Assembly: GCF_001593955.1 (NCBI RefSeq)
Contig: NZ_LTAZ01000004.1
Coordinates: 558,001-622,000, forward strand
Direction: 5' to 3'
Source of the DNA: Halalkalicoccus paucihalophilus
GTDB taxonomy: Archaea; Halobacteriota; Halobacteria; Halobacteriales; Halalkalicoccaceae
DNA: 64,000 bases
The notes below the pieces were generated by a model. It saw only the letters and a list, made by a program, of their open reading frames with translations, ran no database searches and was not told the origin of the DNA. Positions within the stretch are counted from its first letter, which is position 1; each line of letters opens with the position of its first letter. Positions 1-64,000 of the stretch are shown in pieces. Position numbers and translations under genes: made by a program.

Positions 1-147
1 GTCGAAAGCGGCGACGTCCTCTGCGTGCTCGAAGCGATGAAAATGGAGAACGACGTGGTCGCCTCCTCGGGCGGGATCGTCGCGCAGGTGCTCGTCGGCG
101 AGGGTGAGAGCGTCGACATGGGCGATACGCTCGTCGTCATCGACTGA
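1..147 (+). CDS. Biotin carboxyl carrier domain, C-terminal end of an acyl-CoA carboxylase subunit (partial)
   Basis: The gene enters from the left edge in frame 1, and only the last 48 codons are visible. They contain the biotinyl-lysine motif EAMKMEN, with the Lys codon at 40-42, and the usual following beta strands of a biotinyl domain. In haloarchaea this domain is normally the C-terminus of a biotin carboxylase/BCCP fusion of acetyl- or propionyl-CoA carboxylase; that is family knowledge, since the rest lies outside the window. The stop codon TGA (145-147) abuts the ATG of biotin-protein ligase, so substrate and modifying enzyme are very likely co-transcribed. Confidence 0.9.
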
Positions 148-1071
148 ATGACGAGCCGGAAGGCGGTCCTCGACGCGCTGGCGACCGGGCCGGTTTCGGG
201 TCCCGACCTCGCCGACGAACTGGGCGTTTCGCGAACTGCGGTCTGGAAACGGATCGAGGAACTGCGCGAGGCCGGTTTCGGGATCGAGAGCGGCGAACCG
301 GGCTACCGGGTCGTCTCGGTCCCCGACTTCTGTGGTCCGGCCGTCGAGTACGGCTTGGAGGCGCCCTACCGGATCGAATACCACGACGCCATCGCGAGCA
401 CGAACGCCCGCGCACGGGAGTTGGCGAAGGCTGGCGACGCCGATGTCGTCGTCCTCGCGAACGAACAGACCGCCGGGCGGGGCCGTCTCGACCGGGCGTG
501 GAACGCTCCGTCCGGCGGCGTCTACCTGAGCGTCGTCCTCCGACCCGAGATGGCGCCGATGGAGGCGCCCCTGCTCACCCTCGCCGCCGCGGTCGCGACG
601 ACCCGCGCGCTGCGCGAGGCGGGCGTCGATGCGGGGATCAAGTGGCCCAACGACATCCTCCTAGAGTTCACGGGCGAGAAACTCGTCGGGATCCTCACCG
701 AGATGGAGGGCGAGGCTGACCGCGTCTCGTGGGTCGTCTGTGGGATCGGCGTCAACGCCAACGTCGATAGCGAGGACCTGCCCCAGGGCGCGACCAGCGT
801 CCGCGAACAGGTGGGAGACATCGACCGGCGCGCCTTCGTTCAGCGGGTCATAGAGGAGTTCGATACCCTGAAAGGGGATCCTGACGCGATCCTCGACGGG
901 TGGCGCGAGCACGCGATCACGCTCGGCCAGCGGGTGCGCGTCGAGACCTCCCGAGGGGCTGTCGTCGGCGAGGCCCTCGACATCGAGTCGCCCGGCAGGC
1001 TGGTGATCGAAACCGATGAGGGCGAGGTCCGGGTGCACGCCGGGGACTGTGAGCACCTCCGGCCGGTCTGA
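148..1071 (+). CDS. birA: Bifunctional biotin-protein ligase / HTH repressor (BirA)
   Basis: 307 aa. Residues about 1-60 form a winged-helix HTH_11 domain, typical of BirA proteins that also repress biotin genes. The BPL/LplA catalytic domain follows, with STN at 84-86, the biotin/ATP loop GRGRLDR at 110-116 and KWPNDI at 165-170. Residues from about 260 form the C-terminal SH3-like domain. The enzyme activates biotin with ATP and transfers it to the lysine of the carrier domain. The ATG at 148 directly follows the stop of the carrier-domain gene, so enzyme and target are coupled. Confidence 0.95.
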   Translation: MTSRKAVLDALATGPVSGPDLADELGVSRTAVWKRIEELREAGFGIESGEPGYRVVSVPDFCGPAVEYGLEAPYRIEYHDAIASTNARARELAKAGDADVVVLANEQTAGRGRLDRAWNAPSGGVYLSVVLRPEMAPMEAPLLTLAAAVATTRALREAGVDAGIKWPNDILLEFTGEKLVGILTEMEGEADRVSWVVCGIGVNANVDSEDLPQGATSVREQVGDIDRRAFVQRVIEEFDTLKGDPDAILDGWREHAITLGQRVRVETSRGAVVGEALDIESPGRLVIETDEGEVRVHAGDCEHLRPV

Positions 1072-1093
1072 GCGGTCGGTCAAGCGGTCGGAG

Positions 1094-1540
1094 CTATTCG
1101 AGGTCCTTTTCTCGGACGCGGACGGTGAGGACGGGTACCGGCGAACCCCGGACGACGCGTTCCGCGACACTTCCCAACAGTATGCGGTCGATTCCACCCC
1201 GGCCGTGAGTTCCCATGACGATCAGGTCACAGCCCTCCTCCTCGGCGTAGCGGACGACCTCCTTCGAGGGCGTCCCCTCGATGAGGGCGGTCTCGACCGG
1301 AACACCCCGTCCCGCGGCGATCTCCCGGACGCGTTCGAGCGCCGTCTCGCCGTCCTCTCGGAGCATGTCGCTGACGCCCTCCCAGGAGGTCTCCATCGGG
1401 AGGCTCGCGAAGCTCGCGGTGTTGACGACGAAGACGGCGTGGATCGTCGCCCCGTGGACCTCCGCGAGCGCTACGGCCTGTTCGATGGCGCGCTCGACGC
1501 CGGCCGACCCGTCCGTCGGAACGAGAACCCTGTCGTACAT
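1094..1540 (-). CDS. Universal stress protein UspA family
   Basis: 148 aa, the normal length of a single Usp domain. It begins MYDRVLVPTDGSAG, with the family's first strand and the Asp/Gly of the nucleotide-binding fold. It carries the ATP-binding signature G-2x-G-9x-G-S at residues 110-124 (GTHGRGGIDRILLGS). Cytoplasmic; the family binds ATP and is linked to stress survival, but the specific role here is unknown. It runs convergent to birA with a 22-base gap. Confidence 0.9.
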   Translation of the reverse strand: MYDRVLVPTDGSAGVERAIEQAVALAEVHGATIHAVFVVNTASFASLPMETSWEGVSDMLREDGETALERVREIAAGRGVPVETALIEGTPSKEVVRYAEEEGCDLIVMGTHGRGGIDRILLGSVAERVVRGSPVPVLTVRVREKDLE

Positions 1541-1564
1541 GTGCTCCCTGTTCGCACACCGACC

Positions 1565-2593
1565 TTAACTGTGTTGCGCCGGGTGGATCACCTCGCTGAC
1601 GTCCGCCATTCCTGCCCGGCGCACGACCGCCCGCACCGGATCCCGAACCCCGGAAAGGTTGTCCGAATCACCGTCGAGCACGAGCAGGCGCGCCTCACGG
1701 CCCTCCTCGATGGTGCCGGCGTCGATTCCCGCGATCTCCGCGCCCGCGCGGGTCGCCATCCGCAACACTGCCGGCGCGTCGAGATCGGTGAACTTGGCGG
1801 CGAACTCCATCTCGCGGAACATCGAGGGGCTGTTGAGCATGACGTTGTCCGTGCCGAGCGCGACGGTCGTTCGCCCCGCTAGCTCCTCGATGGGTGGCAG
1901 GCCCACGTTCGTGACCAGGTTGGCGCGTGGACAGCCCACCACGGGAATCCCCTCGCGCTCGACGCGATCCAGGTGCTCCTCGCTTGCGTTGACCATGTGG
2001 ACGAGGTAATCGGGTTCGAGGTCCAGCGCGGGCACGATGTCGTCGGTGCGGTTCTCGCCGGCGTGGATCCCGAAGGGCTTGCCCGCCTCGCGGGCAGCCT
2101 CGCGCTCGCGTTCGAAATTCGCGTCGGCGGCGCCGCTGGCGCCGTAGCCGTCGCCGACCTCCAGGGCCGCCAGTTCGTCCCGCCCCATCGCGAAGGCATC
2201 CACCGGAAGTCCGTCGGCCGCTTCCCGAAGGACCGAAACGCCGTCGGCGCCGCCCTCGCGGAAGTCCATGAAGGCCGTCACGCCGCCCGAGCGCATGAAC
2301 CGGATCGATCGCCTGATGGCCTCTACCATCTCCCCGCGGTCGCTCTCGCGGAGTAGGCGGTGTTTCAGCCCGTCTGGCGGGGCGACGAGTTCCTCCAAGG
2401 TGAGTCCCCGTCCCGCTTCCTTGGCGATGGAATCCCCGATGTGGGTGTGGGCGTTGACGAACGCCGGCGCGACGATCAGGTCGCTCTCGACCCGCTCCTC
2501 CTCGATTGCGGTGATTCGCCCGTCCTCGCAGACGACCCGTCCCTCGACCGGCGCAAAGTCAGGACCTCCGAGGACGGTCCCTTCGATGATCAT
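1565..2593 (-). CDS. Metal-dependent amidohydrolase (cytosine deaminase/chlorohydrolase-like)
   Basis: 342 aa from the ATG at 2593. An upstream in-frame extension would run into the neighbouring gene's tail and lacks the family start. Metal ligands of the amidohydrolase superfamily are visible: NAHTH (His49, His51), GIHAGE (His177) and TDN (Asp249), inside a TIM barrel preceded by the usual beta-sandwich strands. It should hydrolyse or deaminate a ring or amide substrate, which the sequence does not reveal. The gene lies 34 bases downstream of the HD-domain gene on the same strand and may share its transcript. Confidence 0.85.
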   Translation of the reverse strand: MIIEGTVLGGPDFAPVEGRVVCEDGRITAIEEERVESDLIVAPAFVNAHTHIGDSIAKEAGRGLTLEELVAPPDGLKHRLLRESDRGEMVEAIRRSIRFMRSGGVTAFMDFREGGADGVSVLREAADGLPVDAFAMGRDELAALEVGDGYGASGAADANFEREREAAREAGKPFGIHAGENRTDDIVPALDLEPDYLVHMVNASEEHLDRVEREGIPVVGCPRANLVTNVGLPPIEELAGRTTVALGTDNVMLNSPSMFREMEFAAKFTDLDAPAVLRMATRAGAEIAGIDAGTIEEGREARLLVLDGDSDNLSGVRDPVRAVVRRAGMADVSEVIHPAQHS

Positions 2594-2602
2594 ACGGGAT
2601 CC

Positions 2603-2627
2603 TGACGGTCGCGGGATTTGAACCCGG
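2603..2627 (-). other. tRNA T-arm-like 3' remnant (weak)
   Basis: Read on the minus strand, just after the HD gene stop, the bases form CGGG-TTCAAAT-CCCG. This matches a tRNA T-arm (invariant TTCAAAT loop, four G-C pairs) and is followed by seven bases and an A that could stand for an acceptor strand and discriminator. No matching 5' half, D-arm or anticodon arm exists, because the upstream DNA codes for the HD protein. It may be a tRNA fragment of the kind left at attachment sites, or chance. Confidence 0.25.
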
Positions 2628-3863
2628 CTATTCGGTCCCGCCCGCACCGAAGCGATCCAGCGTCGTGTGCAGGCCGGGTCGCATATCGCTGATCAGCGTT
2701 CCATCAGTATCGAGTCCCAGTACTGCTTCGGTGGCGTGACCCACCCGTTCGGCGTCGTCTGCGGGTGCGTACACCCCGAGTCGCCACTGGTTGAGCTGGG
2801 ACTGGCGCAGGGTCCGCACGAGCGGCGACTGCTCGTCCAGCCGGCGGATCTCCCCGCCAACCACGACGCGGGTGCTCGATTCGGTCATCTTCGGATACCC
2901 TGGCACGTCGAGGACCACCGCGTCGGCGTCGACGCCCGCCCGGTCGGCGATCGTCTCCTCGTACTCCGCGATCCGCTCGTGGGGGAGTTCGAGCAGATCG
3001 TTTGGGACGTCGCGCATCTCGGCCCACACCGCCCGCTTGAACAGGTCCCGGTGGGCGAGCCGACGGGCGAGCGGCGCCGTACTCTCGGTGGTTCGCAGCG
3101 CCACCAGCAGGTCGTGGTCGTCCATCCTCCGGAGGGTCTCGGGAACCGTCCCCGCCGCGATCAGGCGTTCTGCCCCTCGCCGCAGCATCGACTTGCCGAT
3201 CCGGGCGACATGGTGGCTGTAGACGGTGGGATTCATCAGCGCGCGGGCGACCAGCAGGCTCTCGGCGCTCTGGACGTTGCCCTCGCCCAGTACGAGTTCC
3301 CCGTCGACGAACCGCAATTCTCGGACGAGTCGGCCGTGGTCGATCGTGCCGTAGGGCACGCCGGTGTGGTGGGCGTCCCTCACCAAATAGTCCATCCGGT
3401 CGACGTCGAGTTCGCCCGAGACCAGCCCGCCGTACTGGCCCTCGCCGTGGATGAGCCCGGCCACCCGGTCGGGATCGAGGTCGTGTTCTCGGAGGATCCC
3501 CGGGATCGCCGAGTCGGCGAACACGCCCTCGACGTCCTCGTGGTACTTGCCGGTGTGGCGCTCGATGACGTCCTCGACGTTGTGGCTGTAGGGGCCGTGG
3601 CCGACGTCGTGGAGGATCGCGGCGGCCCGAATCCGTTCGGCGGCCCGGCCCTCGATCCTCATATGCGAGAGCGCCTCGCAGGCGAGGTGATACACTCCCA
3701 GAGAATGCTCGAACCGGGTGTGGTTCGCGGAGGGATACACCAGGGAGACGGTTCCGAGCTGTTTGATGTGGCGCAGGCGCTGGACCGGGGGGGTGTCCAG
3801 CAGCGCACGGGCGACCCCGCCGACCTCGATGTGGTCGTGAACGCTGTCCTTGATCGTCTTCAT
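2628..3863 (-). CDS. HD-domain phosphohydrolase (SAMHD1/dGTPase-like)
   Basis: 411 aa. The HD metal site is complete: His53 in TRFEHSLG, HD at 85-86 in AAILHDVGHGPYSH, and a distal Asp in DVDRMDYLVRDA at about residue 155. The order and the long C-terminal part match archaeal relatives of SAMHD1/dNTP triphosphohydrolases. A nucleotide or dNTP substrate is therefore inferred; it is not shown by the sequence. The protein is cytoplasmic. The gene is the first of a minus-strand pair with the amidohydrolase. Confidence 0.9.
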   Translation of the reverse strand: MKTIKDSVHDHIEVGGVARALLDTPPVQRLRHIKQLGTVSLVYPSANHTRFEHSLGVYHLACEALSHMRIEGRAAERIRAAAILHDVGHGPYSHNVEDVIERHTGKYHEDVEGVFADSAIPGILREHDLDPDRVAGLIHGEGQYGGLVSGELDVDRMDYLVRDAHHTGVPYGTIDHGRLVRELRFVDGELVLGEGNVQSAESLLVARALMNPTVYSHHVARIGKSMLRRGAERLIAAGTVPETLRRMDDHDLLVALRTTESTAPLARRLAHRDLFKRAVWAEMRDVPNDLLELPHERIAEYEETIADRAGVDADAVVLDVPGYPKMTESSTRVVVGGEIRRLDEQSPLVRTLRQSQLNQWRLGVYAPADDAERVGHATEAVLGLDTDGTLISDMRPGLHTTLDRFGAGGTE

Positions 3864-3906
3864 ACCCGATCTGGGTCGTCGTCGGGCTTAAACCGCCGGT
3901 CGACGG

Positions 3907-5196
3907 CTACAGCGCGCTCGCGATCCCGTCGGCCCAGCTCAGGAGGGACTCGTCCTCGCCGTAGCGTGCGACACACTGCAGGCCGAGCGGGAGGCCATCC
4001 AGTTCGCCAGCGGGAAGGGCCATTGCGGGTTGCCCGCTGTGAGTCCACGGGAGGTTCATCACCGGATCCCCGGTGGTATCGATCCCTTCGGGGGCAGGTC
4101 CCGGTGCGCCCGGACTGATCCAGACGTCGACCCCCTCCTCGCTCATCGTCCGCTCGACGGTCTCGCGGAGGTCGCCCCGTCCGGTCCGCGCTTCGCACAG
4201 ATCACCGACGCCGACCGCGTGACCCTCGTGGATCAACTCGGCGGTCGCCTCGGCGTACCGATCCCCGTACTCGGCGAAGCGTTCGCTGTGCGAGAGGGCG
4301 GTCTCGGCGGCCACCAGGCGCTGATGGCGGGCGTTGATCGCGTCGATATCCCCTACCGGATCCACCCGTCGGACCTCGTAGCCCGCCCCTTCGAGGCGAG
4401 TGACCTGCTCGTCGAAGGCCTCGCGGGCTTTGCTTTCGGTTTGTTCGAGATACGATCCCTCGGGCACTCCCAGCGTCGGTTTGCCGACCGTCTGGGAACT
4501 CTCGGGCCGCCAGTGCTCGTAGAGGACGCTCGCGGCCAGCCGAGCGCCCGCGACGTCCTGCGTGAAGAATCCGACGTGATCCACGGAGGGTGCGACGGGA
4601 AGCACGCCACCGATGGGGATCCGCCCGTAGGTCGGCTTCAGCCCGACGATCCCGCAAAAGGCGGCCGGACGGATCACCGAGCCGATCGTCTGAGAGCCAA
4701 GCGCCAGCGGGCAGAGACCGGCGGCGACGGCCGCGGCCGACCCGCTGCTCGATCCGCCGGGGGTGTGGTCGGTGTCGTGGGGGTTGCGCGTCGGGCCGGG
4801 CTCGAAGTAGGCGAACTCGGTCGTGACGGTCTTTCCCAGTACGAGTGCACCGGCATCCCGCAGCGCGCGCACGCTTGCGGCCTCGGGGCCGGTCACCGTC
4901 TCCGGTGGGACCGTCGAGCCCGCTTCCGTCGGGAACCCCTCGACGTTGAAGATGTCCTTCACCCCGACCGGAACGCCGTACAGCGGTGGTCTGGTCGCCG
5001 GGTCGGGAAAGCGCGCTTCGAGCGCGCTCGCCTCGCGCCCCAGCCGATCCCACCGAGCGGGTTCGTCGAGCAGTGCTTCTATCTCGGGTTCGACGCGGTC
5101 GACTCGTCCCTCGAGCGAGTTGAGGTACGTCGATGGCTCCGTTTCGCCGGTTCGTAGCGACGTGACGGTCGCCGCGAGCGGTTCGTCGTGGATCAT
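3907..5196 (-). CDS. Amidase signature family protein
   Basis: 429 aa. The amidase-signature Ser-Ser-Lys triad is present: Lys80 in PVGVKDIF, the Gly/Ser-rich GGSSSGSAAA at about 147-156 and the nucleophile serine at about 173 in GSQTIGSVIRPA. The length is somewhat short of GatA (about 480 aa), no GatB or GatC gene is adjacent, and the C-terminus differs from GatA. A stand-alone amidase is therefore more likely than the tRNA amidotransferase subunit. The substrate is unknown. Intergenic spacing to the HD gene is 43 bases, same strand. Confidence 0.88.
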   Translation of the reverse strand: MIHDEPLAATVTSLRTGETEPSTYLNSLEGRVDRVEPEIEALLDEPARWDRLGREASALEARFPDPATRPPLYGVPVGVKDIFNVEGFPTEAGSTVPPETVTGPEAASVRALRDAGALVLGKTVTTEFAYFEPGPTRNPHDTDHTPGGSSSGSAAAVAAGLCPLALGSQTIGSVIRPAAFCGIVGLKPTYGRIPIGGVLPVAPSVDHVGFFTQDVAGARLAASVLYEHWRPESSQTVGKPTLGVPEGSYLEQTESKAREAFDEQVTRLEGAGYEVRRVDPVGDIDAINARHQRLVAAETALSHSERFAEYGDRYAEATAELIHEGHAVGVGDLCEARTGRGDLRETVERTMSEEGVDVWISPGAPGPAPEGIDTTGDPVMNLPWTHSGQPAMALPAGELDGLPLGLQCVARYGEDESLLSWADGIASAL

Positions 5197-5259
5197 TCAC
5201 GAAACGAGGAGTGGTCGTCGCTTAATACTGACCATCGGTGACAGGGGACGGAGACGGGG

Positions 5260-6654
5260 TCAGTAGGGCAGGAAGTAGAGTCCAACGGCGATCACGGGCG
5301 CGAGCGCGACCATGACGATCAGGGTGTATCCGAGGATGTCCCGTGCGTCGACCTTGGTGATGCCCAAAAGTGGGATGGCCCAGAACGGCTGAAACATATT
5401 GGTCCACATGTCGCCGGCGCCGTAGGCGATGATCGCCTGTCCGGGTTCGACCCCGAGTTCGATCGCGGTCTCGCCGACGATCCCGCCGATAATCCCCCAC
5501 TCGCCGCCGCCGCTGGGGACGAAGATGTTCATGACGCCGCCGAGGAGCCACGCCACCACCGGGAACGTCGCCGGCGTGGCGACATCGAGGAGGACCGACG
5601 CGATCAGATCGGAGAGGCCGGAGTTCGCGATGATCCCGAGGATCCCGGCGTAGAAGGGAAACTGCAGGATGATGCCCGCTGAGCTCTCGGTAGCGTTCCG
5701 GATCGCCCCCATGTAGGCCGTCGGCGTGCCGTAGAGGAAGAGTCCGACCGCGATGAACGCGAAGTTGAAGACGTTCAGATCGAGGGCCTCGCCGATACCC
5801 GCCGTCGCGAAGTGCTGAACGACGTAAACGAGCATCCCCGTCCCGACGAGGTAGGCGATCACTCGGCTCTCGTTGAGCCGTTCGGAGGGCGTCCGAGCGA
5901 CCGTCTCGCCGCCGTCGGTCGCTGCGGGTCGATCGGATTCGGGTCCATCGAGCAGTTCGGGCGCGTACGCCTCGATTCCTACGGCGTGGTCCTCCTCGGG
6001 TGCGAGAAAGTACATGAGCGGGACGACGGTGAGAAACACCATGACCGCGAGCCCGAACGCATACAGGGTGAAGACGCTCTCGGAGAGGGGGACGACCCCG
6101 ATGACGTCCTCGAAGACGTGGCCCTCGGTCGCCGAGAGCAACCCGGCGCTGGTCGAGGGGCCGACGTGCCAGATCACCTGGCTGGTGTAGCCGGCTGCAC
6201 ACAAAAGTGGGTAGTGAAACGTCATCCCGCGTTCGAGCCCTGCGCGGGCGACGAAGACCGCGAAGATCGCACCGACGATCAGCCCGACCCCCCAGTGGAA
6301 GTAGCCGGCGGCCATCGCGACGGCCGCGACGAGCGCGGCCGCCTGCGAGCCACTCTCGGGTATCGAGGCGATCCGGTTCAACAGGCTGCTGACCTGCCGG
6401 GAGTCGGCGACCGCGTAGCCGGTGACGAGAATGAGCACCATCTGCATCGCGAACTCCAACAGCGTCCAGAACCCGTCGTACCAGTTGATGACGTTCGCGA
6501 GCGGGCCATCCGAGGTGAAGGCGAGCGCCGCGACGTAGGCGATCAGGGTGAGGCCGATCGCGAAGATAAAGGGGCTCGGAACCCAGCGTTCCGACCAGTT
6601 CGCGACCGACTGTCCGAGCCGCTGTAACGATCCTTGGGAACTGCTAGCAGACAT
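5260..6654 (-). CDS. Short-chain fatty acid transporter, AtoE family
   Basis: 464 aa integral membrane protein with about eleven hydrophobic segments. The start at 6654 gives MSASSSQ; a start six codons further up is possible but adds nothing. Conserved stretches include HWGVGLIVGAIF, PSGGGEWGIIGG and MWTNMFQPFWAIPLLGI, typical of the AtoE/short-chain fatty acid permease family. It probably takes up acetate- to butyrate-like acids across the cytoplasmic membrane. A charged cytoplasmic loop lies near residues 210-250. The gene stands 63 bases upstream of the amidase gene on the same strand. Confidence 0.88.
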   Translation of the reverse strand: MSASSSQGSLQRLGQSVANWSERWVPSPFIFAIGLTLIAYVAALAFTSDGPLANVINWYDGFWTLLEFAMQMVLILVTGYAVADSRQVSSLLNRIASIPESGSQAAALVAAVAMAAGYFHWGVGLIVGAIFAVFVARAGLERGMTFHYPLLCAAGYTSQVIWHVGPSTSAGLLSATEGHVFEDVIGVVPLSESVFTLYAFGLAVMVFLTVVPLMYFLAPEEDHAVGIEAYAPELLDGPESDRPAATDGGETVARTPSERLNESRVIAYLVGTGMLVYVVQHFATAGIGEALDLNVFNFAFIAVGLFLYGTPTAYMGAIRNATESSAGIILQFPFYAGILGIIANSGLSDLIASVLLDVATPATFPVVAWLLGGVMNIFVPSGGGEWGIIGGIVGETAIELGVEPGQAIIAYGAGDMWTNMFQPFWAIPLLGITKVDARDILGYTLIVMVALAPVIAVGLYFLPY

Positions 6655-6734
6655 ATGGGCGATGCGAATCACGCCGGGGTGATAGCCGTTGTGTTTCTAT
6701 CGCCCGCGTTCGGGGCGCTACCGGCGTGTCGGTT

Positions 6735-6974
6735 TCACCGATCGGCACGAAGGACGGTCAGTCCGAAGTAGAGCAACGCGAGCGGCGGGAGCACCTCGAA
6801 CAGGAGTCCGCCGCCGAGCGTCGGGCCGCCGGCCGCCAGCCGAGCGATCCAGACGATCCCGAGGGCTACAGCGACAGCCGCGGGAGCGATCCGAGCGAGC
6901 GAACCGAGCGTTTCGGATCCGTCGTCGGCTCCGCTCCCCGCGTCGTCCCGGTCGGCACCGTCCCCGTCGGCCAT
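6735..6974 (-). CDS. Small two-helix membrane protein
   Basis: 79 aa. An acidic, Asp/Gly-rich N-terminus (residues 1-25) is followed by two hydrophobic helices (about 29-47 and 55-72) and a short basic end. No catalytic motif is visible. It resembles small conserved haloarchaeal membrane proteins of unknown function. It is on the same strand as the small protein upstream, with a 42-base gap. Confidence 0.65.
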   Translation of the reverse strand: MADGDGADRDDAGSGADDGSETLGSLARIAPAAVAVALGIVWIARLAAGGPTLGGGLLFEVLPPLALLYFGLTVLRADR

Positions 6975-7016
6975 ATGGCGGGTACTCGCGGCGGGACCCT
7001 AAGTCGCTTCGTCTCA

Positions 7017-7286
7017 CTACGACTCGATCTTCGCGACGATCTCGCGGGCCTGCTCTCTGGCCTTCTCCTCGCCGACGTGTTTCTCGATCAGCACTGAGGT
7101 AACCTCCCAATCGTCGCTCCCTTCGATCTTCCCGGTGCGAACCTCGCTCCCCTCCGAGACGGATTCGGCGGGCTCCTTCGCCCAGTCGGGGGTCCGGATC
7201 TCCTCGTACCGGTCGGGGTCCCGAAACCGGACGTGGACGTACTCCTCGTCGGTTTCGACCAGTTCGATGTCGGGTACGTCTGTCAT
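7017..7286 (-). CDS. Conserved haloarchaeal protein, unknown function
   Basis: 89 aa, starting at MTDVPDIEL (7286). An earlier GTG-type start overlaps the leader of cofD and is less likely. It is soluble, acidic and mixed alpha/beta, with a conserved-looking core VHVRFRDPDRYEEIRTPDW followed by a C-terminal helix rich in Lys and Glu. No known domain was recognised. It is divergent from cofD, with 104 bases between the two start codons. Confidence 0.7.
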   Translation of the reverse strand: MTDVPDIELVETDEEYVHVRFRDPDRYEEIRTPDWAKEPAESVSEGSEVRTGKIEGSDDWEVTSVLIEKHVGEEKAREQAREIVAKIES

Positions 7287-7390
7287 AAGCGATGATACCA
7301 CTACCGGCACCTAAAGCGTCGAGGTTGCTCGCGCAGGCCCCGTTCAATCGAGAGCGAGCGCTTAAGTCCGCGCCCCCGCCTACCCCGCGT

Positions 7391-8377
7391 ATGGTCACGT
7401 TCCTCTCCGGGGGGACCGGAACGCCGAAACTCCTCTCGGGGGCCGATACGGTCTTCGATCCCACGGAGACGACGGTGGTCGCCAACACCGGCGACGACGT
7501 CGAACTCGGGGGGCTGTTCGTCTCGCCGGATGTCGATACCGTGCTGTTCGAGCGCGGCGGCGTCCTCGATACTGAGACGTGGTGGGGGATCGACGGGGAC
7601 ACCCACGAAACCGACGACTTCCTCTTCGAACTCGCCGAAGACGCCGGGTTGGAGGGTGGTCCGCGCTACCTCCCCGACGAACGCCAGACGAGCGGGCGCG
7701 AGATCGCGCGCTGGCGGCGGTTTTCGGGCGTTGCGGAGTTCATGACGATCGGGGATCGCGATCGTGCCGTGCACATCACCCGGACGAGCCTGCTCGACGA
7801 GGGCCACTCCCTTACGGCGGTCACGCGCACCCTCGCGGGGGCTTTCGGGCTCGAACTCGGCCTCGTCCCGATGAGCGACGACCCACTCGCGACGCTGATC
7901 CACACGCCCAGCGGCCCGATGCACTTCCAGGAGTTCTGGGTCGGGCGTCGGGGCGAGCCGATCATCGAGGGCGTGGAGTTCCGCGGCGAGGCGAGCGCGA
8001 CGGAGGCAGTACGGGAGGCGCTTTCGGATCCCGTGGTTGTCGGCCCCTCGAACCCGGTCACCAGCGTCGGCCCGATTCGGGCGGTCGAGGGGGTCGAGCG
8101 GGCGCTCGCCGAGACGCCGGTCGTGGCGGTCTCTCCGTTCGTCGAGGACCGCGTGTTCTCGGGGCCGGCGGGCGACCTGATGGCCGCGACCGGCCACGAG
8201 CCGAGCACGGCGGGCGTCGCGGAGGCCTATCCCTTCGCCGACGCGTTCGTGCTGGACTCGGACGACGATACCGAACTCGATCGACCAGTAGTTCGTACCG
8301 ATACGGCGATGGACTCGCCCGAGGACGCCGCGCGCGTCACACGGGCGGTCGACGAGGCGCTGGGGGCGGTCGCATGA
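7391..8377 (+). CDS. cofD: 2-phospho-L-lactate transferase CofD (coenzyme F420 synthesis)
   Basis: 328 aa from the ATG at 7391. The N-terminus [15 protein letters not shown] and NTGDD at about 38-42 are the nucleotide- and Fo-binding motifs of CofD. The family transfers the phospholactyl group from a GDP-activated donor onto Fo to give F420-0. An upstream start at 7292 would add 33 low-complexity residues and is rejected. The stop overlaps the next reading frame (ATGA at 8374), so this gene leads the cofD operon. Confidence 0.94.
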
Positions 8378-8424
8378 GAGAGCGCAAGCGAACGGACGCG
8401 ACCACGCCGGAGCTATGCTCCGAC

Positions 8425-8431
8425 GGAGGAG
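8425..8431 (+). promoter_or_regulatory. Strong Shine-Dalgarno site that decides the start of the DUS-like gene
   Basis: GGAGGAG lies five bases upstream of the ATG at 8437. The competing start at 8374 (ATGA overlap with cofD) would add 21 residues with no similarity to the family's first strand and has no such site. The internal site favours MRLVAASLSG as the real N-terminus. Confidence 0.7.
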
Positions 8432-8436
8432 CTCCC

Positions 8437-9174
8437 ATGAGGCTCGTCGCCGCGAGCCTGAGCGGCCAGTCGGACGCTGTGTGGGCGCGGGCGGCGGGCG
8501 AGTACGTCGACTGTGCGATCCTTGGCGGAATCGCGCTCGACGCCCCCTCGCGCGAGGCCGCCCGGCGACTCGTCGCCCGGGACCGCGAGGAGTTCCTCCC
8601 CGCGAGGCCGCTCGAATTCGTTGACGACCAGCTCGCGGCGCTGTCTGATCTCGCCATCGTGACCGGGTTCAACGTCCGGAGCACCTCGCCGGGGCCGGTT
8701 CGCGAGGCGGCGGCGGTCTGTCGCGATCACGGCGCGATCCCCGAGATCAACGCTCACTGCCGGCAGGACGAGCTTCGCGAGGTCGGCTGTGGCGAGACGC
8801 TCCTTCGGGATACCGACCGGCTTTGTGAGCAGGTCCGCGCGGCGTCCGAAACGGGCGCGCGGGTGAGTGTGAAGGTGCGGGCAGAGGTCCCGGGTGTGGC
8901 CCTCGCCGAGACCGCACGGGCGGTCGAGGGCGCTGGCGCTCGAATCATCCACGTCGACGCGATGGACTCCGAGCCCGTCATTCGGGAGATCCGGGGGGCG
9001 AGCGACCTGTTCGTGATCGCCAACAACGAGGTCAGGGATCGGGAAAGCGTCCGGGAGTACCTCGCGTACGGCGCCGACGCGGTCAGCGTCGGGCGGCCCA
9101 GCGACGACCCGCGCGTGCTCGCGCGGGTGAGAAAGGCGGTCGACGCGTGGACGGAACGTGAGGCGAGCCCGTGA
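8437..9174 (+). CDS. TIM-barrel protein of the archaeal dihydrouridine synthase-like family
   Basis: 245 aa. It looks like a short FMN-binding TIM barrel related to DusA/NifR3: GFNVRSTSPGPV, EINAHCRQDE, a VSVKVRAE strand, IHVDAMD, and YGADAVSVGRPS near the end as a phosphate-binding loop. It is shorter than true tRNA-dihydrouridine synthases (about 320 aa) and lacks their C-terminal tRNA-binding helices, so tRNA modification is doubtful. It sits between cofD and a CitG-like gene with start/stop overlaps on both sides, which points to cofactor or C1 metabolism instead. The specific reaction is unknown. Confidence 0.8.
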   Translation: MRLVAASLSGQSDAVWARAAGEYVDCAILGGIALDAPSREAARRLVARDREEFLPARPLEFVDDQLAALSDLAIVTGFNVRSTSPGPVREAAAVCRDHGAIPEINAHCRQDELREVGCGETLLRDTDRLCEQVRAASETGARVSVKVRAEVPGVALAETARAVEGAGARIIHVDAMDSEPVIREIRGASDLFVIANNEVRDRESVREYLAYGADAVSVGRPSDDPRVLARVRKAVDAWTEREASP

Positions 9175-9998
9175 GACCAGCCGAGAACGCCCAGTTGGCC
9201 CTCTTGCTCGAGGTCTCGGGGACGCCCAAGCCGGGAAACGTCGACCGCGAGCGGGATCTGCCCGATCTGCGCTACGAGCAGTTCCTCGCGAGCGCGGTCG
9301 GCGCCGGTGCGGGCCTGCGCGCGGCCGAGTCCGGGCCCGTTGGCGAGGCGTTCGAGCGCGCCGTCGAGGGGATGGCCGCTATCCACGGGGAGAACACGCA
9401 GTTCGGCGCGCTCCTGTTGCTCGTCCCGCTGGTGGGGGCCGCGAGCGATGGCGACCTCTCGGCCGCAGGCACGGAGCGCGTCGCCCGAAACACCACCGTG
9501 GAGGACGCCGCGGCCTTCTATCGCGCGTTCGAGCACTGCTCGGTGTTCGTCTCGGACCCGCCCGACGAGTGGGACGACCTCGACGTACGACGCGGGTCGG
9601 AGGCGATCCCCGCCCTTGAGGAACGCGACCTCACCCTCCACGACGTCATGGCGCTCGGCGAGGACGCCGACGACGTGGCCCGCGAGTGGGCCGGCGGGTT
9701 CGAGCGCTCGTTTCGGGCGGCCGACCGGATCGCGGAGCTTTCGGGCCCGCTTTCGGACCGGGCGGCGACGACCTTCTGCGAGGCGCTGGCCGACCGTCCC
9801 GATACGCTGGTGGCGAAGAAACACGGTGTGGAGGTCGCGAAGGAGGCCAGCGACCGGGTCGCCGCCGCGCTCGGAAACCGCGAGGCGCTCTCGGCGCTCG
9901 CCGCGGAGTTCGTCGAGCGGAGGATCAACCCCGGAACCACCGCCGATATCGTCGCCGCTGGCCTCTTCATCGCGCTCGAACGGGGTGTCGAGGTGTGA
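9171..9998 (+). CDS. CitG/MdcB-like triphosphoribosyl-dephospho-CoA synthase family protein
   Basis: 275 aa, GTG start at 9171 overlapping the previous stop (GTGA). The N-terminal LLLEVSGTPKPGNVDR and HGENTQFG match the conserved family blocks, and RRINPGTTADIVAAGLFI at the end is the classic C-terminal signature. No citrate lyase or malonate decarboxylase genes occur nearby, so the classic prosthetic-group role is unlikely here. By context it probably acts in archaeal cofactor synthesis. Confidence 0.85.
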   Translation: MRPAENAQLALLLEVSGTPKPGNVDRERDLPDLRYEQFLASAVGAGAGLRAAESGPVGEAFERAVEGMAAIHGENTQFGALLLLVPLVGAASDGDLSAAGTERVARNTTVEDAAAFYRAFEHCSVFVSDPPDEWDDLDVRRGSEAIPALEERDLTLHDVMALGEDADDVAREWAGGFERSFRAADRIAELSGPLSDRAATTFCEALADRPDTLVAKKHGVEVAKEASDRVAAALGNREALSALAAEFVERRINPGTTADIVAAGLFIALERGVEV

Positions 9999-10609
9999 GC
10001 CGTGAGGGTGGCGAAAACGGGACCGGTAGCGAGTGGCCCGTCGACCTCGCGGGCGTCACCGAGTCGGTCGTCGCTACGCTTGGCCCGAACGACCGGTGGA
10101 ACCTCGCGGCGCTCGGACTCTTCCCCACCGAACCGGTCACCGCCCGCACGTGGGGCAATACGAGAACCCGACGAAATTTCCACCGTCAGGGAGGCGGCTA
10201 CGTCCAGTTCACCCGAGACCCGGTCGACTTCGTCGAGGCGGCCTGTTCGATCTACGAGCGCGACGAGTGGGTCCTCCCCTCGGCGGACGCGTGGGTACAC
10301 GTCGAGGCCGAACGAATCGGTACGGACGAGTCCGGGAGCACGCGCTGGGAGGAGTGGGAACTCACACCCATCGAGTCGGGGATCGAATGTCGAGTGGTGC
10401 CGACGACCTCGCGGGGTCATGCCGCCGTGATCGAGGCGACGATCGCCGCGTCGCGTCTCGAGGTCGAGAGCTACGACACCGCCGAGTTGCTCGATCGGCT
10501 CTCGTATTTCGAGGCGGTGGTCGAGCGGTGTGGGAGCGACCGGGATCGCGAGGCGTTCTCGCGGCTGACGGAGTACTCGGACTGGAATCGCCGAAGCGAA
10601 TCCTTTTAG
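9995..10609 (+). CDS. DUF447 family protein
   Basis: 204 aa, GTG start at 9995 overlapping the CitG-like stop. Features such as WNLAALG, RTWGNTRTRRNFHRQGGG and FTRDPVDFVEAA resemble the flavin-reductase-like split barrel of DUF447 proteins. The function is not established. Its tight coupling with cofD and CitG-like genes suggests a role with F420, flavin or pterin cofactors. The rps17e promoter overlaps its last codons. Confidence 0.82.
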   Translation: MSREGGENGTGSEWPVDLAGVTESVVATLGPNDRWNLAALGLFPTEPVTARTWGNTRTRRNFHRQGGGYVQFTRDPVDFVEAACSIYERDEWVLPSADAWVHVEAERIGTDESGSTRWEEWELTPIESGIECRVVPTTSRGHAAVIEATIAASRLEVESYDTAELLDRLSYFEAVVERCGSDRDREAFSRLTEYSDWNRRSESF

Positions 10610-10610
10610 G
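10602..10610 (+). promoter_or_regulatory. BoxA promoter of rps17e
   Basis: CCTTTTAGG is centred about 28 bases upstream of the rps17e ATG (10634), the right distance for a leaderless transcript. It overlaps the DUF447 stop codon, so the ribosomal gene can be expressed apart from the upstream operon. Confidence 0.5.
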
Positions 10611-10633
10611 CCGACACGGGAGTAGCCCCGGGC

Positions 10634-10825
10634 ATGGCAATCAAACCGGCCTACGTCAAGAAGACGGGGACGCTCCTGCTGGAGCGCTATCCGGAGGCCT
10701 TCGGCAGCGACTTCGAGCACAACAAGAACAGCGTCCGCGAACTCACCAACATCGAGTCCAAGGGCGTCCGCAACCGTATCGCGGGCTACGTCACCCGGAA
10801 ACACGAGCAGGCTCAGGCCCAGTAG
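10634..10825 (+). CDS. rps17e: 30S ribosomal protein S17e
   Basis: 63 aa, the typical archaeal length. MAIKPAYVKKTG, the YPEAFGSDFEHNK block and KGVRNRIAGYVTRK are characteristic of eS17. It is a component of the small ribosomal subunit. The gene is a single unit behind the cofD operon with its own BoxA. Confidence 0.97.
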   Translation: MAIKPAYVKKTGTLLLERYPEAFGSDFEHNKNSVRELTNIESKGVRNRIAGYVTRKHEQAQAQ

Positions 10826-10964
10826 ACCGATTCTCGTCCGTACACGTTCCACTCGCCCGAGCAGCCGCTGTGTCCGTCTCGCGACAGCATTTACCAGTTC
10901 CGTAACCGACATCCGAACTCCCCGATCCAAACCGTTTTGAACACGCTGTTCCCTACCTTCGCTA

Positions 10965-11996
10965 ATGACTCACACTGTTGGCGTCCTCGGTGCGACCGGC
11001 GCTGTCGGACAGCGGCTCATCCAACTGCTCGATCCCCACCCCGATTTCGAGATCGAAGCGCTCACTGCGAGTTCAGAGAGCGCGGGCAAACCCTACCGAA
11101 AGGCCGCCAAATGGCGCATCAGCACGCCGATTCCCGATAGCGTCGCCGAGATCACCGTCGCCGAAACCGACCCCGACGCGATTCCCGACGTCGATCTGCT
11201 GTTCTCGTCGCTGCCCTCCTCGGTCGGCGAGCGGGTCGAGAGCGATTTCTGTGAGGCAGGCTACGTCGTCTCCTCGAACTCCTCGAACCAGCGCATGGCC
11301 GAGGACGTTCCGCTCGTCATCCCCGAGGTCAACGCCGACCACCTCGGACTGCTCGAAGTCCAGCGCGACTCGCGGGGCTGGGACGGCGCGATGGTGAAAA
11401 ACCCCAACTGCTCGACGATCACCATGGTCCCCACCCTGAAAGCGCTCGACGAGTTCGGCCTCTCACGGGTCCACGTCGCGACCCTACAGGCCGTCTCGGG
11501 GGCGGGCTACTCGGGCGTCACCTCGATGGAGATCATCGACAACGCCATCCCGCATATCGGCGGCGAAGAGGAGAAGATGGAAAGCGAATCGAAGAAGCTG
11601 CTGGGGAGCTTCGACGGCGCGGAACTGGCGGCCCACGACGCGACCGTCTCGGCCTCCTGCAACCGGATCCCCACGCTCGACGGCCACCTCGAAAACGTCT
11701 GGGCGGAGTTCGAAGCGGGCGCGACCGTCGAGGACGCCGTTGAGGCGATGGAATCCTACCAAGGAATCGATCTCCCCAGTTCGCCCGACCCGCTAATTCG
11801 GGTCTTCGAGGAGCCAGAACGTCCCCAGCCCCGACTGGATCGCGAGCGCGAAAACGGGATGCAGATCTGTGCGGGCGGCCTGCGCGAAAGCGAGACGGGC
11901 ATCCAGTACAACTGTCTGGCCCACAACACGCTTCGCGGAGCGGCGGGCGCGAGCGTGCTCAATGGCGAACTTCTCGCGAAGGAAGGCTACTTATAG
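10965..11996 (+). CDS. asd: Aspartate-semialdehyde dehydrogenase
   Basis: 343 aa. The NADP-binding motif GATGAVG is at 9-15, the catalytic Cys149 lies in NPNCSTI, and His241 in LDGHLENV is the expected general base. The enzyme reduces aspartyl phosphate to aspartate semialdehyde, on the route to Lys, Thr and Met. The sequence belongs to the archaeal/fungal Asd type. The 3' end overlaps the convergent 2-hydroxyacid dehydrogenase by six bases. The 139-base gap before it has no clear gene. Confidence 0.96.
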   Translation: MTHTVGVLGATGAVGQRLIQLLDPHPDFEIEALTASSESAGKPYRKAAKWRISTPIPDSVAEITVAETDPDAIPDVDLLFSSLPSSVGERVESDFCEAGYVVSSNSSNQRMAEDVPLVIPEVNADHLGLLEVQRDSRGWDGAMVKNPNCSTITMVPTLKALDEFGLSRVHVATLQAVSGAGYSGVTSMEIIDNAIPHIGGEEEKMESESKKLLGSFDGAELAAHDATVSASCNRIPTLDGHLENVWAEFEAGATVEDAVEAMESYQGIDLPSSPDPLIRVFEEPERPQPRLDRERENGMQICAGGLRESETGIQYNCLAHNTLRGAAGASVLNGELLAKEGYL

Positions 11997-12947
11997 GACC
12001 TGATTCGTCAACTCTCCCTCACCCGCGTCGATCAGCTCGACGTTCTCGGCGACGATATCCGCGAGTCGTTCGTAGTATCTCGGGGTATGACCGGCGTTGT
12101 GGGGCGTGATCTGGACGTTCCCGAAGTCCCACAGCGGGTGATCCTCCGGCAGGGGTTCGGGGTCGGTCACGTCGAGGGCCGCCCCGTGGAGCTTGTTACG
12201 CCGGATCGCGGCCACGAGCGCCTCCGTCTCGACGACCGGACCCCGAGCGATATTCACGAGAAGAGCGTCCTCGGGGAGCGTAACGAACTCCTCCTCGCCG
12301 ATCAGTCCCTCTGTCGTGTCGGTCAGCGGGCAGGCGAGCACAAGGACGTCGGTGCGCGAAAGCGCCCCGTGGATGTCCTCCTCGTCGAAACCGATCACCT
12401 CGTCCGTCGGACCGCCCTTCTCGGGGGTGTAGCGCACCCCGATGGTGTCGACGCCGAAGCCCGCGAGGCGCTCGACGATGGCCCCGCCGATCGCACCCAA
12501 CCCCACGACCGTGACGGTCGCGCCCATGAACTCGTCGGTCTGGTAGTGGCGCCACTCGTGGGATTCCTGCTGGTCGCGTCCCGTGAAGAAGTCCCGGTAA
12601 AAGGCGAGGATCGAGCCGATCACCCCTTCGGCGATGTTGGGGCCGTGGACACCGGCCGCGTTGGTCACCCGGACGCCAGCGTCTTTGAGCGCGTCCATCG
12701 GCAGGTGGCCCGTGCCGGCGTAGGCACACGCGAACAGGTCGAGGGTCTCGGCATGCGAGAGCAGTTCCTCGTCGATCCCCATGCCGACGGCGACCCGAGC
12801 CTCGGCGATCCGCTCGCGCTCCTCTTCGGGGGTGGTCGCGACCTGGATCTCGTGGTCGGGCAGTCGCTCTCGGATCTCGTTTGCGAGGTCGGAAACGGGC
12901 ATCCCGTGGGTGCCTCGCCGAAGTACCAGAATGGGTTCGCTCGACAT
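11991..12947 (-). CDS. D-2-hydroxyacid dehydrogenase
   Basis: 318 aa, NAD-dependent family. The Rossmann motif GLGAIG is at 149-154, and the catalytic residues are Arg235 (NIARG), Glu264 (DPEPLP) and His283 (TPHNAG). The family oxidises or reduces D-2-hydroxy acids such as glycerate, lactate or phosphoglycerate. There is no C-terminal ACT domain, so it is not a full-length SerA. The exact substrate is open. It is the last gene of a minus-strand pair with the following amidohydrolase, with a gap of 25 bases. Confidence 0.93.
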   Translation of the reverse strand: MSSEPILVLRRGTHGMPVSDLANEIRERLPDHEIQVATTPEEERERIAEARVAVGMGIDEELLSHAETLDLFACAYAGTGHLPMDALKDAGVRVTNAAGVHGPNIAEGVIGSILAFYRDFFTGRDQQESHEWRHYQTDEFMGATVTVVGLGAIGGAIVERLAGFGVDTIGVRYTPEKGGPTDEVIGFDEEDIHGALSRTDVLVLACPLTDTTEGLIGEEEFVTLPEDALLVNIARGPVVETEALVAAIRRNKLHGAALDVTDPEPLPEDHPLWDFGNVQITPHNAGHTPRYYERLADIVAENVELIDAGEGELTNQVL

Positions 12948-12972
12948 GGTTCGTCGGTCCCGCCGACGGGAC

Positions 12973-14130
12973 TTAACTCTCCCCGATGGGCTCGCCGTCG
13001 ACGAACACGTGTTTGGGACTCGTCGAGATCTCGAAGGGCTCGCCGTCCCAGACCACGAGGTCCGCGTCGGTTCCTTCTTTGAGAGTGCCGACCCGGTCCG
13101 CGATCCCGAGGATCTCGGCGGGGTTTCTCGTCACGGTCGCGAGCGCCGCCCCCTCGGGCAGTCCCTCGCGGATCGCGAGACCCACACAGACGTCGAGGTG
13201 TTTCTGCGGGAGGACCGGCGCGTCAGTCTGGATCGCGACCGTTACGCCGGCATCGTGGAGGATTCCGGGGGTTTCGAAGGTGATGTTCGACAGTTCGTAC
13301 TTCGCGCCGCTGTAGAGGCTCGGGCCGACGACGGCTGGCACGCCCCGCTCGGCGAACTCCTCGGCGATCAGATGCCCTTCGGTCGCGTGCTCGATCGAGA
13401 GGTCCTCGATCCCGAACTCCTCGACGATCCGAAAGACGGTCATGATGTCGTCGGCGCGGTGGGCGTGGACTCTCAGGGGGAGGTCGCCCTCGATGACTCG
13501 CGAGAGGTTCTCCATGCCGAGATCGCGCTCGAACGGCTCGTCGTTCTCGTGGGCAGCGTCCCGCCGAGCGATGTAGTCCTCGGCGTTCATCAGCGCCTGT
13601 CTGAGCGTCGCCGCGACGCCCGGTCGGGTGACCGGCGCGCGATCCCGGTCCTTTCCGTGAATTCTCTTTGGATTCTCGCCGAATGCGGCCTTCATGCCGT
13701 CCTCGCGGACCAACATCGAGTCGGCGGTCGTCCCGTGCGTTTTCATCGAGCAGATGATTCCGCCGACGACGTTCGCGCTGCCCATGCGCGCGCTGACGGT
13801 CGTCACGCCGCCCCCGCAGGCGTAATAGAGCTCTTCGTCGCCGGGGTGAAACCCGTCGAGAACGTTGACTTCGGGAGTTACGGGATCCGAAACCTCGTTG
13901 TGATCCGAGTCCTCCGGCTCGCCCCACTCGCTGACGCCGGCGTGGCTGTGGGCATCGACCAGCCCGGGTGTTACCGGCTTTCCGCCGGCGTCGATCTTCC
14001 GCGTGCCGTCTGGGATCTCGATATCCGACCCGACGGCCGTGATCTCGCCCGCTTCGACGAGGACGGTTCCGCCCTCGATGGTCCCCGCTTCGGTGAGCGT
14101 GCGAACGTCCCCGTTAATAATCGCGTACAT
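12973..14130 (-). CDS. Amidohydrolase (imidazolonepropionase-like)
   Basis: 385 aa. The metal-binding VDAHSHAG is at 59-65, RVHAHRADD and SIEHATEGH provide further His ligands, and the metal Asp lies in IQTDAP. It has the composite beta-sandwich plus TIM-barrel layout of the imidazolonepropionase/dipeptidase branch. The substrate cannot be read off. It may be co-transcribed with the 2-hydroxyacid dehydrogenase gene downstream on the same strand. Confidence 0.88.
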   Translation of the reverse strand: MYAIINGDVRTLTEAGTIEGGTVLVEAGEITAVGSDIEIPDGTRKIDAGGKPVTPGLVDAHSHAGVSEWGEPEDSDHNEVSDPVTPEVNVLDGFHPGDEELYYACGGGVTTVSARMGSANVVGGIICSMKTHGTTADSMLVREDGMKAAFGENPKRIHGKDRDRAPVTRPGVAATLRQALMNAEDYIARRDAAHENDEPFERDLGMENLSRVIEGDLPLRVHAHRADDIMTVFRIVEEFGIEDLSIEHATEGHLIAEEFAERGVPAVVGPSLYSGAKYELSNITFETPGILHDAGVTVAIQTDAPVLPQKHLDVCVGLAIREGLPEGAALATVTRNPAEILGIADRVGTLKEGTDADLVVWDGEPFEISTSPKHVFVDGEPIGES

Positions 14131-14233
14131 GCTACGTCCTTCGGGGAATCCACGATCAGTATTTCGGTTCGAAATGCGTTTTCGTCCACGATGGGTTCAG
14201 GAGGTTTAAGAGAATGCGAGAGACGTTCGGTGT

Positions 14234-15601
14234 ATGGAGCGCGTTGACGTTGCGATAGTCGGCGGCGGCCCCGGCGGAATGTCGGCCGCCGAGGAGGCCG
14301 CAAAGCGGAATGCGCGAACCCTCGTCGTCGAGAAGGGCGTCCCGCGTGCAGACCGCGAAGAGCTAGGCCCCGATTCGACGGACGCCGCCGGGATGCTGGA
14401 TTACTGGGTCGACCTCATGGGGATCCCCTTCGAAGAGATCCCAGAGGAGATCGTCCTCAGGGAGCTCGAGGGAACGGAGTTCGTCGGCCCGACCGAGCGC
14501 TGTACGATGTACTCGACCGGGATCGACTCCTCGTATTCGAAGTTCGGGTTCACGTTCGACCGGCCCCGGATGGACGACTGGCTGCGCGAGCGCGTCGAGG
14601 ACGCGGGCGCGGAGTATCGCGTCGGCACGGCGGTCAAGGACGTCGAGACCGACCTCTCGTCGGGCCACACTCATCACCTAACGCTGGGCGACGGCACCGA
14701 AATCGAGGCCGAGTACCTCGTGCTCGCGGACGGTCCCCAACGAAACGTTACCATCCCCGTTCTCGATCAGTTCATCCCTGAACGATCGATCGGCGATCTC
14801 ATGGGTACCCACGCGAACCACATCGCCTACCAGGAACACCGCCGGTTCCCCGAGGAGGTCTTCGAGGACGATCTCTTGAAGTTCTGGTGGGGCCACATCC
14901 CCGGCCGCACCGCCTACCCGTGGGTCTTTCCCAACGACGGCACCGTCGCCCGGGTCGGCCTGACCATGCCCATCGGAATGGACCTCGCGGACGTCGAGAG
15001 CCCCGAGGCGTATCCCCTGCTCGAACCGGACGACGAACGCCTGCCCTCGGGGGCGGTCTACCTCCGACGGCTGCTCGAACGCGAGTACGGCGACCGCTAC
15101 GACATCAAGGAGGACTTCCCACTGGTCGAGGACCGGGGAAAACGCGGCGGAACCGAGGCCTACCCGATCTCCTCGACCCGGCCGATCGAATCACCTACCA
15201 AGGCTGGGATCGCCGTCGTCGGCGGGGCGATGGGGACGACCTCGGCGTTCCACGAGGGCGGGTATCACGTCGCCGTCCGTTCGGGCAAGATCGCTGGACG
15301 GCTCGCCGCCATCGGCGATCTCACGAGCTACAACGACACGTGGAAGGGTCGGATCGGCGAGGAGATCCTTCGCAACGTCTCGATGGCCGAGATGGTCGAA
15401 TCGTACACGCCCGCCGACTGGGACCGGACCTTCCGGGTCGCCGACCGGATGCTCGCCGAAAGCGGTGGCTACGACATGTTCCGCCGGAAGTTCGGCGCGG
15501 GACTGGGCGCGACCAGACTCCTCTTGGCGTACCGAAAGGCCCGATTCGGCTTTCGCGACGGCCGGTATGTCCAGTTCCGTGAGTCCGAGTACGCGCTGTA
15601 G
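14234..15601 (+). CDS. FAD-dependent oxidoreductase, geranylgeranyl reductase-like
   Basis: 455 aa. The N-terminal dinucleotide motif VAIVGGGPGGMSAAEEAA binds FAD, and a second nucleotide segment AGIAVVGGAMGTTSAFHEGG lies near residue 325. The arrangement is that of geranylgeranyl reductase/ETF-dehydrogenase flavoproteins, which in archaea saturate isoprenoid chains of lipids or quinones. The length fits the family (about 400-460 aa). The exact substrate is not assigned. A BoxA-like GTTTAAG stands about 35 bases upstream of the ATG. Confidence 0.85.
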   Translation: MERVDVAIVGGGPGGMSAAEEAAKRNARTLVVEKGVPRADREELGPDSTDAAGMLDYWVDLMGIPFEEIPEEIVLRELEGTEFVGPTERCTMYSTGIDSSYSKFGFTFDRPRMDDWLRERVEDAGAEYRVGTAVKDVETDLSSGHTHHLTLGDGTEIEAEYLVLADGPQRNVTIPVLDQFIPERSIGDLMGTHANHIAYQEHRRFPEEVFEDDLLKFWWGHIPGRTAYPWVFPNDGTVARVGLTMPIGMDLADVESPEAYPLLEPDDERLPSGAVYLRRLLEREYGDRYDIKEDFPLVEDRGKRGGTEAYPISSTRPIESPTKAGIAVVGGAMGTTSAFHEGGYHVAVRSGKIAGRLAAIGDLTSYNDTWKGRIGEEILRNVSMAEMVESYTPADWDRTFRVADRMLAESGGYDMFRRKFGAGLGATRLLLAYRKARFGFRDGRYVQFRESEYAL

Positions 15602-15626
15602 GCCCGACCCCACGACTGTGATACGG

Positions 15627-16871
15627 TTACGGGTCGGGAAACGCCCGCAGTTCGCGCGGTGGGAGGAGGTAGTTGCCCCGACGGCGAACCGTGAGATACT
15701 GGAGGATGCCGTTGTTGGTGATCGAGCCGACGGCGCTGTCCTCGGCGATATCCGCGCCGGCCATCGCCTCGCGCACGCGGACGAACTCCTCGATCTCGCG
15801 CTGTACGGAGAGGAAGTGTAGACCGGGGCGGTCGTCGTCGGTCGTGTTGAAGTCGCGCCGCAGGAGGAGCGGCTCGCCGTCCTCGCGGGCGCGGGCGGCC
15901 TTCTGGGCGTGTCCGACCACGCCGTGTTGGCGGGCGTCCTCGAGCGTGTTCGCGATGCGCTCGGCGGTGAGTCCGTTCGACTCGTCGAGTTTCTCGCCAT
16001 ACTCGCCGACCAGTCCCTCCGCCGCGTGTTCGTGGCTGAACAGTTTCGCCACCCGCTGGAACTGCGAGTCCTGTTCGTACCACTGGCGGAGATCGATCGA
16101 CAGCGATTCGACGTGTCGGGTAGTGCCGCCTGCAAAGGGGCCGTCCTCGATGGTCACGCGATCCTCGCTCGCTTGACTCTCCTCGAACCCGGAGCGAAAC
16201 CCCATGAAGAAGGGCGCCTCCTCGTGGATCGGTTCGGAGTCAGGAACGCCCGGCGTGTCTTGGTGTTCGGCGGGCAGTCCGGGGCCGACGAAACCCGTGA
16301 GCCGTTCGCGGGAGTCGACGAGGTCGCCGATGTCCGTCTCCACCTCGACGCCGTTTATCGTCTCGATTTCGCCCAATAGCGCCTCCTCAGCCGCGAGCAC
16401 TGCCTGCGAGTGATCGCTCGCGAGGTGGATCTGGCAGTCGCCGTCCTCGAACTCGGGGGACTCGAACTCAGTCAGCGCCGTGGGTTCGGGCAGGCCGTTC
16501 CACCCCACTCGCTCGAAGTACCGTGGGGTGTAGCCGACGGTGAACAGCAGGCCCTCGTGGCTCCACTCGTAGGCGCGTTCGAGCGTTTCGAGCGCGCGCT
16601 CGAAACGCTCGCGGTCGTCTCCGGTCGGATCGCGAGCGAGGGTGAGCGAGAGGAGGACGTGATGACGCGCGGGGGCGATGTTTTCGTTGTCGCCCGACAG
16701 GACGGCGTTCCAAGCGTGCTGGCGCTCGGGGACGGCCGCGGGATCGCCAGTCGGGATATCGACGCTCGATTCCTCGTCGAGACAGGCCGCGAGCGCGGCC
16801 GTCCCGCCGACGGCGACGAGCCCCTTCAGGTACTCGCGACGCGAGAACGCACCTCGGTCGGGGAGGGTCAT
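15627..16871 (-). CDS. Tat-exported lipoprotein related to DyP-type peroxidases (DUF7405-like)
   Basis: 414 aa. The N-terminus SRREYLKGLVAVGGTAALAAC is a twin-Arg signal with a lipobox Cys, so it should be a membrane-anchored extracellular protein. Two ferredoxin-like halves and the segment GGTTRHVESLSIDLRQWY resemble DyP peroxidases. The usual GXXDG heme-pocket motif reads GFRSG here, without the Asp. A His in QHGVVGHAQKAA could be the proximal heme ligand. Peroxidase activity is therefore uncertain; heme binding is possible. It is convergent with the FAD reductase gene. Confidence 0.75.
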   Translation of the reverse strand: MTLPDRGAFSRREYLKGLVAVGGTAALAACLDEESSVDIPTGDPAAVPERQHAWNAVLSGDNENIAPARHHVLLSLTLARDPTGDDRERFERALETLERAYEWSHEGLLFTVGYTPRYFERVGWNGLPEPTALTEFESPEFEDGDCQIHLASDHSQAVLAAEEALLGEIETINGVEVETDIGDLVDSRERLTGFVGPGLPAEHQDTPGVPDSEPIHEEAPFFMGFRSGFEESQASEDRVTIEDGPFAGGTTRHVESLSIDLRQWYEQDSQFQRVAKLFSHEHAAEGLVGEYGEKLDESNGLTAERIANTLEDARQHGVVGHAQKAARAREDGEPLLLRRDFNTTDDDRPGLHFLSVQREIEEFVRVREAMAGADIAEDSAVGSITNNGILQYLTVRRRGNYLLPPRELRAFPDP

Positions 16872-17345
16872 TCGGGTTCGGATCTATGGATCGGACGAGC
16901 AAATACCTGTCTTCGTCCGCCCGATACACAGGGCTTAATCGCCCCGCGCCCGTAGGAGGGATGCACACCTCAAGTCCCCGGCGGAGTTCTCCCACTCGGG
17001 AGCGATGATCGCACGGCGAACCCGGGTGTGCAACAGATGCGCGGTCCTTCGGACCGCGAAACGCAAGGGGGCTCCGTAGCCGCCGAGCGCGCTGTACGGT
17101 TTGCGGTTCGCGTGGTTTCGAGGAAACCACGTACTCGCCGGCATTGGCCGGCTCGTCGTTCGGTTGCGCGAAGCGCAACCCGCCCGGCACGAGGGTTTCC
17201 CGGTCGACGCGGCACGCCGCCTCGGGATGAGACCGGTCGTTAGTGTTCCGGGCGACAGTTCCACGTCGTGAGCCGACCGGCCGTGAGACGGTCGTCCCAT
17301 CGGTTCACTCATGAACCACCGGCACCTACTCGGAGGTGAACCACT
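16872..17345. other. 474-base noncoding stretch with a hairpin-rich element (about 16985-17240)
   Basis: No convincing gene lies here; long frames on either strand lack haloarchaeal composition. It holds a run of perfect hairpins: 17041-17057 (7 bp arms, loop TTC), 17111-17131 (9 bp, loop GAG), 17137-17152 (GCCGGC arms, loop ATTG) and 17162-17180 (8 bp, loop GAA). The triloop hairpin style is the same as in the dispersed repeat family found elsewhere in this window, but the sequence is different and no second copy is present here. Confidence 0.6.
17332..17338 (+). promoter_or_regulatory. Shine-Dalgarno site of a small membrane-protein gene
   Basis: GGAGGTG lies seven bases before the ATG at 17346, an ideal spacing. 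It is the main support for the short reading frame that follows. Confidence 0.6.
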
Positions 17346-17510
17346 ATGGCCGATCGACTCACCGGGTTCGTCGGGGACATACGCGGGATCGCAGAGGAGT
17401 TCCTCTACGACGATGGGATGCTCGGGACGGTACTGGCGTTCGTCCTCGTGTTCGGCGGGGCGGCGACGGCCGTTCTCCTGCTCGTCCTCGTGGCCGGGTT
17501 GTTGGCGTAG
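17346..17510 (+). CDS. Small single-span membrane protein, 54 aa
   Basis: Short frame MADRLTGFVGDIRG to GLLA, stop TAG at 17508-17510. The first 25 residues are amphipathic and acidic (EEFLYDDG); residues about 27-54 are a strongly hydrophobic helix of Val, Leu, Ala and Gly. A canonical Shine-Dalgarno site precedes it. It lies 42 bases upstream of hisD and may be its upstream neighbour in a transcript. The function is unknown; similar tiny haloarchaeal membrane proteins are common. Confidence 0.65.
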   Translation: MADRLTGFVGDIRGIAEEFLYDDGMLGTVLAFVLVFGGAATAVLLLVLVAGLLA

Positions 17511-17552
17511 CGCGATAGAAACGTCTTTTCGAGACAGGACGCAAGTGGGGGT

Positions 17553-18866
17553 ATGAACGTCCAGTCCATCGCCGATCTGGGTCCCGAACGCCGCCGCGCG
17601 CTGTTCGAGCGCGACGCCGGAATCGAGGCGGTCCGAGGCGACGTCCGAGGGATCGTAGAGCGCGTCCGCGAGGAGGGCGACGTCGCGGTCAGGGAGTTCT
17701 GTCGCGAGTTCGACGATGTCGACGTGGGAAACCTCGAGATCACCGACGCCGCCGAGCGCGCCCACGGGAAGATCGATGCCGAGACGCGCGAAGCGATCGA
17801 GACCGCAGCCGAGAACATTCGAGAATTTCACGAGCGCCAACTCCCCGAGGACTGGCGCGAGGAGTTCGACGAGGGTCGCGAACTCGGGCGACGGTTCCGT
17901 CCCATCGAACGGATCGGCGTCTACGTTCCCGGCGGGGCGGCGGCCTATCCCTCCAGTGCGCTGATGGGCGTGATCCCCGCGAAGGTCGCGGGCGTCGAAA
18001 CCGTCTGTGTCGCGACTCCGCCCGCTGAAGAGATCAACCCGGTGACGCTGGCGGCGATCCACGCCGCGGGCGCCGACGAGGTCTACAGCGTCGGGGGCGC
18101 ACAGGCGATCGGGGCGCTCGCCTACGGCACCGAGTCGGTCACCCGGGTCCGGAAGGTCGTCGGGCCCGGCAACAAATGGGTCACGGCCGCCAAAGCCGAG
18201 ATCCGGGACGACTGCGAGATCGACTTCCTCGCGGGGCCAAGTGAAATCCTCGTGATCGCCGACGGAACGGCCAGTTCGGAGTTCGTCGCCGCTGACCTGC
18301 TCGCACAGGCCGAGCACGACGAGAACGCCTCCGTCGTGGCGGTCGTGACCGACGAGGAGGTCGCGAAGGCGGTCGTCCGCGAGGTCGACGAGCGGGCCGC
18401 CGAACGGGACCGTGAGGGAACCATACGCGGGGCGCTCGACAACGACGCGAGCGGCGTCTTCGCGGCCCGCTCGATGAGCGAGGCGATCTCCTTCGCCGAG
18501 GCGTACGCCGCAGAACACCTCTCGATCCAGGCCGACGAGGACGAAGCGATCCTCTCGCGGATCGATAGCGCGGGAAGCGTCTTCCTCGGATCCCATACGC
18601 CCGTCGCCGCGGGCGATTACGCCAGCGGCACGAACCACGTCCTCCCCACCAACGGGCTCGCGAAAGTCACCGGCGGGCTCTCGGTCGAACAGTTCCTCCG
18701 TGCGAGTACGGTCCAACGCCTCTCGCCCGAGGGCCTCGACTCGCTTTCCGATACAATCGACACCCTCGCGCGCGCCGAGGGACTCGAAGGCCACGCCGAG
18801 AGCGTCGCCGTCCGGGTGAGCGAACGGGCCGAAACGGAGGAGGAACGCGACCGACACCGGGAGTAA
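17553..18866 (+). CDS. hisD: Histidinol dehydrogenase
   Basis: 437 aa, normal HisD length. Characteristic blocks are IGVYVPGGAAAYPSSALM, GGAQAIGALAYGT, VVGPGNKWV, DFLAGPSEILVIAD, AEHDENAS (zinc and base region), AEHLSIQ and GTNHVLPT (catalytic His). It catalyses the last two steps of histidine synthesis, oxidising histidinol to histidine with NAD. No other his gene is adjacent, as is common in haloarchaea, where his genes are scattered. Confidence 0.97.
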   Translation: MNVQSIADLGPERRRALFERDAGIEAVRGDVRGIVERVREEGDVAVREFCREFDDVDVGNLEITDAAERAHGKIDAETREAIETAAENIREFHERQLPEDWREEFDEGRELGRRFRPIERIGVYVPGGAAAYPSSALMGVIPAKVAGVETVCVATPPAEEINPVTLAAIHAAGADEVYSVGGAQAIGALAYGTESVTRVRKVVGPGNKWVTAAKAEIRDDCEIDFLAGPSEILVIADGTASSEFVAADLLAQAEHDENASVVAVVTDEEVAKAVVREVDERAAERDREGTIRGALDNDASGVFAARSMSEAISFAEAYAAEHLSIQADEDEAILSRIDSAGSVFLGSHTPVAAGDYASGTNHVLPTNGLAKVTGGLSVEQFLRASTVQRLSPEGLDSLSDTIDTLARAEGLEGHAESVAVRVSERAETEEERDRHRE

Positions 18867-18872
18867 ACGAAC

Positions 18873-18880
18873 GTTTTTAC
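18873..18880 (+). promoter_or_regulatory. BoxA promoter of the SHOCT-domain membrane protein
   Basis: GTTTTTAC is centred about 27 bases upstream of the ATG at 18903, fitting a leaderless transcript separate from hisD. Confidence 0.45.
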
Positions 18881-18902
18881 TGCCGGACTAACATCGGGAA
18901 AT

Positions 18903-19268
18903 ATGGACAGCGAGGACAGGGACGGACTGCTCATCCTCGGGACGATCCTCCTGTTGGTGATCGTCCTACCCTTGGTGATCCTCGAAGCGCCGTGGCTGCT
19001 CGCGTTAGTGATGCTCCTCGGGGCGTGGTACTGGTGGCAGACCGGGGCGAACCCGATATCGACGACTCTCCTCGAGACGGTCCGAAACGAGGAAACCGAG
19101 TCGCGAGCGGTCCCCGAACCCATCCCCGACGATCCACTCTCCGTCCTCCGGGAGCGTTACGCCCGCGGCGAGATCGGCGACGAGGAGTTCGAACGGCGGC
19201 TCGACCGACTGCTCGAAACCGAGCCCGAGGAACTGAACCACGATCGCGAACGGGTCTTCGAGCGGTAG
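18903..19268 (+). CDS. Two-helix membrane protein with C-terminal SHOCT domain
   Basis: 121 aa. Two hydrophobic helices (about 10-27 and 29-43) are followed by a soluble tail. The tail ends in LRERYARGEIGDEEFERRL, a clear SHOCT motif (short C-terminal oligomerisation-type domain). Such proteins are frequent in haloarchaea and their role is unknown. It lies 36 bases after hisD and 47 bases before the IscA-like gene. Confidence 0.8.
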   Translation: MDSEDRDGLLILGTILLLVIVLPLVILEAPWLLALVMLLGAWYWWQTGANPISTTLLETVRNEETESRAVPEPIPDDPLSVLRERYARGEIGDEEFERRLDRLLETEPEELNHDRERVFER

Positions 19269-19315
19269 CGTGGTTGGGCGTCACAGTTAACCACCTCGGC
19301 GATAGACGATAGAAC

Positions 19316-19678
19316 ATGAGCACCGAGACCGCCACCGGCACGGACCCGGAGATCCAGGTCTCTCCGACGGCCGCCGAGCAAGCACTGGACTTGCTCGAGG
19401 GCGAGGGATTGGACACCGGAATCGCGGGCCTGCGACTGTTCGTCCAGCAGGGCGGCTGTGCGGGCCTCTCCTATGGGATGCGATTCGACGACGAACCCGA
19501 AGAGGACGACACCGTCTACGAACACCACGGCCTGCGCGTGTTCGTCGACCCCGCGAGCATGCGCTACATCGAGGGGAGCGTCCTCGACTACGAGTCCGGC
19601 CTGCAGGGTGCGGGCTTCCACGTCGAGAACCCCAACGTCGTTTCCGAGTGTGGCTGTGGGGAGTCCTTCCGCACCTAA
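19316..19678 (+). CDS. HesB/IscA-type iron-sulfur cluster assembly protein
   Basis: 120 aa. The A-type carrier motifs are present: GGCAGLSYGM and the C-terminal CGCG in SECGCGESF, supplying the three conserved cysteines. It should carry or deliver Fe-S clusters in the cytoplasm. The hairpin-rich repeat copy A begins two bases after its stop codon. Confidence 0.93.
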   Translation: MSTETATGTDPEIQVSPTAAEQALDLLEGEGLDTGIAGLRLFVQQGGCAGLSYGMRFDDEPEEDDTVYEHHGLRVFVDPASMRYIEGSVLDYESGLQGAGFHVENPNVVSECGCGESFRT

Positions 19679-19679
19679 A

Positions 19680-19893
19680 GAAAGCCCTCTCTCAGCCTTG
19701 GCAGGCTTCGGTCGCCCTTTTGATGTCGCTACGAGAGGCCGCGAAGCGGTCTCTCGGCGTCCGGAAATCGAAGATTTCCGAAGACCTCCAGGCCCGCCAG
19801 TTGACGCAGCCGTCCGACCGGACGGCTGCTCTTTAGTAGCCCAGCCCTTTCCCGTTCGTTTCGCGGCTATCGGCCGCGAAGCGAGGCCACCAC
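19680..19893. repeat. Dispersed hairpin-rich repeat, copy A
   Basis: The copy opens with GAAAGCCCTC and ends near GGCCACCAC. Between lie AGCC-TTGGCA-GGCT (19694-19707), a TCGCCCTTTT block, and hairpins at 19733-19755 (10 bp including one G-T, loop GAA), 19763-19779 (7 bp, loop GAA), 19806-19829 (10 bp, loop GACC) and 19860-19880 (8 bp, loop TATCG). The conserved CCAGCCCTTTCCC block lies between the last two. It fills the space between the convergent IscA-like and acetyltransferase genes. Copies B and C share the order of blocks with altered stems. Confidence 0.8.
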
Positions 19894-19912
19894 ACCGCTC
19901 CCCATTACTGGG

Positions 19913-20719
19913 CTACCTGTTTTGTTCGAACCACTCGGTAGCGAAATCCACCATCTCACGCTGATCCATTAGCTTCGCCGTCGCCGCGCCGACCGTTCCC
20001 GCCGTGAGGCCGACCTCTCGTTCGAAGTCGGTCCCGCAGTCCGCGAAATCGTCCGTCCTCGTCTCGATGTCCTCGTACTCGACGTCGACTCGTTTCCCGT
20101 CTCGAACCACCGGCGCGCTGTTTCTCACGGTTTCGTTCGGGACCGCGGTCCGGTACTCACCCAGATGAAGCGAGGTGTTTTTCTCGTGGCCGACGCCGAG
20201 AAGCAGGATTTTCCCGTCTCGTTCGTAGAGCCGTGCGAGCGGTGATTCCTCGCCGAGTCCGTAATCGAACCCGTGGTCGGCGATGATCGCCCGTGCCTCG
20301 CTCCCGCACGCCGCGAAGGAAACCGTCGGGTGTCGGCTGCGGATCGCGTCCGGGTAGTTTCGGAGACACTCGGGAACTGTGCCCACGCCACGCGTCGGCG
20401 TGACCGCGGGTCGGTACGGCGGTCGCTCCTCTCGGACCGTCTCGATCCAGTCTTCGGGGACCGGGGGTTCGGACCAGCCCGCCGGGTTCGTATACTGGCC
20501 GGTGTGGGTCGGCACGACGACAGTGCCCGCCTCGCCAACAGCCTCGTAGAGGGCGTCACAGACCGCCTGCGGGCCGCCACAGGTCCACCCGAGCGCACTC
20601 AGCGAGGCGTGGACGAGCAGGGGTTCGCCCGGTCTAATCCCGAGCGCCCGAAACTCGGCGGTCAGCGAGGCGCTCGTGTTCGGCTCTCCGACCCGTTCAA
20701 TGGCCTGGCGTTCGCTCAT
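19913..20719 (-). CDS. AAC(3)-family (YokD-type) N-acetyltransferase
   Basis: 268 aa. Conserved family blocks are LLVHASLSALGW, VVPTHTGQYTNPAGW, RGVGTVPECLRNYP and SRHPTVSFAACG, the last bearing the catalytic His region. The family uses acetyl-CoA and includes aminoglycoside 3-N-acetyltransferases. In archaea most members have no known drug substrate, so antibiotic modification should not be assumed. It is a single gene, convergent with the IscA-like gene across repeat copy A. Confidence 0.88.
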   Translation of the reverse strand: MSERQAIERVGEPNTSASLTAEFRALGIRPGEPLLVHASLSALGWTCGGPQAVCDALYEAVGEAGTVVVPTHTGQYTNPAGWSEPPVPEDWIETVREERPPYRPAVTPTRGVGTVPECLRNYPDAIRSRHPTVSFAACGSEARAIIADHGFDYGLGEESPLARLYERDGKILLLGVGHEKNTSLHLGEYRTAVPNETVRNSAPVVRDGKRVDVEYEDIETRTDDFADCGTDFEREVGLTAGTVGAATAKLMDQREMVDFATEWFEQNR

Positions 20720-20776
20720 GTGACCTCCTCGCGGGTCGCGTACTTCAACGTCGACCGTAAAAATCGGCTCGGTGGC

Positions 20777-20977
20777 TCAGCCCTCGACTTCGAAGGCGAC
20801 TTCGAGGGTTGCCTGATACTCGGGTTCGTCGACGTTTTTGAGTTCGACGCCGAACTCCTCGACCTCCGCCCAGTAGACGTTCTCGAGGGTGTTCTGGGCG
20901 CGTGCGATCGCGTCATCTGCGGCGTCGTCGAAGCTCTCGGTGCTCGTCCCGATCAGGGTGACCTTCTTGAATACCAT
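20777..20977 (-). CDS. Dodecin (flavin-binding protein)
   Basis: 66 aa from the ATG at 20977 ([12 protein letters not shown]). The strand-helix-strand-strand pattern and the conserved W in [16 protein letters not shown] match archaeal dodecins, which form dodecamers that store and protect riboflavin or FMN. The GTG two codons upstream is less likely to be the start. It is a single gene 57 bases from the acetyltransferase start. Confidence 0.95.
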
Positions 20978-21270
20978 ATGCACCCGTACCTTCCCGCGGA
21001 ATCCACTTAACTCTCGGGCCGTCTCCCGCTAGGTGTCGTCCTCGTCGGCTCTGTTGACGGTGAGGGCGGCCTCGACCAGCGCCCGGTGGCCGCGTCGAAG
21101 GCGGTTCGGGCACGCCTACCGGGTGGCTTCGAGTTCGTGACCGATTCCTTCATCGGGGAGTACACGGAATTCCGTAGTAGCCGGTCGACAGCGGGATATC
21201 CGTCGGTTCGTCACGGGGTAAATGGGTGACGAAGCGGGGAGATTCGGTCCTCGGAGCGGGTTGTCGCACC
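20978..21270. other. 293-base intergenic stretch, no supported gene
   Basis: No start with a convincing promoter and no known family was found. On the minus strand, a short open stretch ending near 21030 reads RLRRGHRALVEAALTV and then an acidic tail. It has protein-like composition and could be the leftover C-terminus of a lost gene, but it is too short to assign. Confidence 0.4.
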
Positions 21271-22119
21271 TCAGGGACGCGAGCGAAACGTGGTCGTAAT
21301 CCTCGGCAGTGCTCCCGTTACTAACTCGCGCCAGCGATCGGCCCCGTGGACGCCAATCCAGTAGCTCGCGCTCGCGAGGCCGATGCCGGCGATCACATCG
21401 GTCAGCCAGTGGATCCCGAGGTACATTGTCGAGATCACGACGCTGGTCGCCAGTACCGCGGCGATGGCGAGCCAACGCGGGTAGGCCTCTCGGGTTCGCC
21501 ACGCGAAGAGCAATACCGTCACCGAGAGCGACGTGTGTAGCGAGGGAAAGACGTTCGTGGGTGTGTTGACCGCGCTCGTGAGCAGGCGTGAGGAGGGGTA
21601 GACGTCGTACATGAACTGTTCTGCGATGCCGAGGTTTCGCGGGCCGTAGGCCACGAACAGCAGGTAACAGACCAGCCCGATCGCGTAGTTCGCCGTGTAG
21701 GCGACCGTGAGCTCGTGAAGCGACCGTTGCTCGGAGAGCGCGAAGTACGCGAGCAACGGGAAAACGAGCAAGAAGACGTAGCCGTAGACGTACACCGCCG
21801 AGAAGTAGACGGTCAACTCCGTCGTCTGAAACGTCTGTACCCACGCGACGAACGCCCCTTCGAGCCGGTAGATCTGATCGGTGATCTCGAAACCGATCAG
21901 CCACGAGAGGCGCTGGGCGGTCCGGCGGGTGAGGCTGTTGATTACCAGCACGACGACCAGCAACCCGATCGCGGGGGCTGCAAGCCGGAGTCGCGTTCTG
22001 AGATCGGCCCTGAGTTCGCGCAATTGCCCCCGGTCGATACAGAGGATCGTCCCGAGCACGAGCAGGACGCTCACGACCGCGACGATCGACAACAGTACCG
22101 TTAGCAGTTCGAGGGCCAT
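21271..22119 (-). CDS. PAP2-superfamily membrane phosphatase/transferase
   Basis: 282 aa with about six membrane helices. The lipid phosphatase signatures are visible: FPSLHTSLS (motif 2, His) and GIHWLTDVIAG (motif 3, His and Asp). The layout is that of the PAP2_3 branch, which includes inositol phosphotransferases of lipid synthesis. It probably acts on a lipid phosphate in the membrane. The start lies three bases after the stop of the binding-protein gene, so the two are likely co-transcribed. Confidence 0.87.
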   Translation of the reverse strand: MALELLTVLLSIVAVVSVLLVLGTILCIDRGQLRELRADLRTRLRLAAPAIGLLVVVLVINSLTRRTAQRLSWLIGFEITDQIYRLEGAFVAWVQTFQTTELTVYFSAVYVYGYVFLLVFPLLAYFALSEQRSLHELTVAYTANYAIGLVCYLLFVAYGPRNLGIAEQFMYDVYPSSRLLTSAVNTPTNVFPSLHTSLSVTVLLFAWRTREAYPRWLAIAAVLATSVVISTMYLGIHWLTDVIAGIGLASASYWIGVHGADRWRELVTGALPRITTTFRSRP

Positions 22120-22122
22120 TCC

Positions 22123-23889
22123 TCAGCGCACGACCAGTTCTCCGGCCTCGTTGTATATATACCCTGCCTCGCGGAAGAGTTCGTGCGCCACCTCCGGTTC
22201 GACGGTTCCGGTCCCGTTCTCGCCGACGAAACCCGCCCCGTGGCCCGAGTGCCACTCGTCGCTCGGCCCACCGACCGCGATGGGACTGAACGCCGGGGTC
22301 GCGTGCCCCTCGAACGCCTCGGTCCGAAGGAACTCCCTATCGAGCAGCCGCGAGAGCGCGCGTCTGAACCGTGGGTTCGAGAGCGGTGCGTTGCGCCCGT
22401 TGAACCCGACGTGGTAGTACGCACTCGTCGGTTCGGTCGCGAGTTCGACCTCGCTTGCTTCCTCCGCTCGCCTGATCTCGGTCGGTGCCAGCGCGATCGC
22501 GCTGGCGTCGAGGTCGCCCGCTTGGACCCCCTCGACGATGTTCGCCTCGGAGGGCGAGTAGACGAAGACCAGCCGCTGGTACGGTGGCCCGCCGGCGAAC
22601 GCCGGCAACGACCCGTCCGACAGGTCGACGAGGAAGTGCTCGTCGTTGCGAACGAGTTCGAGGCGGGCGTCCGGCGTCGCCGCCTCGAACCGGAGCGGTC
22701 CCGAGCCGACGGGGTCCATGTTGTCGGCGACGAGCGCCTCGGTGACGTTGTCGAGGTCGAAGCCCGCGATCGAGGTGAGGCCGGTCCGCTCCTCCCAGAC
22801 GTGTCTCGGCAGGACCGGGACGGTGAGCGCTCGGAGACCGACCTCGCGGCTGGCGTCGATCGAGAACTCGAGCGTCCGATCGTCAATGGCCTCCACCGCC
22901 TCGACGAGCAAGCTTCGGGCGCGGAAACACGGGGCCGGAACGGTGGGGTTCTCGTCGGTGTAGGTCGTATCCCGGAGCAGTCGGTAGGTGAAGGCGACGT
23001 CGGCGGTGGTCAGGTTCTGCCCGTCGTGCCAGGAGAGCCCTTCGCGCAGTCGGACCCGCAGGCGGTCGTCGCCCCACGACCAGTTGTCCGCGAGCCACGG
23101 TTCGATCCCCCCGTCCACGTATCGGCCGATCGGGTCGTAGAGCAGCCCGGTGACGATCCAGCGATCGCGGTATTCGACGGCCAGCGGGTTCAGGTTGTGA
23201 GTAACCCGCCGGTTCATGGTCCCGAGACGGAGCGTATCGGCCGCGCGCGAACCGCGCCCGGCGGCGTTTCGTTCTTGGAGGCCGAGATAGCCGAGGGGGG
23301 ATTCGAGCGAGCGATAGCCCCACCCGAAGTACCGGTCGGTCCGGATGGCCCGTGATTCCTCGGGGTAGGCGACGACCGCTATCGGGGCTTCCTCACGGAC
23401 CGCCTCCACGAGGGCCGAGAGCGCCCCGCTTCGGGTCCCGTCGGTTGCCCGACGCTGGGTTTCGAGCGGGTCGTCCATTCCGGGGACATTCACGTAGCCG
23501 AACGGGTTCTGCCAGCCGGGCTCCTCGCTGAAGCGCGAGTGCAACAGTCCGTAGAGGTAGTCGGGGTCGTAGTGGCCGGGGTGCTGGCCGATGTAGAGGT
23601 CGAAATCCTGATTCAGGAGGACGTTCCGCCAGAGCTTTTCGGCCGTCACCGGCTGGAGGCCGACGTCGATACCGGCGGCAGCGAACGTTTCGGCGAGGTG
23701 ATGGGAGATCCGTACGGGAACGGGATCCTCGTCGGCCGGAAGAGTCATGATCGACACCGAGACCTGCTCCGGCGTGTCTCGGTCGACGGAGGCCTGAAAC
23801 CGGTTCAGACAGCCGGCACTCGCGGTAAGCGCGCCGGCCGCGCCCGAAAGGAGTGCGCGGCGGCCGATCGGTCCCGTCGGTACGGTCAC
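22123..23889 (-). CDS. ABC-type peptide/nickel-like substrate-binding lipoprotein (SBP_bac_5)
   Basis: 588 aa. The N-terminus GRRALLSGAAGALTASAGC is a Tat signal with a lipobox (Cys27), so the protein is exported and lipid-anchored. The body has the SBP_bac_5 fold, with a typical segment WSWGDDRLRVRLREGLSWHDG and ADVAFTYRLLRD. Family members bind oligopeptides, nickel or other solutes. No permease or ATPase genes are adjacent; the neighbour downstream is a PAP2 enzyme. The partner transporter must lie elsewhere, or the protein has another role. Confidence 0.87.
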   Translation of the reverse strand: MTVPTGPIGRRALLSGAAGALTASAGCLNRFQASVDRDTPEQVSVSIMTLPADEDPVPVRISHHLAETFAAAGIDVGLQPVTAEKLWRNVLLNQDFDLYIGQHPGHYDPDYLYGLLHSRFSEEPGWQNPFGYVNVPGMDDPLETQRRATDGTRSGALSALVEAVREEAPIAVVAYPEESRAIRTDRYFGWGYRSLESPLGYLGLQERNAAGRGSRAADTLRLGTMNRRVTHNLNPLAVEYRDRWIVTGLLYDPIGRYVDGGIEPWLADNWSWGDDRLRVRLREGLSWHDGQNLTTADVAFTYRLLRDTTYTDENPTVPAPCFRARSLLVEAVEAIDDRTLEFSIDASREVGLRALTVPVLPRHVWEERTGLTSIAGFDLDNVTEALVADNMDPVGSGPLRFEAATPDARLELVRNDEHFLVDLSDGSLPAFAGGPPYQRLVFVYSPSEANIVEGVQAGDLDASAIALAPTEIRRAEEASEVELATEPTSAYYHVGFNGRNAPLSNPRFRRALSRLLDREFLRTEAFEGHATPAFSPIAVGGPSDEWHSGHGAGFVGENGTGTVEPEVAHELFREAGYIYNEAGELVVR

Positions 23890-23938
23890 AATACGGGCAG
23901 TACGAGGGTCAGGAATATCAACGTTCCGTCATAGATCA

Positions 23939-24262
23939 CTACGCGCGCATCGACGGCGCGTGGAGTACGTCGTAGTCGGCGCCGTCCGTCACGGAGATGA
24001 CGGCCCACTCGTAGTCGGGTTTGAGGTCCGAGAGACGACGGACGAGCGATTCGGCCGCCTCACGATACGTGACGAAACACCGAAGCGAATCGGTGTCGGG
24101 ATCGGGAATCGATCCCTCACTCTCGTCGGCGGTTGCGGTTACGTGAACGACCTTCCACTCGCGCTCGGCGCGGAACTCGGTGCCGTCTCCCGACAGCGTG
24201 TAGCCGAGTTCGCTGAAGATCGATCGGGCCTGCTCGACGGGGGGTATGTTAACAGGTCCCAT
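23939..24262 (-). CDS. Conserved haloarchaeal protein (DUF7116-like)
   Basis: 107 aa from the ATG at 24262 (MGPVNIPPVEQARSIFSELGY). It is soluble and acidic, with strands WKVVHVTATA and RCFVTYREAA and a final strand YEWAVISVTDGADYDVL. I recognise it only as a conserved haloarchaeal family of unknown function. It is on the same strand as the DUF5816-like gene; their ends are 41 bases apart. Confidence 0.7.
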   Translation of the reverse strand: MGPVNIPPVEQARSIFSELGYTLSGDGTEFRAEREWKVVHVTATADESEGSIPDPDTDSLRCFVTYREAAESLVRRLSDLKPDYEWAVISVTDGADYDVLHAPSMRA

Positions 24263-24303
24263 CCAAGAGGCACTACGCCGACCACATTCATAAATCTTCA
24301 CCC

Positions 24304-24540
24304 TCACTCGTGGGCCGCATCCCACTCGGTCGGTTTACGCTGGTTCGGGCAGTCGTTACAGACGATCCGGCCCATCGTGTCCATCGCCGTGTTCGGACTC
24401 CCGCAGTTCCCACAGAGATACCCCCATCGATCACGGCGGTTCGTCGTCCGGTAAACGACATAAAACGGGCCGTCCGAGCCACGCTCGGCCTCGTCGCGCG
24501 CGACGTACAGCGTCTCTCCGCTGGCCGACAGTCGATCCAT
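24304..24540 (-). CDS. Small zinc-ribbon protein (DUF5816-like)
   Basis: 78 aa. The motif LCGNCGSPNTAMDTMGRIVC-x-DC supplies four cysteines in two CxxC knuckles, which should bind zinc. The N-terminus contains VARDEAERGSDGPFYVVYR. It belongs to a small conserved haloarchaeal family of unknown function. It probably shares a transcript with the downstream small gene. Confidence 0.78.
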   Translation of the reverse strand: MDRLSASGETLYVARDEAERGSDGPFYVVYRTTNRRDRWGYLCGNCGSPNTAMDTMGRIVCNDCPNQRKPTEWDAAHE

Positions 24541-24673
24541 ACGTTCCTTCCGGTGGCGATCGGCTTGAGGGTTATCCTAAACGGTCCGAACTCTCGTCTA
24601 TCAGATAATTACATTTATTTTCTTCCTACAATAATATCGTAGAATCTGACATTCACTCTACTAGTATCATGAA

Positions 24674-24706
24674 TTAATAAATTGACAATAACGGTGATGT
24701 ATTGTC
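24674..24706 (+). promoter_or_regulatory. Promoter and inverted-repeat operator of the polysaccharide deacetylase gene
   Basis: An AT-rich leader (24590-24706) ends in a BoxA-like TTAATAAAT (24674-24682). It is followed by the inverted repeat GACAATA (24684-24690), a 9-base spacer, and TATTGTC (24700-24706). The repeat lies between BoxA and the ATG at 24717, the usual place for a repressor to block initiation. Confidence 0.45.
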
Positions 24707-24716
24707 GAAAGCACGT

Positions 24717-25796
24717 ATGGAGAAACCCTCGCCCTCCAGACGGGCCTTCCTCGGACTGAGCGCAGCGTCCCTCGCCGGGCTCTCGGGCTGTCTCGGCAGC
24801 CTCTCGACGGAGACCGACGAGACACCCGGTGGGAACACCAGCGATACCGATCCCAACGACGGGAACGAAACGGATAGCGATAACGAGACTCACGAGGAAC
24901 CCACGGAACCTCCCGGCCTGCCTGAAGGGGGAGCAGTGATGTTCGTCTACGACGACGGTCCGATGGAGGACTACACCCAGGCGTTGCCCGCTCATCGGAC
25001 GTTCGACGCGCCCGCGACCGTCGGGATCGTCAGCGAATGGATCGGCCGCGAGGACTACCAATCGAGCGGCTGTATGGATATCGAACACCTCGAGGAGCTA
25101 GTGGATGCGGGCTGGGAGATCGCTTCGCACACCAGCGAGCACACCACCCTCGGGACGTTCGAACTCGTTGAGGATGCCGCCCCGGGTGCCGAGCGGATCT
25201 ACCCCGAGGAGATCCGCCACGGCTACCACCGCGGCAAGACCATCGAACTCACCTCCGACGAGCACACGTTCACCCGGGCGGTCGCCGATTATGGAAGCGA
25301 CGATACCGGCGGCTACATCGCGGTCGACGAGCCCATCGAGGAGGCCTGCCTGGCGGGCGAGACGATCATCCGGTATCCCGCCGAGAAGATCCGTGAAGCG
25401 ATGGGTGACTCGAAACACGCCCTCGAAGGTATGGGTTTCGAGGTCGAGACGCTGCTGGCGCCCTACGACAACTTCGACGACTACTCGCGGAAGTTCGCCA
25501 GCGAGTACTACTCGGGGGTGGCCAACGCCCGCCACGGCAAACGGGTAAACGATCCCGAGGGTTTCGATCCCTACCGGACCCGACGCGACTACTTCATCGA
25601 GTACACGGACCGCGAATCGGTCAAACGGGACCTCGACGAGATCGCCGAGCGCGGGGCGCTGGGCGTCCTCGGCGCGCACACGTTCAAAGAGGAGGTCACC
25701 GAGGACCGCATCCGCGAGACGCTCTCGTGGGTCGACGAACGCGAGATCACCGTTATGACCCTGCGCGAGGCCATCGCGCGGTACGCCGATCGATAA
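24717..25796 (+). CDS. Exported polysaccharide deacetylase (NodB-type) lipoprotein
   Basis: 359 aa from the ATG at 24717; an upstream TTG is less likely. The signal SRRAFLGLSAASLAGLSGC gives a Tat lipoprotein, followed by a Thr/Asp/Asn-rich linker (about 30-65). The catalytic domain begins MFVYDDGP with the metal-binding Asp pair and has SHTSEHTT as the His motif. It should remove acetyl or similar groups from a surface or extracellular glycan. Its promoter region carries an inverted repeat. Confidence 0.85.
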   Translation: MEKPSPSRRAFLGLSAASLAGLSGCLGSLSTETDETPGGNTSDTDPNDGNETDSDNETHEEPTEPPGLPEGGAVMFVYDDGPMEDYTQALPAHRTFDAPATVGIVSEWIGREDYQSSGCMDIEHLEELVDAGWEIASHTSEHTTLGTFELVEDAAPGAERIYPEEIRHGYHRGKTIELTSDEHTFTRAVADYGSDDTGGYIAVDEPIEEACLAGETIIRYPAEKIREAMGDSKHALEGMGFEVETLLAPYDNFDDYSRKFASEYYSGVANARHGKRVNDPEGFDPYRTRRDYFIEYTDRESVKRDLDEIAERGALGVLGAHTFKEEVTEDRIRETLSWVDEREITVMTLREAIARYADR

Positions 25797-25913
25797 TCAG
25801 GGTCGATAACGACGCTGTTGACACCGCTCGCCCGCTTCGTTCATCGGGGGATTCCTCCATCGGGGGCGAACTAAAGGGAAAGGTTGACACCGCTGCCGGG
25901 CGATCTGTAGAGT
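25797..25913. repeat. Short direct repeats between the deacetylase and uspA genes
   Basis: GTTGACACCGCT occurs at 25817-25828 and again at 25883-25894. A second pair, CATCGGGGG, is at 25842-25850 and 25858-25866. The stretch holds no gene. The repeats may be regulatory sites for the UspA gene or the trace of a small duplication. Confidence 0.5.
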
Positions 25914-26315
25914 GTGACCCGCGTCGTCGTTCCCGTCCGCCATCCCCTCTCAGACCGGTCGAGACGGACCGTCGAGAAGGCCCTCGAAGTCGCAGACGAG
26001 GACGGCGCGAACCTGACCGTGTTACACGTCAACCTCTATCAGAACGGACACCCGATCACGCGGACGGAGCTCAAACGCGCGGTCGAATCCGAGTTCGGGA
26101 GGCTCAACAACGTGCGATACGTGGTCCGCTCGGGGTTCTTGGTCGAGGAGACCATTCTCGACGAAATCGCCGCCGAGGCCGCCGATATCGTCGTTATCGG
26201 CCACAAACAGGCCTCACGGTGGAAACGCCTCGTCAACCGGTTGGTGCGCGACCCGGACATCGAGTCGTTCCTCAAACACCGCCTCGACTGTACCGTGATC
26301 ACGGTTGGCGGCTGA
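25914..26315 (+). CDS. Universal stress protein UspA family
   Basis: 133 aa, GTG start at 25914. It begins MTRVVVPVRHPLSDRSRRTVEKALEVA and has the Usp alternating fold with a VVIGHKQASRWKRLVNRLV segment in place of the ATP loop. The classic G-2x-G-9x-G(S/T) motif is not intact, so it may not bind ATP. Its last 17 bases overlap the convergent MscS gene. Confidence 0.85.
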   Translation: MTRVVVPVRHPLSDRSRRTVEKALEVADEDGANLTVLHVNLYQNGHPITRTELKRAVESEFGRLNNVRYVVRSGFLVEETILDEIAAEAADIVVIGHKQASRWKRLVNRLVRDPDIESFLKHRLDCTVITVGG

Positions 26316-27258
26316 GGTCGGGATCCGACCGCTCCGTTCTCGCGTCCTCTTCCATCGGTTCCATCGCCACGCGCGCCTCGCCGCTGGTCTCGTCGAACAC
26401 GACGTGCGTGTGGGGGTAGGGGATCCCGACGTCGGCCTCGTCGAGTTCCTTCCAGATCCGTTCTTGGATCTCCGAACGGACCTTCGCCCCGTAGTAGGGG
26501 CTTCGAACCCAGTAGCGAAGCCTGAGCGCGACCCCGTGGTCGGCGTACTCTCTGATCTGACAGGTCGGACGGGCGGGATATCGGGCGTTACCCACGCGGA
26601 TGGTCGGACCGCCGGCGATGACGCCCTCGGCCTGCCGGGCGGCGCGTACGATCAGTCGACGCGCCTCCGCGAGGTCGCCCTCGTAGGTGACGGTCATGTC
26701 GAGCGTCATCCGGGTGCGTTCGTCCTCGGCGGAGTAGTTGATCACGTCCCGTTCGCGGATGGTGGCGTTCGGGATCACGAGCACGGAGTTGTCCTCGGTG
26801 AGCACTTTGGTGTATCGGAGGGTGATGTCCTCGATGAACCCCTGCTGTTGGACATCGACGATCTCGATCATGTCGCCGATCTCGTAGGGCTGATCCGCGA
26901 GGACGAACAGCCCGCCGACGTAGTTGCCGATGACGGGCGCGAGGATGACGGCGACCACCGCCGAGATCACCGTCACGGAGAGGAAGATGTTGCCGACGCC
27001 GACGCCGAGGATCCCCGCGGCGATCGCGACCGAAAACAGGATGATCCCGATCTTGATCCCGCGCAGAACCGTCCGCGAGAGGCTCTGGCGTTCGAAGCGC
27101 TGGGCGACGGGCCGACCGAGCATCCGGACCGCGACGCCCGAGAGATACCAGCCGACGACGATCACCGCAAGCGAGAGCAACAACCGACCCGTCAGCGAGC
27201 CCACCAGCCACTGGAGGAAGCCCTCGATCGTCCCGCTGATCTGTTGCTCGATCTGCAT
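26299..27258 (-). CDS. Small-conductance mechanosensitive channel (MscS family)
   Basis: 319 aa. Three membrane helices fill residues about 20-130; the last contains VILAPVIGNYVGGLFVLADQ, the pore helix. A beta domain follows with GDMIEIVDVQQQGFIEDI and LVIPNATIRERDVINYS, as in MscS. It acts as a pressure-release valve in the cytoplasmic membrane, relevant to osmotic downshift in a halophile. The charged C-terminal tail (about 290-319) is variable in the family. Confidence 0.93.
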   Translation of the reverse strand: MQIEQQISGTIEGFLQWLVGSLTGRLLLSLAVIVVGWYLSGVAVRMLGRPVAQRFERQSLSRTVLRGIKIGIILFSVAIAAGILGVGVGNIFLSVTVISAVVAVILAPVIGNYVGGLFVLADQPYEIGDMIEIVDVQQQGFIEDITLRYTKVLTEDNSVLVIPNATIRERDVINYSAEDERTRMTLDMTVTYEGDLAEARRLIVRAARQAEGVIAGGPTIRVGNARYPARPTCQIREYADHGVALRLRYWVRSPYYGAKVRSEIQERIWKELDEADVGIPYPHTHVVFDETSGEARVAMEPMEEDARTERSDPDLSRQP

Positions 27259-27341
27259 CGTTTATAGTTCCACGAGGACCGCCCAAAGGGTTGTCGTCTC
27301 CGGTCACCAACACATAAGATACCGAGCGTCGTAGCCCGAGT

Positions 27342-28082
27342 ATGTCCTCGGATCCCGGCGATGCGTCGTTTCACGTCACCCACGAGTCCGGCGAGACGGG
27401 TACGACCCTACTCGTTGGGCTCTCGCAGTTCGGGTTGGCGGGACTGACGGCCGTCGACTACCTGACGACACAGCTCGATCTCGAACCCACCGGCCACATC
27501 AGCGCCGAGGCATTGCCATCGATCACCCCCTTCACCGAGGGCCGGCCACGCCACCACACGCGGCTGTACTCCCGCTCCGACCTCGATATCACCGTTCTCG
27601 TCGGCGAACTGTTCGTTCCCGTCCAGGCCGCCGACTCGTTCAGTCGGGCGATCCTCGAATGGACCGAGGGAACGGTCGACGAGATCGCCGTCCTCTCGGG
27701 GATCCCGCTGGCTCACGGCCCGGACGACCACCGCACGTTCTACATCGCCACCGAGGATTACTATCGCGATCGACTGAAGGAAACCGACATCGATCCGATG
27801 GGGATGGGCTTTCTCGACGGCGTGAATGCGAGCCTCGTCGAGCGCGGGATGGACACCGACCTCGGCGTGGGCGTGTTCGTCACCCCCGTCCACACGCAGG
27901 TCCCCGACGCCGAGGCGGCCCTGCGCCTGCTCTCGACGCTGAAGTTGGTCTACGACCTCGATCTCGACACCGCACCGCTCGAGGAGTTCGCGGACGAGGT
28001 CCGCCAGCACTACGCCCAGCTCTCCGAACGCCTCGAAGCCGCCGAGACCCACGAACGGCCCGACGACCGGATGTTCATGTAA
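27342..28082 (+). CDS. PAC2 (proteasome assembly chaperone 2)-family protein
   Basis: 246 aa. Blocks [19 protein letters not shown] near the N-terminus and the strand [11 protein letters not shown], followed by [10 protein letters not shown], match the archaeal PAC2/ATP-grasp-like family. In eukaryotes the family helps assemble 20S proteasomes; in archaea the function is unproven. A coiled C-terminal helix (about 215-240) is visible. It is followed after 67 bases by a TrmB-type regulator. Confidence 0.88.
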
Positions 28083-28117
28083 CTCGATTTCGAAACGGCG
28101 TGCTACTCGAATCCGGA

Positions 28118-28127
28118 TATCTAATAT
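28118..28127 (+). promoter_or_regulatory. BoxA of the first TrmB-type regulator
   Basis: ATATCTAATA lies about 27 bases before the ATG at 28150. This spacing supports a leaderless mRNA starting at MVSPDL and argues against the upstream ATG at 28126, which would sit in BoxA. Confidence 0.5.
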
Positions 28128-28149
28128 GCTCTCGGCGGCAAGGCGGGCT

Positions 28150-29202
28150 ATGGTCAGCCCCGATCTGCGCGCGACGCTCGAAGCCGTCGGCGAGCAGTTC
28201 AACCTCGGCGAGTACGAGATCGACGCCTATCTCACGGTCCTCGAACACGGTCAACTCACCGCCAGCGAGATCGCCGATCGAACCGACATCCCCCAGCCAC
28301 GCGTCTACGATACGGTCAGAAGCCTCTCGGATCGCGGGCTCGTCGAACTCCGGGAGACCCGCCCGATGCAGATCATCGCGGTCGATCCCGACGAGGCGTT
28401 CGGACGGGTCCGGGGCTCGCTCGACGAGATGGTCGACGAACTCGAGGCGCGCTATACGGCCCCCGCCCGCGAGACCGAAGCCGTCTCGCTGGTGAAATCC
28501 CGCTCGACGATCCTGCGGAACCTCGCCGAAGTGATCGAGGCCGCCGAGTACGAACTCATCCTCTCGCTGACGCCCGACCTCCTCGAACGGTTCGAGGACG
28601 AACTCCACGAGGCGCTCTCCTCTGGCGTCAGCATCGAACTGCTCGTGGCGCCCGCCGCCGCCGCGCCCGCACCCGAGGAGTTCCCCTACAAAGAAGTCTC
28701 GACGGTCGCGCGATCTCGACGCGGGATCACGACACCCGTGATCGCCGTGGCCGACGGCGTCTACTCGGTGTATGCCACCCAGGACGCGATCCGTGACGAC
28801 CGCGATCGCTACGGCGTGATCTTCAACCGCTCCGCGCTCGGTTTTCTCGTCTCGGGATTCTTCGGGACCGTGCTGTGGACCACCGCCGAGACGCTCGCAG
28901 AGAACGGCGACGGGCGCCCCTTCCCCCGGAAGTACGCCTCGATCCGCCGGTGTGTCAAGGACATCCGCGAACTCGGTGGCGAGTTCTTCGCGAGCGTCGA
29001 GGGTCGTGACGTCGAGACCGGCGAGCCACGCGTGGTTCGGGGTCGGGTCTCGGGTGTCGACTTCGAGGACACCGAGGAAGTCGCGACGATGACCATCGAC
29101 ACCGGGGACGGGGAGGTGTCGGTCGGCGGGCGGGTCGCCGCGCTCGAACGGATCGAGGCCCACGAGATCCATGTCGGGCGCGACGGCGTCCCGGACTCGT
29201 AG
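28150..29202 (+). CDS. TrmB-family sugar-responsive transcriptional regulator
   Basis: 350 aa from the ATG at 28150. An N-terminal TrmB winged helix (about 10-75: [23 protein letters not shown], then [13 protein letters not shown]) is followed by a phospholipase-D-like/sugar-binding C-terminal domain. The length fits haloarchaeal TrmB (about 355 aa), which controls sugar metabolism genes. It lies 6 kb from an ABC sugar importer and may regulate it; this is inferred from proximity only. A start eight codons upstream is possible. Confidence 0.87.
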
Positions 29203-29267
29203 ACCGTCCGCCGGCGTCGCGCAAGGGAGGGATACTTGCTTTTCGAGCACGGCGATACGGTAGAGCG

Positions 29268-29471
29268 ATGAGTCAGGACAGAGTACGGTGGGAGTACGAG
29301 ACGCTCAGGCCGCCCCGAGAAGCGACGAAAAGGGAGGCGAGCGACCCGAAAGCGGAGTTGAACGCGCTCGGCGAGGAGGGCTGGGAACTCGTCGAAACGA
29401 TCGAGTACACCGGCGGCGGCGGAACGAAGTATCTAGTGTTCAAGCGTCCGGTCGACGACGGAGCGACATGA
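29268..29471 (+). CDS. DUF4177-family small protein
   Basis: 67 aa. WEYETLRPPR, LNALGEEGWELVETIEYTGG and YLVFKRPV form the short strand-helix-strand pattern of DUF4177. The function is unknown. Its stop overlaps the start of the next membrane-protein gene (ATGA at 29468-29471), so the two are translationally coupled. Confidence 0.87.
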   Translation: MSQDRVRWEYETLRPPREATKREASDPKAELNALGEEGWELVETIEYTGGGGTKYLVFKRPVDDGAT

Positions 29472-30550
29472 GCGCGGACCCCGACGCTGGACCGGACATC
29501 GAGGCCGAGCCGAAAGACGACGTCGACATCGAGTCCGATCACGATTCGGATATCGGCACCGCCAATACGATGCAGGCGCGCTCGAGCGAGAGCCGCATCA
29601 AGCTCTGGGCAACGATGAGGGGCAATCGACTGCTGATCACGGTCCTACTGGCGGTCGGTTTTTTCCTCGGCTTCGTCATAGTCGGGGAGCTGTTCATCCC
29701 GAACTTCGAGTCGACGATCCATTCGGATAGCATGATCAGCTACATGTTCTCGACGATGATCAGCGCGATCATCACCGGGACGACGCTAGTCGTGACGATC
29801 AGCCAAATCGTGATCTCTCAGGAGAACGGCCCGCTTGGCGATCAACGACAGCGAATGAGCAACACGATGGACTTTCGCGAGTACACCGAGGAGATGATCG
29901 ACTCGCCGGCTCCCGCGGATCCCTCGGCGTTCCTCCGTGAGATAATCAGCGCGACCGACAGACGAGCCAAGATACTACGGGACGCCATCGCCGACAACGG
30001 AAACGACGAACTCCGGGCGGAGGTCGACGAGTTCACCGAGAGCCTGATAGAGAACGCCGAGGAGGTTCGCAACGAGCTCGAGGGGGCGAGTTTCGGCTCG
30101 TTCGAGGTGCTCAACGCCGCGCTCAACTACAACTACGGCATCAAGATATTCCAGGTCGAACGCATCGCGAACGACCATCCAGAGGACCTCACCGACGAGG
30201 ACATGGCGATCCTCGATGGCCTGAAGTCGACGCTGTCGATGTTCGGCCCGGCCCGCGAGCACATCAAGACGCTGTACTTCCAGTGGGCGCTAATGGACCT
30301 CTCACAGATGATCCTCTATGCGGCGGTGCCGGCACTACTGGTCGCCGGGAGCATGCTCGGGTTTTTCAGCGGGCTCTCGCTGCCGAATACGACCTTCGGC
30401 GTGAGCGATACGACCCTCGTCGTCGGTGCGGCGCTGACGATCACGCTGATCCCGTTCCTGTTGCTCATCAGTTACATCGCGCGGGTGGCGACCGCAGCGA
30501 AACGGACCCTCGCGATGGGGCCGCTCGTCCTCCGGGAGTCCCAGCGCTAG
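29468..30550 (+). CDS. Four-helix membrane protein, unknown function
   Basis: 360 aa, ATG at 29468 overlapping the DUF4177 stop. The acidic N-terminus (about 1-40) is followed by two hydrophobic helices (about 55-77 and 92-115). A long soluble helical middle carries RRAKILRDAIADNG and EEVRNELEGASFGSFEVL, and two further helices lie at about 282-305 and 318-342. It resembles haloarchaeal DUF-type membrane proteins; no catalytic motif was recognised. Coupling to DUF4177 hints at a shared process. Confidence 0.75.
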   Translation: MSADPDAGPDIEAEPKDDVDIESDHDSDIGTANTMQARSSESRIKLWATMRGNRLLITVLLAVGFFLGFVIVGELFIPNFESTIHSDSMISYMFSTMISAIITGTTLVVTISQIVISQENGPLGDQRQRMSNTMDFREYTEEMIDSPAPADPSAFLREIISATDRRAKILRDAIADNGNDELRAEVDEFTESLIENAEEVRNELEGASFGSFEVLNAALNYNYGIKIFQVERIANDHPEDLTDEDMAILDGLKSTLSMFGPAREHIKTLYFQWALMDLSQMILYAAVPALLVAGSMLGFFSGLSLPNTTFGVSDTTLVVGAALTITLIPFLLLISYIARVATAAKRTLAMGPLVLRESQR

Positions 30551-30615
30551 TCGCCCGTCGCCAGTCTTTTGCTCGCCTGTATCGATTTGGGACCGTGAAC
30601 GACCCTGACGACGGG

Positions 30616-31593
30616 ATGGAGTACACCACCCTCGGCTCGACGGGCATGGAGGTCTCGAAGCTCTGTCTCGGCTGTATGAACTTCGGGAGCGACCAGCCGT
30701 GGATGATCGACGACGAGGAACGGAGCCGGGAGGTCATCGACCGCGCGCTCGATCTGGGAATCAACTTTCTGGACACCGCGAACGTCTACTCCCGTGGCGA
30801 GAGCGAGGAGATCGTCGGCAGCGCGATCGAGGGCCGGGATCGCTCGGAGCTCGTGATCGCTACCAAGGTATATGGCGAGATGGGCGAAGGCCCCAATCAG
30901 GGCGGGCTCTCGCGAAAACACATCATCGATCAGTGTGAAGCGAGTTTAGAACGACTGAACACGGACTACATCGACCTCTATCAGATCCACCGCTGGGACG
31001 ACTCCACGCCCATCGAGGAGACGCTCTCGGCGCTCAGCTACCTCGTCGAGGAAGGCCTCGTGAGATATATCGGGGCCTCGACGATGATGGGATGGCAGTT
31101 CACCAAGGCGCTCTACGAGAGCGACCTCGGCGGCCACGAACGGTTCGTCTCAATGCAGCCCGAATACAGCCTCGTCGACCGCCACGAGGAGGAGAACCTC
31201 CTTCCCGTCTGCCGGGATCAGGGGGTCGGCGTGATCCCGTGGAGCCCGCTGGGCGGGGGCTTTCTCACCGGGAAGTACGACCGGGACGCCGAGCCTGCGG
31301 AGGGGCGGGCAGCGACCGACGACCACACCCGCGAGCGCTTCACCGAGGAGAACTGGGCGGTGCTCGACGTACTCCGCGAGATCGCCGAGCGGAAGGACGC
31401 CTCGCCCGCACAGGTCAGCCTCGCGTGGCTCTTAGAGAAGGAGGTCGTCGACGCGCCGATCATCGGGCCCCGGTCGCTCGACCACCTCGAGGAGAACGCC
31501 GCGGCGGTGTCGGTCTCGCTCACCGACGAGGAAATCGAGCGCCTCGAAGCACCCAAAACGCCGGTCTGGTCGCGTGCGACCGGCGACCTCTGA
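30616..31593 (+). CDS. Aldo/keto reductase
   Basis: 325 aa from the ATG at 30616; a GTG at 30595 in frame is an alternative. The AKR fold is clear: LGSTGMEVSKLCLGCMNFG, FLDTANVYSRGESE (catalytic Asp and Tyr), the Lys in VIATKVYG, YIDLYQIHRWD (His) and GVIPWSPLGGGFLTGKY near the cofactor site. It is an NADPH-dependent oxidoreductase of sugars or carbonyls, related to the YajO/Tas-type group. It is flanked by regulator genes of the sugar island. Confidence 0.92.
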   Translation: MEYTTLGSTGMEVSKLCLGCMNFGSDQPWMIDDEERSREVIDRALDLGINFLDTANVYSRGESEEIVGSAIEGRDRSELVIATKVYGEMGEGPNQGGLSRKHIIDQCEASLERLNTDYIDLYQIHRWDDSTPIEETLSALSYLVEEGLVRYIGASTMMGWQFTKALYESDLGGHERFVSMQPEYSLVDRHEEENLLPVCRDQGVGVIPWSPLGGGFLTGKYDRDAEPAEGRAATDDHTRERFTEENWAVLDVLREIAERKDASPAQVSLAWLLEKEVVDAPIIGPRSLDHLEENAAAVSVSLTDEEIERLEAPKTPVWSRATGDL

Positions 31594-31635
31594 GCCGAAC
31601 CGTGCGTTTATCCCCCCTGCCATCGACCCTCAGCC

Positions 31636-32703
31636 ATGTCGAGCGATGACCTCGAGAGCGTCCTCGAGGAGGGCGGTCTCTCGCCGTATCAGGCGGCGGC
31701 GTTCGTCGCGCTGTTGGACCTCGGTGCCGCGTCGGCCCGAACGATCGCACAGACCAGTAACGTGCCCGATCCGCGGATCTACGACGTGTTGCGCGATCTG
31801 GAAGCCGCCGGCTACGTCGAGACCTACGAACAGGAGCAGCTCCACGCCCGCGTAAGCGACCTCGATCGAATCACCGAGGCACTCGCCTCGCGAGCCGAGC
31901 GGTTCTCGTGGGCGAGCGAGGAGGTCGAGGACCGATACGAGCGGCCACACGCCGAGATCGGGGAGGCGCGGATCGTCGGTCGGTTCGAGACGGTGTTCGA
32001 CCACGCCCGCGAGGCGATCGAGGGGGCGACCGACCGGATTCAGGCGTCGCTGACGACCGGAGAGCTCGCGGACCTCGCGCCCGCACTCGCCGGAGCGCTC
32101 GACCGTGGCGTCGACGTGCGGCTGTCGCTCCACGGCGAGCACGAGGACCTCCCCTCGCCGGAGTCGCTCGCGGAGTACTGTTCGGAGGCGCGCTATCGGC
32201 CGCTTCCGGCCCCCTTCGTCGTGCTCGTCGATCGCTCGGAGCTGTGTTTCGTCCCCCACTCCGGGTCGGTCAACGAGTACGGCGTGATCATCGACGACCG
32301 GACCCACGCCTACGTCTTTCACTGGTTTTTCGTCCTCTGTCTGTGGGACGTCTGGGAGGTCTACTACTCGGGGCGAGCGACCGAGCCGCCGATCACCTAC
32401 GCTGGGCTCCGCGAGTGTCTGCGGGCGGTCGAGCCCGAACTCGCAGCCGGTCGAACCGTGCTGGCGAGCGTCGAGGGGCGGTGGACCGCCACCGGCGAGG
32501 ACTGCTCGTTCACCGGCCGGATCGTCGACTGTGTCTATACGACCCAGTCGACGCGGACCGACGTCGATTCGACGATCGCCGCCTACGCCGGACAGGCGAC
32601 GCTCGTGATCGATACGGACGACGGCGAGCGCCGCGTCGGCGGCTGGGGGGCGACCCTCGAGGAGGTCGAGGCGACCCGGATCACGATCGAGGCGATCGAG
32701 TAG
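31636..32703 (+). CDS. Second TrmB-family transcriptional regulator
   Basis: 355 aa. The N-terminal winged helix (LSPYQAAAFVALLDLGAASARTI and VPDPRIYDVLRDLEAAGYVE) is of TrmB type. The C-terminal domain parallels the first regulator, with NEYGVIIDDRTHAYVFHWFF in the equivalent place. It is only distantly similar to the 28150 paralogue, so it probably senses another ligand. It follows the aldo/keto reductase gene by 42 bases. Confidence 0.87.
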   Translation: MSSDDLESVLEEGGLSPYQAAAFVALLDLGAASARTIAQTSNVPDPRIYDVLRDLEAAGYVETYEQEQLHARVSDLDRITEALASRAERFSWASEEVEDRYERPHAEIGEARIVGRFETVFDHAREAIEGATDRIQASLTTGELADLAPALAGALDRGVDVRLSLHGEHEDLPSPESLAEYCSEARYRPLPAPFVVLVDRSELCFVPHSGSVNEYGVIIDDRTHAYVFHWFFVLCLWDVWEVYYSGRATEPPITYAGLRECLRAVEPELAAGRTVLASVEGRWTATGEDCSFTGRIVDCVYTTQSTRTDVDSTIAAYAGQATLVIDTDDGERRVGGWGATLEEVEATRITIEAIE

Positions 32704-32741
32704 GGCACAACGCTCTTGGCCGCTGCGTCCCACCGGAGGGT

Positions 32742-33281
32742 ATGGGAGAGCTGCCGGCGCGCTTCGGCGGTGCGGACTGGCTCGACCTCGGGCCCGGCGA
32801 GGAGGTCCTCTGGGCCGGTCACCCGAGTCTCGTCCCCTCTCTCGGCGCGTTCGCGCTGGGGGCGCTGCTGGTCGTCGCGGGTGCGGCCGGGGCGGTGCTG
32901 TTGGGCGAGTACGCGATCGTCGGCGTCGCAGGGATCGCGGCCGGCCTCGCGGTGATAGGGTGGACACACTACCGACGGATCTCGACGGGCTACGTCATCA
33001 CGACCGCGGAGGTCTACCATAAGGAGGGGTTGATCTCGCGCGACGTGACCCAGATCAGGTATGAACGGATCCAGAACACCTCCTTCAGCCAGTCGGTACT
33101 CGAACGGGCCCTCTCCTATGGCGACGTGATCATCACGAGCGCGGGCACCGGCGAGGTCGAGATCACGCTTCGGGACGTTCCCGACCCCGCGAAACTGAAG
33201 GGACTGCTGAGCGAGCAACTCGACGACGTCTACGCGACGGACGCGCCACGGTCGACCGAATTCGCCCGGTCGGATCTCTGA
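32742..33281 (+). CDS. Membrane protein with bacterial PH domain (YdbS-like)
   Basis: 179 aa. LGPGEEVLWAGHPS precedes two hydrophobic helices (about 31-50 and 54-72). The PH-type segment ISTGYVITTAEVYHKEGLI, IRYERIQNTSFSQSVLERAL and GDVIITSAGTGEVEITLRDV follows and matches the bPH2/YdbS-YdbT family. The role is unknown. It lies 38 bases after the TrmB-type gene. Confidence 0.87.
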   Translation: MGELPARFGGADWLDLGPGEEVLWAGHPSLVPSLGAFALGALLVVAGAAGAVLLGEYAIVGVAGIAAGLAVIGWTHYRRISTGYVITTAEVYHKEGLISRDVTQIRYERIQNTSFSQSVLERALSYGDVIITSAGTGEVEITLRDVPDPAKLKGLLSEQLDDVYATDAPRSTEFARSDL

Positions 33282-33327
33282 GCGTCCCGACGGAACGCTG
33301 ATACCGTCCCCGTGTCAACGACCGTCA

Positions 33328-34122
33328 ATGGCCTCGATCGCCGACCTCCGTCGACCGGAGTACACCGGACGGAACCGCTGTTGGCCCTGTACCGTTCTCA
33401 ACACGGTCGTTCTACTCGGCTGTTGTCTCGTCCTTGCCGTGCTCTCGTTTCCGCTCTCACTCGGACTGTTGCTCGCGGGCGCGGGTGCGATCTGGCTCCG
33501 TGGCTATCTCGTTCCCCGTACCCCGGCTCTCACCGCCCGTATGAGGGGAGCACTCGGGCGCGGACCGGATCGCCCGCTGACAGGGTCGATCGCTCCGGAC
33601 GACACCGACGACGACCTCGGCGAGCGAACGCTCACGACGCTGCTCGAGGCGGGCGTGATCCGACCGGAGGGCGAGCGCCTCCACCTCGACGAGCGTTTTG
33701 GCGACGACTGGCGCGGGGAGATGGAGCGACTCCGTACGCTCCCGACCGGGAGGCTCATCGAGGCGACGGCGGCGGCGACACGCGAGACGGAGGTCGAACT
33801 GCTCGATGCGGACCGTCCGCTCGTCGTTCTCACGGGACCGGACGGCGGCGAGGCGTGGGTGTCGCGACCGGTCACGATAGCGGAGGTCGCCGCCGAGGGG
33901 ACGCTCGCTACACACGTCCCCACGATGTCACACCGGGACCGGATCGCGGCCGCCCGGGCGCTACGGAGCTTCCTCGATCGGTGTCCGATCTGTGAGACGA
34001 GAACCGAGGAGGTGAAACCGAACCGATGCTGTGGCGGCGTCCGGGACCCTGCGGACCTCTCGGGGACCGTGCTCGTCTGTCCAACGTGTAACGAAGCGTT
34101 GTATCGATTCGACGACGGCTAA
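33328..34122 (+). CDS. Haloarchaeal membrane-anchored protein with C-terminal zinc knuckles
   Basis: 264 aa. The N-terminal block RRPEYTGRNRCWPCTVLN is followed by a hydrophobic hairpin (about 27-58). A soluble middle region and a C-terminal cysteine-rich segment follow: CPICETRTEEV, RCCGG and VLVCPTCNEALYRF. Several CxxC pairs should bind zinc. I recognise the architecture as recurrent in haloarchaea but know no function. Confidence 0.75.
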   Translation: MASIADLRRPEYTGRNRCWPCTVLNTVVLLGCCLVLAVLSFPLSLGLLLAGAGAIWLRGYLVPRTPALTARMRGALGRGPDRPLTGSIAPDDTDDDLGERTLTTLLEAGVIRPEGERLHLDERFGDDWRGEMERLRTLPTGRLIEATAAATRETEVELLDADRPLVVLTGPDGGEAWVSRPVTIAEVAAEGTLATHVPTMSHRDRIAAARALRSFLDRCPICETRTEEVKPNRCCGGVRDPADLSGTVLVCPTCNEALYRFDDG

Positions 34123-34182
34123 TACGGTGACGGGACGGCGACGACACGATTTACAACGGCCGTAGTACCGGTATCCCAAACA

Positions 34183-34208
34183 ACTAAATAGGAAAGATCC
34201 GTCTTTCC
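34183..34208 (+). promoter_or_regulatory. Promoter and operator of the sugar ABC transporter operon
   Basis: BoxA-like ACTAAATAG (34183-34191) abuts a perfect inverted repeat: GGAAAGA (34191-34197), spacer TCCG, TCTTTCC (34202-34208). The repeat covers the expected transcription start, ahead of the ATG at 34216. A regulator bound here would control the whole importer operon. Confidence 0.6.
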
Positions 34209-34215
34209 GCGAGAG

Positions 34216-35655
34216 ATGGGGCAACGAAACAGGAAACGGCGTTCGGGGGTATCGAGACGAACGTTCGTCAAGGCGGCCGGCGCCTCCGGTGTCACGGCCG
34301 GTTCGCTCGGACTTGCGGGATGTCTCGGGAGCGCCGATCAGGACGCGGTCGTCCTACACGCTGATGCGCGATTCCAGAGCGCCCGGGACGTGATCCAGGA
34401 GGCACTCTGGGATGCAGGGCTCGACCAGGACATCGAGTTCGTGGTTCGGGCGGCATCGAACAACACCGAACAACGGCGACAGGACATCCAGTCGGCGCTT
34501 CAGGCGGGTCGCGCCCCGCCGGACATATTCATGATGGACTCGGGGTGGACGATCCCTTTCATCCTCCGCGAGCAGACGCTCAACCTGAGTGAGCGACTCT
34601 CGAACGACGTGCTAAGTCGGATTCAGGAGACGTACATGGACACCTCCGTCGAGACGGCGAGCCACCCACAGACGGGGGACCTCCACGCCCTACCGCTGTT
34701 TCCCGACTTCGCGGTGATGCTCTATCGGAAGGATCTCGTCGAGGAGGCGGGCTATGACACGAGCGAGTGGGCCACCAACGCGCTGTCCTGGCAGGAGTTC
34801 TCCGAGATCGTCGCGGACACCCAGGAACAGAGCGGCGTCGAGTACGGTTTTACGACGCAGGGGGCGGCCTACGAGGGGCTGTCGTGCTGTACGTTCAACG
34901 AGACGATGTCGAGTTGGGGCGGGGCGTATTTCGGTGGTATCGACAACCTCTTCGAGGCCGGTGATCGCCCCGTGACCGTCGACGAGGAGCAGGTGCTCGA
35001 CGCGATCCGCATGATGCGGACGTTCATGTACGGTCAAGAGGACGACCACGCCCTCGAGGGCTTCCAACAGATCTGTCCCACCTCAATCGTCCAGTGGATC
35101 GAGGACTCCTCGCTCGGCCCGTTCCAGGACGGAAACGCCGTCGCCCACCGAAACTGGCCGTACGCGATCGCCGAGACGGCTACCGAAGACGCGTTCGGGG
35201 AAGACATCGGCGTGATGCCGATTCCCTACGGCGTCACGCCCCAGCAGGCCGATTACGAGGGGACAGGCGGAACCTGCACCGCGCTTGGCGGGTGGAACCT
35301 GGCGATCAATCCCGAAAGCGAGCGCATCGACGAGGCGACACAGATACTCGATGCGTTCTCCCAAGAGAGCGTACAGGTCGTGTTATTCGAGGAACAGAGC
35401 CTGTTCCCGCCGAACCTCGAACTGCTCGAAACACAGGAAATCCAAGAGATCGAACCGCTCGGACGGTACGTCGAGACGTTCCAGACGCTCGGAGAGAACG
35501 CGATCCCACGGCCGGTGACCGACATCTGGGCCGAACAGGGCGCGGTGATCGCGCTCGAGGTACAAAGCGCCTACACTCAAGAGAAGACCCCCGAGCAAGC
35601 GATGACCGATCTGAAAAACCGCCTGCAGGAAAGCGAACAGGACGTGGGGAACTAG
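34216..35655 (+). CDS. ABC sugar transporter, substrate-binding lipoprotein (MalE-like)
   Basis: 479 aa. The signal SRRTFVKAAGASGVTAGSL leads to a lipobox Cys36 in LAGC (Tat type). The mature part has the family-1 extracellular solute-binding fold, with GRAPPDIFMMDSGW and HALPLFPDFAVMLYRKDL typical of trehalose/maltose/glycerol-3-phosphate binders. It captures a sugar outside the membrane for the permeases encoded next. It is the first gene of a four-gene operon; the next ATG is one base after its stop. Confidence 0.92.
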   Translation: MGQRNRKRRSGVSRRTFVKAAGASGVTAGSLGLAGCLGSADQDAVVLHADARFQSARDVIQEALWDAGLDQDIEFVVRAASNNTEQRRQDIQSALQAGRAPPDIFMMDSGWTIPFILREQTLNLSERLSNDVLSRIQETYMDTSVETASHPQTGDLHALPLFPDFAVMLYRKDLVEEAGYDTSEWATNALSWQEFSEIVADTQEQSGVEYGFTTQGAAYEGLSCCTFNETMSSWGGAYFGGIDNLFEAGDRPVTVDEEQVLDAIRMMRTFMYGQEDDHALEGFQQICPTSIVQWIEDSSLGPFQDGNAVAHRNWPYAIAETATEDAFGEDIGVMPIPYGVTPQQADYEGTGGTCTALGGWNLAINPESERIDEATQILDAFSQESVQVVLFEEQSLFPPNLELLETQEIQEIEPLGRYVETFQTLGENAIPRPVTDIWAEQGAVIALEVQSAYTQEKTPEQAMTDLKNRLQESEQDVGN

Positions 35656-35656
35656 G

Positions 35657-36664
35657 ATGTCGACAGAGACAGAAAGACACGAACGCGGACGGCTCGCACC
35701 GGTCGTCGACTGGATGGAGAACCTGAGCGAGGCGGCCTACGCCTACCTGCTGTTGATCCCCGCGTTCGGGCTGCTCACGCTCATCGCGTTCTATCCGATG
35801 ATCTCGACGTTCTGGATGTCGCTCCTCGAGGATCAGACTCGGGGTGCAGAGACGCTCGGCGGATTCGTCGGCCTCGAGAACTACATCGGCATTCTGACCG
35901 GTGACGCCCGGCTCGCCCGGCAGTTCCTCGACGTCCAACTCACGGGGAGTTTCCCGTTCTTCGAACTCGGCGTCGGCTTCTTCCAGCAGGCGCTGTTCGT
36001 GACGCTCTCGTTCGCGATCCTGAACGTGATCTTCACGACGCTGATCGGGTTCGGGCAGGCGCTCGTACTCGATAAGGACTTCCGCGGGCGACGCTGGGTC
36101 CGGGTCGCAGTCATCATCCCGTGGGCGGTGCCGATCGTCATTCAGGGGATGATCTTCTACCTGATGTTCCAGCCGACCGTCGGGTTCGGCGCCGACGTGA
36201 TGAACGCTCTGGGCCTGTTCAGTGCCACCCCGCTTGCGAGCAGTCAGGACTCGTTTTTCATCCTCCTGATCGCCGACGTCTGGAAGACATCGGCGTTCAT
36301 GGCGCTGCTCATCCTCGCCGGTCTACAGAGCGTCGACCGGAGCCTCTACGACGTCGCGAAGGTCTCGGGAGCTTCGACTTGGCAGCGCTTCAAGCTGATC
36401 ACGTTCCCGCTGGCGTTGCCGGCGGTGTTGGTCGCGATGCTGTTCCGGACGATGGACGCGATGCGGGTCTACGGGCTGATCGAGTCGACAGCGGGCTGTA
36501 CGACCGTTCCGTCGATGACCTGTATGGTCATCGAGGGGATGTTCGGCGGGACGCGCATCTACGGAACTGCGGCCGCGGTGGCGTTCATGACGGCGGCGAT
36601 CATCGGGGTCTTCATCTCGATTTACATCGTCAAGTTCAGAGGTCAGGAGGGAGGTGTCTACTGA
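35657..36664 (+). CDS. ABC sugar transporter permease (MalF/UgpA-like)
   Basis: 335 aa, about six membrane helices. It carries the EAA loop YDVAKVSGASTWQRFKLITF, which contacts the ATPase, near residues 230-250. Residues 1-25 are cytoplasmic. It forms the channel with the second permease. The stop shares one base with the next ATG (TGATG), indicating coupled translation. Confidence 0.94.
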   Translation: MSTETERHERGRLAPVVDWMENLSEAAYAYLLLIPAFGLLTLIAFYPMISTFWMSLLEDQTRGAETLGGFVGLENYIGILTGDARLARQFLDVQLTGSFPFFELGVGFFQQALFVTLSFAILNVIFTTLIGFGQALVLDKDFRGRRWVRVAVIIPWAVPIVIQGMIFYLMFQPTVGFGADVMNALGLFSATPLASSQDSFFILLIADVWKTSAFMALLILAGLQSVDRSLYDVAKVSGASTWQRFKLITFPLALPAVLVAMLFRTMDAMRVYGLIESTAGCTTVPSMTCMVIEGMFGGTRIYGTAAAVAFMTAAIIGVFISIYIVKFRGQEGGVY

Positions 36665-37620
36665 TGGCAACAGAAACCGAAACGACACAGACACAGGCTG
36701 AACGCGATCAGAGCGACGATTCGGGCCCGTTCCAGCGGTGGGTTTCGGGATCGATCTCCGAACCCGGACGGGCCTACCGGCCGATGTTCTGGCTCGTGAC
36801 GGTGTTCTTCCTCGTCACGACGCTGTTCCCGTTCTACTGGCTGTTTATGGTCGCGCTCACGCCGGAAGGGCAGCTTCAGAACGTCGTGTTCACGCCCAAC
36901 GGGTTCAATCCGGGCGTGTTCATCGAGATCTTCCAGATCCTGCCGTTTCACCGGTATATGTTCAACAGCTTCGTGATCGCGACGGTCACGACGGCCTTCG
37001 TCCTCGTGGTGGCGAGTCTCGCGGGCTACGTCTTCGGACGCCTCAGGTTCCCCGGGAAGAACCCGCTCATGCTGCTCGTCCTGCTGGTATCCTTTTTCCC
37101 GCCGGCGGCGTTTTTCATCCCGCTCAACGACCTGTTCAACACGAACTTCGATATCCTCGAACCGGTCCTCTCGAACGGGAGCCTCTACAACACGCCCTAC
37201 GCGCTGGTCATCCCGATGTCGGCGCTGTTCATGCCGCTCGCGATCTTCATCCTCACTACGTTCTACAGCCAGATCCCCGACGGGTTGGAGGACGCCGCCC
37301 GCGTCGAGGGGACCACCCGGCTGGGCGCGCTGTTCCGGGTGATCATTCCGCTTTCGGCACCCGGTGTGGCCACCGCGGGCGTGCTCACGTTCATCGGCGT
37401 CTACAACGAGTTCTTCTTCTCGTTTCTGATGACCGACGGACAGCCTCAGAACTGGGCGCCGGTTCTCCAGGGAATCCTCGGATTCCAGGGGCAGTATCAG
37501 ACCCTGTACAACGCGATGGCCGCCGCCTCGATCGTCGCCGTCTTACCGATGGCGATTCTGGTGGTCGTCGCACAGGAGAAAATCGTCAGCGGACTTACGG
37601 CAGGCGGTCTCAAGGAGTAA
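36664..37620 (+). CDS. ABC sugar transporter permease (MalG/UgpE-like)
   Basis: 318 aa from the ATG at 36664. The acidic Thr/Gln-rich N-terminal tail (about 1-40) is followed by six helices. The EAA loop EDAARVEGTTRLGALFRVII lies near residues 210-230. It is the partner of the upstream permease. Its stop is three bases before the ATPase gene. Confidence 0.94.
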   Translation: MATETETTQTQAERDQSDDSGPFQRWVSGSISEPGRAYRPMFWLVTVFFLVTTLFPFYWLFMVALTPEGQLQNVVFTPNGFNPGVFIEIFQILPFHRYMFNSFVIATVTTAFVLVVASLAGYVFGRLRFPGKNPLMLLVLLVSFFPPAAFFIPLNDLFNTNFDILEPVLSNGSLYNTPYALVIPMSALFMPLAIFILTTFYSQIPDGLEDAARVEGTTRLGALFRVIIPLSAPGVATAGVLTFIGVYNEFFFSFLMTDGQPQNWAPVLQGILGFQGQYQTLYNAMAAASIVAVLPMAILVVVAQEKIVSGLTAGGLKE

Positions 37621-37623
37621 TAC

Positions 37624-38820
37624 ATGGCACGAGTCACACTCGACGGAGTCACGAAACGATACGAGGACGTAACGGCAGTCGACGACATGAACCTGGACAT
37701 CGGCGACGGCGAGTTCGTCACCTTCGTCGGTCCCTCCGGTTGTGGGAAGTCGACGACGATGGAGACGATCGCCGGGCTGACGATCCCCACCGAGGGCGAG
37801 ATCTACATCGGCGATCGGGAGGTGACGAAGCTCCCGCCGAAGGACAGGGGTATCGCGATGGTCTTCCAGAACATCGCGCTGTTCCCCCACATGGACGTCT
37901 ATGACAACATCAGCTTCGGTCTCCGGATCCGTAACTACGAGAAATCCGAGATCGACCGGCGGGTCGAGGAGGCCGCCGAGATCGTCCAACTCGGCGGCAT
38001 GATGGATCGGATGCCGGAGGAGATGTCCGGCGGTCAGCGCCAGCGCGTCGCCATCGCCCGCGCGCTCGTCCGGGAGCCCGACGTGTTCCTGATGGACGAG
38101 CCGCTCGCGAACCTCGACGCCAAGCTACGCGTCCACATGCGCACGGAGCTCCAGCGCCTCCACCGGCGTCTCGACACCACGATCATCTACGTCACGCACG
38201 ATCAGGCCGAAGCGATGACCATGAGCGACCGAATCGCGGTCATCAACGCCGGAAAACTCCAGCAGATCGCACCGCCGCTCACCTGTTACAACGAACCGGC
38301 AAACCAGTTCGTCGCGGGCTTCATCGGTTCGCCCTCGATGAACTTCGTCGAGGCCGAGGTGGCGGGTGGCAGACTCGAAGCCGAGAACTTCCACGTCGAG
38401 TTCGACCCCTCGACGACCGATGGGATCGCCCCCGGTGACAGGGTGGTACTCGGTGTCCGCCCCGAGGACATCTATCTCGAACGTACCGCCGAGGGGATCG
38501 AGTACGCGACGGAACTGATCAACGCTCGGACGGACGTCCTCGAACCGATGGGGAACGAGGTGTTCGTTTATCTGGTCACCGGCAACGACACCGAGACAAG
38601 CATGGACGTCGCGGCCGGCGAGGCGAGCGACGATCAGTTGCTGATGAACGTCGATCCCGACACACAGATCGAAGCCGAGGAGGACGTGTCGGTGATCCTC
38701 GACCGCTCGCGGATCCACCTGTTCGACGCCGAGACGGGCGACGCGCTGCGTCACGGCCTCATCGACGTCGCGAGCGCCGAATCGGGTACGCCCGAGCGTG
38801 GCGTCGGAGACTCCGACTGA
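37624..38820 (+). CDS. ABC sugar transporter ATP-binding protein (MalK/UgpC-like)
   Basis: 398 aa. Walker A GPSGCGKST is at 36-44, Q-loop VFQNIALFPHMD, signature MSGGQRQRVAIARAL, Walker B VFLMDEPLANLD and H-loop VTHDQ. The C-terminal third carries the OB-type/TOBE regulatory domain of MalK proteins (GVRPEDIYLE), with an acidic end. It powers sugar import. The complete E-F-G-K order within 4.6 kb makes a self-sufficient importer. Confidence 0.95.
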   Translation: MARVTLDGVTKRYEDVTAVDDMNLDIGDGEFVTFVGPSGCGKSTTMETIAGLTIPTEGEIYIGDREVTKLPPKDRGIAMVFQNIALFPHMDVYDNISFGLRIRNYEKSEIDRRVEEAAEIVQLGGMMDRMPEEMSGGQRQRVAIARALVREPDVFLMDEPLANLDAKLRVHMRTELQRLHRRLDTTIIYVTHDQAEAMTMSDRIAVINAGKLQQIAPPLTCYNEPANQFVAGFIGSPSMNFVEAEVAGGRLEAENFHVEFDPSTTDGIAPGDRVVLGVRPEDIYLERTAEGIEYATELINARTDVLEPMGNEVFVYLVTGNDTETSMDVAAGEASDDQLLMNVDPDTQIEAEEDVSVILDRSRIHLFDAETGDALRHGLIDVASAESGTPERGVGDSD

Positions 38821-38953
38821 GGGGTTATCGTCAGCATAACAATACCTACACGATTCGTGTTGACGAAGTAGAGTCATACGACGAACGATACGTGAACCAC
38901 CCGACACGAGTATGAACGAAAGGGTAATCCCATGAGTTTCGCTAGTTCCTCCA

Positions 38954-40039
38954 ATGAATGATCCACGAGACGTGAAAGTCGGGGTCGTCGGCCTCGGGAA
39001 TATCGGTCGCTATCACGCGGACCGTCTGCGGAGCTACGGTGCGGAGATCGCCGGTGGGATGGACGTCCTCCCCGAGGCCCGCGATCGGTTTGGGCGCGAT
39101 TACGGCGTTCCGACCTACGAGGACCACGAGGAGCTCTACTCGGTCGCCGACGCGATTATCGTAACCACGCCCAACAAGTTCCACGAGGAGTACGCGGTCT
39201 CGGCGCTCGAATCGGGACTGGACGTGCTGCTCGAAAAACCGCTCGCTCACTCCGTCGAGAGCGCAGAGCGGATCGCGGCGGCCACACAGACCTCCGATGC
39301 GTTCTGTATGGTCGGGTTTCACAACCGCTATCTTCCCGCGATCGAGGTGCTCACGAACGAGCGCGATCGGGGCCGTTTCGGCGATCTCTCGCACGTCGAG
39401 GCCAACTACGTCCGCAGACGCGGGATTCCCGGCCGCGGCTCGTGGTTCACGTCCCGCGAAATCGCGGGCGGAGGCGCGCTGATCGATATCGGCGTCCACG
39501 CGCTTGACCTCGCGCTCTACGTGCTCGATTTCCCCGAGATCAGCGAGGTTTCCGGTGTGGCCCGTTCGGAGTTCGGGACCCGCGAGGACTACACCTACCT
39601 CCAGATGTGGGGCGAGGACGACGGACACGAACGCTTCGACGTGGAGGACTCGGTCAGCGCCTTCATCCGTTGTGCGGACGGCCAGACGGTTTCGCTCGAA
39701 GTCGCGTGGGCGGCCAATCGCCCGACCGACAACGGGTTCGTCGTTCTCGGTACCGATGCCGGCGCGCGCTTCGACCGGGCGAGCGGCGAGATGACCCTCT
39801 ACGAGACCAGTTCCGACGGCTCACCACACTTCAACGACACACAAGTTCAGACCCGCGAACGCGACGCCCACGCCGCCGAACAGGAGACGTTCCTACAGGC
39901 GGTCGCCGAGGGCGAGGCGCCGGGACAGAACACCGTCGAACAGGGACTGCTCGTTCAGCGGGTTATCGACGCCATCTACCGATCCAGCAAACAGGGCCGG
40001 ACGATCCAGTTCGACGAGAGGCCGATGGTTGTCGAGTAA
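38954..40039 (+). CDS. Gfo/Idh/MocA-family dehydrogenase (first of two)
   Basis: 361 aa. Rossmann motif VGLGNIGRYHADRL, the family LEKPLAHSVESAE block (catalytic Lys of EKP) and GGGALIDIGVHALDLALY (HALD region) are present. It is an NAD(P)-dependent oxidoreductase of sugars, inositols or their keto forms. It lies 133 bases after the transporter ATPase on the same strand and probably oxidises the imported sugar or a derivative. Confidence 0.92.
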   Translation: MNDPRDVKVGVVGLGNIGRYHADRLRSYGAEIAGGMDVLPEARDRFGRDYGVPTYEDHEELYSVADAIIVTTPNKFHEEYAVSALESGLDVLLEKPLAHSVESAERIAAATQTSDAFCMVGFHNRYLPAIEVLTNERDRGRFGDLSHVEANYVRRRGIPGRGSWFTSREIAGGGALIDIGVHALDLALYVLDFPEISEVSGVARSEFGTREDYTYLQMWGEDDGHERFDVEDSVSAFIRCADGQTVSLEVAWAANRPTDNGFVVLGTDAGARFDRASGEMTLYETSSDGSPHFNDTQVQTRERDAHAAEQETFLQAVAEGEAPGQNTVEQGLLVQRVIDAIYRSSKQGRTIQFDERPMVVE

Positions 40040-40053
40040 TTACGACCACCGGG

Positions 40054-40060
40054 ATTTATT
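40054..40060 (+). promoter_or_regulatory. BoxA of the sugar isomerase/epimerase gene
   Basis: ATTTATT stands 24-30 bases before the ATG at 40084, the leaderless spacing. A second AT-rich copy, GTTTATT (40070-40076), is too close to the start to serve. Confidence 0.4.
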
Positions 40061-40083
40061 CTCGTTCGAGTTTATTCCCGAGT

Positions 40084-41055
40084 ATGGACATCGGCGTACT
40101 CACCGTCCCGCTCGGCGGCCAGTCGCGTGAAGAGGCCTTTTCGTATCTCACCGATATCGGCGTCGGCGCGGTCGAACTCGGCTGTGGCGGCTATCCGGGC
40201 AACGACCACCTCCCGCGCGAGGAGTTTCTCGACGACGAGACGGCCCAGTCCGAGCTACACAACCTGCTCGACGAACACGACCTCCGGATCAGTGCACTCG
40301 CGACCCACAACAACCCGCTCCATCCCGATGACACTCGGGCGGAGGAGGCCGACACCGAACTCCGCGAGGCAATCGAACTCGCCGACGAACTCGACGTGGG
40401 CGTCGTCACCTGCTTTTCGGGGCTCCCAGCGGGAGGACCGAACGACGAGGTTCCCAACTGGATCACTGCGCCGTGGCCGACCGAGCACGCAGACGCTCAC
40501 AAATACCAGTGGGAGGAGGTCGCGATCCCCTACTGGCGGGAGATCGCAGACCACGCCGCGGAGCACGGCGTGGACGTCGCCATCGAAATGCACCCGAACA
40601 TGCTCGTTTACGAGCCACACGGCATGGTTCGACTGCGAGAGGAGACCAACGAACACATCGGCGCGAACTTCGACCCCTCGCATCTCTACTGGCAGGGGAT
40701 CTCTATTACTGATGCGATCCGGTATCTCGGCGAGCGCGACGCCATCCACCACGTCCACGCGAAGGACACCAAGGTCTATGAGGAACAAGCGCGCGAGAAG
40801 GGGGTCCTCGACACGACGCCGTACACCGACGAACCCAACCGCTCGTGGCTGTTCCGTTCCATTGGGTATGGCCACGGCGAGAGTCACTGGAAGGACGTCG
40901 TCAGCACGCTCAGAATGGTCGGCTACGACGACGTGCTCAGCATCGAACACGAGGATTCCCTGACGAGCGCGAACGAAGGGCTGGAGAAGGCCGTCGACGT
41001 GCTCGATCGGGCGGTCTTCGAGACGACGCCCGGCGAGGCCTACTGGGCGGAGTAG
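40084..41055 (+). CDS. Sugar phosphate isomerase/epimerase-family TIM barrel
   Basis: 323 aa. MDIGVLTVPLGGQSREEAFSY opens an AP-endonuclease-2/xylose isomerase-like barrel. Metal ligands are suggested by DVAIEMHPNMLVY (Glu, His), GANFDPSHLYWQG (Asp, His), HHVHAKDT (His, Asp) and LSIEHED (Glu). Family members include IolE, IolI and 3-keto-sugar epimerases. Next to a Gfo/Idh dehydrogenase it likely handles a keto-sugar or inosose intermediate. Confidence 0.9.
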   Translation: MDIGVLTVPLGGQSREEAFSYLTDIGVGAVELGCGGYPGNDHLPREEFLDDETAQSELHNLLDEHDLRISALATHNNPLHPDDTRAEEADTELREAIELADELDVGVVTCFSGLPAGGPNDEVPNWITAPWPTEHADAHKYQWEEVAIPYWREIADHAAEHGVDVAIEMHPNMLVYEPHGMVRLREETNEHIGANFDPSHLYWQGISITDAIRYLGERDAIHHVHAKDTKVYEEQAREKGVLDTTPYTDEPNRSWLFRSIGYGHGESHWKDVVSTLRMVGYDDVLSIEHEDSLTSANEGLEKAVDVLDRAVFETTPGEAYWAE

Positions 41056-41058
41056 AGC

Positions 41059-42201
41059 TTAGGGTTCCAGAACAACCTTGACGCAGTCGTCCTCCTTGTC
41101 GTTGAACGTCTCGTAGAGCTCCGGGCCGTCCTCGAGCGAGCCCCGATGGGTGATGATCTCGGCGGGATCGATCTCGCCGTTCTCGATCGTCTCGAGCAGC
41201 GGGTTCAGGTAGGCCTGGACGTGAGTCTGGCCGGAGTTTACCGTGAGCGCTTTGTTCATCAGCGGGCCCATCGGCATGTCGTCCACCCCGTCGATGTAGA
41301 CGCCCGGGATCGAGAGCGTCCCGCCCTTCCGGCAGGACTTGATCGCCTCTTGGAGCACGTATGGCCGGTCGGGCTCGTCGGGGACATCGACACAGGTGTG
41401 GTGGGCTTCCGAGCCGACGGCGTCGATACACCGGTCGGGTCCGCGCCCGTCAGTCTCGTCCATCAGCCACTCGTAGACGTCGTCCTCGGAGTAGTCGATC
41501 ACCTCGGTGTCGGCGTGGCCCTCGGCCATCCCGAGGCGTTCTTCGATTCGGTCGATGGCAATCACGCGGTCGGCGCCCATCATCCAGGCGCTCTGGACGG
41601 CGAACTGGCCGACCGGGCCACAGCCCCAGACGGCGACCGTGTCGTTCTCCTCGATCTCGGCATTCTCGGCGGCCATATACCCAGTGGGGTAGATATCAGA
41701 GAGGAACAGAACCTCCTCGTCCGAGAGGTCCGAGTCGATCTTGATCGGCCCGACGTCGGCGTGGGGCACCCGCAGGTACTCGGCCTGCCCGCCGTCGTAC
41801 CCACCGAGGGTGTGAGAGAAGCCGAAGAGTCCCGCCGGCGAGTGGCCCATCGATTCGGCGGCCATCTCGGCGTTCGGGTTCGTCTCGTCACACAGCGAGT
41901 ACAGATCGTTTTCGCAGAACCAACACTCGCCACAGCTGATCGTGAAAGGGACCACGACCCGGTCGCCCTCCCGCAGGTCCTCGACCTCCTCGCCAACCTC
42001 GACGACCTCGCCCATCGGCTCGTGACCCAGAATGTCCCCCTCCTCCATGCCGGGCATGAAGTCGTTGTAGAGGTGCAGGTCCGAGCCACAGATCGCCGTT
42101 GCGGTAATTTCGACGATCGCGTCGGTCGGCTCCTCGATCTCGGGTTTGGGAACCTCGTCGACGCGGACGTCCCCCTCGCCGTGCCAGCGGAGCGCTTTCA
42201 T
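41059..42201 (-). CDS. Zinc-dependent alcohol/polyol dehydrogenase (glutathione-independent formaldehyde dehydrogenase-like)
   Basis: 380 aa from the ATG at 42201 ([17 protein letters not shown]). Catalytic zinc ligands are visible in [12 protein letters not shown] and GHEPMGEV. A structural zinc lobe is suggested by [18 protein letters not shown], and the Rossmann motif is WGCGPVGQF. The family oxidises alcohols, polyols or aldehydes with NAD(P). Longer starts at 42225 and 42270 are rejected because the family starts at MKA. It is convergent with the sugar isomerase gene (3-base gap) and divergent from the second Gfo/Idh gene. Confidence 0.9.
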
Positions 42202-42203
42202 GA

Positions 42204-42217
42204 CGAGTAGGTACTCG
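42204..42217. promoter_or_regulatory. Inverted repeat at the start of the zinc dehydrogenase gene
   Basis: CGAGTA-GG-TACTCG is perfectly symmetrical and begins three bases upstream of the minus-strand ATG at 42201, in the 115-base divergent region shared with the second Gfo/Idh gene. Its position suits an operator. Confidence 0.4.
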
Positions 42218-42316
42218 ACAGTCATCTGGATAAAAGCGGGGCTTGTTCTCGCAACCACTGAACCGAGCACCTCCGAGACGGAAACTCCTAACTACAAGAG
42301 CAGTGAACGAGCCTAT

Positions 42317-43426
42317 ATGACACTCGATATTGGCGTCCTCGGCTACAGGTTCATGGGCAAGGCCCACTCGAACGCGATAGCACGACTCCCGATGTTCTTC
42401 CCCGACGCCCCGGAGGTCAACCGTGAGGTCCTCGTGGGCCGCGACGAGGAGGCCCTCTCGAACGCGGCCGACCGCCTCGGTTTCTCGCGAACCACGACCG
42501 ACCCCTCGGAGGCGATCGAGTCGGTCGATGCCTTCTACAACCTCGGGCCGAACTTCGTCCACCCCGAGTACTCTATCGAGGCGCTGGAGGCGGGCGTGCC
42601 GGTCTTCTGTGAAAAGCCACTGGCGCCCACCGTAGGGGAAGCGGAGGAGATGGCCGAGGCGGCGCGCGAGGCGGGCGTCCCAAACGGCTGTGCCTTTAAC
42701 TACCGGTTCGTGCCCGCGATCAGGTACGCGAAGAGCCTGATCGAGTCGGACGAACTCGGCGAGATCCACCACGTCCGCGGGCGCTACCTACAGGACTGGC
42801 TGGTCGACCCCGAGGCCCCGTGGGCGTGGCGCCTCGACGAGGAACTCGCCGGTTCGGGCGCACTCGGCGATCTGGGCGCGCACACGATCGACCTCGCGCG
42901 CTTTCTCGTCGGCGGGGAAGCCGGCGAGATTTCGGAGGTTTCGGGCCAACTGCGGACGTTCACCGACGAACGCCCCACGGAGGACGGCGAGACCCGCGAG
43001 GTGACCGTCGACGACGCGTACCTCGCGACCGCCCAGTTCGAGGGCGGCGCGGTCGGGAGCTTCGAGGCGACCCGGAACGCCACCGGCCACAAGAACGACC
43101 ACACGATCGAGATCGAAGGGTCGAAGGGTAGCCTGAAGTTCTCGCTCGAACGACTGAACGAACTGGAGGTCCTTCGAGAGGGGTCGCGTGGGTTCGAGAC
43201 GGTGCTGGTCACCGACCCCGATGACCCCTACATCGAGCACTGGTGGCCCCCGGGCCACGTCATCGGCTGGGAACACACGTTCGTCCACGAGAACTACGAG
43301 TTCCTCTCGGCAGTGGCGGAGGCCGGCGAGTTCGAACCGAGTTTCGAGGACGGACTGGCGACCCAGCGTGTGCTCGCGGCGATCCAAGAGAGCGACGCGA
43401 GCGGCGAGCGGGTCAGTCTCGACTGA
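42317..43426 (+). CDS. Gfo/Idh/MocA-family dehydrogenase (second of two)
   Basis: 369 aa from the ATG at 42317, just after a TATA-like CCTATAT. The Rossmann segment reads LGYRFMGKAHSNAI, and CEKPLAPTVGEAEEMA holds the catalytic Lys. GSGALGDLGAHTIDLARF and NRFV-type NYRFVPAIRYAK are also typical. It is only distantly related to the 38954 enzyme, so the two probably catalyse different oxidation or reduction steps. It overlaps the convergent hydrolase gene by 14 bases. Confidence 0.92.
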   Translation: MTLDIGVLGYRFMGKAHSNAIARLPMFFPDAPEVNREVLVGRDEEALSNAADRLGFSRTTTDPSEAIESVDAFYNLGPNFVHPEYSIEALEAGVPVFCEKPLAPTVGEAEEMAEAAREAGVPNGCAFNYRFVPAIRYAKSLIESDELGEIHHVRGRYLQDWLVDPEAPWAWRLDEELAGSGALGDLGAHTIDLARFLVGGEAGEISEVSGQLRTFTDERPTEDGETREVTVDDAYLATAQFEGGAVGSFEATRNATGHKNDHTIEIEGSKGSLKFSLERLNELEVLREGSRGFETVLVTDPDDPYIEHWWPPGHVIGWEHTFVHENYEFLSAVAEAGEFEPSFEDGLATQRVLAAIQESDASGERVSLD

Positions 43427-44306
43427 AAAACTCGACGAGCGAGTCAACGACTCGCTCGGGGGCGTCCATCTGGACCCAGTGGCTCGCCCCATCGATCCGC
43501 TCGACCTCGATGTCGGGTACCCACTCCTCGAGTCCCTCGGTGAGACGCACCGAGAGCGCCTCGTCGTCCGTACCCCAGAGAAGCAGCGTAGGTCGCCCGA
43601 TCAGCCCGTCGCTCGTGGTCGCACCCGGGATCTTCCATCCGGGGATCTTCGCGCGGACCGTCCCCCGGAAGAGGGCGCGGTAGTAGTTGAGCATCGCGGT
43701 CATCGCACCCGGTCGGAGACAGGCCTCCGTATACCGCTCGATCGACTCCTCGTCGAACGCCTCCGGGTTCTCAGTACCTCCTCGAAACAGCGATTCCAGC
43801 AGCCGCCTCCGTCCGACTCGAACGAGCGCTTCGGGCAGCCACGGCAGTTGGAACACCAACACGTACCACGAGCGTTTCGCCTGATCGGACTCGGGGTCCC
43901 GTAGCTCCCGGCGGTAGGCGCTCGGATGCGGGGCGTTCATGACGACGAGTCGGTCGACGCGATCGGGATGGCGGGCGGCGACCTCCCACGCGACGACGCC
44001 GCCCCAGTCGTGGCCGACGAGGTGGGCGCGCTCTTCGCCACAGTGATCGATCAGCGCGCGGACGTCTTCGACGAGGTGACCGATCCGGTAGGCGCTCACG
44101 CCGGGCGGTTTCTCCGAGCGGTTGTACCCGCGCATGTCCGGGGCGACGACCCGATAGCCCGCCTCGACGAGCGCGGGGATCTGTTCGCGCCAACTGTACC
44201 AGTGCTCGGGAAACCCGTGAAGCAGGACGACGAGCGGTCCCTCGCCCGCCTCGACGTAGTGGATGCGAACCCCGTTGACGATCGCCTCCTCGTGGGACCA
44301 GTCCAT
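43413..44306 (-). CDS. Alpha/beta hydrolase (epoxide hydrolase/haloalkane dehalogenase-like)
   Basis: 297 aa. The oxyanion region LLHGFPEHWYSW, nucleophile elbow GHDWGG (Asp nucleophile) and ASHWVQMDAPE (catalytic His) form the Asp-type triad of epoxide hydrolases and dehalogenases. A cap domain lies around residues 135-215. The exact substrate is open. The gene stands alone between the sugar island and the eIF2B-like gene. Confidence 0.9.
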   Translation of the reverse strand: MDWSHEEAIVNGVRIHYVEAGEGPLVVLLHGFPEHWYSWREQIPALVEAGYRVVAPDMRGYNRSEKPPGVSAYRIGHLVEDVRALIDHCGEERAHLVGHDWGGVVAWEVAARHPDRVDRLVVMNAPHPSAYRRELRDPESDQAKRSWYVLVFQLPWLPEALVRVGRRRLLESLFRGGTENPEAFDEESIERYTEACLRPGAMTAMLNYYRALFRGTVRAKIPGWKIPGATTSDGLIGRPTLLLWGTDDEALSVRLTEGLEEWVPDIEVERIDGASHWVQMDAPERVVDSLVEFFSRD

Positions 44307-44372
44307 GTCGGTGGTGAGTGCGGGCGGCGGGTAGTTCTTGCGCCCTGCGCCCGCGTCTCCCGCTCGGGACGG

Positions 44373-45224
44373 CTAAAACGACATCGCTCCGTCGTCGGTG
44401 ATGATCCCGTCGAGCAGTCGAACCGGCGTCGCGTCGTAGAGCGGGTTCTCGATGGCGAAGTCCTCGACCGGTTCGAGCATCACCTCACTGGCCGGGCGGT
44501 ACTCGTTCTCGAAGGCGAACCCGCTGTCGATGAGCTTCGCACCGGACCCGGTGACGTACATCGGGACGTCCAGATCCGCCGCCGTCGCCGCGATCGGATA
44601 GGTGCCGATGCGGTTGTAGAGCGTATCGCTCACCAGACAGTCCATCCCCATCAGCACGCAGTCACACTCCCCGAGGTAGGTGCCAGCGGCGCTGTCGACG
44701 ATCAGCGTCGGTTCGACACCGTCGATCGATCCGAGCTTTCGGGCGGTCTTCCGGCCCGCGAGTCGGGGTCGGGCCTCGGTGACGTACACCGACAGCGAGG
44801 CGCCGCCGTCGACCGCCCGCTCGATCGCCGCGTTCACCGTCGAAGAGTAGTCGTGGGTCAGGATCGTCATCCCGTCCTCGATGTACTCGGCGGCGTGGGC
44901 TGCGGCCCGTTTCTTTCCCCCCTCGATCCGTTCGACGACCGTCTCGATCGCCGCCGTGAGCGCGGCCTTCGCCTCCTCGACGTCCTCGGGATCGGCTTCC
45001 TTGATCTCGCGGGTAATCGTCCGTTGGACGTTGAACAGCGAGGCGTGCGAGGGGTTCGCCCGTCGGAGCACGGAACTGTTTCGCTCGACGTCTCTGACGA
45101 ACTCCTCGACCGTCGCGTACTCGCGGTCGTTCAATTCGGAGAGCGCACGGGCGGCCTTGACAGCCACGACCGAGGAGCTGTGTGTCTGCATCTCCTCGAT
45201 CTCCGCGACCGTCTCGTCGATCAT
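44373..45224 (-). CDS. eIF-2B alpha-like protein / ribose-1,5-bisphosphate isomerase
   Basis: 283 aa from the ATG at 45224 (MIDETVAEIEEMQTHSSSVV). Longer frames upstream run into repeat copy B and are rejected. The family core is clear: ILTHDYSSTVNAAI, YVTEARPRLAGRKTA, VLMGMDCLVSD, YNRIGTYPIA and YVTGSGAKL. In archaea this family includes ribose-1,5-bisphosphate isomerase of the nucleotide-degrading pentose bisphosphate pathway; a role in translation initiation is the older label. Which applies here is not shown. Confidence 0.85.
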   Translation of the reverse strand: MIDETVAEIEEMQTHSSSVVAVKAARALSELNDREYATVEEFVRDVERNSSVLRRANPSHASLFNVQRTITREIKEADPEDVEEAKAALTAAIETVVERIEGGKKRAAAHAAEYIEDGMTILTHDYSSTVNAAIERAVDGGASLSVYVTEARPRLAGRKTARKLGSIDGVEPTLIVDSAAGTYLGECDCVLMGMDCLVSDTLYNRIGTYPIAATAADLDVPMYVTGSGAKLIDSGFAFENEYRPASEVMLEPVEDFAIENPLYDATPVRLLDGIITDDGAMSF

Positions 45225-45713
45225 ACCCGACCCTCTCGGTCTCGGGGCAAAGACCTTCCGACGAAAGCCCTCGGCGTGCTCAAAAACGCCGTCGGCGTTT
45301 TTGGCATCTCGGAGCGGCTTCGCCGCTCCGACGAGTCGTCGAAGTGGCTCTGCCACTTCGAGATCGGGAGAATCTTCGATTCTCCAGCGACACCTTGGCA
45401 GGTGCGCCTCGCCCTTTTCATGTCCCAAGAAAAGACCGCGAAGCGGTCTTTCTGGGCTGAGCGGCGACGAAGTCGCCGCGAGGTCCGCGGGAACTGCGTT
45501 CTCGCGAGATCCCGAAAACCGGAGGTTTTCGGAGACAGCCAGGACCGCATCGCAGCCGTCCGACCGGACGGCTGCTCTCAGGGACCAGCCCTTCCCCGCC
45601 CCGCGAACACGGTCTCCGGAGGGGCGACCGCGTTCGCGCCGGCCGCCGCACCGCAGACCGCCTCCACAGCCACGGCACAGCAGACCTAAACCCCGACGGA
45701 CCCTACGGACGGT
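45225..45713. other. 489-base divergent intergenic region filled by repeat copy B
   Basis: The start codons of the eIF2B-like gene (minus) and the zinc-ribbon gene (plus) face away from each other across this stretch. Apart from repeat copy B (45263-45649) only about 38 and 64 bases remain on the two sides. Any promoters must lie in these margins or inside the repeat. Reading frames crossing it are artefacts of the repeat. Confidence 0.7.
45263..45649. repeat. Dispersed hairpin-rich repeat, copy B (longest)
   Basis: The copy opens with GAAAGCCCTC. An extra cassette of four triloop hairpins follows: 45282-45302 (loop GTC), 45310-45330 (TTC), 45341-45359 (TCT) and 45367-45385 (TTC), with arms of 8-9 bp. 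Then come CACC-TTGGCA-GGTG, TCGCCCTTTT and the 88-base core 45426-45513, which is shared with copy C except for three bases. Hairpins at 45513-45531 (loop GGA) and 45552-45575 (loop GACC), the CCAGCCCTTCCCCGCC block and the pair CGCGAAC/GTTCGCG (45602-45638) complete it. Confidence 0.85.
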
Positions 45714-46085
45714 ATGGTCGTCGTCACTTACTACTGTCCGCGCTGTGGAGCGCTCGCCGAACTCGACCGGGACGCCTACCTCGCCGACAAGTCGGTGACG
45801 CCCTATCCCCTCGAGGAGTGGGAGTATGCCACCCCCGAGGAGGAGTACGAGGAGCTCGATGGCGTCCGGTTCGTCTGCGGCAAAGACGATTCACCGTCAC
45901 TCACCTTTCGCCTCCCGGAAGGGGAGAGCGAACCCGAAGCCGTCGGCTGTGGCGAGCCTTTCTACCTGAGTTTCGTCCGGTTCGAGAACGGCAAGGAGGT
46001 CGAGCCCGAACCACCCACGGAGCACGTCGAGATCGGTTCCGGGATCGGACCGCGTGGTCCACGTGGACCCGGAAGACGGCCGTAG
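45714..46085 (+). CDS. Haloarchaeal zinc-ribbon protein, unknown function
   Basis: 123 aa. MVVVTYYCPRCGALAELDRDAYL supplies a CxxC knuckle; VCGKDD and GCGEPFYLSF may give further ligands. The C-terminal tail is rich in Pro, Gly and Arg. It is a small conserved haloarchaeal family; no function is known to me. It lies 40 bases upstream of another small acidic gene. Confidence 0.75.
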   Translation: MVVVTYYCPRCGALAELDRDAYLADKSVTPYPLEEWEYATPEEEYEELDGVRFVCGKDDSPSLTFRLPEGESEPEAVGCGEPFYLSFVRFENGKEVEPEPPTEHVEIGSGIGPRGPRGPGRRP

Positions 46086-46125
46086 CAGGCAGAAGGATAA
46101 GGCTGCTGGGAGCGTAGGTCCGACC

Positions 46126-46335
46126 ATGGACGAGGAGATCCTCGCCGATCAGCGCGAACTCGTCGAGCTGCTCGAATCGGCCGGATGGACCGTCACCGAC
46201 GCGGAGCTGTCGGTCTACGAGAGCCCCTGGAAGGACGACGAGACGCCCGAGGCGTCGGTCACGCTCAGCGCACGAAAACAGTATCCGAACGAGGACGAGG
46301 GCGACGAGGACGAGAACCCGTTTCGCGTTCGTTAG
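46126..46335 (+). CDS. Small acidic haloarchaeal protein
   Basis: 69 aa from the ATG at 46126 (MDEEILADQRELVELLESAGW). It has a helix-strand pattern with a strongly acidic end. The function is unknown. Its last four bases overlap the convergent rtcB stop. It is likely co-transcribed with the zinc-ribbon gene upstream. Confidence 0.65.
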   Translation: MDEEILADQRELVELLESAGWTVTDAELSVYESPWKDDETPEASVTLSARKQYPNEDEGDEDENPFRVR

Positions 46336-47792
46336 CCCTTGATGTTGCAGACCGGGAACGTGCGGGCGACCTTGTCGCCGATCCCCAGGGCGTCGCTGAC
46401 CCGCACGACCTCGTCGACGTCCTTGTAGACGCCGGGGGCCTCCTCGGCGACGGTCGCGCCGCTCTGGGCCTTGACGTAGACGCGGTCCTGATCCCGGAGG
46501 TCGTCGCGGACGTCCTCGCCCCAGAACTCGTTTTTCGCCTGCGTTCGACTCATGACCCTTCCTGCCCCGTGGGCCGTCGAGCCGAACGTCTCGGTCATGG
46601 AGTGCTCGCCACCCCGGAGGACGAAACTGCCCGTCCCCATGCTCCCGGGGATGATGATCGGCTGGCCCACCTCGCGGTACGCGGTGGGCACCTCGGGATG
46701 GCCCGCCGGGAACGCGCGGGTCGCGCCCTTGCGGTGGACGTAGAGTTCGCGCTCCTCGCCCTCGACGTCGTGTGTCTCCTTCTTGGCGATGTTGTGGGCC
46801 ACGTCGTAAAGCAGCTCCATTCCCATCTCCTCCCAGTCGCGCCCGAAGACGCGCTCGAAGACCTCCCGGGTCCGGTGCATCACGAGCTGGCGGTTGACCC
46901 ACGCGAAGTTGATCGCCGCACACATCGCACCGTAGTACTCCTCGGCCAACTCGGAGCCGGCGGGTGCGGCGGCCAGTTCCTTATCGGGAAGCTCGGCGAG
47001 TAGGTCGCCGTGGCGCTTCTCGATCTTCCGGAGGTAGTCCGTACAGACCTGATGGCCGAGTCCCCGCGACCCGCAGTGGATCAGGACGACGATCCGATCC
47101 TCGCTCAGGCCGTAAGCGTCGGCGACGTCCTCGCGAAAGACGTCGGTCACGCGCTGAACCTCGAGGAAGTGGTTACCCGAACCCAGCGAGCCGATCTGGT
47201 TCTTGCCCCTGTCCTTTGCCTTCTGACTCACCGTCGAGGGGTCGCTGTCGGGCCGGACGCCCTCGTCCTCGCAGTGAGCCAGATCGTCGGGGGTCGCATA
47301 CCCCTCCTCGAGCGCCCACTCCATGCCCCGGTCGAGGATCGCCTCGATCGTCTCGATGCCGCTCTCGACGACGCCGCCGCCGCCGAGTCCCGAGGGAACG
47401 TTCGCGAAGAGCGCGTCGACGAGTTCCTCCTCGCGCCCGTCGAGGTCCGCGTAGGTGAGGTTCGTCTTCATCATCCGCACGCCGCAGTTGATATCGTAAC
47501 CAACCCCTCCGGGCGAGATACAGCCGTCCTCGGCGTCGAGTGCGGCGACACCTCCCACCGGAAAGCCGTAGCCCTGATGGCCGTCGGGCATACACAGCGC
47601 GTACTTCCGGATTCCGGGCAGGTGGGCGGTGTTCTTCAGCTGTTGGAGGGTCTTGTCGTCGCTGATCTGCTCCAAGAGGGCCTCGCTCGCGAGCACGCGG
47701 GCGGGGACGCGCATTTCGCCGTCCTGTGGGATCTCCCAGACGTTCTCACGCACCTTCTCGAGCGTGATTCCATCGGTGTCGAAGGTGGTCAT
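46332..47792 (-). CDS. rtcB: RNA-splicing ligase RtcB
   Basis: 486 aa from the ATG at 47792. Family motifs are MPDGHQGYGFPVGGVAA, GVGYDINCGVRM (metal-binding Cys), GSLGSGNHFLEV, HCGSRGLGHQV and the near C-terminal VYKDVDEVV. The enzyme uses GTP and Mn2+ to join tRNA exons and repair RNA with 3'-phosphate and 5'-OH ends. No intein is present, unlike some archaeal RtcB genes. The activating protein archease is encoded 3 kb away on the same strand. Confidence 0.97.
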   Translation of the reverse strand: MTTFDTDGITLEKVRENVWEIPQDGEMRVPARVLASEALLEQISDDKTLQQLKNTAHLPGIRKYALCMPDGHQGYGFPVGGVAALDAEDGCISPGGVGYDINCGVRMMKTNLTYADLDGREEELVDALFANVPSGLGGGGVVESGIETIEAILDRGMEWALEEGYATPDDLAHCEDEGVRPDSDPSTVSQKAKDRGKNQIGSLGSGNHFLEVQRVTDVFREDVADAYGLSEDRIVVLIHCGSRGLGHQVCTDYLRKIEKRHGDLLAELPDKELAAAPAGSELAEEYYGAMCAAINFAWVNRQLVMHRTREVFERVFGRDWEEMGMELLYDVAHNIAKKETHDVEGEERELYVHRKGATRAFPAGHPEVPTAYREVGQPIIIPGSMGTGSFVLRGGEHSMTETFGSTAHGAGRVMSRTQAKNEFWGEDVRDDLRDQDRVYVKAQSGATVAEEAPGVYKDVDEVVRVSDALGIGDKVARTFPVCNIKG

Positions 47793-47837
47793 ACACGACA
47801 CTCGACCGTGCGGTGGGGAATACGTTTCGACGCCCCC

Positions 47838-48422
47838 TCAGTTCTCGGATGTCGTCCCGACAGCCGTGGGGTAGCGTTGTGACTCGATTGTCCCCGCGAC
47901 CAGTTCGCCGTACTCCGTCGCCGTGTACGCACCCCGGTTGTACTCGAGGGCCCACGAGGTTTCGGCCTCTGCGGCGCCGACCGACGACGAACCGTCGAGG
48001 ATCGTCACTTCGAGGAACTCCGCCTCGTAGTCCGTCCCGATGAGCGCGGCGTACGCCCCCGCGATCGGCCCGATCTCGTGGAGGATCCCGCCGTCGTCGG
48101 GGCCGCTGGTGACGTACTCGACGGTGAGAGCCCCGTGTTCGCGCTCGACGGCCTCGACGTCGAGGCCGTACTCGACGAGGGCGTCCTCGAAGCCCGCCTC
48201 GTCCTCGAGTTCGCGTCCCTCGAACGCCTCGATCCCGGATTCGAGCACGTCCGAGCGTTTCGTGACGGGGAGCGTGGGGGCGTATTCGCTTGTCGGCCAC
48301 TTCCGATTGGGCGGGAACTGCTCGCCGACCTCCTCGACACAGCCCGAGAGCCCGCCGAGGGCCACGAGCGCGCCGACACCGCGGGAGAGCAGCGCCCGGC
48401 GCGAGTGCGAACGCTCGTCCAT
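47838..48422 (-). CDS. Tat-type lipoprotein, unknown function
   Basis: 194 aa from the ATG at 48422. Twin Arg at 8-9 (SRRALLSRG) and lipobox GLSGC (Cys28) mark an exported lipoprotein. The mature domain is mixed alpha/beta and acidic, with WALEYNRGAYTATEYGELVAG near the end. No known family was recognised. It is divergent from the antiporter gene (87 bases between starts). Confidence 0.75.
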   Translation of the reverse strand: MDERSHSRRALLSRGVGALVALGGLSGCVEEVGEQFPPNRKWPTSEYAPTLPVTKRSDVLESGIEAFEGRELEDEAGFEDALVEYGLDVEAVEREHGALTVEYVTSGPDDGGILHEIGPIAGAYAALIGTDYEAEFLEVTILDGSSSVGAAEAETSWALEYNRGAYTATEYGELVAGTIESQRYPTAVGTTSEN

Positions 48423-48509
48423 ACACCCCTCTACGGCCGATCCGGGCATGGGTCCACGGCCGGCGAGTGCATGCGGACCCGTTTTGTGCGGTCTGGCTCT
48501 ACGGGTCGT

Positions 48510-49739
48510 GTGGCGATCGAACTGTACGACGTCGGGTTGGCCGTGGTCGGGATCGCGCTACTGGGAGTCGCCGTCCTCCCCTTGTTGGTCTCCGATCGGC
48601 CGATTTCGCTCCCGATCTTCTTCGTGGCCTTCGGCGCGCTGGTCTTCTATGTGCCGATCATTCCCGCTCCCGACCCGCTCGAACAGGGCTTGCTGACCGA
48701 ACACGTCGCCGAACTGGGGGTGATACTCGCGCTGATGGGCCTCGGGTTGAAGATCGACCGCCCGCCGAGTCTCCGAGGGTGGACCTCGACGTGGCGACTG
48801 CTCGCGATCACCATGCCGCTCTCGATCGCCGGGGCCGCCCTGCTGGGCTGGTGGCTCGTCGGTTTTCTCGCTCCGGCCGCCGTGTTGCTCGGGGCGGTCA
48901 TCGCGCCGACCGATCCCGTACTCGCAAGCGAAGTACAGGTCGAAGAGCCCGGCGAGGGCGAGACGGACGAGGAGGGCTCCGAACCCCGATTCGCGCTCTC
49001 CTCGGAAGCCGGACTCAACGACGGACTGGCGTTCCCCTTTACCAATCTCGCGATCGCGCTCGCGCTCGTGGGCCTCGCGCCCGAAAACTGGCTCGGCGAG
49101 TGGCTGTTCGTCGCCGTCGGCTACAAGATCGTCGTGGGAACCCTCGCGGGGATCGTCTTCGGCATGGTGCTCGCCCGGCTCGTCTTCACGACCGCCCCCG
49201 AGACGCGGATCGCTCAGTCGGTCCAGGGGCTCGAAGCGATCGGCGGAACGCTCGCGGTTTATGGGCTGACCGAGGTGGTCGGCGGCTACGGCTTCATCGC
49301 GGTGTTCGTCGCCGCGCTCATGATCCGCCACTCCGAGCGCTCCCACGAGTACAACGAGTCGTTGCATCGGACCGCGGAGTTCGCAGAACAGACGCTGATG
49401 GCGCTGATCATGGTCTTTTTCGGCGGCGCGATCGTCGGGGGCCTGCTCGGCCCGCTCACGTTCGAGGGACTGCTCACGGCGCTCGCGATCGTCTTTCTCG
49501 TCCGGCCGCTGGCGGGAATCGTCGGGCTCGTCGGCTTCGATCGCCCGTGGAGCGAGCGGGGTGCGATCGCCTTCTTCGGGGTCCGCGGGATCGGCTCGTT
49601 CTATTATCTCGCCCACGGTCTGAACGAGGCGGCCTTCGCCGACGCGGACCTCCTGTGGGCGGTCGTCGGAACGGTCGTCCTCGTCTCGGTCGTCCTTCAC
49701 GGGATCACGGCGTCGCCGGTGATGAATCGACTCCACTGA
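48510..49739 (+). CDS. Cation:proton antiporter (CPA1/NhaP-like)
   Basis: 409 aa from the GTG at 48510 (AIELYDVGLAVVG); an ATG at 48471 would add 13 basic residues and is possible. About twelve membrane helices are visible. APTDPVLASEV and EAGLNDGLAFP are the family's ion-binding motifs (Thr-Asp-Pro and Asn-Asp). A charged loop lies near residues 145-165. It exchanges Na+ or K+ for protons across the cytoplasmic membrane, a central need for a halophile. Confidence 0.92.
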   Translation: MAIELYDVGLAVVGIALLGVAVLPLLVSDRPISLPIFFVAFGALVFYVPIIPAPDPLEQGLLTEHVAELGVILALMGLGLKIDRPPSLRGWTSTWRLLAITMPLSIAGAALLGWWLVGFLAPAAVLLGAVIAPTDPVLASEVQVEEPGEGETDEEGSEPRFALSSEAGLNDGLAFPFTNLAIALALVGLAPENWLGEWLFVAVGYKIVVGTLAGIVFGMVLARLVFTTAPETRIAQSVQGLEAIGGTLAVYGLTEVVGGYGFIAVFVAALMIRHSERSHEYNESLHRTAEFAEQTLMALIMVFFGGAIVGGLLGPLTFEGLLTALAIVFLVRPLAGIVGLVGFDRPWSERGAIAFFGVRGIGSFYYLAHGLNEAAFADADLLWAVVGTVVLVSVVLHGITASPVMNRLH

Positions 49740-49830
49740 CCCGCGCCGTTACGGATTGGTCCGGATGAGTGATCCGCGTGCGGCCGATCACCGAAGCCGG
49801 TTGACGATCGATCCCGTTCAGAACACTCAG

Positions 49831-49843
49831 AAAATATATATAC
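49831..49843 (+). promoter_or_regulatory. BoxA of the frameshifted lipoprotein gene
   Basis: AAAATATATATAC, a strong TATA element, is centred about 27 bases before the ATG at 49864. The promoter is intact although the gene is broken. Confidence 0.6.
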
Positions 49844-49863
49844 AGGATGCATCGGTAGACGTT

Positions 49864-50623
49864 ATGAACCGGCGAACGGCCCTTGCGACGGCGGGCAGCA
49901 CTCTTGTCTTCGCCGTCGCAGGCTGTCTCGGGGACGGGGACGATGAGGTGGTCGGAAACGACTCCGAGAGCAACAGTACCGAGGAGAACGACTCGGAAAC
50001 CGACGACACGGACGGAAACGGTTCGGAGTACTCGATCGAGGACCGGACCTACGAGGAGTGCCACCTGATCTCGATCGAGTACGAGTGGCTTCCCGAGGAC
50101 GTCAAACAGGAGGTCGACGCTGCGCTTGACGGGGGGCGATACGAATCGGACGGGCTCCTGTTCGCCGAGGTGGTCGATCCCGATCGTCGTATCTCGTCGT
50201 CGACGGGACCCCCTATGACCCGATCGTCGAAACCGATGACGGGAGGTGGACGCTTGAACTCCACGAAGACGAGGTCGTTCGGACACCGGAGCCGCGGCTC
50301 ATCACCGTCCAGAACTCCGGCGAGCGCGACCACGAGATACACGTCGAACTGGCGGGCGACGATACGCTTCTCGACCAAACCATGGCGTCGCCGCGGGCGA
50401 GGAACGAGAGATGGAGGCGACCGACGAGTTCGGCCGGTACGAGTTGACCGCGAGAGCGCTCACCGGCCACGAAGGGACGATTAGTTTCGATTTCCGTGTT
50501 AGCGATTCGGCCTCCGATGGGATCATCGAAGTGACCGAGACGGAGGTACAGGTTTCACAGCTCGTGGCTGATATCGCACCCTGTTCGTGGGACGTAACGA
50601 GAACTGGGCCGAGCGGGGAGTAG
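49864..50623 (+). pseudogene. Lipoprotein gene interrupted by two frameshifts
   Basis: The frame starts as MNRRTALATAGSTLVFAVAGC (Tat lipobox, Asp/Ser/Asn-rich linker) and is good to about 50180. Protein-like sequence then continues in a second frame (YLVVDGTPYDPIVETDDGRW to GDDTLLDQT, about 50190-50385). It moves to a third frame from about 50388 (VAAGEEREMEATDEFGRYEL to GPSGE, stop 50621-50623). Both shifts are explained by loss of one base each. The three pieces together form one exported beta-rich lipoprotein of about 250 aa. Either the gene is decaying or the sequence has two errors. Confidence 0.8.
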
Positions 50624-50640
50624 CTGGCCGCCGGCCCCTT

Positions 50641-51060
50641 TCAAACGTCCAGTACGACGTACGCCTCCCAGCCCTCCTCGTGTTCCTCGATTCGCATCTC
50701 CGAGTAGGTGACGGCCTTCACTTCGCGAGCCTCGAGGTCGGCGAGGGGGACGCCGCGCGAACTCGCTTCGAGTCGCCACTCCTCGTCGGCCTCGATTCGG
50801 ACCTCGTTGTCCACGGGGAGCACGGAGCGCACGTCCCGTTCGTAGATGAGCTCGTCGAGGTAGTCGAACAACAGCGCCTCGCGGCCTTCGGCGGCGAGCG
50901 AAAACGAGAAGCGTTCGCCACCATCGGGGATGTCGTCACACTGGGCGGCCGCCAGTCCGTCCCCGAGCGCGCCGAAGACCGAATCGAGTGTGGCCCCCTC
51001 GGCGGCGATCCCCACGTCGGCGGTGTGGTCGCGGAGTTCGAACCGCGCGTCGGTGTTCAT
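50641..51060 (-). CDS. Archease (RtcB activator)
   Basis: 139 aa. FELRDHTADVGIAAEG at the N-terminus and the C-terminal VVLDV supply the metal-binding acids of archease; VKAVTYSEMRI is the conserved middle strand. Archease speeds RtcB guanylylation and multiple-turnover ligation and also affects tRNA m5C methylation. It lies 3 kb from rtcB on the same strand, not adjacent but in the same neighbourhood. Confidence 0.95.
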   Translation of the reverse strand: MNTDARFELRDHTADVGIAAEGATLDSVFGALGDGLAAAQCDDIPDGGERFSFSLAAEGREALLFDYLDELIYERDVRSVLPVDNEVRIEADEEWRLEASSRGVPLADLEAREVKAVTYSEMRIEEHEEGWEAYVVLDV

Positions 51061-51110
51061 AGCGTGTGTGAGGTAGTGGAGCGCCTAAAGGCGTTGTTAC
51101 GGGCGGTGAA

Positions 51111-51120
51111 GTTATAATGG
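51111..51120 (+). promoter_or_regulatory. BoxA of the GNAT acetyltransferase gene
   Basis: GTTATAATGG is centred about 26 bases before the GTG at 51142, giving a leaderless start there. A second TATA-like ACTATATAC (51128-51136) is too close to the start to drive it. Confidence 0.45.
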
Positions 51121-51141
51121 GGCTCGTACTATATACGGGGA

Positions 51142-51618
51142 GTGAGTGTCAACGTCGATCTGCAGGTCGTCGGGCCGGGCGACGACGCCCACGTCGAGAC
51201 CGCGTGGCGACTCAAAGAGGACATCCGGCTGCGTGAGGACGTCCTCAAGCAGCGTCGCGGCTTTTTCACCAACGCCTACCGTCGATCGACGGTCCACCTC
51301 CTCTTTCTCGACGATCGTTTGGTCGGTTTTGCTGCGACGCGCCGGGACGGCTATCTCCTCTTTCTCGCGGTCGATCCCGAGTACCGGGGACAGGGCTTCG
51401 GCGAACGGCTGATCGATCTCGTCGCCGAAGAGCACCGGACGGTGACCTGTCACGCCCGGACAACGAACGAAGAAGCGCTCGCCTTCTACGAGCATCTGGG
51501 CTTCGAGATCGTTCGCCGGATCGGGGACTACTACGAAGACTCGGGGGATTCCTTTTACCTCAAACGCGGGGACACCGACGGGATCGCCGGTCGGCTCTCG
51601 GAGTTCCTCCGGCGCTGA
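51142..51618 (+). CDS. GNAT-family N-acetyltransferase
   Basis: 158 aa, GTG start at 51142. Motif A with the acetyl-CoA pyrophosphate loop reads LAVDPEYRGQGFGERLIDLV, and NEEALAFYEHLGFEIVRRIGDYY is the usual motif B. It acetylates an amine; the substrate is unknown, with a protein N-terminus or small molecule both possible. It is followed after 40 bases by priS. Confidence 0.9.
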   Translation: MSVNVDLQVVGPGDDAHVETAWRLKEDIRLREDVLKQRRGFFTNAYRRSTVHLLFLDDRLVGFAATRRDGYLLFLAVDPEYRGQGFGERLIDLVAEEHRTVTCHARTTNEEALAFYEHLGFEIVRRIGDYYEDSGDSFYLKRGDTDGIAGRLSEFLRR

Positions 51619-51658
51619 TCGCTAGCCCTATATCGCCAGGACCGAGAGTCACTCGGGT

Positions 51659-52831
51659 ATGGAGGAGCGAACGCGCGCGTACCTACGGGGGCGGTTTCGC
51701 GACCACTATCGCCGGGCGACGGTGACGCCACCGCCGAGCGCAAACGAGCGCGAGTGGGGCTACATCCCGTGGCGGTCCGGCGGGCCGACCATGATCCGCC
51801 ATCGCTCGCTGCTCGATCTGGGCGACATCGGCGACTTCCTCGCGCGCGAACGCCCACGGCACGTTTACTTCTCGGCCGGACGATACGACGATCCCGGTGC
51901 GGGTTCGATGGGTGAGAAGGGGTGGCGCGGTTCGGACCTGATCTTCGATCTGGACGCCGACCACCTTCCCGGCGTCACGCCGGGTGAGGACTCGTATGGG
52001 GAGATGCTCGAGACCTGCAAAGGGGCGCTCTACAAACTGCTCTCGTTTCTCGACGACGACTTCGGGTTCGAGGCGCTGACCGTTGTCTTCTCGGGCGGGC
52101 GGGGCTATCACGTCCACGTCCGCGATCCGGGCGTCCAGGACCTCGAACGCGACGCGCGCCGGGAGATCGTCGATTACGTCCGCGGGATCGGGCTGGACTT
52201 CGAGGAGCTGATCACCCGCGAGACGGTCGCGGGTCTCGGACGACGAACCCCCGCCGAAAAGCGAACGCTCGACACGCGTGGCGGATGGTCCAGGCGCGCT
52301 CACGAACACGTCGTGGCTCTCGTTTCCGAACTCGCCGAGATGGATGAAGCGACGGCCATCTCTCGGCTCCGGGAGTTCGAGGGGATCGGCGAGGGGAAGG
52401 CGAAAGCCGCCCTGAAAGCGATGCGCGAGAACCGAAGCGAGATCGAATCGGGTAACGTCGACGTCCATCCGGCCTTCTTCAGCCTCGCCCGGCAGGTCGT
52501 CGCCGAGAGCGTCGCCCGGGACAACGCGCCGATCGACGAACCGGTCACGACCGACACCAACCGGCTGATCCGCCTGCCCGGAAGCCTCCATGGCGGCAGC
52601 GGCCTCGCGGTCCAGCGACTGAGCCGCGAGGAACTCGACGACTTTTCCCCGCTCGTCGATGCGGTCCCCGAGACGTTTCAGAACCACGAGATAACGGTCG
52701 AACTCCCCGAATCCCGTCGGGTGGAACTGGGGGGGCTCGACCGCTCGCTTGCGCCCGGGACGCACACCCTGCCCGAGTACGCGGGGATATTTCTGATGGC
52801 ACGTGGCTGGGCGGAGAAGGGTCGCGAGTGA
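51659..52831 (+). CDS. priS: DNA primase small (catalytic) subunit PriS
   Basis: 390 aa. Archaeal/eukaryotic-type primase: YIPWRSGGPTMIRHRSL, the catalytic aspartates in DLIFDLDADHLPG, VVFSGGRGYHVHVRDP and TDTNRLIRLPGSLHGGSGL. It makes RNA/DNA primers with the large subunit PriL (not in this window). The next gene encodes a GINS subunit, a pairing common in haloarchaea, so initiation and helicase factors are expressed together. Confidence 0.96.
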   Translation: MEERTRAYLRGRFRDHYRRATVTPPPSANEREWGYIPWRSGGPTMIRHRSLLDLGDIGDFLARERPRHVYFSAGRYDDPGAGSMGEKGWRGSDLIFDLDADHLPGVTPGEDSYGEMLETCKGALYKLLSFLDDDFGFEALTVVFSGGRGYHVHVRDPGVQDLERDARREIVDYVRGIGLDFEELITRETVAGLGRRTPAEKRTLDTRGGWSRRAHEHVVALVSELAEMDEATAISRLREFEGIGEGKAKAALKAMRENRSEIESGNVDVHPAFFSLARQVVAESVARDNAPIDEPVTTDTNRLIRLPGSLHGGSGLAVQRLSREELDDFSPLVDAVPETFQNHEITVELPESRRVELGGLDRSLAPGTHTLPEYAGIFLMARGWAEKGRE

Positions 52832-52866
52832 AACAGTTAAGGGGATCGGGAATGACAGTCGCGGGT

Positions 52867-52899
52867 ATGGACTGGTTCGTCGAGGAGGTGTGTCGGTAG
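52867..52899 (+). CDS. Possible 10-codon leader peptide before the GINS gene
   Basis: ATG at 52867 opens MDWFVEEVCR and stops (TAG 52897-52899) directly against the GTG of the GINS gene. The GINS Shine-Dalgarno site GGAGGTG (52884-52890) lies inside it. It could act in translational coupling or may simply be a chance frame in the 68-base gap. Confidence 0.3.
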   Translation: MDWFVEEVCR

Positions 52900-53733
52900 G
52901 TGGATCTCGGCGAACTCCAACAGGTAAAGGAAACCGAGCGGGGAAAGGATAGCCTCCAGCACCTCTCAGATACGTTTTATACGGACGTGGCGGCCCACAT
53001 CGAGTCGCTGAAGGACGAGCGGACGGAGCGTGCGGCCCAAGCGGACGACCCCTTCGACGACCCCGAAATCCAGCGTCTGACGAGCGAGATCGACTCGACC
53101 GAACAGGTGGTGAAATCGATCTACGAGCGCCGGGTCGGGAAGCTCGTCAAGCTCGCGAGCTTCGCCGCCGCCGACATGCCCGCCAACGAGGACGGCCTCA
53201 CCAGCGAGGAACGCAAGCTGTTTTCTGATCTCGTGGCCCGAATCAAGGACAACCGTGCGCACGTCCTCGACGTACTGGCCGGCGAGGCCGACACCGACCC
53301 CGTCGGATCGCCGGACGATCCCGAGCAGACCGGCGCGACCGTGCGGGTCGATTCGGCCGCGCCCCCGGAGGACACGCCGACTCCGACCGAGGGGTCGTCC
53401 GTGAGCGCCGCCGACCTCATGGGCGACGGTTCGGAGCCCGAACCCGAGCAGGTCCCATCAGCCGCGGGCGCGGTGACCGACGATCCCGAAACACCGGATT
53501 CCGGCTCCAACGAAGCGCCCGCCGACGAACCGGTGGACGGGGCGACCCCGACGGAGTCAGCGGGCGATACCGACGATATCGACCGCACCACCCTCCGGAT
53601 CACCCGCGACGTCGGCGAGATCGTCGGCATCGACGACCGCGAGTACGATCTCGCGGCCGACGACATCGTGAGCCTGCCGGAGGCCAACGCCGGCGCGCTC
53701 GTCCAGCGCGAGGCCGCAGAACGCCTCGACTGA
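52900..53733 (+). CDS. GINS complex subunit (archaeal Gins51 type)
   Basis: 277 aa, GTG start at 52900 supported by GGAGGTG nine bases upstream. The helical A domain (about 1-130: ERGKDSLQHLSDTFYTDVAAHI, RRVGKLVKLASF) is joined by a long acidic Pro/Thr-rich linker (about 130-220) to a small C-terminal B domain (DRTTLRITRDVGEIVGIDDREYDL). It is part of the CMG-like helicase, connecting MCM and Cdc45/GAN. The long linker is typical of haloarchaeal versions. Confidence 0.9.
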   Translation: MDLGELQQVKETERGKDSLQHLSDTFYTDVAAHIESLKDERTERAAQADDPFDDPEIQRLTSEIDSTEQVVKSIYERRVGKLVKLASFAAADMPANEDGLTSEERKLFSDLVARIKDNRAHVLDVLAGEADTDPVGSPDDPEQTGATVRVDSAAPPEDTPTPTEGSSVSAADLMGDGSEPEPEQVPSAAGAVTDDPETPDSGSNEAPADEPVDGATPTESAGDTDDIDRTTLRITRDVGEIVGIDDREYDLAADDIVSLPEANAGALVQREAAERLD

Positions 53734-53763
53734 TCGTCAGCGGAGGCGATTTTTCACAGTATT

Positions 53764-53802
53764 ACTAATCGGATAATTGATTAGTTTACAGTATCGATAC
53801 TG
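53764..53802 (+). promoter_or_regulatory. Two palindromes in the promoter of the large membrane-protein gene
   Basis: ACTAATC (53764-53770), 8-base spacer, GATTAGT (53779-53785) is a perfect inverted repeat. CAGTATCGATACTG (53789-53802) is a perfect 14-base palindrome ending four bases before the ATG at 53807. The region is AT-rich and supplies BoxA-like sequence. Two operators or a structured leader are possible. Confidence 0.55.
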
Positions 53803-53806
53803 ATTC

Positions 53807-55408
53807 ATGTCCCTCAGCGGCGAGTTCCACCACGTCACTCGGATCGCACGAACCGAACTCCTGCGGGGGTGGCGCTCGACGGTCGATCGCTGGACGCTGG
53901 TCGCGGTCGGACTCGGGCTCTGTTTGTTCGCCGCGTGGACGCTGTTCATCGGGGTCATCGGCTACGTCATGGGGTCGTTCCTCCCGACCGGTCAAACGCT
54001 GGCGATCACTGAATCGATGGCTGGTCAGGCGGTCGGATGGACCCTCTTTCTCGCGGGGATGATCGCCTTTCAGGTCGTCGAACGCCGCGCCCGGATCGAC
54101 AACGAGGACCTCCTGTTCACGACGGTATCGCCCCGAACCGTCCTCCTGGGACTCCTGAGCGCGGAGTTCGCGCGCGAACTGTTCCTGTTCGGCCCGGCCG
54201 TGCTCGTCGGCGCAACGGGGTTCGCCATCGGGGCGGGCGCGCCGACGCTGGTGCCCGTCGCCGCCCTCGTAGCGCTTCCGTTGCTCGTGTTCGTCGTGTT
54301 GCTCGGGCATACCGCCGGGATCGCAACGAAACTCGCCGCCGAGCGCATGAGCGGGTTCGATCGGCTCCGAACCGTTCTCGGCGTCCTCGCGGGCGTTCTC
54401 GTCGGGAGTTTGCCCATGTTGTTCTTCGGCGGGGCCGAATGGCTCGGCCTCTCGATCGATCTCGATTCCCTGCTCGCGATCGTGCCGATCGCCGCGTATG
54501 TCGATCTACTGGCGGTGGGAACGCCGCTTGTCGCGTCGGTCGGGCTCGATACGGTCGTGGCGGTCGCGCTCGTCCTCGGTGCGCTTCCGGTCTTGATCGC
54601 CCTCGATTATCGACTGTCGGTGGCGCTCTGGTTCGGCGCCTCGGACTCGACCGGGGCGGTACGGACGAGTGCGCACACACCGCCGGCGTGGCTGCCACGC
54701 GGGTCGACCGGCTGGCTCGTCTGGTGGTACTGGCTCCGGGGACTGCGTGCGCCCTCGCGCTTCACGCACCTCATCTACTACTCCTTTCCCCTCTTCTGGC
54801 TCGTCTTCGATGCGATTCGCGATCCGTCGACCCTGCCATCAGCGCTCTCGACTGCCCTCGTCGTTCTGGGTGTGGCCTTCGCCGGCGCGACCTTCGGGTT
54901 GAACCCGCTGGGCGACGAACGAAAGGCGCTTCCGGCAGTGCTTACGACCCCTGCAGGGGACCGGTTCGTCCGCGCTCGGGTCCTCGCCGGCCTCCCGTGG
55001 ATCACCGTTTCACTCGCCGGTGTCGCCCTCGGTGCCGTAATCGGGCGATTCGATCCGCTGAACGCGTCGTTTCTCGCCATCGTCGTCGGGTCGCTCGGAG
55101 CCCTGAGTGCGACCGTCGCACCCGTCTTCGGGATCGCACTCCCCCGGTTCGAGCCGATCGCCGCGACGAAAAACGAGACGATCACGCCGAGTCTGGGAGC
55201 GGTGATCGGTCACGTGGCTGTCGTCGGGATCGCCGGTGTCGGCCTCGCCGTCTTCGGACCGCCGATCCTCGGCGCGCTTTCTGGATCGACACCGACGAAC
55301 GCGGTTCGACTCGGACTCGTCTGTGTAGTCGCGGCCGCGGTCGTCGGAACGAGCGTCTGGTCGTATCGCCACGCCACGAGTCGATTTCGGACGGCGAGGG
55401 TCGGGTAA
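53807..55408 (+). CDS. Large polytopic membrane protein, possibly ABC-2-type permease
   Basis: 533 aa with about 14 hydrophobic helices. The N-terminus has HVTRIARTELLRGWRSTVDRW, an amphipathic segment seen in ABC-2-like permeases. The middle contains WLVWWYWLRGLRAPSRFTH and GDERKALPAVLTTPAGDRF. No ATPase gene is adjacent. It may be the membrane part of an exporter; the function is not assigned. Its promoter carries two palindromes. Confidence 0.7.
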   Translation: MSLSGEFHHVTRIARTELLRGWRSTVDRWTLVAVGLGLCLFAAWTLFIGVIGYVMGSFLPTGQTLAITESMAGQAVGWTLFLAGMIAFQVVERRARIDNEDLLFTTVSPRTVLLGLLSAEFARELFLFGPAVLVGATGFAIGAGAPTLVPVAALVALPLLVFVVLLGHTAGIATKLAAERMSGFDRLRTVLGVLAGVLVGSLPMLFFGGAEWLGLSIDLDSLLAIVPIAAYVDLLAVGTPLVASVGLDTVVAVALVLGALPVLIALDYRLSVALWFGASDSTGAVRTSAHTPPAWLPRGSTGWLVWWYWLRGLRAPSRFTHLIYYSFPLFWLVFDAIRDPSTLPSALSTALVVLGVAFAGATFGLNPLGDERKALPAVLTTPAGDRFVRARVLAGLPWITVSLAGVALGAVIGRFDPLNASFLAIVVGSLGALSATVAPVFGIALPRFEPIAATKNETITPSLGAVIGHVAVVGIAGVGLAVFGPPILGALSGSTPTNAVRLGLVCVVAAAVVGTSVWSYRHATSRFRTARVG

Positions 55409-55424
55409 AACGGAGTTGGGGCGA

Positions 55425-57695
55425 CTACTGGAACGTCCGGCTGACGTTGTCCTCTTCGAGTTCCGCTCCGCCCCGGTCGAAGCGCTGTTCGATCTCCTCG
55501 TAGCGCTCGCGGGTTTCCGCGGTGACGCTCGGGTTGACCTCCCCGAGGGCCTGCTCGAAGTGCTCGCGGCTCACTCGGACGTTGCCGACGCTGTCGAGTG
55601 CCTCCTCGGGGCCGACGCTGTTGATGAACTCGCGGGTCGCGGCCATCGAGGCCTCCCGACAGACTGCTTCGATGTCCGCGCCGACGTAGCCCTCCGTCTC
55701 CTCGGCCAGTTCGTCGAGGTCCACGTCGTCCGCAAGCGGCTTCTCGCGGGTGTGGACCGCGAAGATCGCCCGGCGGGCCTCCTCGTCGGGCACCGGCACG
55801 TGGACGTGTCGGTCGAGCCGACCGGGGCGCAACAGCGCCGAGTCGATCAGGTCCGGACGGTTGGTGGTCGCGATCACGACCACGTCCTCGAGTTCCTCGA
55901 GGCCGTCGAGCTCCGTGAGGAGTTGGGAGACCATGCGCTCGCCGACGCCCGAGTCACCCGACTGGCGGCCCCGCTCGCCCGCGACCGAGTCGATCTCGTC
56001 GAAGAAGATCACCGTCGGGGCGTTCTCGCGGGCCTTGCTGAACACCTCGCGGACTCCTTTCTCGGACTCGCCGACGAACTTGTTGAGCAGTTCGGGGCCC
56101 TTGATCGAGATGAAGTTCGACTCGGCCTCGTTGGCGACGGCCTTCGCCAAGAGTGTCTTCCCAGTTCCGGGCGGGCCATACAGCAGGACGCCCTTCGCGG
56201 CGTCCAGATCCATCGCCTCGAACACCTCGGGATATTCGAGGGGCCACTGGATCGTCTCGCGCAGGCGCTCTTTGGTGTCCTCGAGACCGCCGACCTGCTC
56301 CCAACTCGTGTCGGGAACCTCGACGAACACCTCACGCAGCGCCGAGGGCTCGATACCCTTGCGCGCCGTCTTGAAGTCCTCCGCGGTCACCTGCAGGGCG
56401 TCGAGGACGTCGGCGTCGATCTCTTGGCTCTCGAGGTCGAGTTCGGGTCGAATTCTCCTGAGGGCGTTCATTGCCGCCTCGCGCGTGAGGGTGGCGATGT
56501 CCGCGCCGACGAACCCGTGGGTGTTCTCGGCGTATCGTTCGAGGTCGATCCCGTCGGCAAGCGGCATGCCTCGGGTGTGGACCTGCAGGATCTCCTGGCG
56601 TCCCTCTTTGTCGGGGACGCCGATCTCGATCTCGCGGTCGAAGCGACCGCCACGCCGGAGTGCGGGGTCGATCGCGTCGACGCGATTGGTCGCGCCGATG
56701 ACGATGACCTGTCCGCGCTCCTCCAAGCCGTCCATCAGGCTGAGCAGCTGGGCGACGACGCGGCGCTCGACGTCGCCGGAGGTCTCGCCCCGTTTGGGCG
56801 CGATCGAGTCGAGTTCGTCGATGAAGACGATCGCGGGGGCGTTCTCTTCGGCCTCCTCGAACACCTCACGCAGGCGTTCCTCGCTCTCGCCGTAGTACTT
56901 CGACATGATCTCCGGGCCGGAGATCGTATCGAAGTGGGCGTCGATCTCGTTGGCGACGGCCTTCGCCATCAGCGTCTTGCCGGTGCCCGGCGGGCCGTGC
57001 AGCAGCACGCCTTTCGGCGGCTCGATGCCGAGCTGCTGGAACAGTTCGGGGTGACGCATCGGCAGCTCGATCATCTCCCGGACCTGTTCGAGCTCACGGT
57101 CCAGCCCGCCGATGTCCTCGTAGGTGACGTCGGGCGAGCCCTCGGAAGCTCCACCGCCCCCTTCGTGGATCTGTTCTGCGGGCTTCTCGCTGATCGTGAT
57201 CTCCGTGCTGTCTGTGACGACGACCGTTCCCGACGGGCTCGTGTCGGCGATCTTCAGCGGGATCTCGCGGCCGCCGCCGGACATCGGGCCGATTCCGAAG
57301 CCCACGCGGACGGTCTGACCCTGCGTGATCGCCTGCCCGCTGAGTCTATCCCGAACGAGTGGGCCGATGTTGCCCTGGATCCGGAGACTCTGGGGGGTGG
57401 CGATGGTGATCTCGGATGCGGGCTTGACCTCGGCCTTCTCGACGCTCGCCCGGTCGTCGATCCCGACGTTCGCCTCCTGTCGGAGCCGGCCGTCGATACG
57501 GATCACGCCGCGGCCGTCGTCCTCGGGGTAGCCCGGCCAGACCCGAGCCACGGCACGGTCCCCGTCCTGTCCCCCGATGAGGATGTAATCCCCGTTCTCG
57601 AGGTCCAGCTCCTGCATCGAGGCGCGGTCGACGGCCGCGAGCCCGCGACCCGCGTCCTTCTGTTTCAACGGTTTGACGGTGAGTTTCGTGCTCAT
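55425..57695 (-). CDS. cdc48: AAA+ ATPase Cdc48/p97 (VAT)
   Basis: 756 aa. An N domain (about 1-190, double-psi barrel and clam) precedes two AAA domains. D1 carries Walker [15 protein letters not shown], Walker [14 protein letters not shown] and the [10 protein letters not shown] region. D2 carries [14 protein letters not shown] and [14 protein letters not shown]. It is a hexameric unfoldase acting with the proteasome in protein quality control. The ATG overlaps the stop of the small upstream gene (57692-57695). A short acidic C-terminal tail follows D2. Confidence 0.97.
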
Positions 57696-57940
57696 GCCTC
57701 TACCTCGATAGTGAGAACGCCGTTTCTGATAAACGCTCGTGCCTCCTCGCTGGGAAGGTCGAACTCCTCCTGGCGTTCGCCCTCCTCCGTCTCGATGACG
57801 ACGATCGCGGTCCCGTCGATAACGTCGACGGTCGCGTCGGTCGTCTCGCCACCGAGATCGATCGCGATCACGGACTCGTCGTCGTACTCGTAGCGACGCG
57901 CGAAGACCTCACGCCCGTCCGTCCTGTGTTGTGGCGTCAT
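57692..57940 (-). CDS. Small protein co-transcribed with cdc48 (DUF7127/Hsp20-like)
   Basis: 82 aa. It is a beta-rich, acidic protein whose strands [18 protein letters not shown] and GVLTIEVEA resemble the alpha-crystallin core and the GVL of Hsp20. It is too short for a full small heat-shock protein. Its stop overlaps the cdc48 ATG, and both are driven from a promoter with an inverted repeat. A role with Cdc48 in protein quality control is inferred from coupling. Confidence 0.75.
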
Positions 57941-57946
57941 GATGGT

Positions 57947-57985
57947 ACTAACTATAGGTTAGTCACAAGAATATATAAATATTTT
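57947..57985 (-). promoter_or_regulatory. Promoter and operator of the cdc48 operon
   Basis: On the minus strand a strong TATA stretch (57968-57985, AATATATAAATATTTTCC on the plus strand) stands 30-40 bases upstream of the ATG at 57940. A perfect inverted repeat ACTAAC-TATAG-GTTAGT (57947-57963) covers the expected start of transcription. This is the layout of a repressor operator at a heat-shock-type gene. Confidence 0.65.
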
Positions 57986-58081
57986 CCCAGCAGTAGCATC
58001 CACGGGGGGCGGTCACTCGTAAACGGTTGTATTGTGGTTCAGGGTAATGAGCTTTATCAGACGAGGGATCGAACCGGTCGT

Positions 58082-58858
58082 ATGGAAACCGTCACACACC
58101 ACGGTCGGGAGACCGCCTACGAACGCCACGACCGCGGTGGGCAAGGAGCCCCAATGGTCTGCGTTCACGGAAGCGGGGGCTCGCGTGCCGTCTGGAAGTC
58201 ACAAGCGCGGTTGGCGGACGAACGGCCCGTAATCGCGCTCGACCTCTCGGGCCACGGCGACAGCGAGGACACCGACGCCGACGCGGGGTTCAGTACGCTG
58301 TCGGCGTACGCCGACGACGTGCTTGCGGTCGCGCGAGAAACCGATTCACGGGTCCTCGTGGGCAACTCGCTGGGCGGGGCCGTCGCCCTCCACATCGCCC
58401 TCTACCGGGAGTTCGAACTCGACGCGCTCGTTCTCACGGGTACCGGCGCGCGACTCGCGGTTCTGGAGGACCTGCTCGCGTGGCTCGACGAGGACTTCGA
58501 GCGCGCCCTCGACTTTCTCCACGAGCCCGAACACCTCTTTTACGACGCCGACACCGACCTCGTCGCGCTCTCCCGGGAGGCGATGGAGGGCTGTGGGCGC
58601 GCGGTGGTCGAGCGCGATTTCAGGAGCTGTCACACGTTTGACGTCCGGGGGGACCTCGACCGGGTCGAGGTTCCGGCGCTCGCGGTCTGTGGCGAACACG
58701 ACCGGCTGACTCCCCCCGACTACCACGAGTATCTCGCGCGCGAGATGCCCGACTGCGGGTTCGAAACGATCGACGGGGCTGCCCATCTGGCGATGCTCGA
58801 ACGTCCCCGGGAGTTCAACGAAACTGTCTCTCGATTTCTCGGGCAGAACAGTCAGTAG
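58082..58858 (+). CDS. Alpha/beta hydrolase (Ser nucleophile)
   Basis: 258 aa from the ATG at 58082 (METVTHHGRETAYERHDRGG). The oxyanion loop VCVHGSGGS, nucleophile elbow VGNSLGGAVAL (Ser), Asp in CGEHDRLTP and His in DGAAHLAML make a full triad. It is an esterase- or lipase-like enzyme; the substrate is unknown. The upstream frame to 57926 is not used. It overlaps the convergent panB gene by seven bases. Confidence 0.9.
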   Translation: METVTHHGRETAYERHDRGGQGAPMVCVHGSGGSRAVWKSQARLADERPVIALDLSGHGDSEDTDADAGFSTLSAYADDVLAVARETDSRVLVGNSLGGAVALHIALYREFELDALVLTGTGARLAVLEDLLAWLDEDFERALDFLHEPEHLFYDADTDLVALSREAMEGCGRAVVERDFRSCHTFDVRGDLDRVEVPALAVCGEHDRLTPPDYHEYLAREMPDCGFETIDGAAHLAMLERPREFNETVSRFLGQNSQ

Positions 58859-59658
58859 ACGTCCTTCACTTCCTCGACGGTCTCGGAGTGCTCCTCGGCG
58901 GGGAACTCACCGCCCTCGACGGCCTCCTTGTACGCGCTTACGGCTGAGCTGATCTCGCTACGCACGTCCCCGAACTGCTTCGAGAAGGGCGGGGACCACT
59001 CGCCGAGTCCGATGACGTCGGTGATCACGAGGACTTGACCGTCGCAATCCGATCCTGCGCCGATCCCGATCGTCGGGATCGAGAGTTCGTCCGTTACCTG
59101 TGCCGCGAGGTTCGCCGGGACGTGTTCGAGCACGAGCGAGAAGGCGCCGGCCTCCTCGTGTGCACGTGCGAGGTCGGCGATCTCCATTGCCGTGTCCTTC
59201 GTCGTTCCCTGCCGGCCGTAGCCCCCGAGCTGGTTCACACGTTGTGGGGTGAGCCCGAGGTGGGCCATCACGGGGATCCCGAGTTCGACGAGGCGCTCGG
59301 TCAGCGAAACGGTATGCGGGCCGCTTTCGAGCTTGATCGCGTCCGCGCCCGCCTGCTTGATCATTCGGCCGGCGTTCTCGATGCTGTCGGCCTCGTCGAC
59401 CCCGAAGGAGAGAAACGGCATGTCCGCGACCACGAGCGCCTCGTCCGTCACACGGGAGACGGCGGCGGTACGGCTCGCGACTTCCTCGACCGTCACGGGA
59501 AGCGTCGAGTCGTGGCCTAACACGGCGTTACCCATGCTGTCGCCGACGAGGATCACGTCAATCCCCGCGCCCTCGACCAGTTCGGCGGTCGGGGCGTCGT
59601 AAGCGGTCAGCATCGTTATCGTCTCGTCGGCCGCGCGAATGTCCGCGACAGTCGGCAT
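58852..59658 (-). CDS. panB: 3-methyl-2-oxobutanoate hydroxymethyltransferase PanB
   Basis: 268 aa. LVGDSMGNAVLGHDST (metal-binding Asp), VVADMPFLSF, AIKLESG, VMAHLGLTPQ and TIGIGAG match PanB. It adds a C1 unit from methylenetetrahydrofolate or its archaeal analogue to ketoisovalerate on the way to pantothenate and CoA. It is a single gene. Confidence 0.96.
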   Translation of the reverse strand: MPTVADIRAADETITMLTAYDAPTAELVEGAGIDVILVGDSMGNAVLGHDSTLPVTVEEVASRTAAVSRVTDEALVVADMPFLSFGVDEADSIENAGRMIKQAGADAIKLESGPHTVSLTERLVELGIPVMAHLGLTPQRVNQLGGYGRQGTTKDTAMEIADLARAHEEAGAFSLVLEHVPANLAAQVTDELSIPTIGIGAGSDCDGQVLVITDVIGLGEWSPPFSKQFGDVRSEISSAVSAYKEAVEGGEFPAEEHSETVEEVKDVY

Positions 59659-59749
59659 GGGTGAGAGTTATCGCCGCCCGGCCTAAACGCCCGCGGTTCG
59701 TGTGGCTCGAATCCACAGGCTTACGACCGCCCCAACCGTCTCCCCGACC

Positions 59750-59989
59750 GTGCCTACCCCCGTCGAGCGCCACGATCCCGAGGGAGTCGACTACGGCTGG
59801 GTCATGCAGGTCACGTTCGTCCTCACCATCGTCGTCGGCGCGCCCGTGGTCGCACTGCTCTCTACTGCGACCGTGCTGCCGACGTGGGGCGACCGCCTCG
59901 AGTTCACGATCCGAGTGGGATCGGTCGTCTGGATCGCGATCGGCCTCACCACGTTCTTCTACGCGCGAAAACGGGTATCGCGGGCGTAG
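59750..59989 (+). CDS. Small two-helix membrane protein (DUF5822-like)
   Basis: 79 aa from the GTG at 59750 (PTPVERHDPEGVDYGWVMQ); a start at 59702 would add 16 residues outside the family pattern. Two hydrophobic helices (about 18-40 and 52-72) with a basic end KRVSRA. It is a conserved haloarchaeal family of unknown function. It is convergent with the HAD gene (6-base gap). Confidence 0.7.
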   Translation: MPTPVERHDPEGVDYGWVMQVTFVLTIVVGAPVVALLSTATVLPTWGDRLEFTIRVGSVVWIAIGLTTFFYARKRVSRA

Positions 59990-59995
59990 CGCGAC

Positions 59996-60547
59996 TCAGA
60001 CAAGGTCCCGAACGTACAGAAACCCCGTTCCGGCGCGCTCGGCCGTGATCGCATCCCTGTCGGTGTCGCCGACGAACATCGTCCGTTCGAGTGGTACTTC
60101 GAGCGCTTCTGCGGCCGCTTTGAGCGGCCCGGGGTCCGGTTTGGGCTTCGCGACCGAGTCCCGGCCGATCACCGCGTCGACGTGTTCCTCCAACCCGTGG
60201 ATATCGAGCGCTATTCGGCAGGCTTCCTCGCAGTTGAGCGAGCAGACCGCGACCGGACGCGTCTCCGCGACGACCTGCTCTGCGAGGGGCAACCGTTCTG
60301 AGTACCGTGCCCCCTCGCGTTCGTACTCGGAGATGATCTCCTCGACTCGACCGCGCAGGTCCACCCGCGAGGCGCGTTCGAGCAGGTCCCAGAGGTTGCC
60401 GTCGGCGTCGATCCCGCGCTCGGCGAACGTTCCCACGACCGTGGTCGCGACCTCGTCCCAGTCGACCGCCAGATCGACGAGGGTGCCGTCGAGGTCGTAG
60501 ACGATCGCCTCCCAGCCGTCGTCGATCCAACGTAGGCCGTCAGTCAT
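59996..60547 (-). CDS. HAD-superfamily hydrolase (phosphoglycolate phosphatase-like)
   Basis: 183 aa from the ATG at 60547. HAD motif I IVYDLDGTLVDL (nucleophile Asp and acid Asp), motif II VCSLNCEE, Lys in AKPKPDPGPLKAAAEAL (motif III) and VGDTDRDAITAERAG (motif IV) are all present. It is a small phosphatase of unknown substrate. Repeat copy C lies 41 bases upstream of its start. Confidence 0.9.
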   Translation of the reverse strand: MTDGLRWIDDGWEAIVYDLDGTLVDLAVDWDEVATTVVGTFAERGIDADGNLWDLLERASRVDLRGRVEEIISEYEREGARYSERLPLAEQVVAETRPVAVCSLNCEEACRIALDIHGLEEHVDAVIGRDSVAKPKPDPGPLKAAAEALEVPLERTMFVGDTDRDAITAERAGTGFLYVRDLV

Positions 60548-60914
60548 ACCGGGTGGTAGGTGATGAGGGGGAAAAATAGCTTGCCCACGAAAGTCCTCGG
60601 CGTTCGTTGGCACTCGCGCCTCGCCCTTTTCGGTTCTCAAGAAAAGACCGCTACGCGGTCTTTCTGGGCTGAGCGGCGACGAAGTCGCCGCGAGGTCCGC
60701 GGGAACTGCGTTCCCGCGAGATCCCAGAAATCTCCGATTTCTGAGGACCGCCAGGCTCCGCCGAGTCGCGGCACGCGACCGCGTGCCGCTCTTAGGAACG
60801 CCAGCCCTTCCCCGCCCCCGCTCACGCGGGCGGCGCTGTTGCCGCCCACGTTCGCGCCGGCCACCACAGCCGTGACAGCATCCGCACCGAAACGCTATCG
60901 AACGTACGGCACCG
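60548..60914. other. 367-base intergenic region holding repeat copy C
   Basis: It lies between the start of the HAD gene and the 3' end of the acyl-CoA dehydrogenase gene, both on the minus strand. Besides copy C (60589-60867) there are only 41 and 47 bases of flank, with no supported gene. Confidence 0.7.
60589..60867. repeat. Dispersed hairpin-rich repeat, copy C
   Basis: The copy opens with GAAAGTCCTC, then TTGGCA, CTCGCGCCTCGCCCTTTT and the 88-base core 60638-60725, which is identical to copy B at 85 positions. Hairpins at 60726-60742 (AGAAATC arms, loop TCC) and 60768-60789 (9 bp, loop GACC), the CCAGCCCTTCCCCGCC block and GGGCGGC/GCCGCCC follow. The GACC loop is kept while the stem is rewritten relative to copies A and B. 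Confidence 0.85.
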
Positions 60915-62033
60915 CTATTTCAGCAACTCGCGGGCGATCACGGTTTTCTGGATCTGACTCGTCCCCTCGTAGATCGTCGTGATCCGAGCGTCCCGGTAGT
61001 AGCGCTCGACGTCGAAGTCGGTGGTGTAGCCCGCCCCGCCGTGGATCTGGAGGGCCTCGTTGGTGATCTCCATCGCCGCCTCGCTCGCGAAATACTTGGC
61101 GACGCTCGCGTCCAGCCGCGGGTCCTCGCCCGCGTCCTCCTTGCGGGCGGCCTCGCGGGTCAGGAGGCGTGCGGCCCGGAGCTTCGTCTCCATATCGGCG
61201 AGTTTGTGCTGAATCGTCTGGATCTCCGAGATGGGGCCGCCGAACTGTTCGCGCTCGGTGGCGTAGGACAGCGCGTCGTCCATTGCGGCCTGCGCCAGTC
61301 CGACCGCCTGACTCGCGATCCCGATCCGCCCGCCGGTCAGGATCGAGAGGGCGGCGCTCAGCCCGCGCCCCTCCTCCGTGAGGCGGTTCTCGGCCGGGAT
61401 CCGCACGTCGTCGAACAACAGGGCGGTGGTGTCGCTCGCGCGAAGCCCGAGTTTCTCCTCCTTCTTCCCTACTTCGAGGCCCTCGCTGTCGGCGGGCACG
61501 AGGAACTGCGTGACCTCGCCGTCACCGGTCTTAGCAAAGAGGATCACGACGCCCGCGCGCGAGCCGTTCGTGATCCACTGTTTCTTCCCGTTGATCACGT
61601 ACTCGTCTCCGTCCCGTTCGGCCCGGGTCGACATCTCTGCGGGGTTCGAGCCCGCGTCGGGTTCCGAGAGCGCGAAGGCCCCGACGGGCCGCCCCGAGAC
61701 CATCTCGGGGAGCCATCGCTTTTTCAGGTCGTCGCTCCCGAACCCTGCGATACACGAGGTGGCCAGACAGTGAACCGAAAGCGCGGTCGCGATCGAGAGA
61801 TGCCCGCGGGCCAACTCCTCGTTGACGAGGCTGTAGGTCGTCCTGTCGGACTCGAACCCGCCGTACTCCTCGGGGACCGTGAGCCCGGTGAGATCTAGTT
61901 CGGCGAGCCCGTCCCAGACCGCCTCGGGAAACGTCTGTGTCCGGTCGGCCTCGGCCGCACGGGGTTGTAGTTCCTCGACGGCGAACTCCCGGACCACGTC
62001 CCGGATCGCCCGTTGTTCCGCGGTGAGTTCCAT
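60915..62033 (-). CDS. Acyl-CoA dehydrogenase
   Basis: 372 aa, standard length. Conserved blocks are GLTVPEEYGGFESDR, FALSEPDAGSNPAEMST (FAD/substrate), WITNGSRAGVVILFAKT, QFGGPISEIQTIQHKLADM, and IYEGTSQIQKTVIARELL with the catalytic Glu. It oxidises an acyl-CoA to the enoyl-CoA, passing electrons to ETF. With the AtoE-type transporter elsewhere in the window it fits use of fatty acids. It is on the same strand as the alaX-like gene upstream (38-base gap). Confidence 0.95.
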   Translation of the reverse strand: MELTAEQRAIRDVVREFAVEELQPRAAEADRTQTFPEAVWDGLAELDLTGLTVPEEYGGFESDRTTYSLVNEELARGHLSIATALSVHCLATSCIAGFGSDDLKKRWLPEMVSGRPVGAFALSEPDAGSNPAEMSTRAERDGDEYVINGKKQWITNGSRAGVVILFAKTGDGEVTQFLVPADSEGLEVGKKEEKLGLRASDTTALLFDDVRIPAENRLTEEGRGLSAALSILTGGRIGIASQAVGLAQAAMDDALSYATEREQFGGPISEIQTIQHKLADMETKLRAARLLTREAARKEDAGEDPRLDASVAKYFASEAAMEITNEALQIHGGAGYTTDFDVERYYRDARITTIYEGTSQIQKTVIARELLK

Positions 62034-62071
62034 GCCGCCCGTTCGGTCACGGGCGAAAAAAGATGATCGTT

Positions 62072-63325
62072 TCAGTGGCTCCGTAGCGAGTCGACGACCG
62101 TCTCGGAATCGGCGTCTATCCCGCCGGCCTGTGCGAACTCCGGACCACCGCCACCGCCGCCGCTGAACTCCGTAGTCAGGGTGTCGATCACGGCGCTTGC
62201 ATCCGTCTCGCCCGCGCTCGCGACCACGACCGTCACGGGCCGCTCGTCGCTCACGAACGCGGCGACCTCGCAGTCCTCGCCGGCCAGCGCACGCGCCCGA
62301 TCCGCCAGCGTGTCGCCATCGACACCCGACAGCGATCCGACGAGCCAGCGTTCACCCGCACACTCGACGGTCTCCTCGCGGATCGCCTCGATCTGCGTCT
62401 CGGCGATCCGGTCGAGCAATGCGTCGCGCTCGCCTTCCAGTTCCGTCAGCGTCTCTCGCTGGCGCTCGATCGCCTCTGGAAGGGGCGCCACGCCGACTCC
62501 GAGTTCCCGGGCGGCCGACAGCGCCGCCGTCCGAGTCTCGGTGCGGTGGTCGATGGCCGCGGGACCGACCGCGAGTTCGATTCTCGTGAGGCCCTCGCCG
62601 GGGTTCGAGCGGTCGAGAACCGAGATGAAACCGATCTCGCGGGTGTTCGAGACGTGGGTGCCGCCACAGGCCGCCGCGTCCCACGGCGTCGTCGTGGGAC
62701 CAGCGGAGCGACGCTTCGCGTCGTCCCGGTTGGCTCCGGCGGCTCCAATGGTCACGATCCGAACCCCCTTGCCGTCGCCGAAGACGCCCTCTTCGGTCTT
62801 GGTGTTGAAGGCGACTTCCTCGCGCGAACGCGCTTCGTCGACGGGGACCGTCTCCCACGTGACCGGCCGGCTCTCCCAGACCGCTCGGTTCGCGCGGGCT
62901 TCGAGTTCGACCAGCACGCCGTCGTCGATGTCCGTGGTGGTCTCGAAGTCGATCCGGGCCTTTCGCTCGTCGATATCGAACCCGCCGTAGCCCAGTTCGT
63001 CGAGTAGGGGTCGGGCGGCCCCATAGAGGACGTGACTCGCCGTGTGAGTGCGCATACAGTAGGTCCGAAATCCCGTGTCGATCGTACAGGAGACGGTCCC
63101 ACCGGGTTTAATGTCGATTTCCTCGACGAGCGTGTGGACGACCTCGCCGTCGCGTTTCTGGACATCGATCACCGGGATTCCGTTGATCTCGCCCCTGTCG
63201 GCGGGCTGGCCGCCGCTTTCGGGGTAGAAGTAGGTGCGGTCGAGAACGACCTCCGGGCCGGTTCGGTTTTCGACCCGCGCTTCGAACGCGGTCGTCTCGG
63301 GATCCTGTGGTGCGAGCGAGTCCAT
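62072..63325 (-). CDS. Alanyl-tRNA editing protein (AlaX, long form)
   Basis: 417 aa from the ATG at 63325 (MDSLAPQDPETTAFEARV). An AlaRS-like beta domain with FYPESGGQPADRGEI is followed by the editing domain with THTASHVLYG and CGGTHVSNTREIG (zinc ligands). A C-terminal coiled coil and DHHA1 domain end in SGGGGGGPEFAQAGG. It removes wrongly attached Ser or Gly from tRNA-Ala in trans. The length identifies the AlaX-L type with DHHA1. Confidence 0.93.
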   Translation of the reverse strand: MDSLAPQDPETTAFEARVENRTGPEVVLDRTYFYPESGGQPADRGEINGIPVIDVQKRDGEVVHTLVEEIDIKPGGTVSCTIDTGFRTYCMRTHTASHVLYGAARPLLDELGYGGFDIDERKARIDFETTTDIDDGVLVELEARANRAVWESRPVTWETVPVDEARSREEVAFNTKTEEGVFGDGKGVRIVTIGAAGANRDDAKRRSAGPTTTPWDAAACGGTHVSNTREIGFISVLDRSNPGEGLTRIELAVGPAAIDHRTETRTAALSAARELGVGVAPLPEAIERQRETLTELEGERDALLDRIAETQIEAIREETVECAGERWLVGSLSGVDGDTLADRARALAGEDCEVAAFVSDERPVTVVVASAGETDASAVIDTLTTEFSGGGGGGPEFAQAGGIDADSETVVDSLRSH

Positions 63326-63355
63326 AGGTGGGGCTGTCACCCGAGCGCCAAAAAC

Positions 63356-63850
63356 CTACTCGGCGAGTTCGATACCCAGGTCGGATTCGATGTCCGCGAT
63401 GAGCGAACCGCCGACGCCCGCGCGGGCGGCCCGACCCTGTTCGACTGCCATGAGCTGCTCTTCGGGAACGTCCAACGACTCGGCGAGTTCGTGGATCTGC
63501 AGTCCGGCGTCCTGTCTGGCCTCCCTGAATCGGTCGCCGTAGCCCGAGACGAGGTAGGGAAGCGGGTCGTCGGCGTAGTTCGTCCCTTCCCGTTCCCAGC
63601 GGCTCGAATCGCCCCCTTGGGCGTCCTGCAGCTCGGCGACCTTCCGGGCAGCACGTTTCTTCCGGTCGCTCTCTTTCGATTGCCCGTCGCGTTTCTTCTC
63701 GGCGTCGTCGTGGGGCGCACACGAAGCGCAGACCTTGAGGGTCGCCCCGGCGATGGAGGCCGTCTTGAGCGAGCCCGAAGAGGCCCCACAGAGTTCACAG
63801 GAGCCGGCGTCGCCCCCGCCCGTGGAGTCGCCGGTGGAGTATTTCGCCAT
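63356..63850 (-). CDS. MBF1-like zinc-ribbon/HTH transcription factor
   Basis: 164 aa from the ATG at 63850. The N-terminal zinc ribbon (CELCGASSG and VCASCAPHDD) and basic linker KKRDGQSKESDRKKRAARK are followed by a C-terminal HTH_3 domain (RFREARQDAGLQIHELAESL). This is the archaeal multiprotein-bridging-factor 1 architecture, which links TBP-type transcription or translation to regulators. Longer frames upstream run into tRNA promoter DNA and are rejected. It precedes the alaX-like gene by 30 bases. Confidence 0.9.
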   Translation of the reverse strand: MAKYSTGDSTGGGDAGSCELCGASSGSLKTASIAGATLKVCASCAPHDDAEKKRDGQSKESDRKKRAARKVAELQDAQGGDSSRWEREGTNYADDPLPYLVSGYGDRFREARQDAGLQIHELAESLDVPEEQLMAVEQGRAARAGVGGSLIADIESDLGIELAE

Positions 63851-63939
63851 GTGACCGATACGCAACACGGACATTTGAATATACTGTCGCCACCGGGGTA
63901 GTGACAGGCCCAACCACGGGGCTGGCGAAGCGAAAGCCC

Positions 63940-63946
63940 TTTTATG
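63940..63946 (+). promoter_or_regulatory. BoxA promoter of tRNA-Leu
   Basis: TTTTATG lies about 40 bases before the first base of the tRNA gene. This gives a start of transcription about 15 bases upstream of the mature 5' end. Confidence 0.5.
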
Positions 63947-63982
63947 GGAGGTGGAATAGAGACGGGTGCAAAGACACAACGA

Positions 63983-64000
63983 GCGTGGGTAGCCAAGCCA
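63983..64000 (+). tRNA. tRNA-Leu, first 18 bases (cut by the window edge)
   Basis: GCGTGGGTAGCCAAGCCA matches the 5' acceptor strand (GCGTGGG), the TA at positions 8-9 and the D-arm start of haloarchaeal leucine tRNAs as I recall them. The anticodon lies outside the window, so the isoacceptor cannot be named. Confidence 0.65.

Follow-up and report, generated by a model that had tools for sequence, protein, structure and literature searches.

The window, a 64-kb stretch of the Halalkalicoccus paucihalophilus genome analysed as a whole, contains three copies (A, B and C) of an intergenic repeat (Table 1). The blocks and coordinates of the copies were as described in an earlier sequence-only reading, and the gene contexts given there were borne out: copy A lies between convergent genes, copy B between divergent genes, and copy C between two minus-strand genes. 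Without mismatches, GAAAGYCCTC occurs within the 64-kb window at 19680, 45263 and 60589 only, and CCAGCCCTTYCCC at 19841, 45585 and 60801 only. The folding z-scores were -5.3 for A, -9.5 for B and -6.8 for C, and none of the shuffles folded as well. The 88-base stretch shared by B and C was identical at 84/88 positions with the start used here, and at 85/88, the earlier figure, when the start is set 1 base earlier. This stretch had been taken as the core of the repeat; it belongs instead to an optional domain, since compact copies lack it. The actual core consists of P0/P1, CCAGG, P2, CCAGCCCTTCCCC and P3.

Table 1. Positions of the three copies, their parts and the adjoining genes in the window
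Feature	Position	Strand	Details
Gene left of A: IscA/HesB-type protein	19316..19678	+	TIGR00049 over cut-off; gap from stop codon to element 1 base
Copy A, whole element, GAAAG to GGCCACCAC	19680..19893	+	
Copy A left module	19680..19721	+	P0 5' arm GAAAG 19680-19684, P1 19690-19711, TCGCCCTTTT 19712-19721
Copy A optional hairpin domain	19728..19785	+	includes GAAATCGAAGATTTC at 19764-19778
Copy A P2 hairpin	19806..19829	+	
Copy A linker CCAGCCCTTTCCC and P3 (short type)	19841..19884	+	
Gene right of A, 268 aa, convergent	19913..20719	-	
Gene left of B: ribose-1,5-bisphosphate isomerase-like	44373..45224	-	first 160 aa scanned, below cut-off; start codon to element 38 nt
Copy B, whole element	45263..45649	+	
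Copy B multi-hairpin insert, 114 nt, within P1 5' arm	45277..45390	+	
Copy B TCGCCCTTTT block, P0 3' arm	45409..45418	+	
Copy B part of optional domain, near-identical to C	45426..45514	+	
Copy B P2 hairpin	45552..45575	+	
Copy B linker CCAGCCCTTCCCC, P3, right end	45585..45649	+	
Gene right of B, 123 aa, divergent	45714..46085	+	no NCBIfam match
Gene left of C: HAD-type hydrolase	59996..60547	-	first 160 aa scanned, below cut-off; start codon to element 41 nt
Copy C, whole element	60589..60867	+	
Copy C left module	60589..60630	+	P0 5' arm, P1 60599-60620, TCGCCCTTTT 60621-60630
Copy C part of optional domain, near-identical to B	60638..60726	+	
Copy C P2 hairpin	60768..60789	+	
Copy C linker CCAGCCCTTCCCC, P3, right end	60801..60867	+	
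Gene right of C: acyl-CoA dehydrogenase-like	60915..62033	-	first 160 aa scanned, below cut-off

Fold and distribution of the family

The family fold consists of P0 (GAAAG with CTTT(N)C), P1, P2 and P3 together with an optional multi-hairpin domain, and its pairs covary. Two-sided changes were found in 20 of the 26 pairs in alignment A2, which comprises 12 of the first 16 H. paucihalophilus copies identified, and in 16 of the 35 pairs at the aCPSF1 site of Natrialbaceae (alignment A4, 10 of 14 sequences; three with the optional domain and one with a broken right end were left out). In both cases none of 500 shuffles scored as high. Within P0, CTTT was followed by TT in seven and by TA in two of the nine distinct modules that start with A, and by TC, GC or CA in 125 and by TT in three of the 149 distinct modules that start with G. 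Covariation, including that at one fixed locus, the aCPSF1 site, supports a structure that is kept. Since two-sided changes can also come from arm-to-arm template switching without selection, the covariation is not used as proof of function. A pseudoknot between the loop and CCAGG found no support in the alignment, read by eye, because CCAGG hardly varies and copies with non-TGGC loops keep it.

The covariance model gave 24 matches at E <= 1 in the H. paucihalophilus genome, corresponding to ~21 places after removal of two matches that are second pieces of one copy and one doubtful match (E 0.08). The repeat family exceeds chance. Of the placed copies for which both ends were found, most are ~100-390 nt long. 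Family matches were present in at least 100 of the 293 genomes sampled from the order, with 18 candidates scored per genome; copy-rich genomes occur only in some genera, the two copy-richest being among G001, G002 and G003, and in family f8 at least one match was found in 19 of the 20 matching genomes and at least two in the other. A pattern scan of genome contigs yielded 69 stretches, of which 30 are haloarchaeal by title; for five of these, from Halonotius and one MAG (L088, L092, L093, L134 and L146), the match to the full model R1 is only weak (E 8e-4 to 0.2). R2 is matched at E <= 3.2e-10 by three further stretches (L089, L108 and L152; one MAG titled Euryarchaeota). The remaining 36 were taken as chance, with E >= 1.1e-5 for R2 despite holding the search pattern by construction. 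Blastn gave no match in the plasmid collection with copy B, nor in the plasmid and phage collections with one compact copy. No account of this repeat family was found in the literature covered, from which subscription papers are mostly absent.

Site turnover, placement and alternative readings

Five same-genus genomes are connected by 21 groups of sites (the copies covered with their flanks, a part of those in the genus, numbered 20 in G001, 20 in G002, 13 in G004 and 7 in G003, and none in G005 and G006). At these shared sites the left flanks are 90% identical and the P1 letters mostly different. The turnover of P1 is incomplete: identical arms occurred in 3 of 35 same-site pairs, as compared with 1.0% of 1498 different-site pairs. 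Sites common to different families are those at aCPSF1, gdhA, gyrB and the ileS promoter, as well as window site B. At the orthologous places of site B there is either the element itself, its decayed or tandem form, or just a short gap, and not the unrelated sequence of equal hairpin density that the sequence-only reading had considered; the site is empty in the same-genus G003 and in three sister-genus genomes. Site C is occupied in G002, empty in G001 and broken in G005, and in the sister-genus G007 and G009 it consists of a linker-plus-P3-like right part only. The empty sites, which were looked at for target duplication, are strongly diverged at the right junction. A remnant copy in G004 and tandem left modules were also seen. 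The empty, decayed and tandem sites show both gain and loss of copies.

A CTNC-like motif lies 5-8 nt outside the left end: of 36 sites, 29 have T at -7, 25 have C at -5 and 22 have C at -8. The miscalled L239 and L258 fall at the sites of L043 and L035, so that the 36 are not fully independent. Mobile ancestry, one of the possibilities raised previously, is supported by the dispersal, the empty and decayed sites, the tandem modules and this target-like motif. H. paucihalophilus has seven Y1 matches, none with the ends of the repeat, and 22 TnpB matches on contigs C12, C13 and C17; its repeat copies sit on contigs C1, C3, C4 and C5 only. None of its IS200/IS605-type (Y1, TnpB) loci has these ends or an R1 or R2 match below E 0.2 (L311, which overlaps L310, was left out, and for R1 the fragment L312 as well); in other genomes the search of ends covered two Y1 loci (L305, L306), with R2. 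Y1 transposase gave no match in G001, G002 and G003.

The main rival to the termination reading given below is that the repeat is wholly selfish, being a non-autonomous single-strand transposon of the PATE kind that an IS200/IS605-type or other enzyme moves in trans. The boundary placement would then reflect only tolerated insertions. The dispersed copies, their abundance in some genera only, the CTNC-like motif, the empty sites B and C, the G004 remnant and the tandem left modules all agree with such a transposon, as do the PATEs of Haloquadratum and the inserts into their palindromes (PMC3119063). We regard it as possible but rather doubtful, because Y1 matches are lacking in G001, G002 and G003, and in H. 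paucihalophilus TnpB and the repeat lie on different contigs and the IS605-type loci are without such ends. The stability of the sites between species, and of some between families, also speaks against it, as does the retention of the fold at the aCPSF1 site in genomes that mostly have a single copy.

In 56 of the 64 copies with a same-strand gene on the left, the left end falls at the stop codon of that gene (gap -2 to +4); in 24 of the 30 copies whose left gene is on the opposite strand, it is 36-45 nt away from the start codon. By the placement rule six of the 101 loci have no left end (L003, L054, L203, L223, L247 and L261), and the misplaced L050 was excluded from the motif, T-run, P0 and gap counts. 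The position at stop codons, together with the stable hairpins, would suit a role at mRNA 3' ends, in transcript stabilisation or in slowing translation, like that of REPs near stop codons; however, the 30 copies with an opposite-strand left gene, and copy C, which is antisense to both neighbours, make this improbable. The covarying multi-helix fold would agree with the copies being independent genes for small noncoding RNAs, yet the left-end position appears to leave little room for a promoter of their own, and no Rfam match at gathering score was found in the 64-kb window, so that this reading is very improbable. A chromosome-organising or protein-binding DNA site is scarcely credible, given the low match counts in family f8, which are lower bounds, although the sites are dispersed and conserved and the H. 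paucihalophilus copies are confined to four contigs.

T-runs and the proposed transcription stop

Nearly all placed copies have a T-run after P1. P1 and the subsequent TCGCCCTTT(T) form a hairpin with a T run within 10 nt, the arrangement by which hairpin/T-stretch terminators are recognised. A point against termination is that the T-run is short (T3-4) and is itself paired in P0. Intergenic 3' ends of H. volcanii are located at a T stretch that ends at C, and 503 ends have a hairpin <=10 nt upstream (PMC7237163). Archaeal promoters can fire both ways (PMC6640164). The sequence-only reading had objected that a role as simple terminator would not suit all of the three copies. This objection is weakened, because an A-run precedes and a T-run follows P0/P1, so that the module could stop transcription from either side, which would suit all gene arrangements seen. 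The two-way stop is read from base composition only.

aCPSF1 is the general archaeal termination factor, and one cross-family site lies at the stop codon of its gene. This site is occupied in 14 of 58 genomes and empty in the other 44, indicating that the element is dispensable there. Native T-runs are enriched at the empty sites (T>=4 in 21/44 vs 9.4 shuffled), and T>=5 was found at none of the 14 occupied sites as compared with 10 of the 44 empty ones. The presence of T>=3 at all occupied sites is partly built in, because the occupancy rule asks for CGCCYTTT.

We tentatively regard the repeat, with a chance just short of even, as an old, dispersed and folded intergenic family placed against gene ends and promoters, probably acting as a two-way transcription stop and insulator. 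The best reading of its origin and use is that a PATE-like insertion family may have been retained as transcription punctuation, with the hairpin and T3-4 as putative terminator. Copies would once have spread by insertion at CTNC-like motifs, and those that came to abut a stop codon, or to lie immediately beyond a promoter, would have been retained because the left module (A-run, hairpin, T-run) would end transcripts from the left and shield the neighbour from those from the right. Stem letters may turn over through exchange between copies or arm-to-arm copying, by which complementarity would be kept. The copy at the aCPSF1 stop codon may let aCPSF1 tune its own 3' end. The decayed and empty copies fit a neutral element equally well. 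The function proposed here does not account for P2 and P3. A still more specific proposal, a portable archaeal punctuation cassette in which an insertion-placed two-way terminator is tied to aCPSF1 by the stop-codon copy, its stems are renewed by copying from the other arm or a sister copy, and its sites are fixed across genera and families, is unlikely as a whole.

If the punctuation reading is true, archaea would have spread ready-made boundary signals by insertion, some of them kept across families, and mobile DNA would be linked to how transcription units are laid out. Through the aCPSF1 copy, self-tuning of the termination factor can be tested, and the change of stems at fixed sites with conserved left flanks offers a natural case for hairpin rewriting. 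Should the family be purely selfish, its strict placement at stop codons and promoters would still need explaining.

Comparison with known systems

Like the haloarchaeal T-stretch terminators, the repeat has a T stretch ending at C, there sometimes with a hairpin upstream; unlike these short local signals, it is a dispersed multi-helix family with shorter T-runs of 3-4 T (PMC7237163). With REP/BIME it shares extragenic palindromes, some near stop codons, but REPs are 20-40 bp long with GTAG/CGTC tags (PMC12306157), whereas the present copies begin with GAAAG-like letters and no such tag. As to a RAYT (Y1) transposase, the two copy-richest genomes have no Y1 match, and the seven Y1 matches of H. 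paucihalophilus have none of these ends. The BOX element of Streptococcus pneumoniae, its plan being compared by description only, is likewise a composite intergenic repeat built of modules, the middle ones being optional, and may likewise supply the stop codon of a gene (PMC3049150); it differs in its unrelated host, and in the present repeat the optional part takes the form of a branched domain whose joint is fixed.

The 114-nt insert in P1 of copy B resembles, by description only, SMR-A of Haloquadratum, which is ~110 bp long and inserts into palindromes (PMC3119063). The repeat itself is comparable with PATE of Haloquadratum walsbyi: both are haloarchaeal, are invaded by other small hairpin inserts, lack terminal inverted repeats (the ends GAAAGCCCTC and GGCCACCGC are not inverted copies), have palindromes near both ends (here P1 and P3), are too short for a transposase gene and have a short target-like motif outside the end (PMC3119063). 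Unlike in PATE, no IS605-type element with matching ends was found in the H. paucihalophilus genome, the sites are stable over species and some over families with ends set at gene boundaries, and the stems change while pairing is kept.

Extent and fold of the repeat family

The sequence-only reading had described copies A, B and C as sharing an ordered series of blocks, and a check of the window sequence bore this out. Each copy folded better than all of its own shuffles. The 88-base stretch taken as a core common to copies B and C is indeed nearly identical (84/88, or 85/88 with the start one base earlier), but it belongs to an optional domain and not to a core. Rfam gave no match within the window at the gathering score. 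Copy B matched 19 pieces in its own genome by BLAST. R1, a covariance model trained on 12 of the own copies, found 24 matches there at E <= 1, on contigs C1, C3, C4 and C5. Since two of these matches are second pieces and one has an E of 0.08, they represent about 21 places.

Features of the repeat copies in the window
Feature	Coordinates	Strand
Copy A	19680-19893	+
Copy B	45263-45649	+
Hairpin insert in copy B	45277-45390	
Copy C	60589-60867	+
Palindrome GAAATC-NNN-GATTTC in copy A	19764-19778	
Palindrome GAAATC-NNN-GATTTC in copy C	60727-60741	

R1 matched 14 of 40 genomes, namely its own, 6/6 of the same genus (11-28 matches each), 3/3 of the sister genus (1-3 each) and 4/30 of other families. 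The short left-module model R2 matched at least 100 of the 293 genomes in the order and at least 39 of 87 genera, which are lower bounds because 18 candidates were scored per genome. Family f8 makes up 20 of the matching genomes listed, with at least one match in 19 and at least two in genome G127. It corresponds to Natrialbaceae, since its loci L161 (G016) and L173 (G202) are identical to loci of Natrinema altunense (L114) and Natronococcus jeotgali (L095); Natrinema, Natronococcus and Haloterrigena are all Natrialbaceae in the NCBI taxonomy. A pattern scan of named genomes matched these three genera, Halococcus, Halapricum and Halonotius, the last with the left module and CCAGG as the sole recognisable parts, and also Halostella, Haloprofundus, Halobium, Halegenticoccus and some MAGs. 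The repeat family is real and extends well beyond three copies. Draft genomes may understate the number of copies, since runs of N or long runs of C or G inside copies (L196 and L197 of G001, and L121) and several copies near the end of contig G002:C1 suggest that the hairpins break sequencing or assembly.

From left to right, the element consists of GAAAGCCCTC, P1, TCGCCCTTT(T), CATGTCC, CCAGG, P2, CCAGCCCTTCCCC, P3, GGCCACCGC and a C/A-rich tail. P1 has 9 bp and usually a TGGC loop, and GAAAG pairs with CTTT(N)C as P0. Many copies contain a branched domain of more hairpins between CATGTCC and CCAGG, and copy B carries an extra 114-nt hairpin insert within the 5' arm of P1. Two-sided changes occurred in 20 of 26 pairs across the 12 own copies (73 cells against 24.5 shuffled; 0/500 shuffles as high). 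In a set of 24 left modules representing many genera, P1 had 74 two-sided cells against 26.1 shuffled. P0 was counted in the 161 distinct left modules of the available loci, a set that includes chance bacterial pattern hits and identical descent. The nine modules beginning with A have TT (7) or TA (2) after CTTT; of 149 beginning with G, 125 have TC, GC or CA and 3 have TT. Three beginning with T (L178, L179, L334) do not fit, and their T is part of the stop codon TAA.

Small hairpin inserts lie within P1, after P1 or within P3 in copy B and in L234, L201, L243, L190 and L216. One kind (GGGACGC-GCGTCCC, then a second hairpin) was found at several joints in several genomes, and these recurring inserts resemble small repeats that invade palindromes. 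Within the window, the tabulated palindrome occurs only in copies A and C; between copies its stem is often constant and its three-base loop varies. P1 and P3 of many copies have a tandem mismatch with CTC(G) on both arms (GCTC facing GCTC), where others have GAAC paired with GTTC. Tandem left modules were seen in L200, L211 and L213 (f1), L255 (f4) and L151 (Halapricum); the joint in f1 and f4 is CATNTCCAC followed by GAAAG or AAAAG, and that of L151 is similar, not identical.

Placement beside genes and persistence of sites

Three new facts stand out as strongest: the element is strictly placed, its sites stay fixed while their stems change, and a copy lies at the gene for aCPSF1, the general archaeal termination factor. 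Simple gene calling was applied to 95 placed copies, of which L050 was later removed. The left gene is called on the same strand in 64 copies, and in 56 of these the gap between stop codon and element is -2 to +4 nt; the left gene is on the opposite strand in 30, with the element 36-45 nt from the start codon in 24. This latter stretch presumably is a bare promoter of the haloarchaeal BRE/TATA kind, whose outer edge meets the element. The exceptions include tandem copies (L200, L202, L237), a group whose called overlap is 16-22 nt (L193, L217, L224, L238), genes with probably miscalled starts or ends (L052, L053, L207, L225, L239, L258) and, outside these sets, L260. Placement is looser on the right side, and the neighbours are oriented (+,+) in 32, (+,-) in 32, (-,+) in 23 and (-,-) in 7. 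When uniform placement in the free space was tested crudely, the product over 56 entries already filtered for tight gaps was 10^-73; this adds little to the counts, because the filter itself pushes the outcome this way and entries within a group depend on one another. Outside the left end, with one copy per site, a target-like motif has T at -7 (29/36), C at -5 (25/36) and C at -8 (22/36), and exact TTC at -8 to -4 was found at 14/36 sites against a background of 4.6%.

Twenty-one groups, two of them chains of several sites, join the sites of five same-genus genomes; 4 of the 81 loci (L003, L192, L203, L207) are unshared. In most site pairs both flanks match, usually with an identity of 75-93%. 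P1 arms agreed at 48% of positions at the same site in different genomes (35 pairs) versus 41% at different sites (1498 pairs), and were identical in 3/35 versus 1.0% of pairs, while the 60-nt left flanks of same-site pairs agreed at 90%. Both arms had changed yet still paired in 139/315 pair cells. Stems, P2 and P3 types and inserts reappear at other sites among the copies listed. Sites thus persist, and since P1 arms differ beside alike flanks and module types recur elsewhere, it seems that for the most part modules have been swapped or rewritten, some trace of their site being retained.

The site of copy B is occupied in G002, G006 and family f6 (L246; upstream protein judged by eye), holds a tandem left module in G001 and a decayed copy in G004, and has 31 nt between matched flanks in G003 and 81-86 nt in G007, G008 and G009 of the sister genus; in G005 the left flank alone was found. 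The site of copy C is occupied in G002, broken in G005 and empty in G001 (51 nt), and one flank at a time was found in G003, G004 and G006. G007 (L272) and G009 (L271) have the right part alone there, the CCAGCCCTCCCCCG linker and a P3-like hairpin with the GGCC end, without the left module. The right part of the element may therefore exist alone.

The aCPSF1 site and sites common to several families

In f8, a copy lies at the stop codon of one gene in 9/9 loci from the R2 order search and in 9/9 named loci, three pairs of which are the same sequence. Natrinema hispanicum DSM 18328 has two such loci on different contigs (L091, L117). The f8 genes are 77-88% identical to the C-terminal 160 aa of the own-genus protein, which is aCPSF1 by TIGR03675 (980 bits; cut-off 580). 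When the site was read in 58 genomes, 9 were occupied by a strict rule and 14 by a looser one (f8 9/30, f1 3/3, f6 1/3, f7 1/3, others 0/19); one empty site (L322) has a remnant. G127 and G196 complicate this picture: their aCPSF1 sites are empty (L328, L333), so their R2 matches lie elsewhere or are chance.

Ten f8 sequences of this site showed two-sided changes in 16/35 pairs (0/500 shuffles), in genomes with few or no sister copies as far as R2 detects. The simplest reading is selection for the fold; arm-to-arm template switching in DNA could have the same effect.

The aCPSF1 end is common to f1, f6, f7 and f8, the glutamate dehydrogenase end to f1, f6 and f7 (L252 of f7, the one locus scanned, fell below equivalog cut-offs), the gyrB end to f1 (scanned) and f6 (by eye), and the ileS promoter to f1 (both genera) and f7. 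These sites were likely inherited from common ancestors, with frequent loss; alternatively, the element may have inserted more than once at one preferred location.

Possible function and relation to known elements

The left module, whose plan is a stop codon, about 10 nt, a hairpin, six nt and T3-4, often with C, resembles a terminator. Intergenic 3' ends of H. volcanii are described as having a T stretch and ending at C, and there inserting T5C brought 95% of transcripts to a stop, and a hairpin motif from a coding region 59% (PMC7237163). aCPSF1 is presented as a genome-wide trigger of archaeal termination, for which an upstream hairpin is not strictly needed (PMC7515710). At occupied aCPSF1 sites, T>=3 occurs within 120 nt in 14/14 and 33-45 nt after the stop in 12/14, counts partly built in because the rule for occupancy partly demands a T-run; T>=4 occurs in 6/14 (0.8 shuffled) and T>=5 in 0/14. 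At empty sites T>=4 occurs in 21/44 (9.4 shuffled) and T>=5 in 10/44 (3.0 shuffled).

We infer that the element stops transcription. Rightward, the left-module hairpin and T-run would stop transcripts of the left gene. Archaeal promoters are able to fire both ways (PMC6640164), and transcripts running leftward may be halted ahead of the neighbour's promoter, as the last letters of the module in that direction, at its very border, are CTTTC. The function of the family may be transcription punctuation or selfish persistence.

Y1 transposase gave 7 matches in the own genome (some of them pieces of one gene) and one each in G004 and G006; the family's remaining seven genomes, including G001, G002 and G003, gave no match. 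TnpB-type matches numbered 22 in the own genome. Its Y1 and TnpB matches lie on C12, C13 and C17, where the R1 search lists no repeat copy and which may be plasmids; no repeat-type ends were found at the Y1 and TnpB loci tested in this genome. In plan, the family is closest to the palindrome-associated transposable elements (PATEs) and small mobile repeats (SMRs) of Haloquadratum as described in PMC3119063. PATEs are tied there to IS605-type ends, whereas no such tie was found in the own genome, and the family is therefore filed as PATE-like rather than as a PATE.
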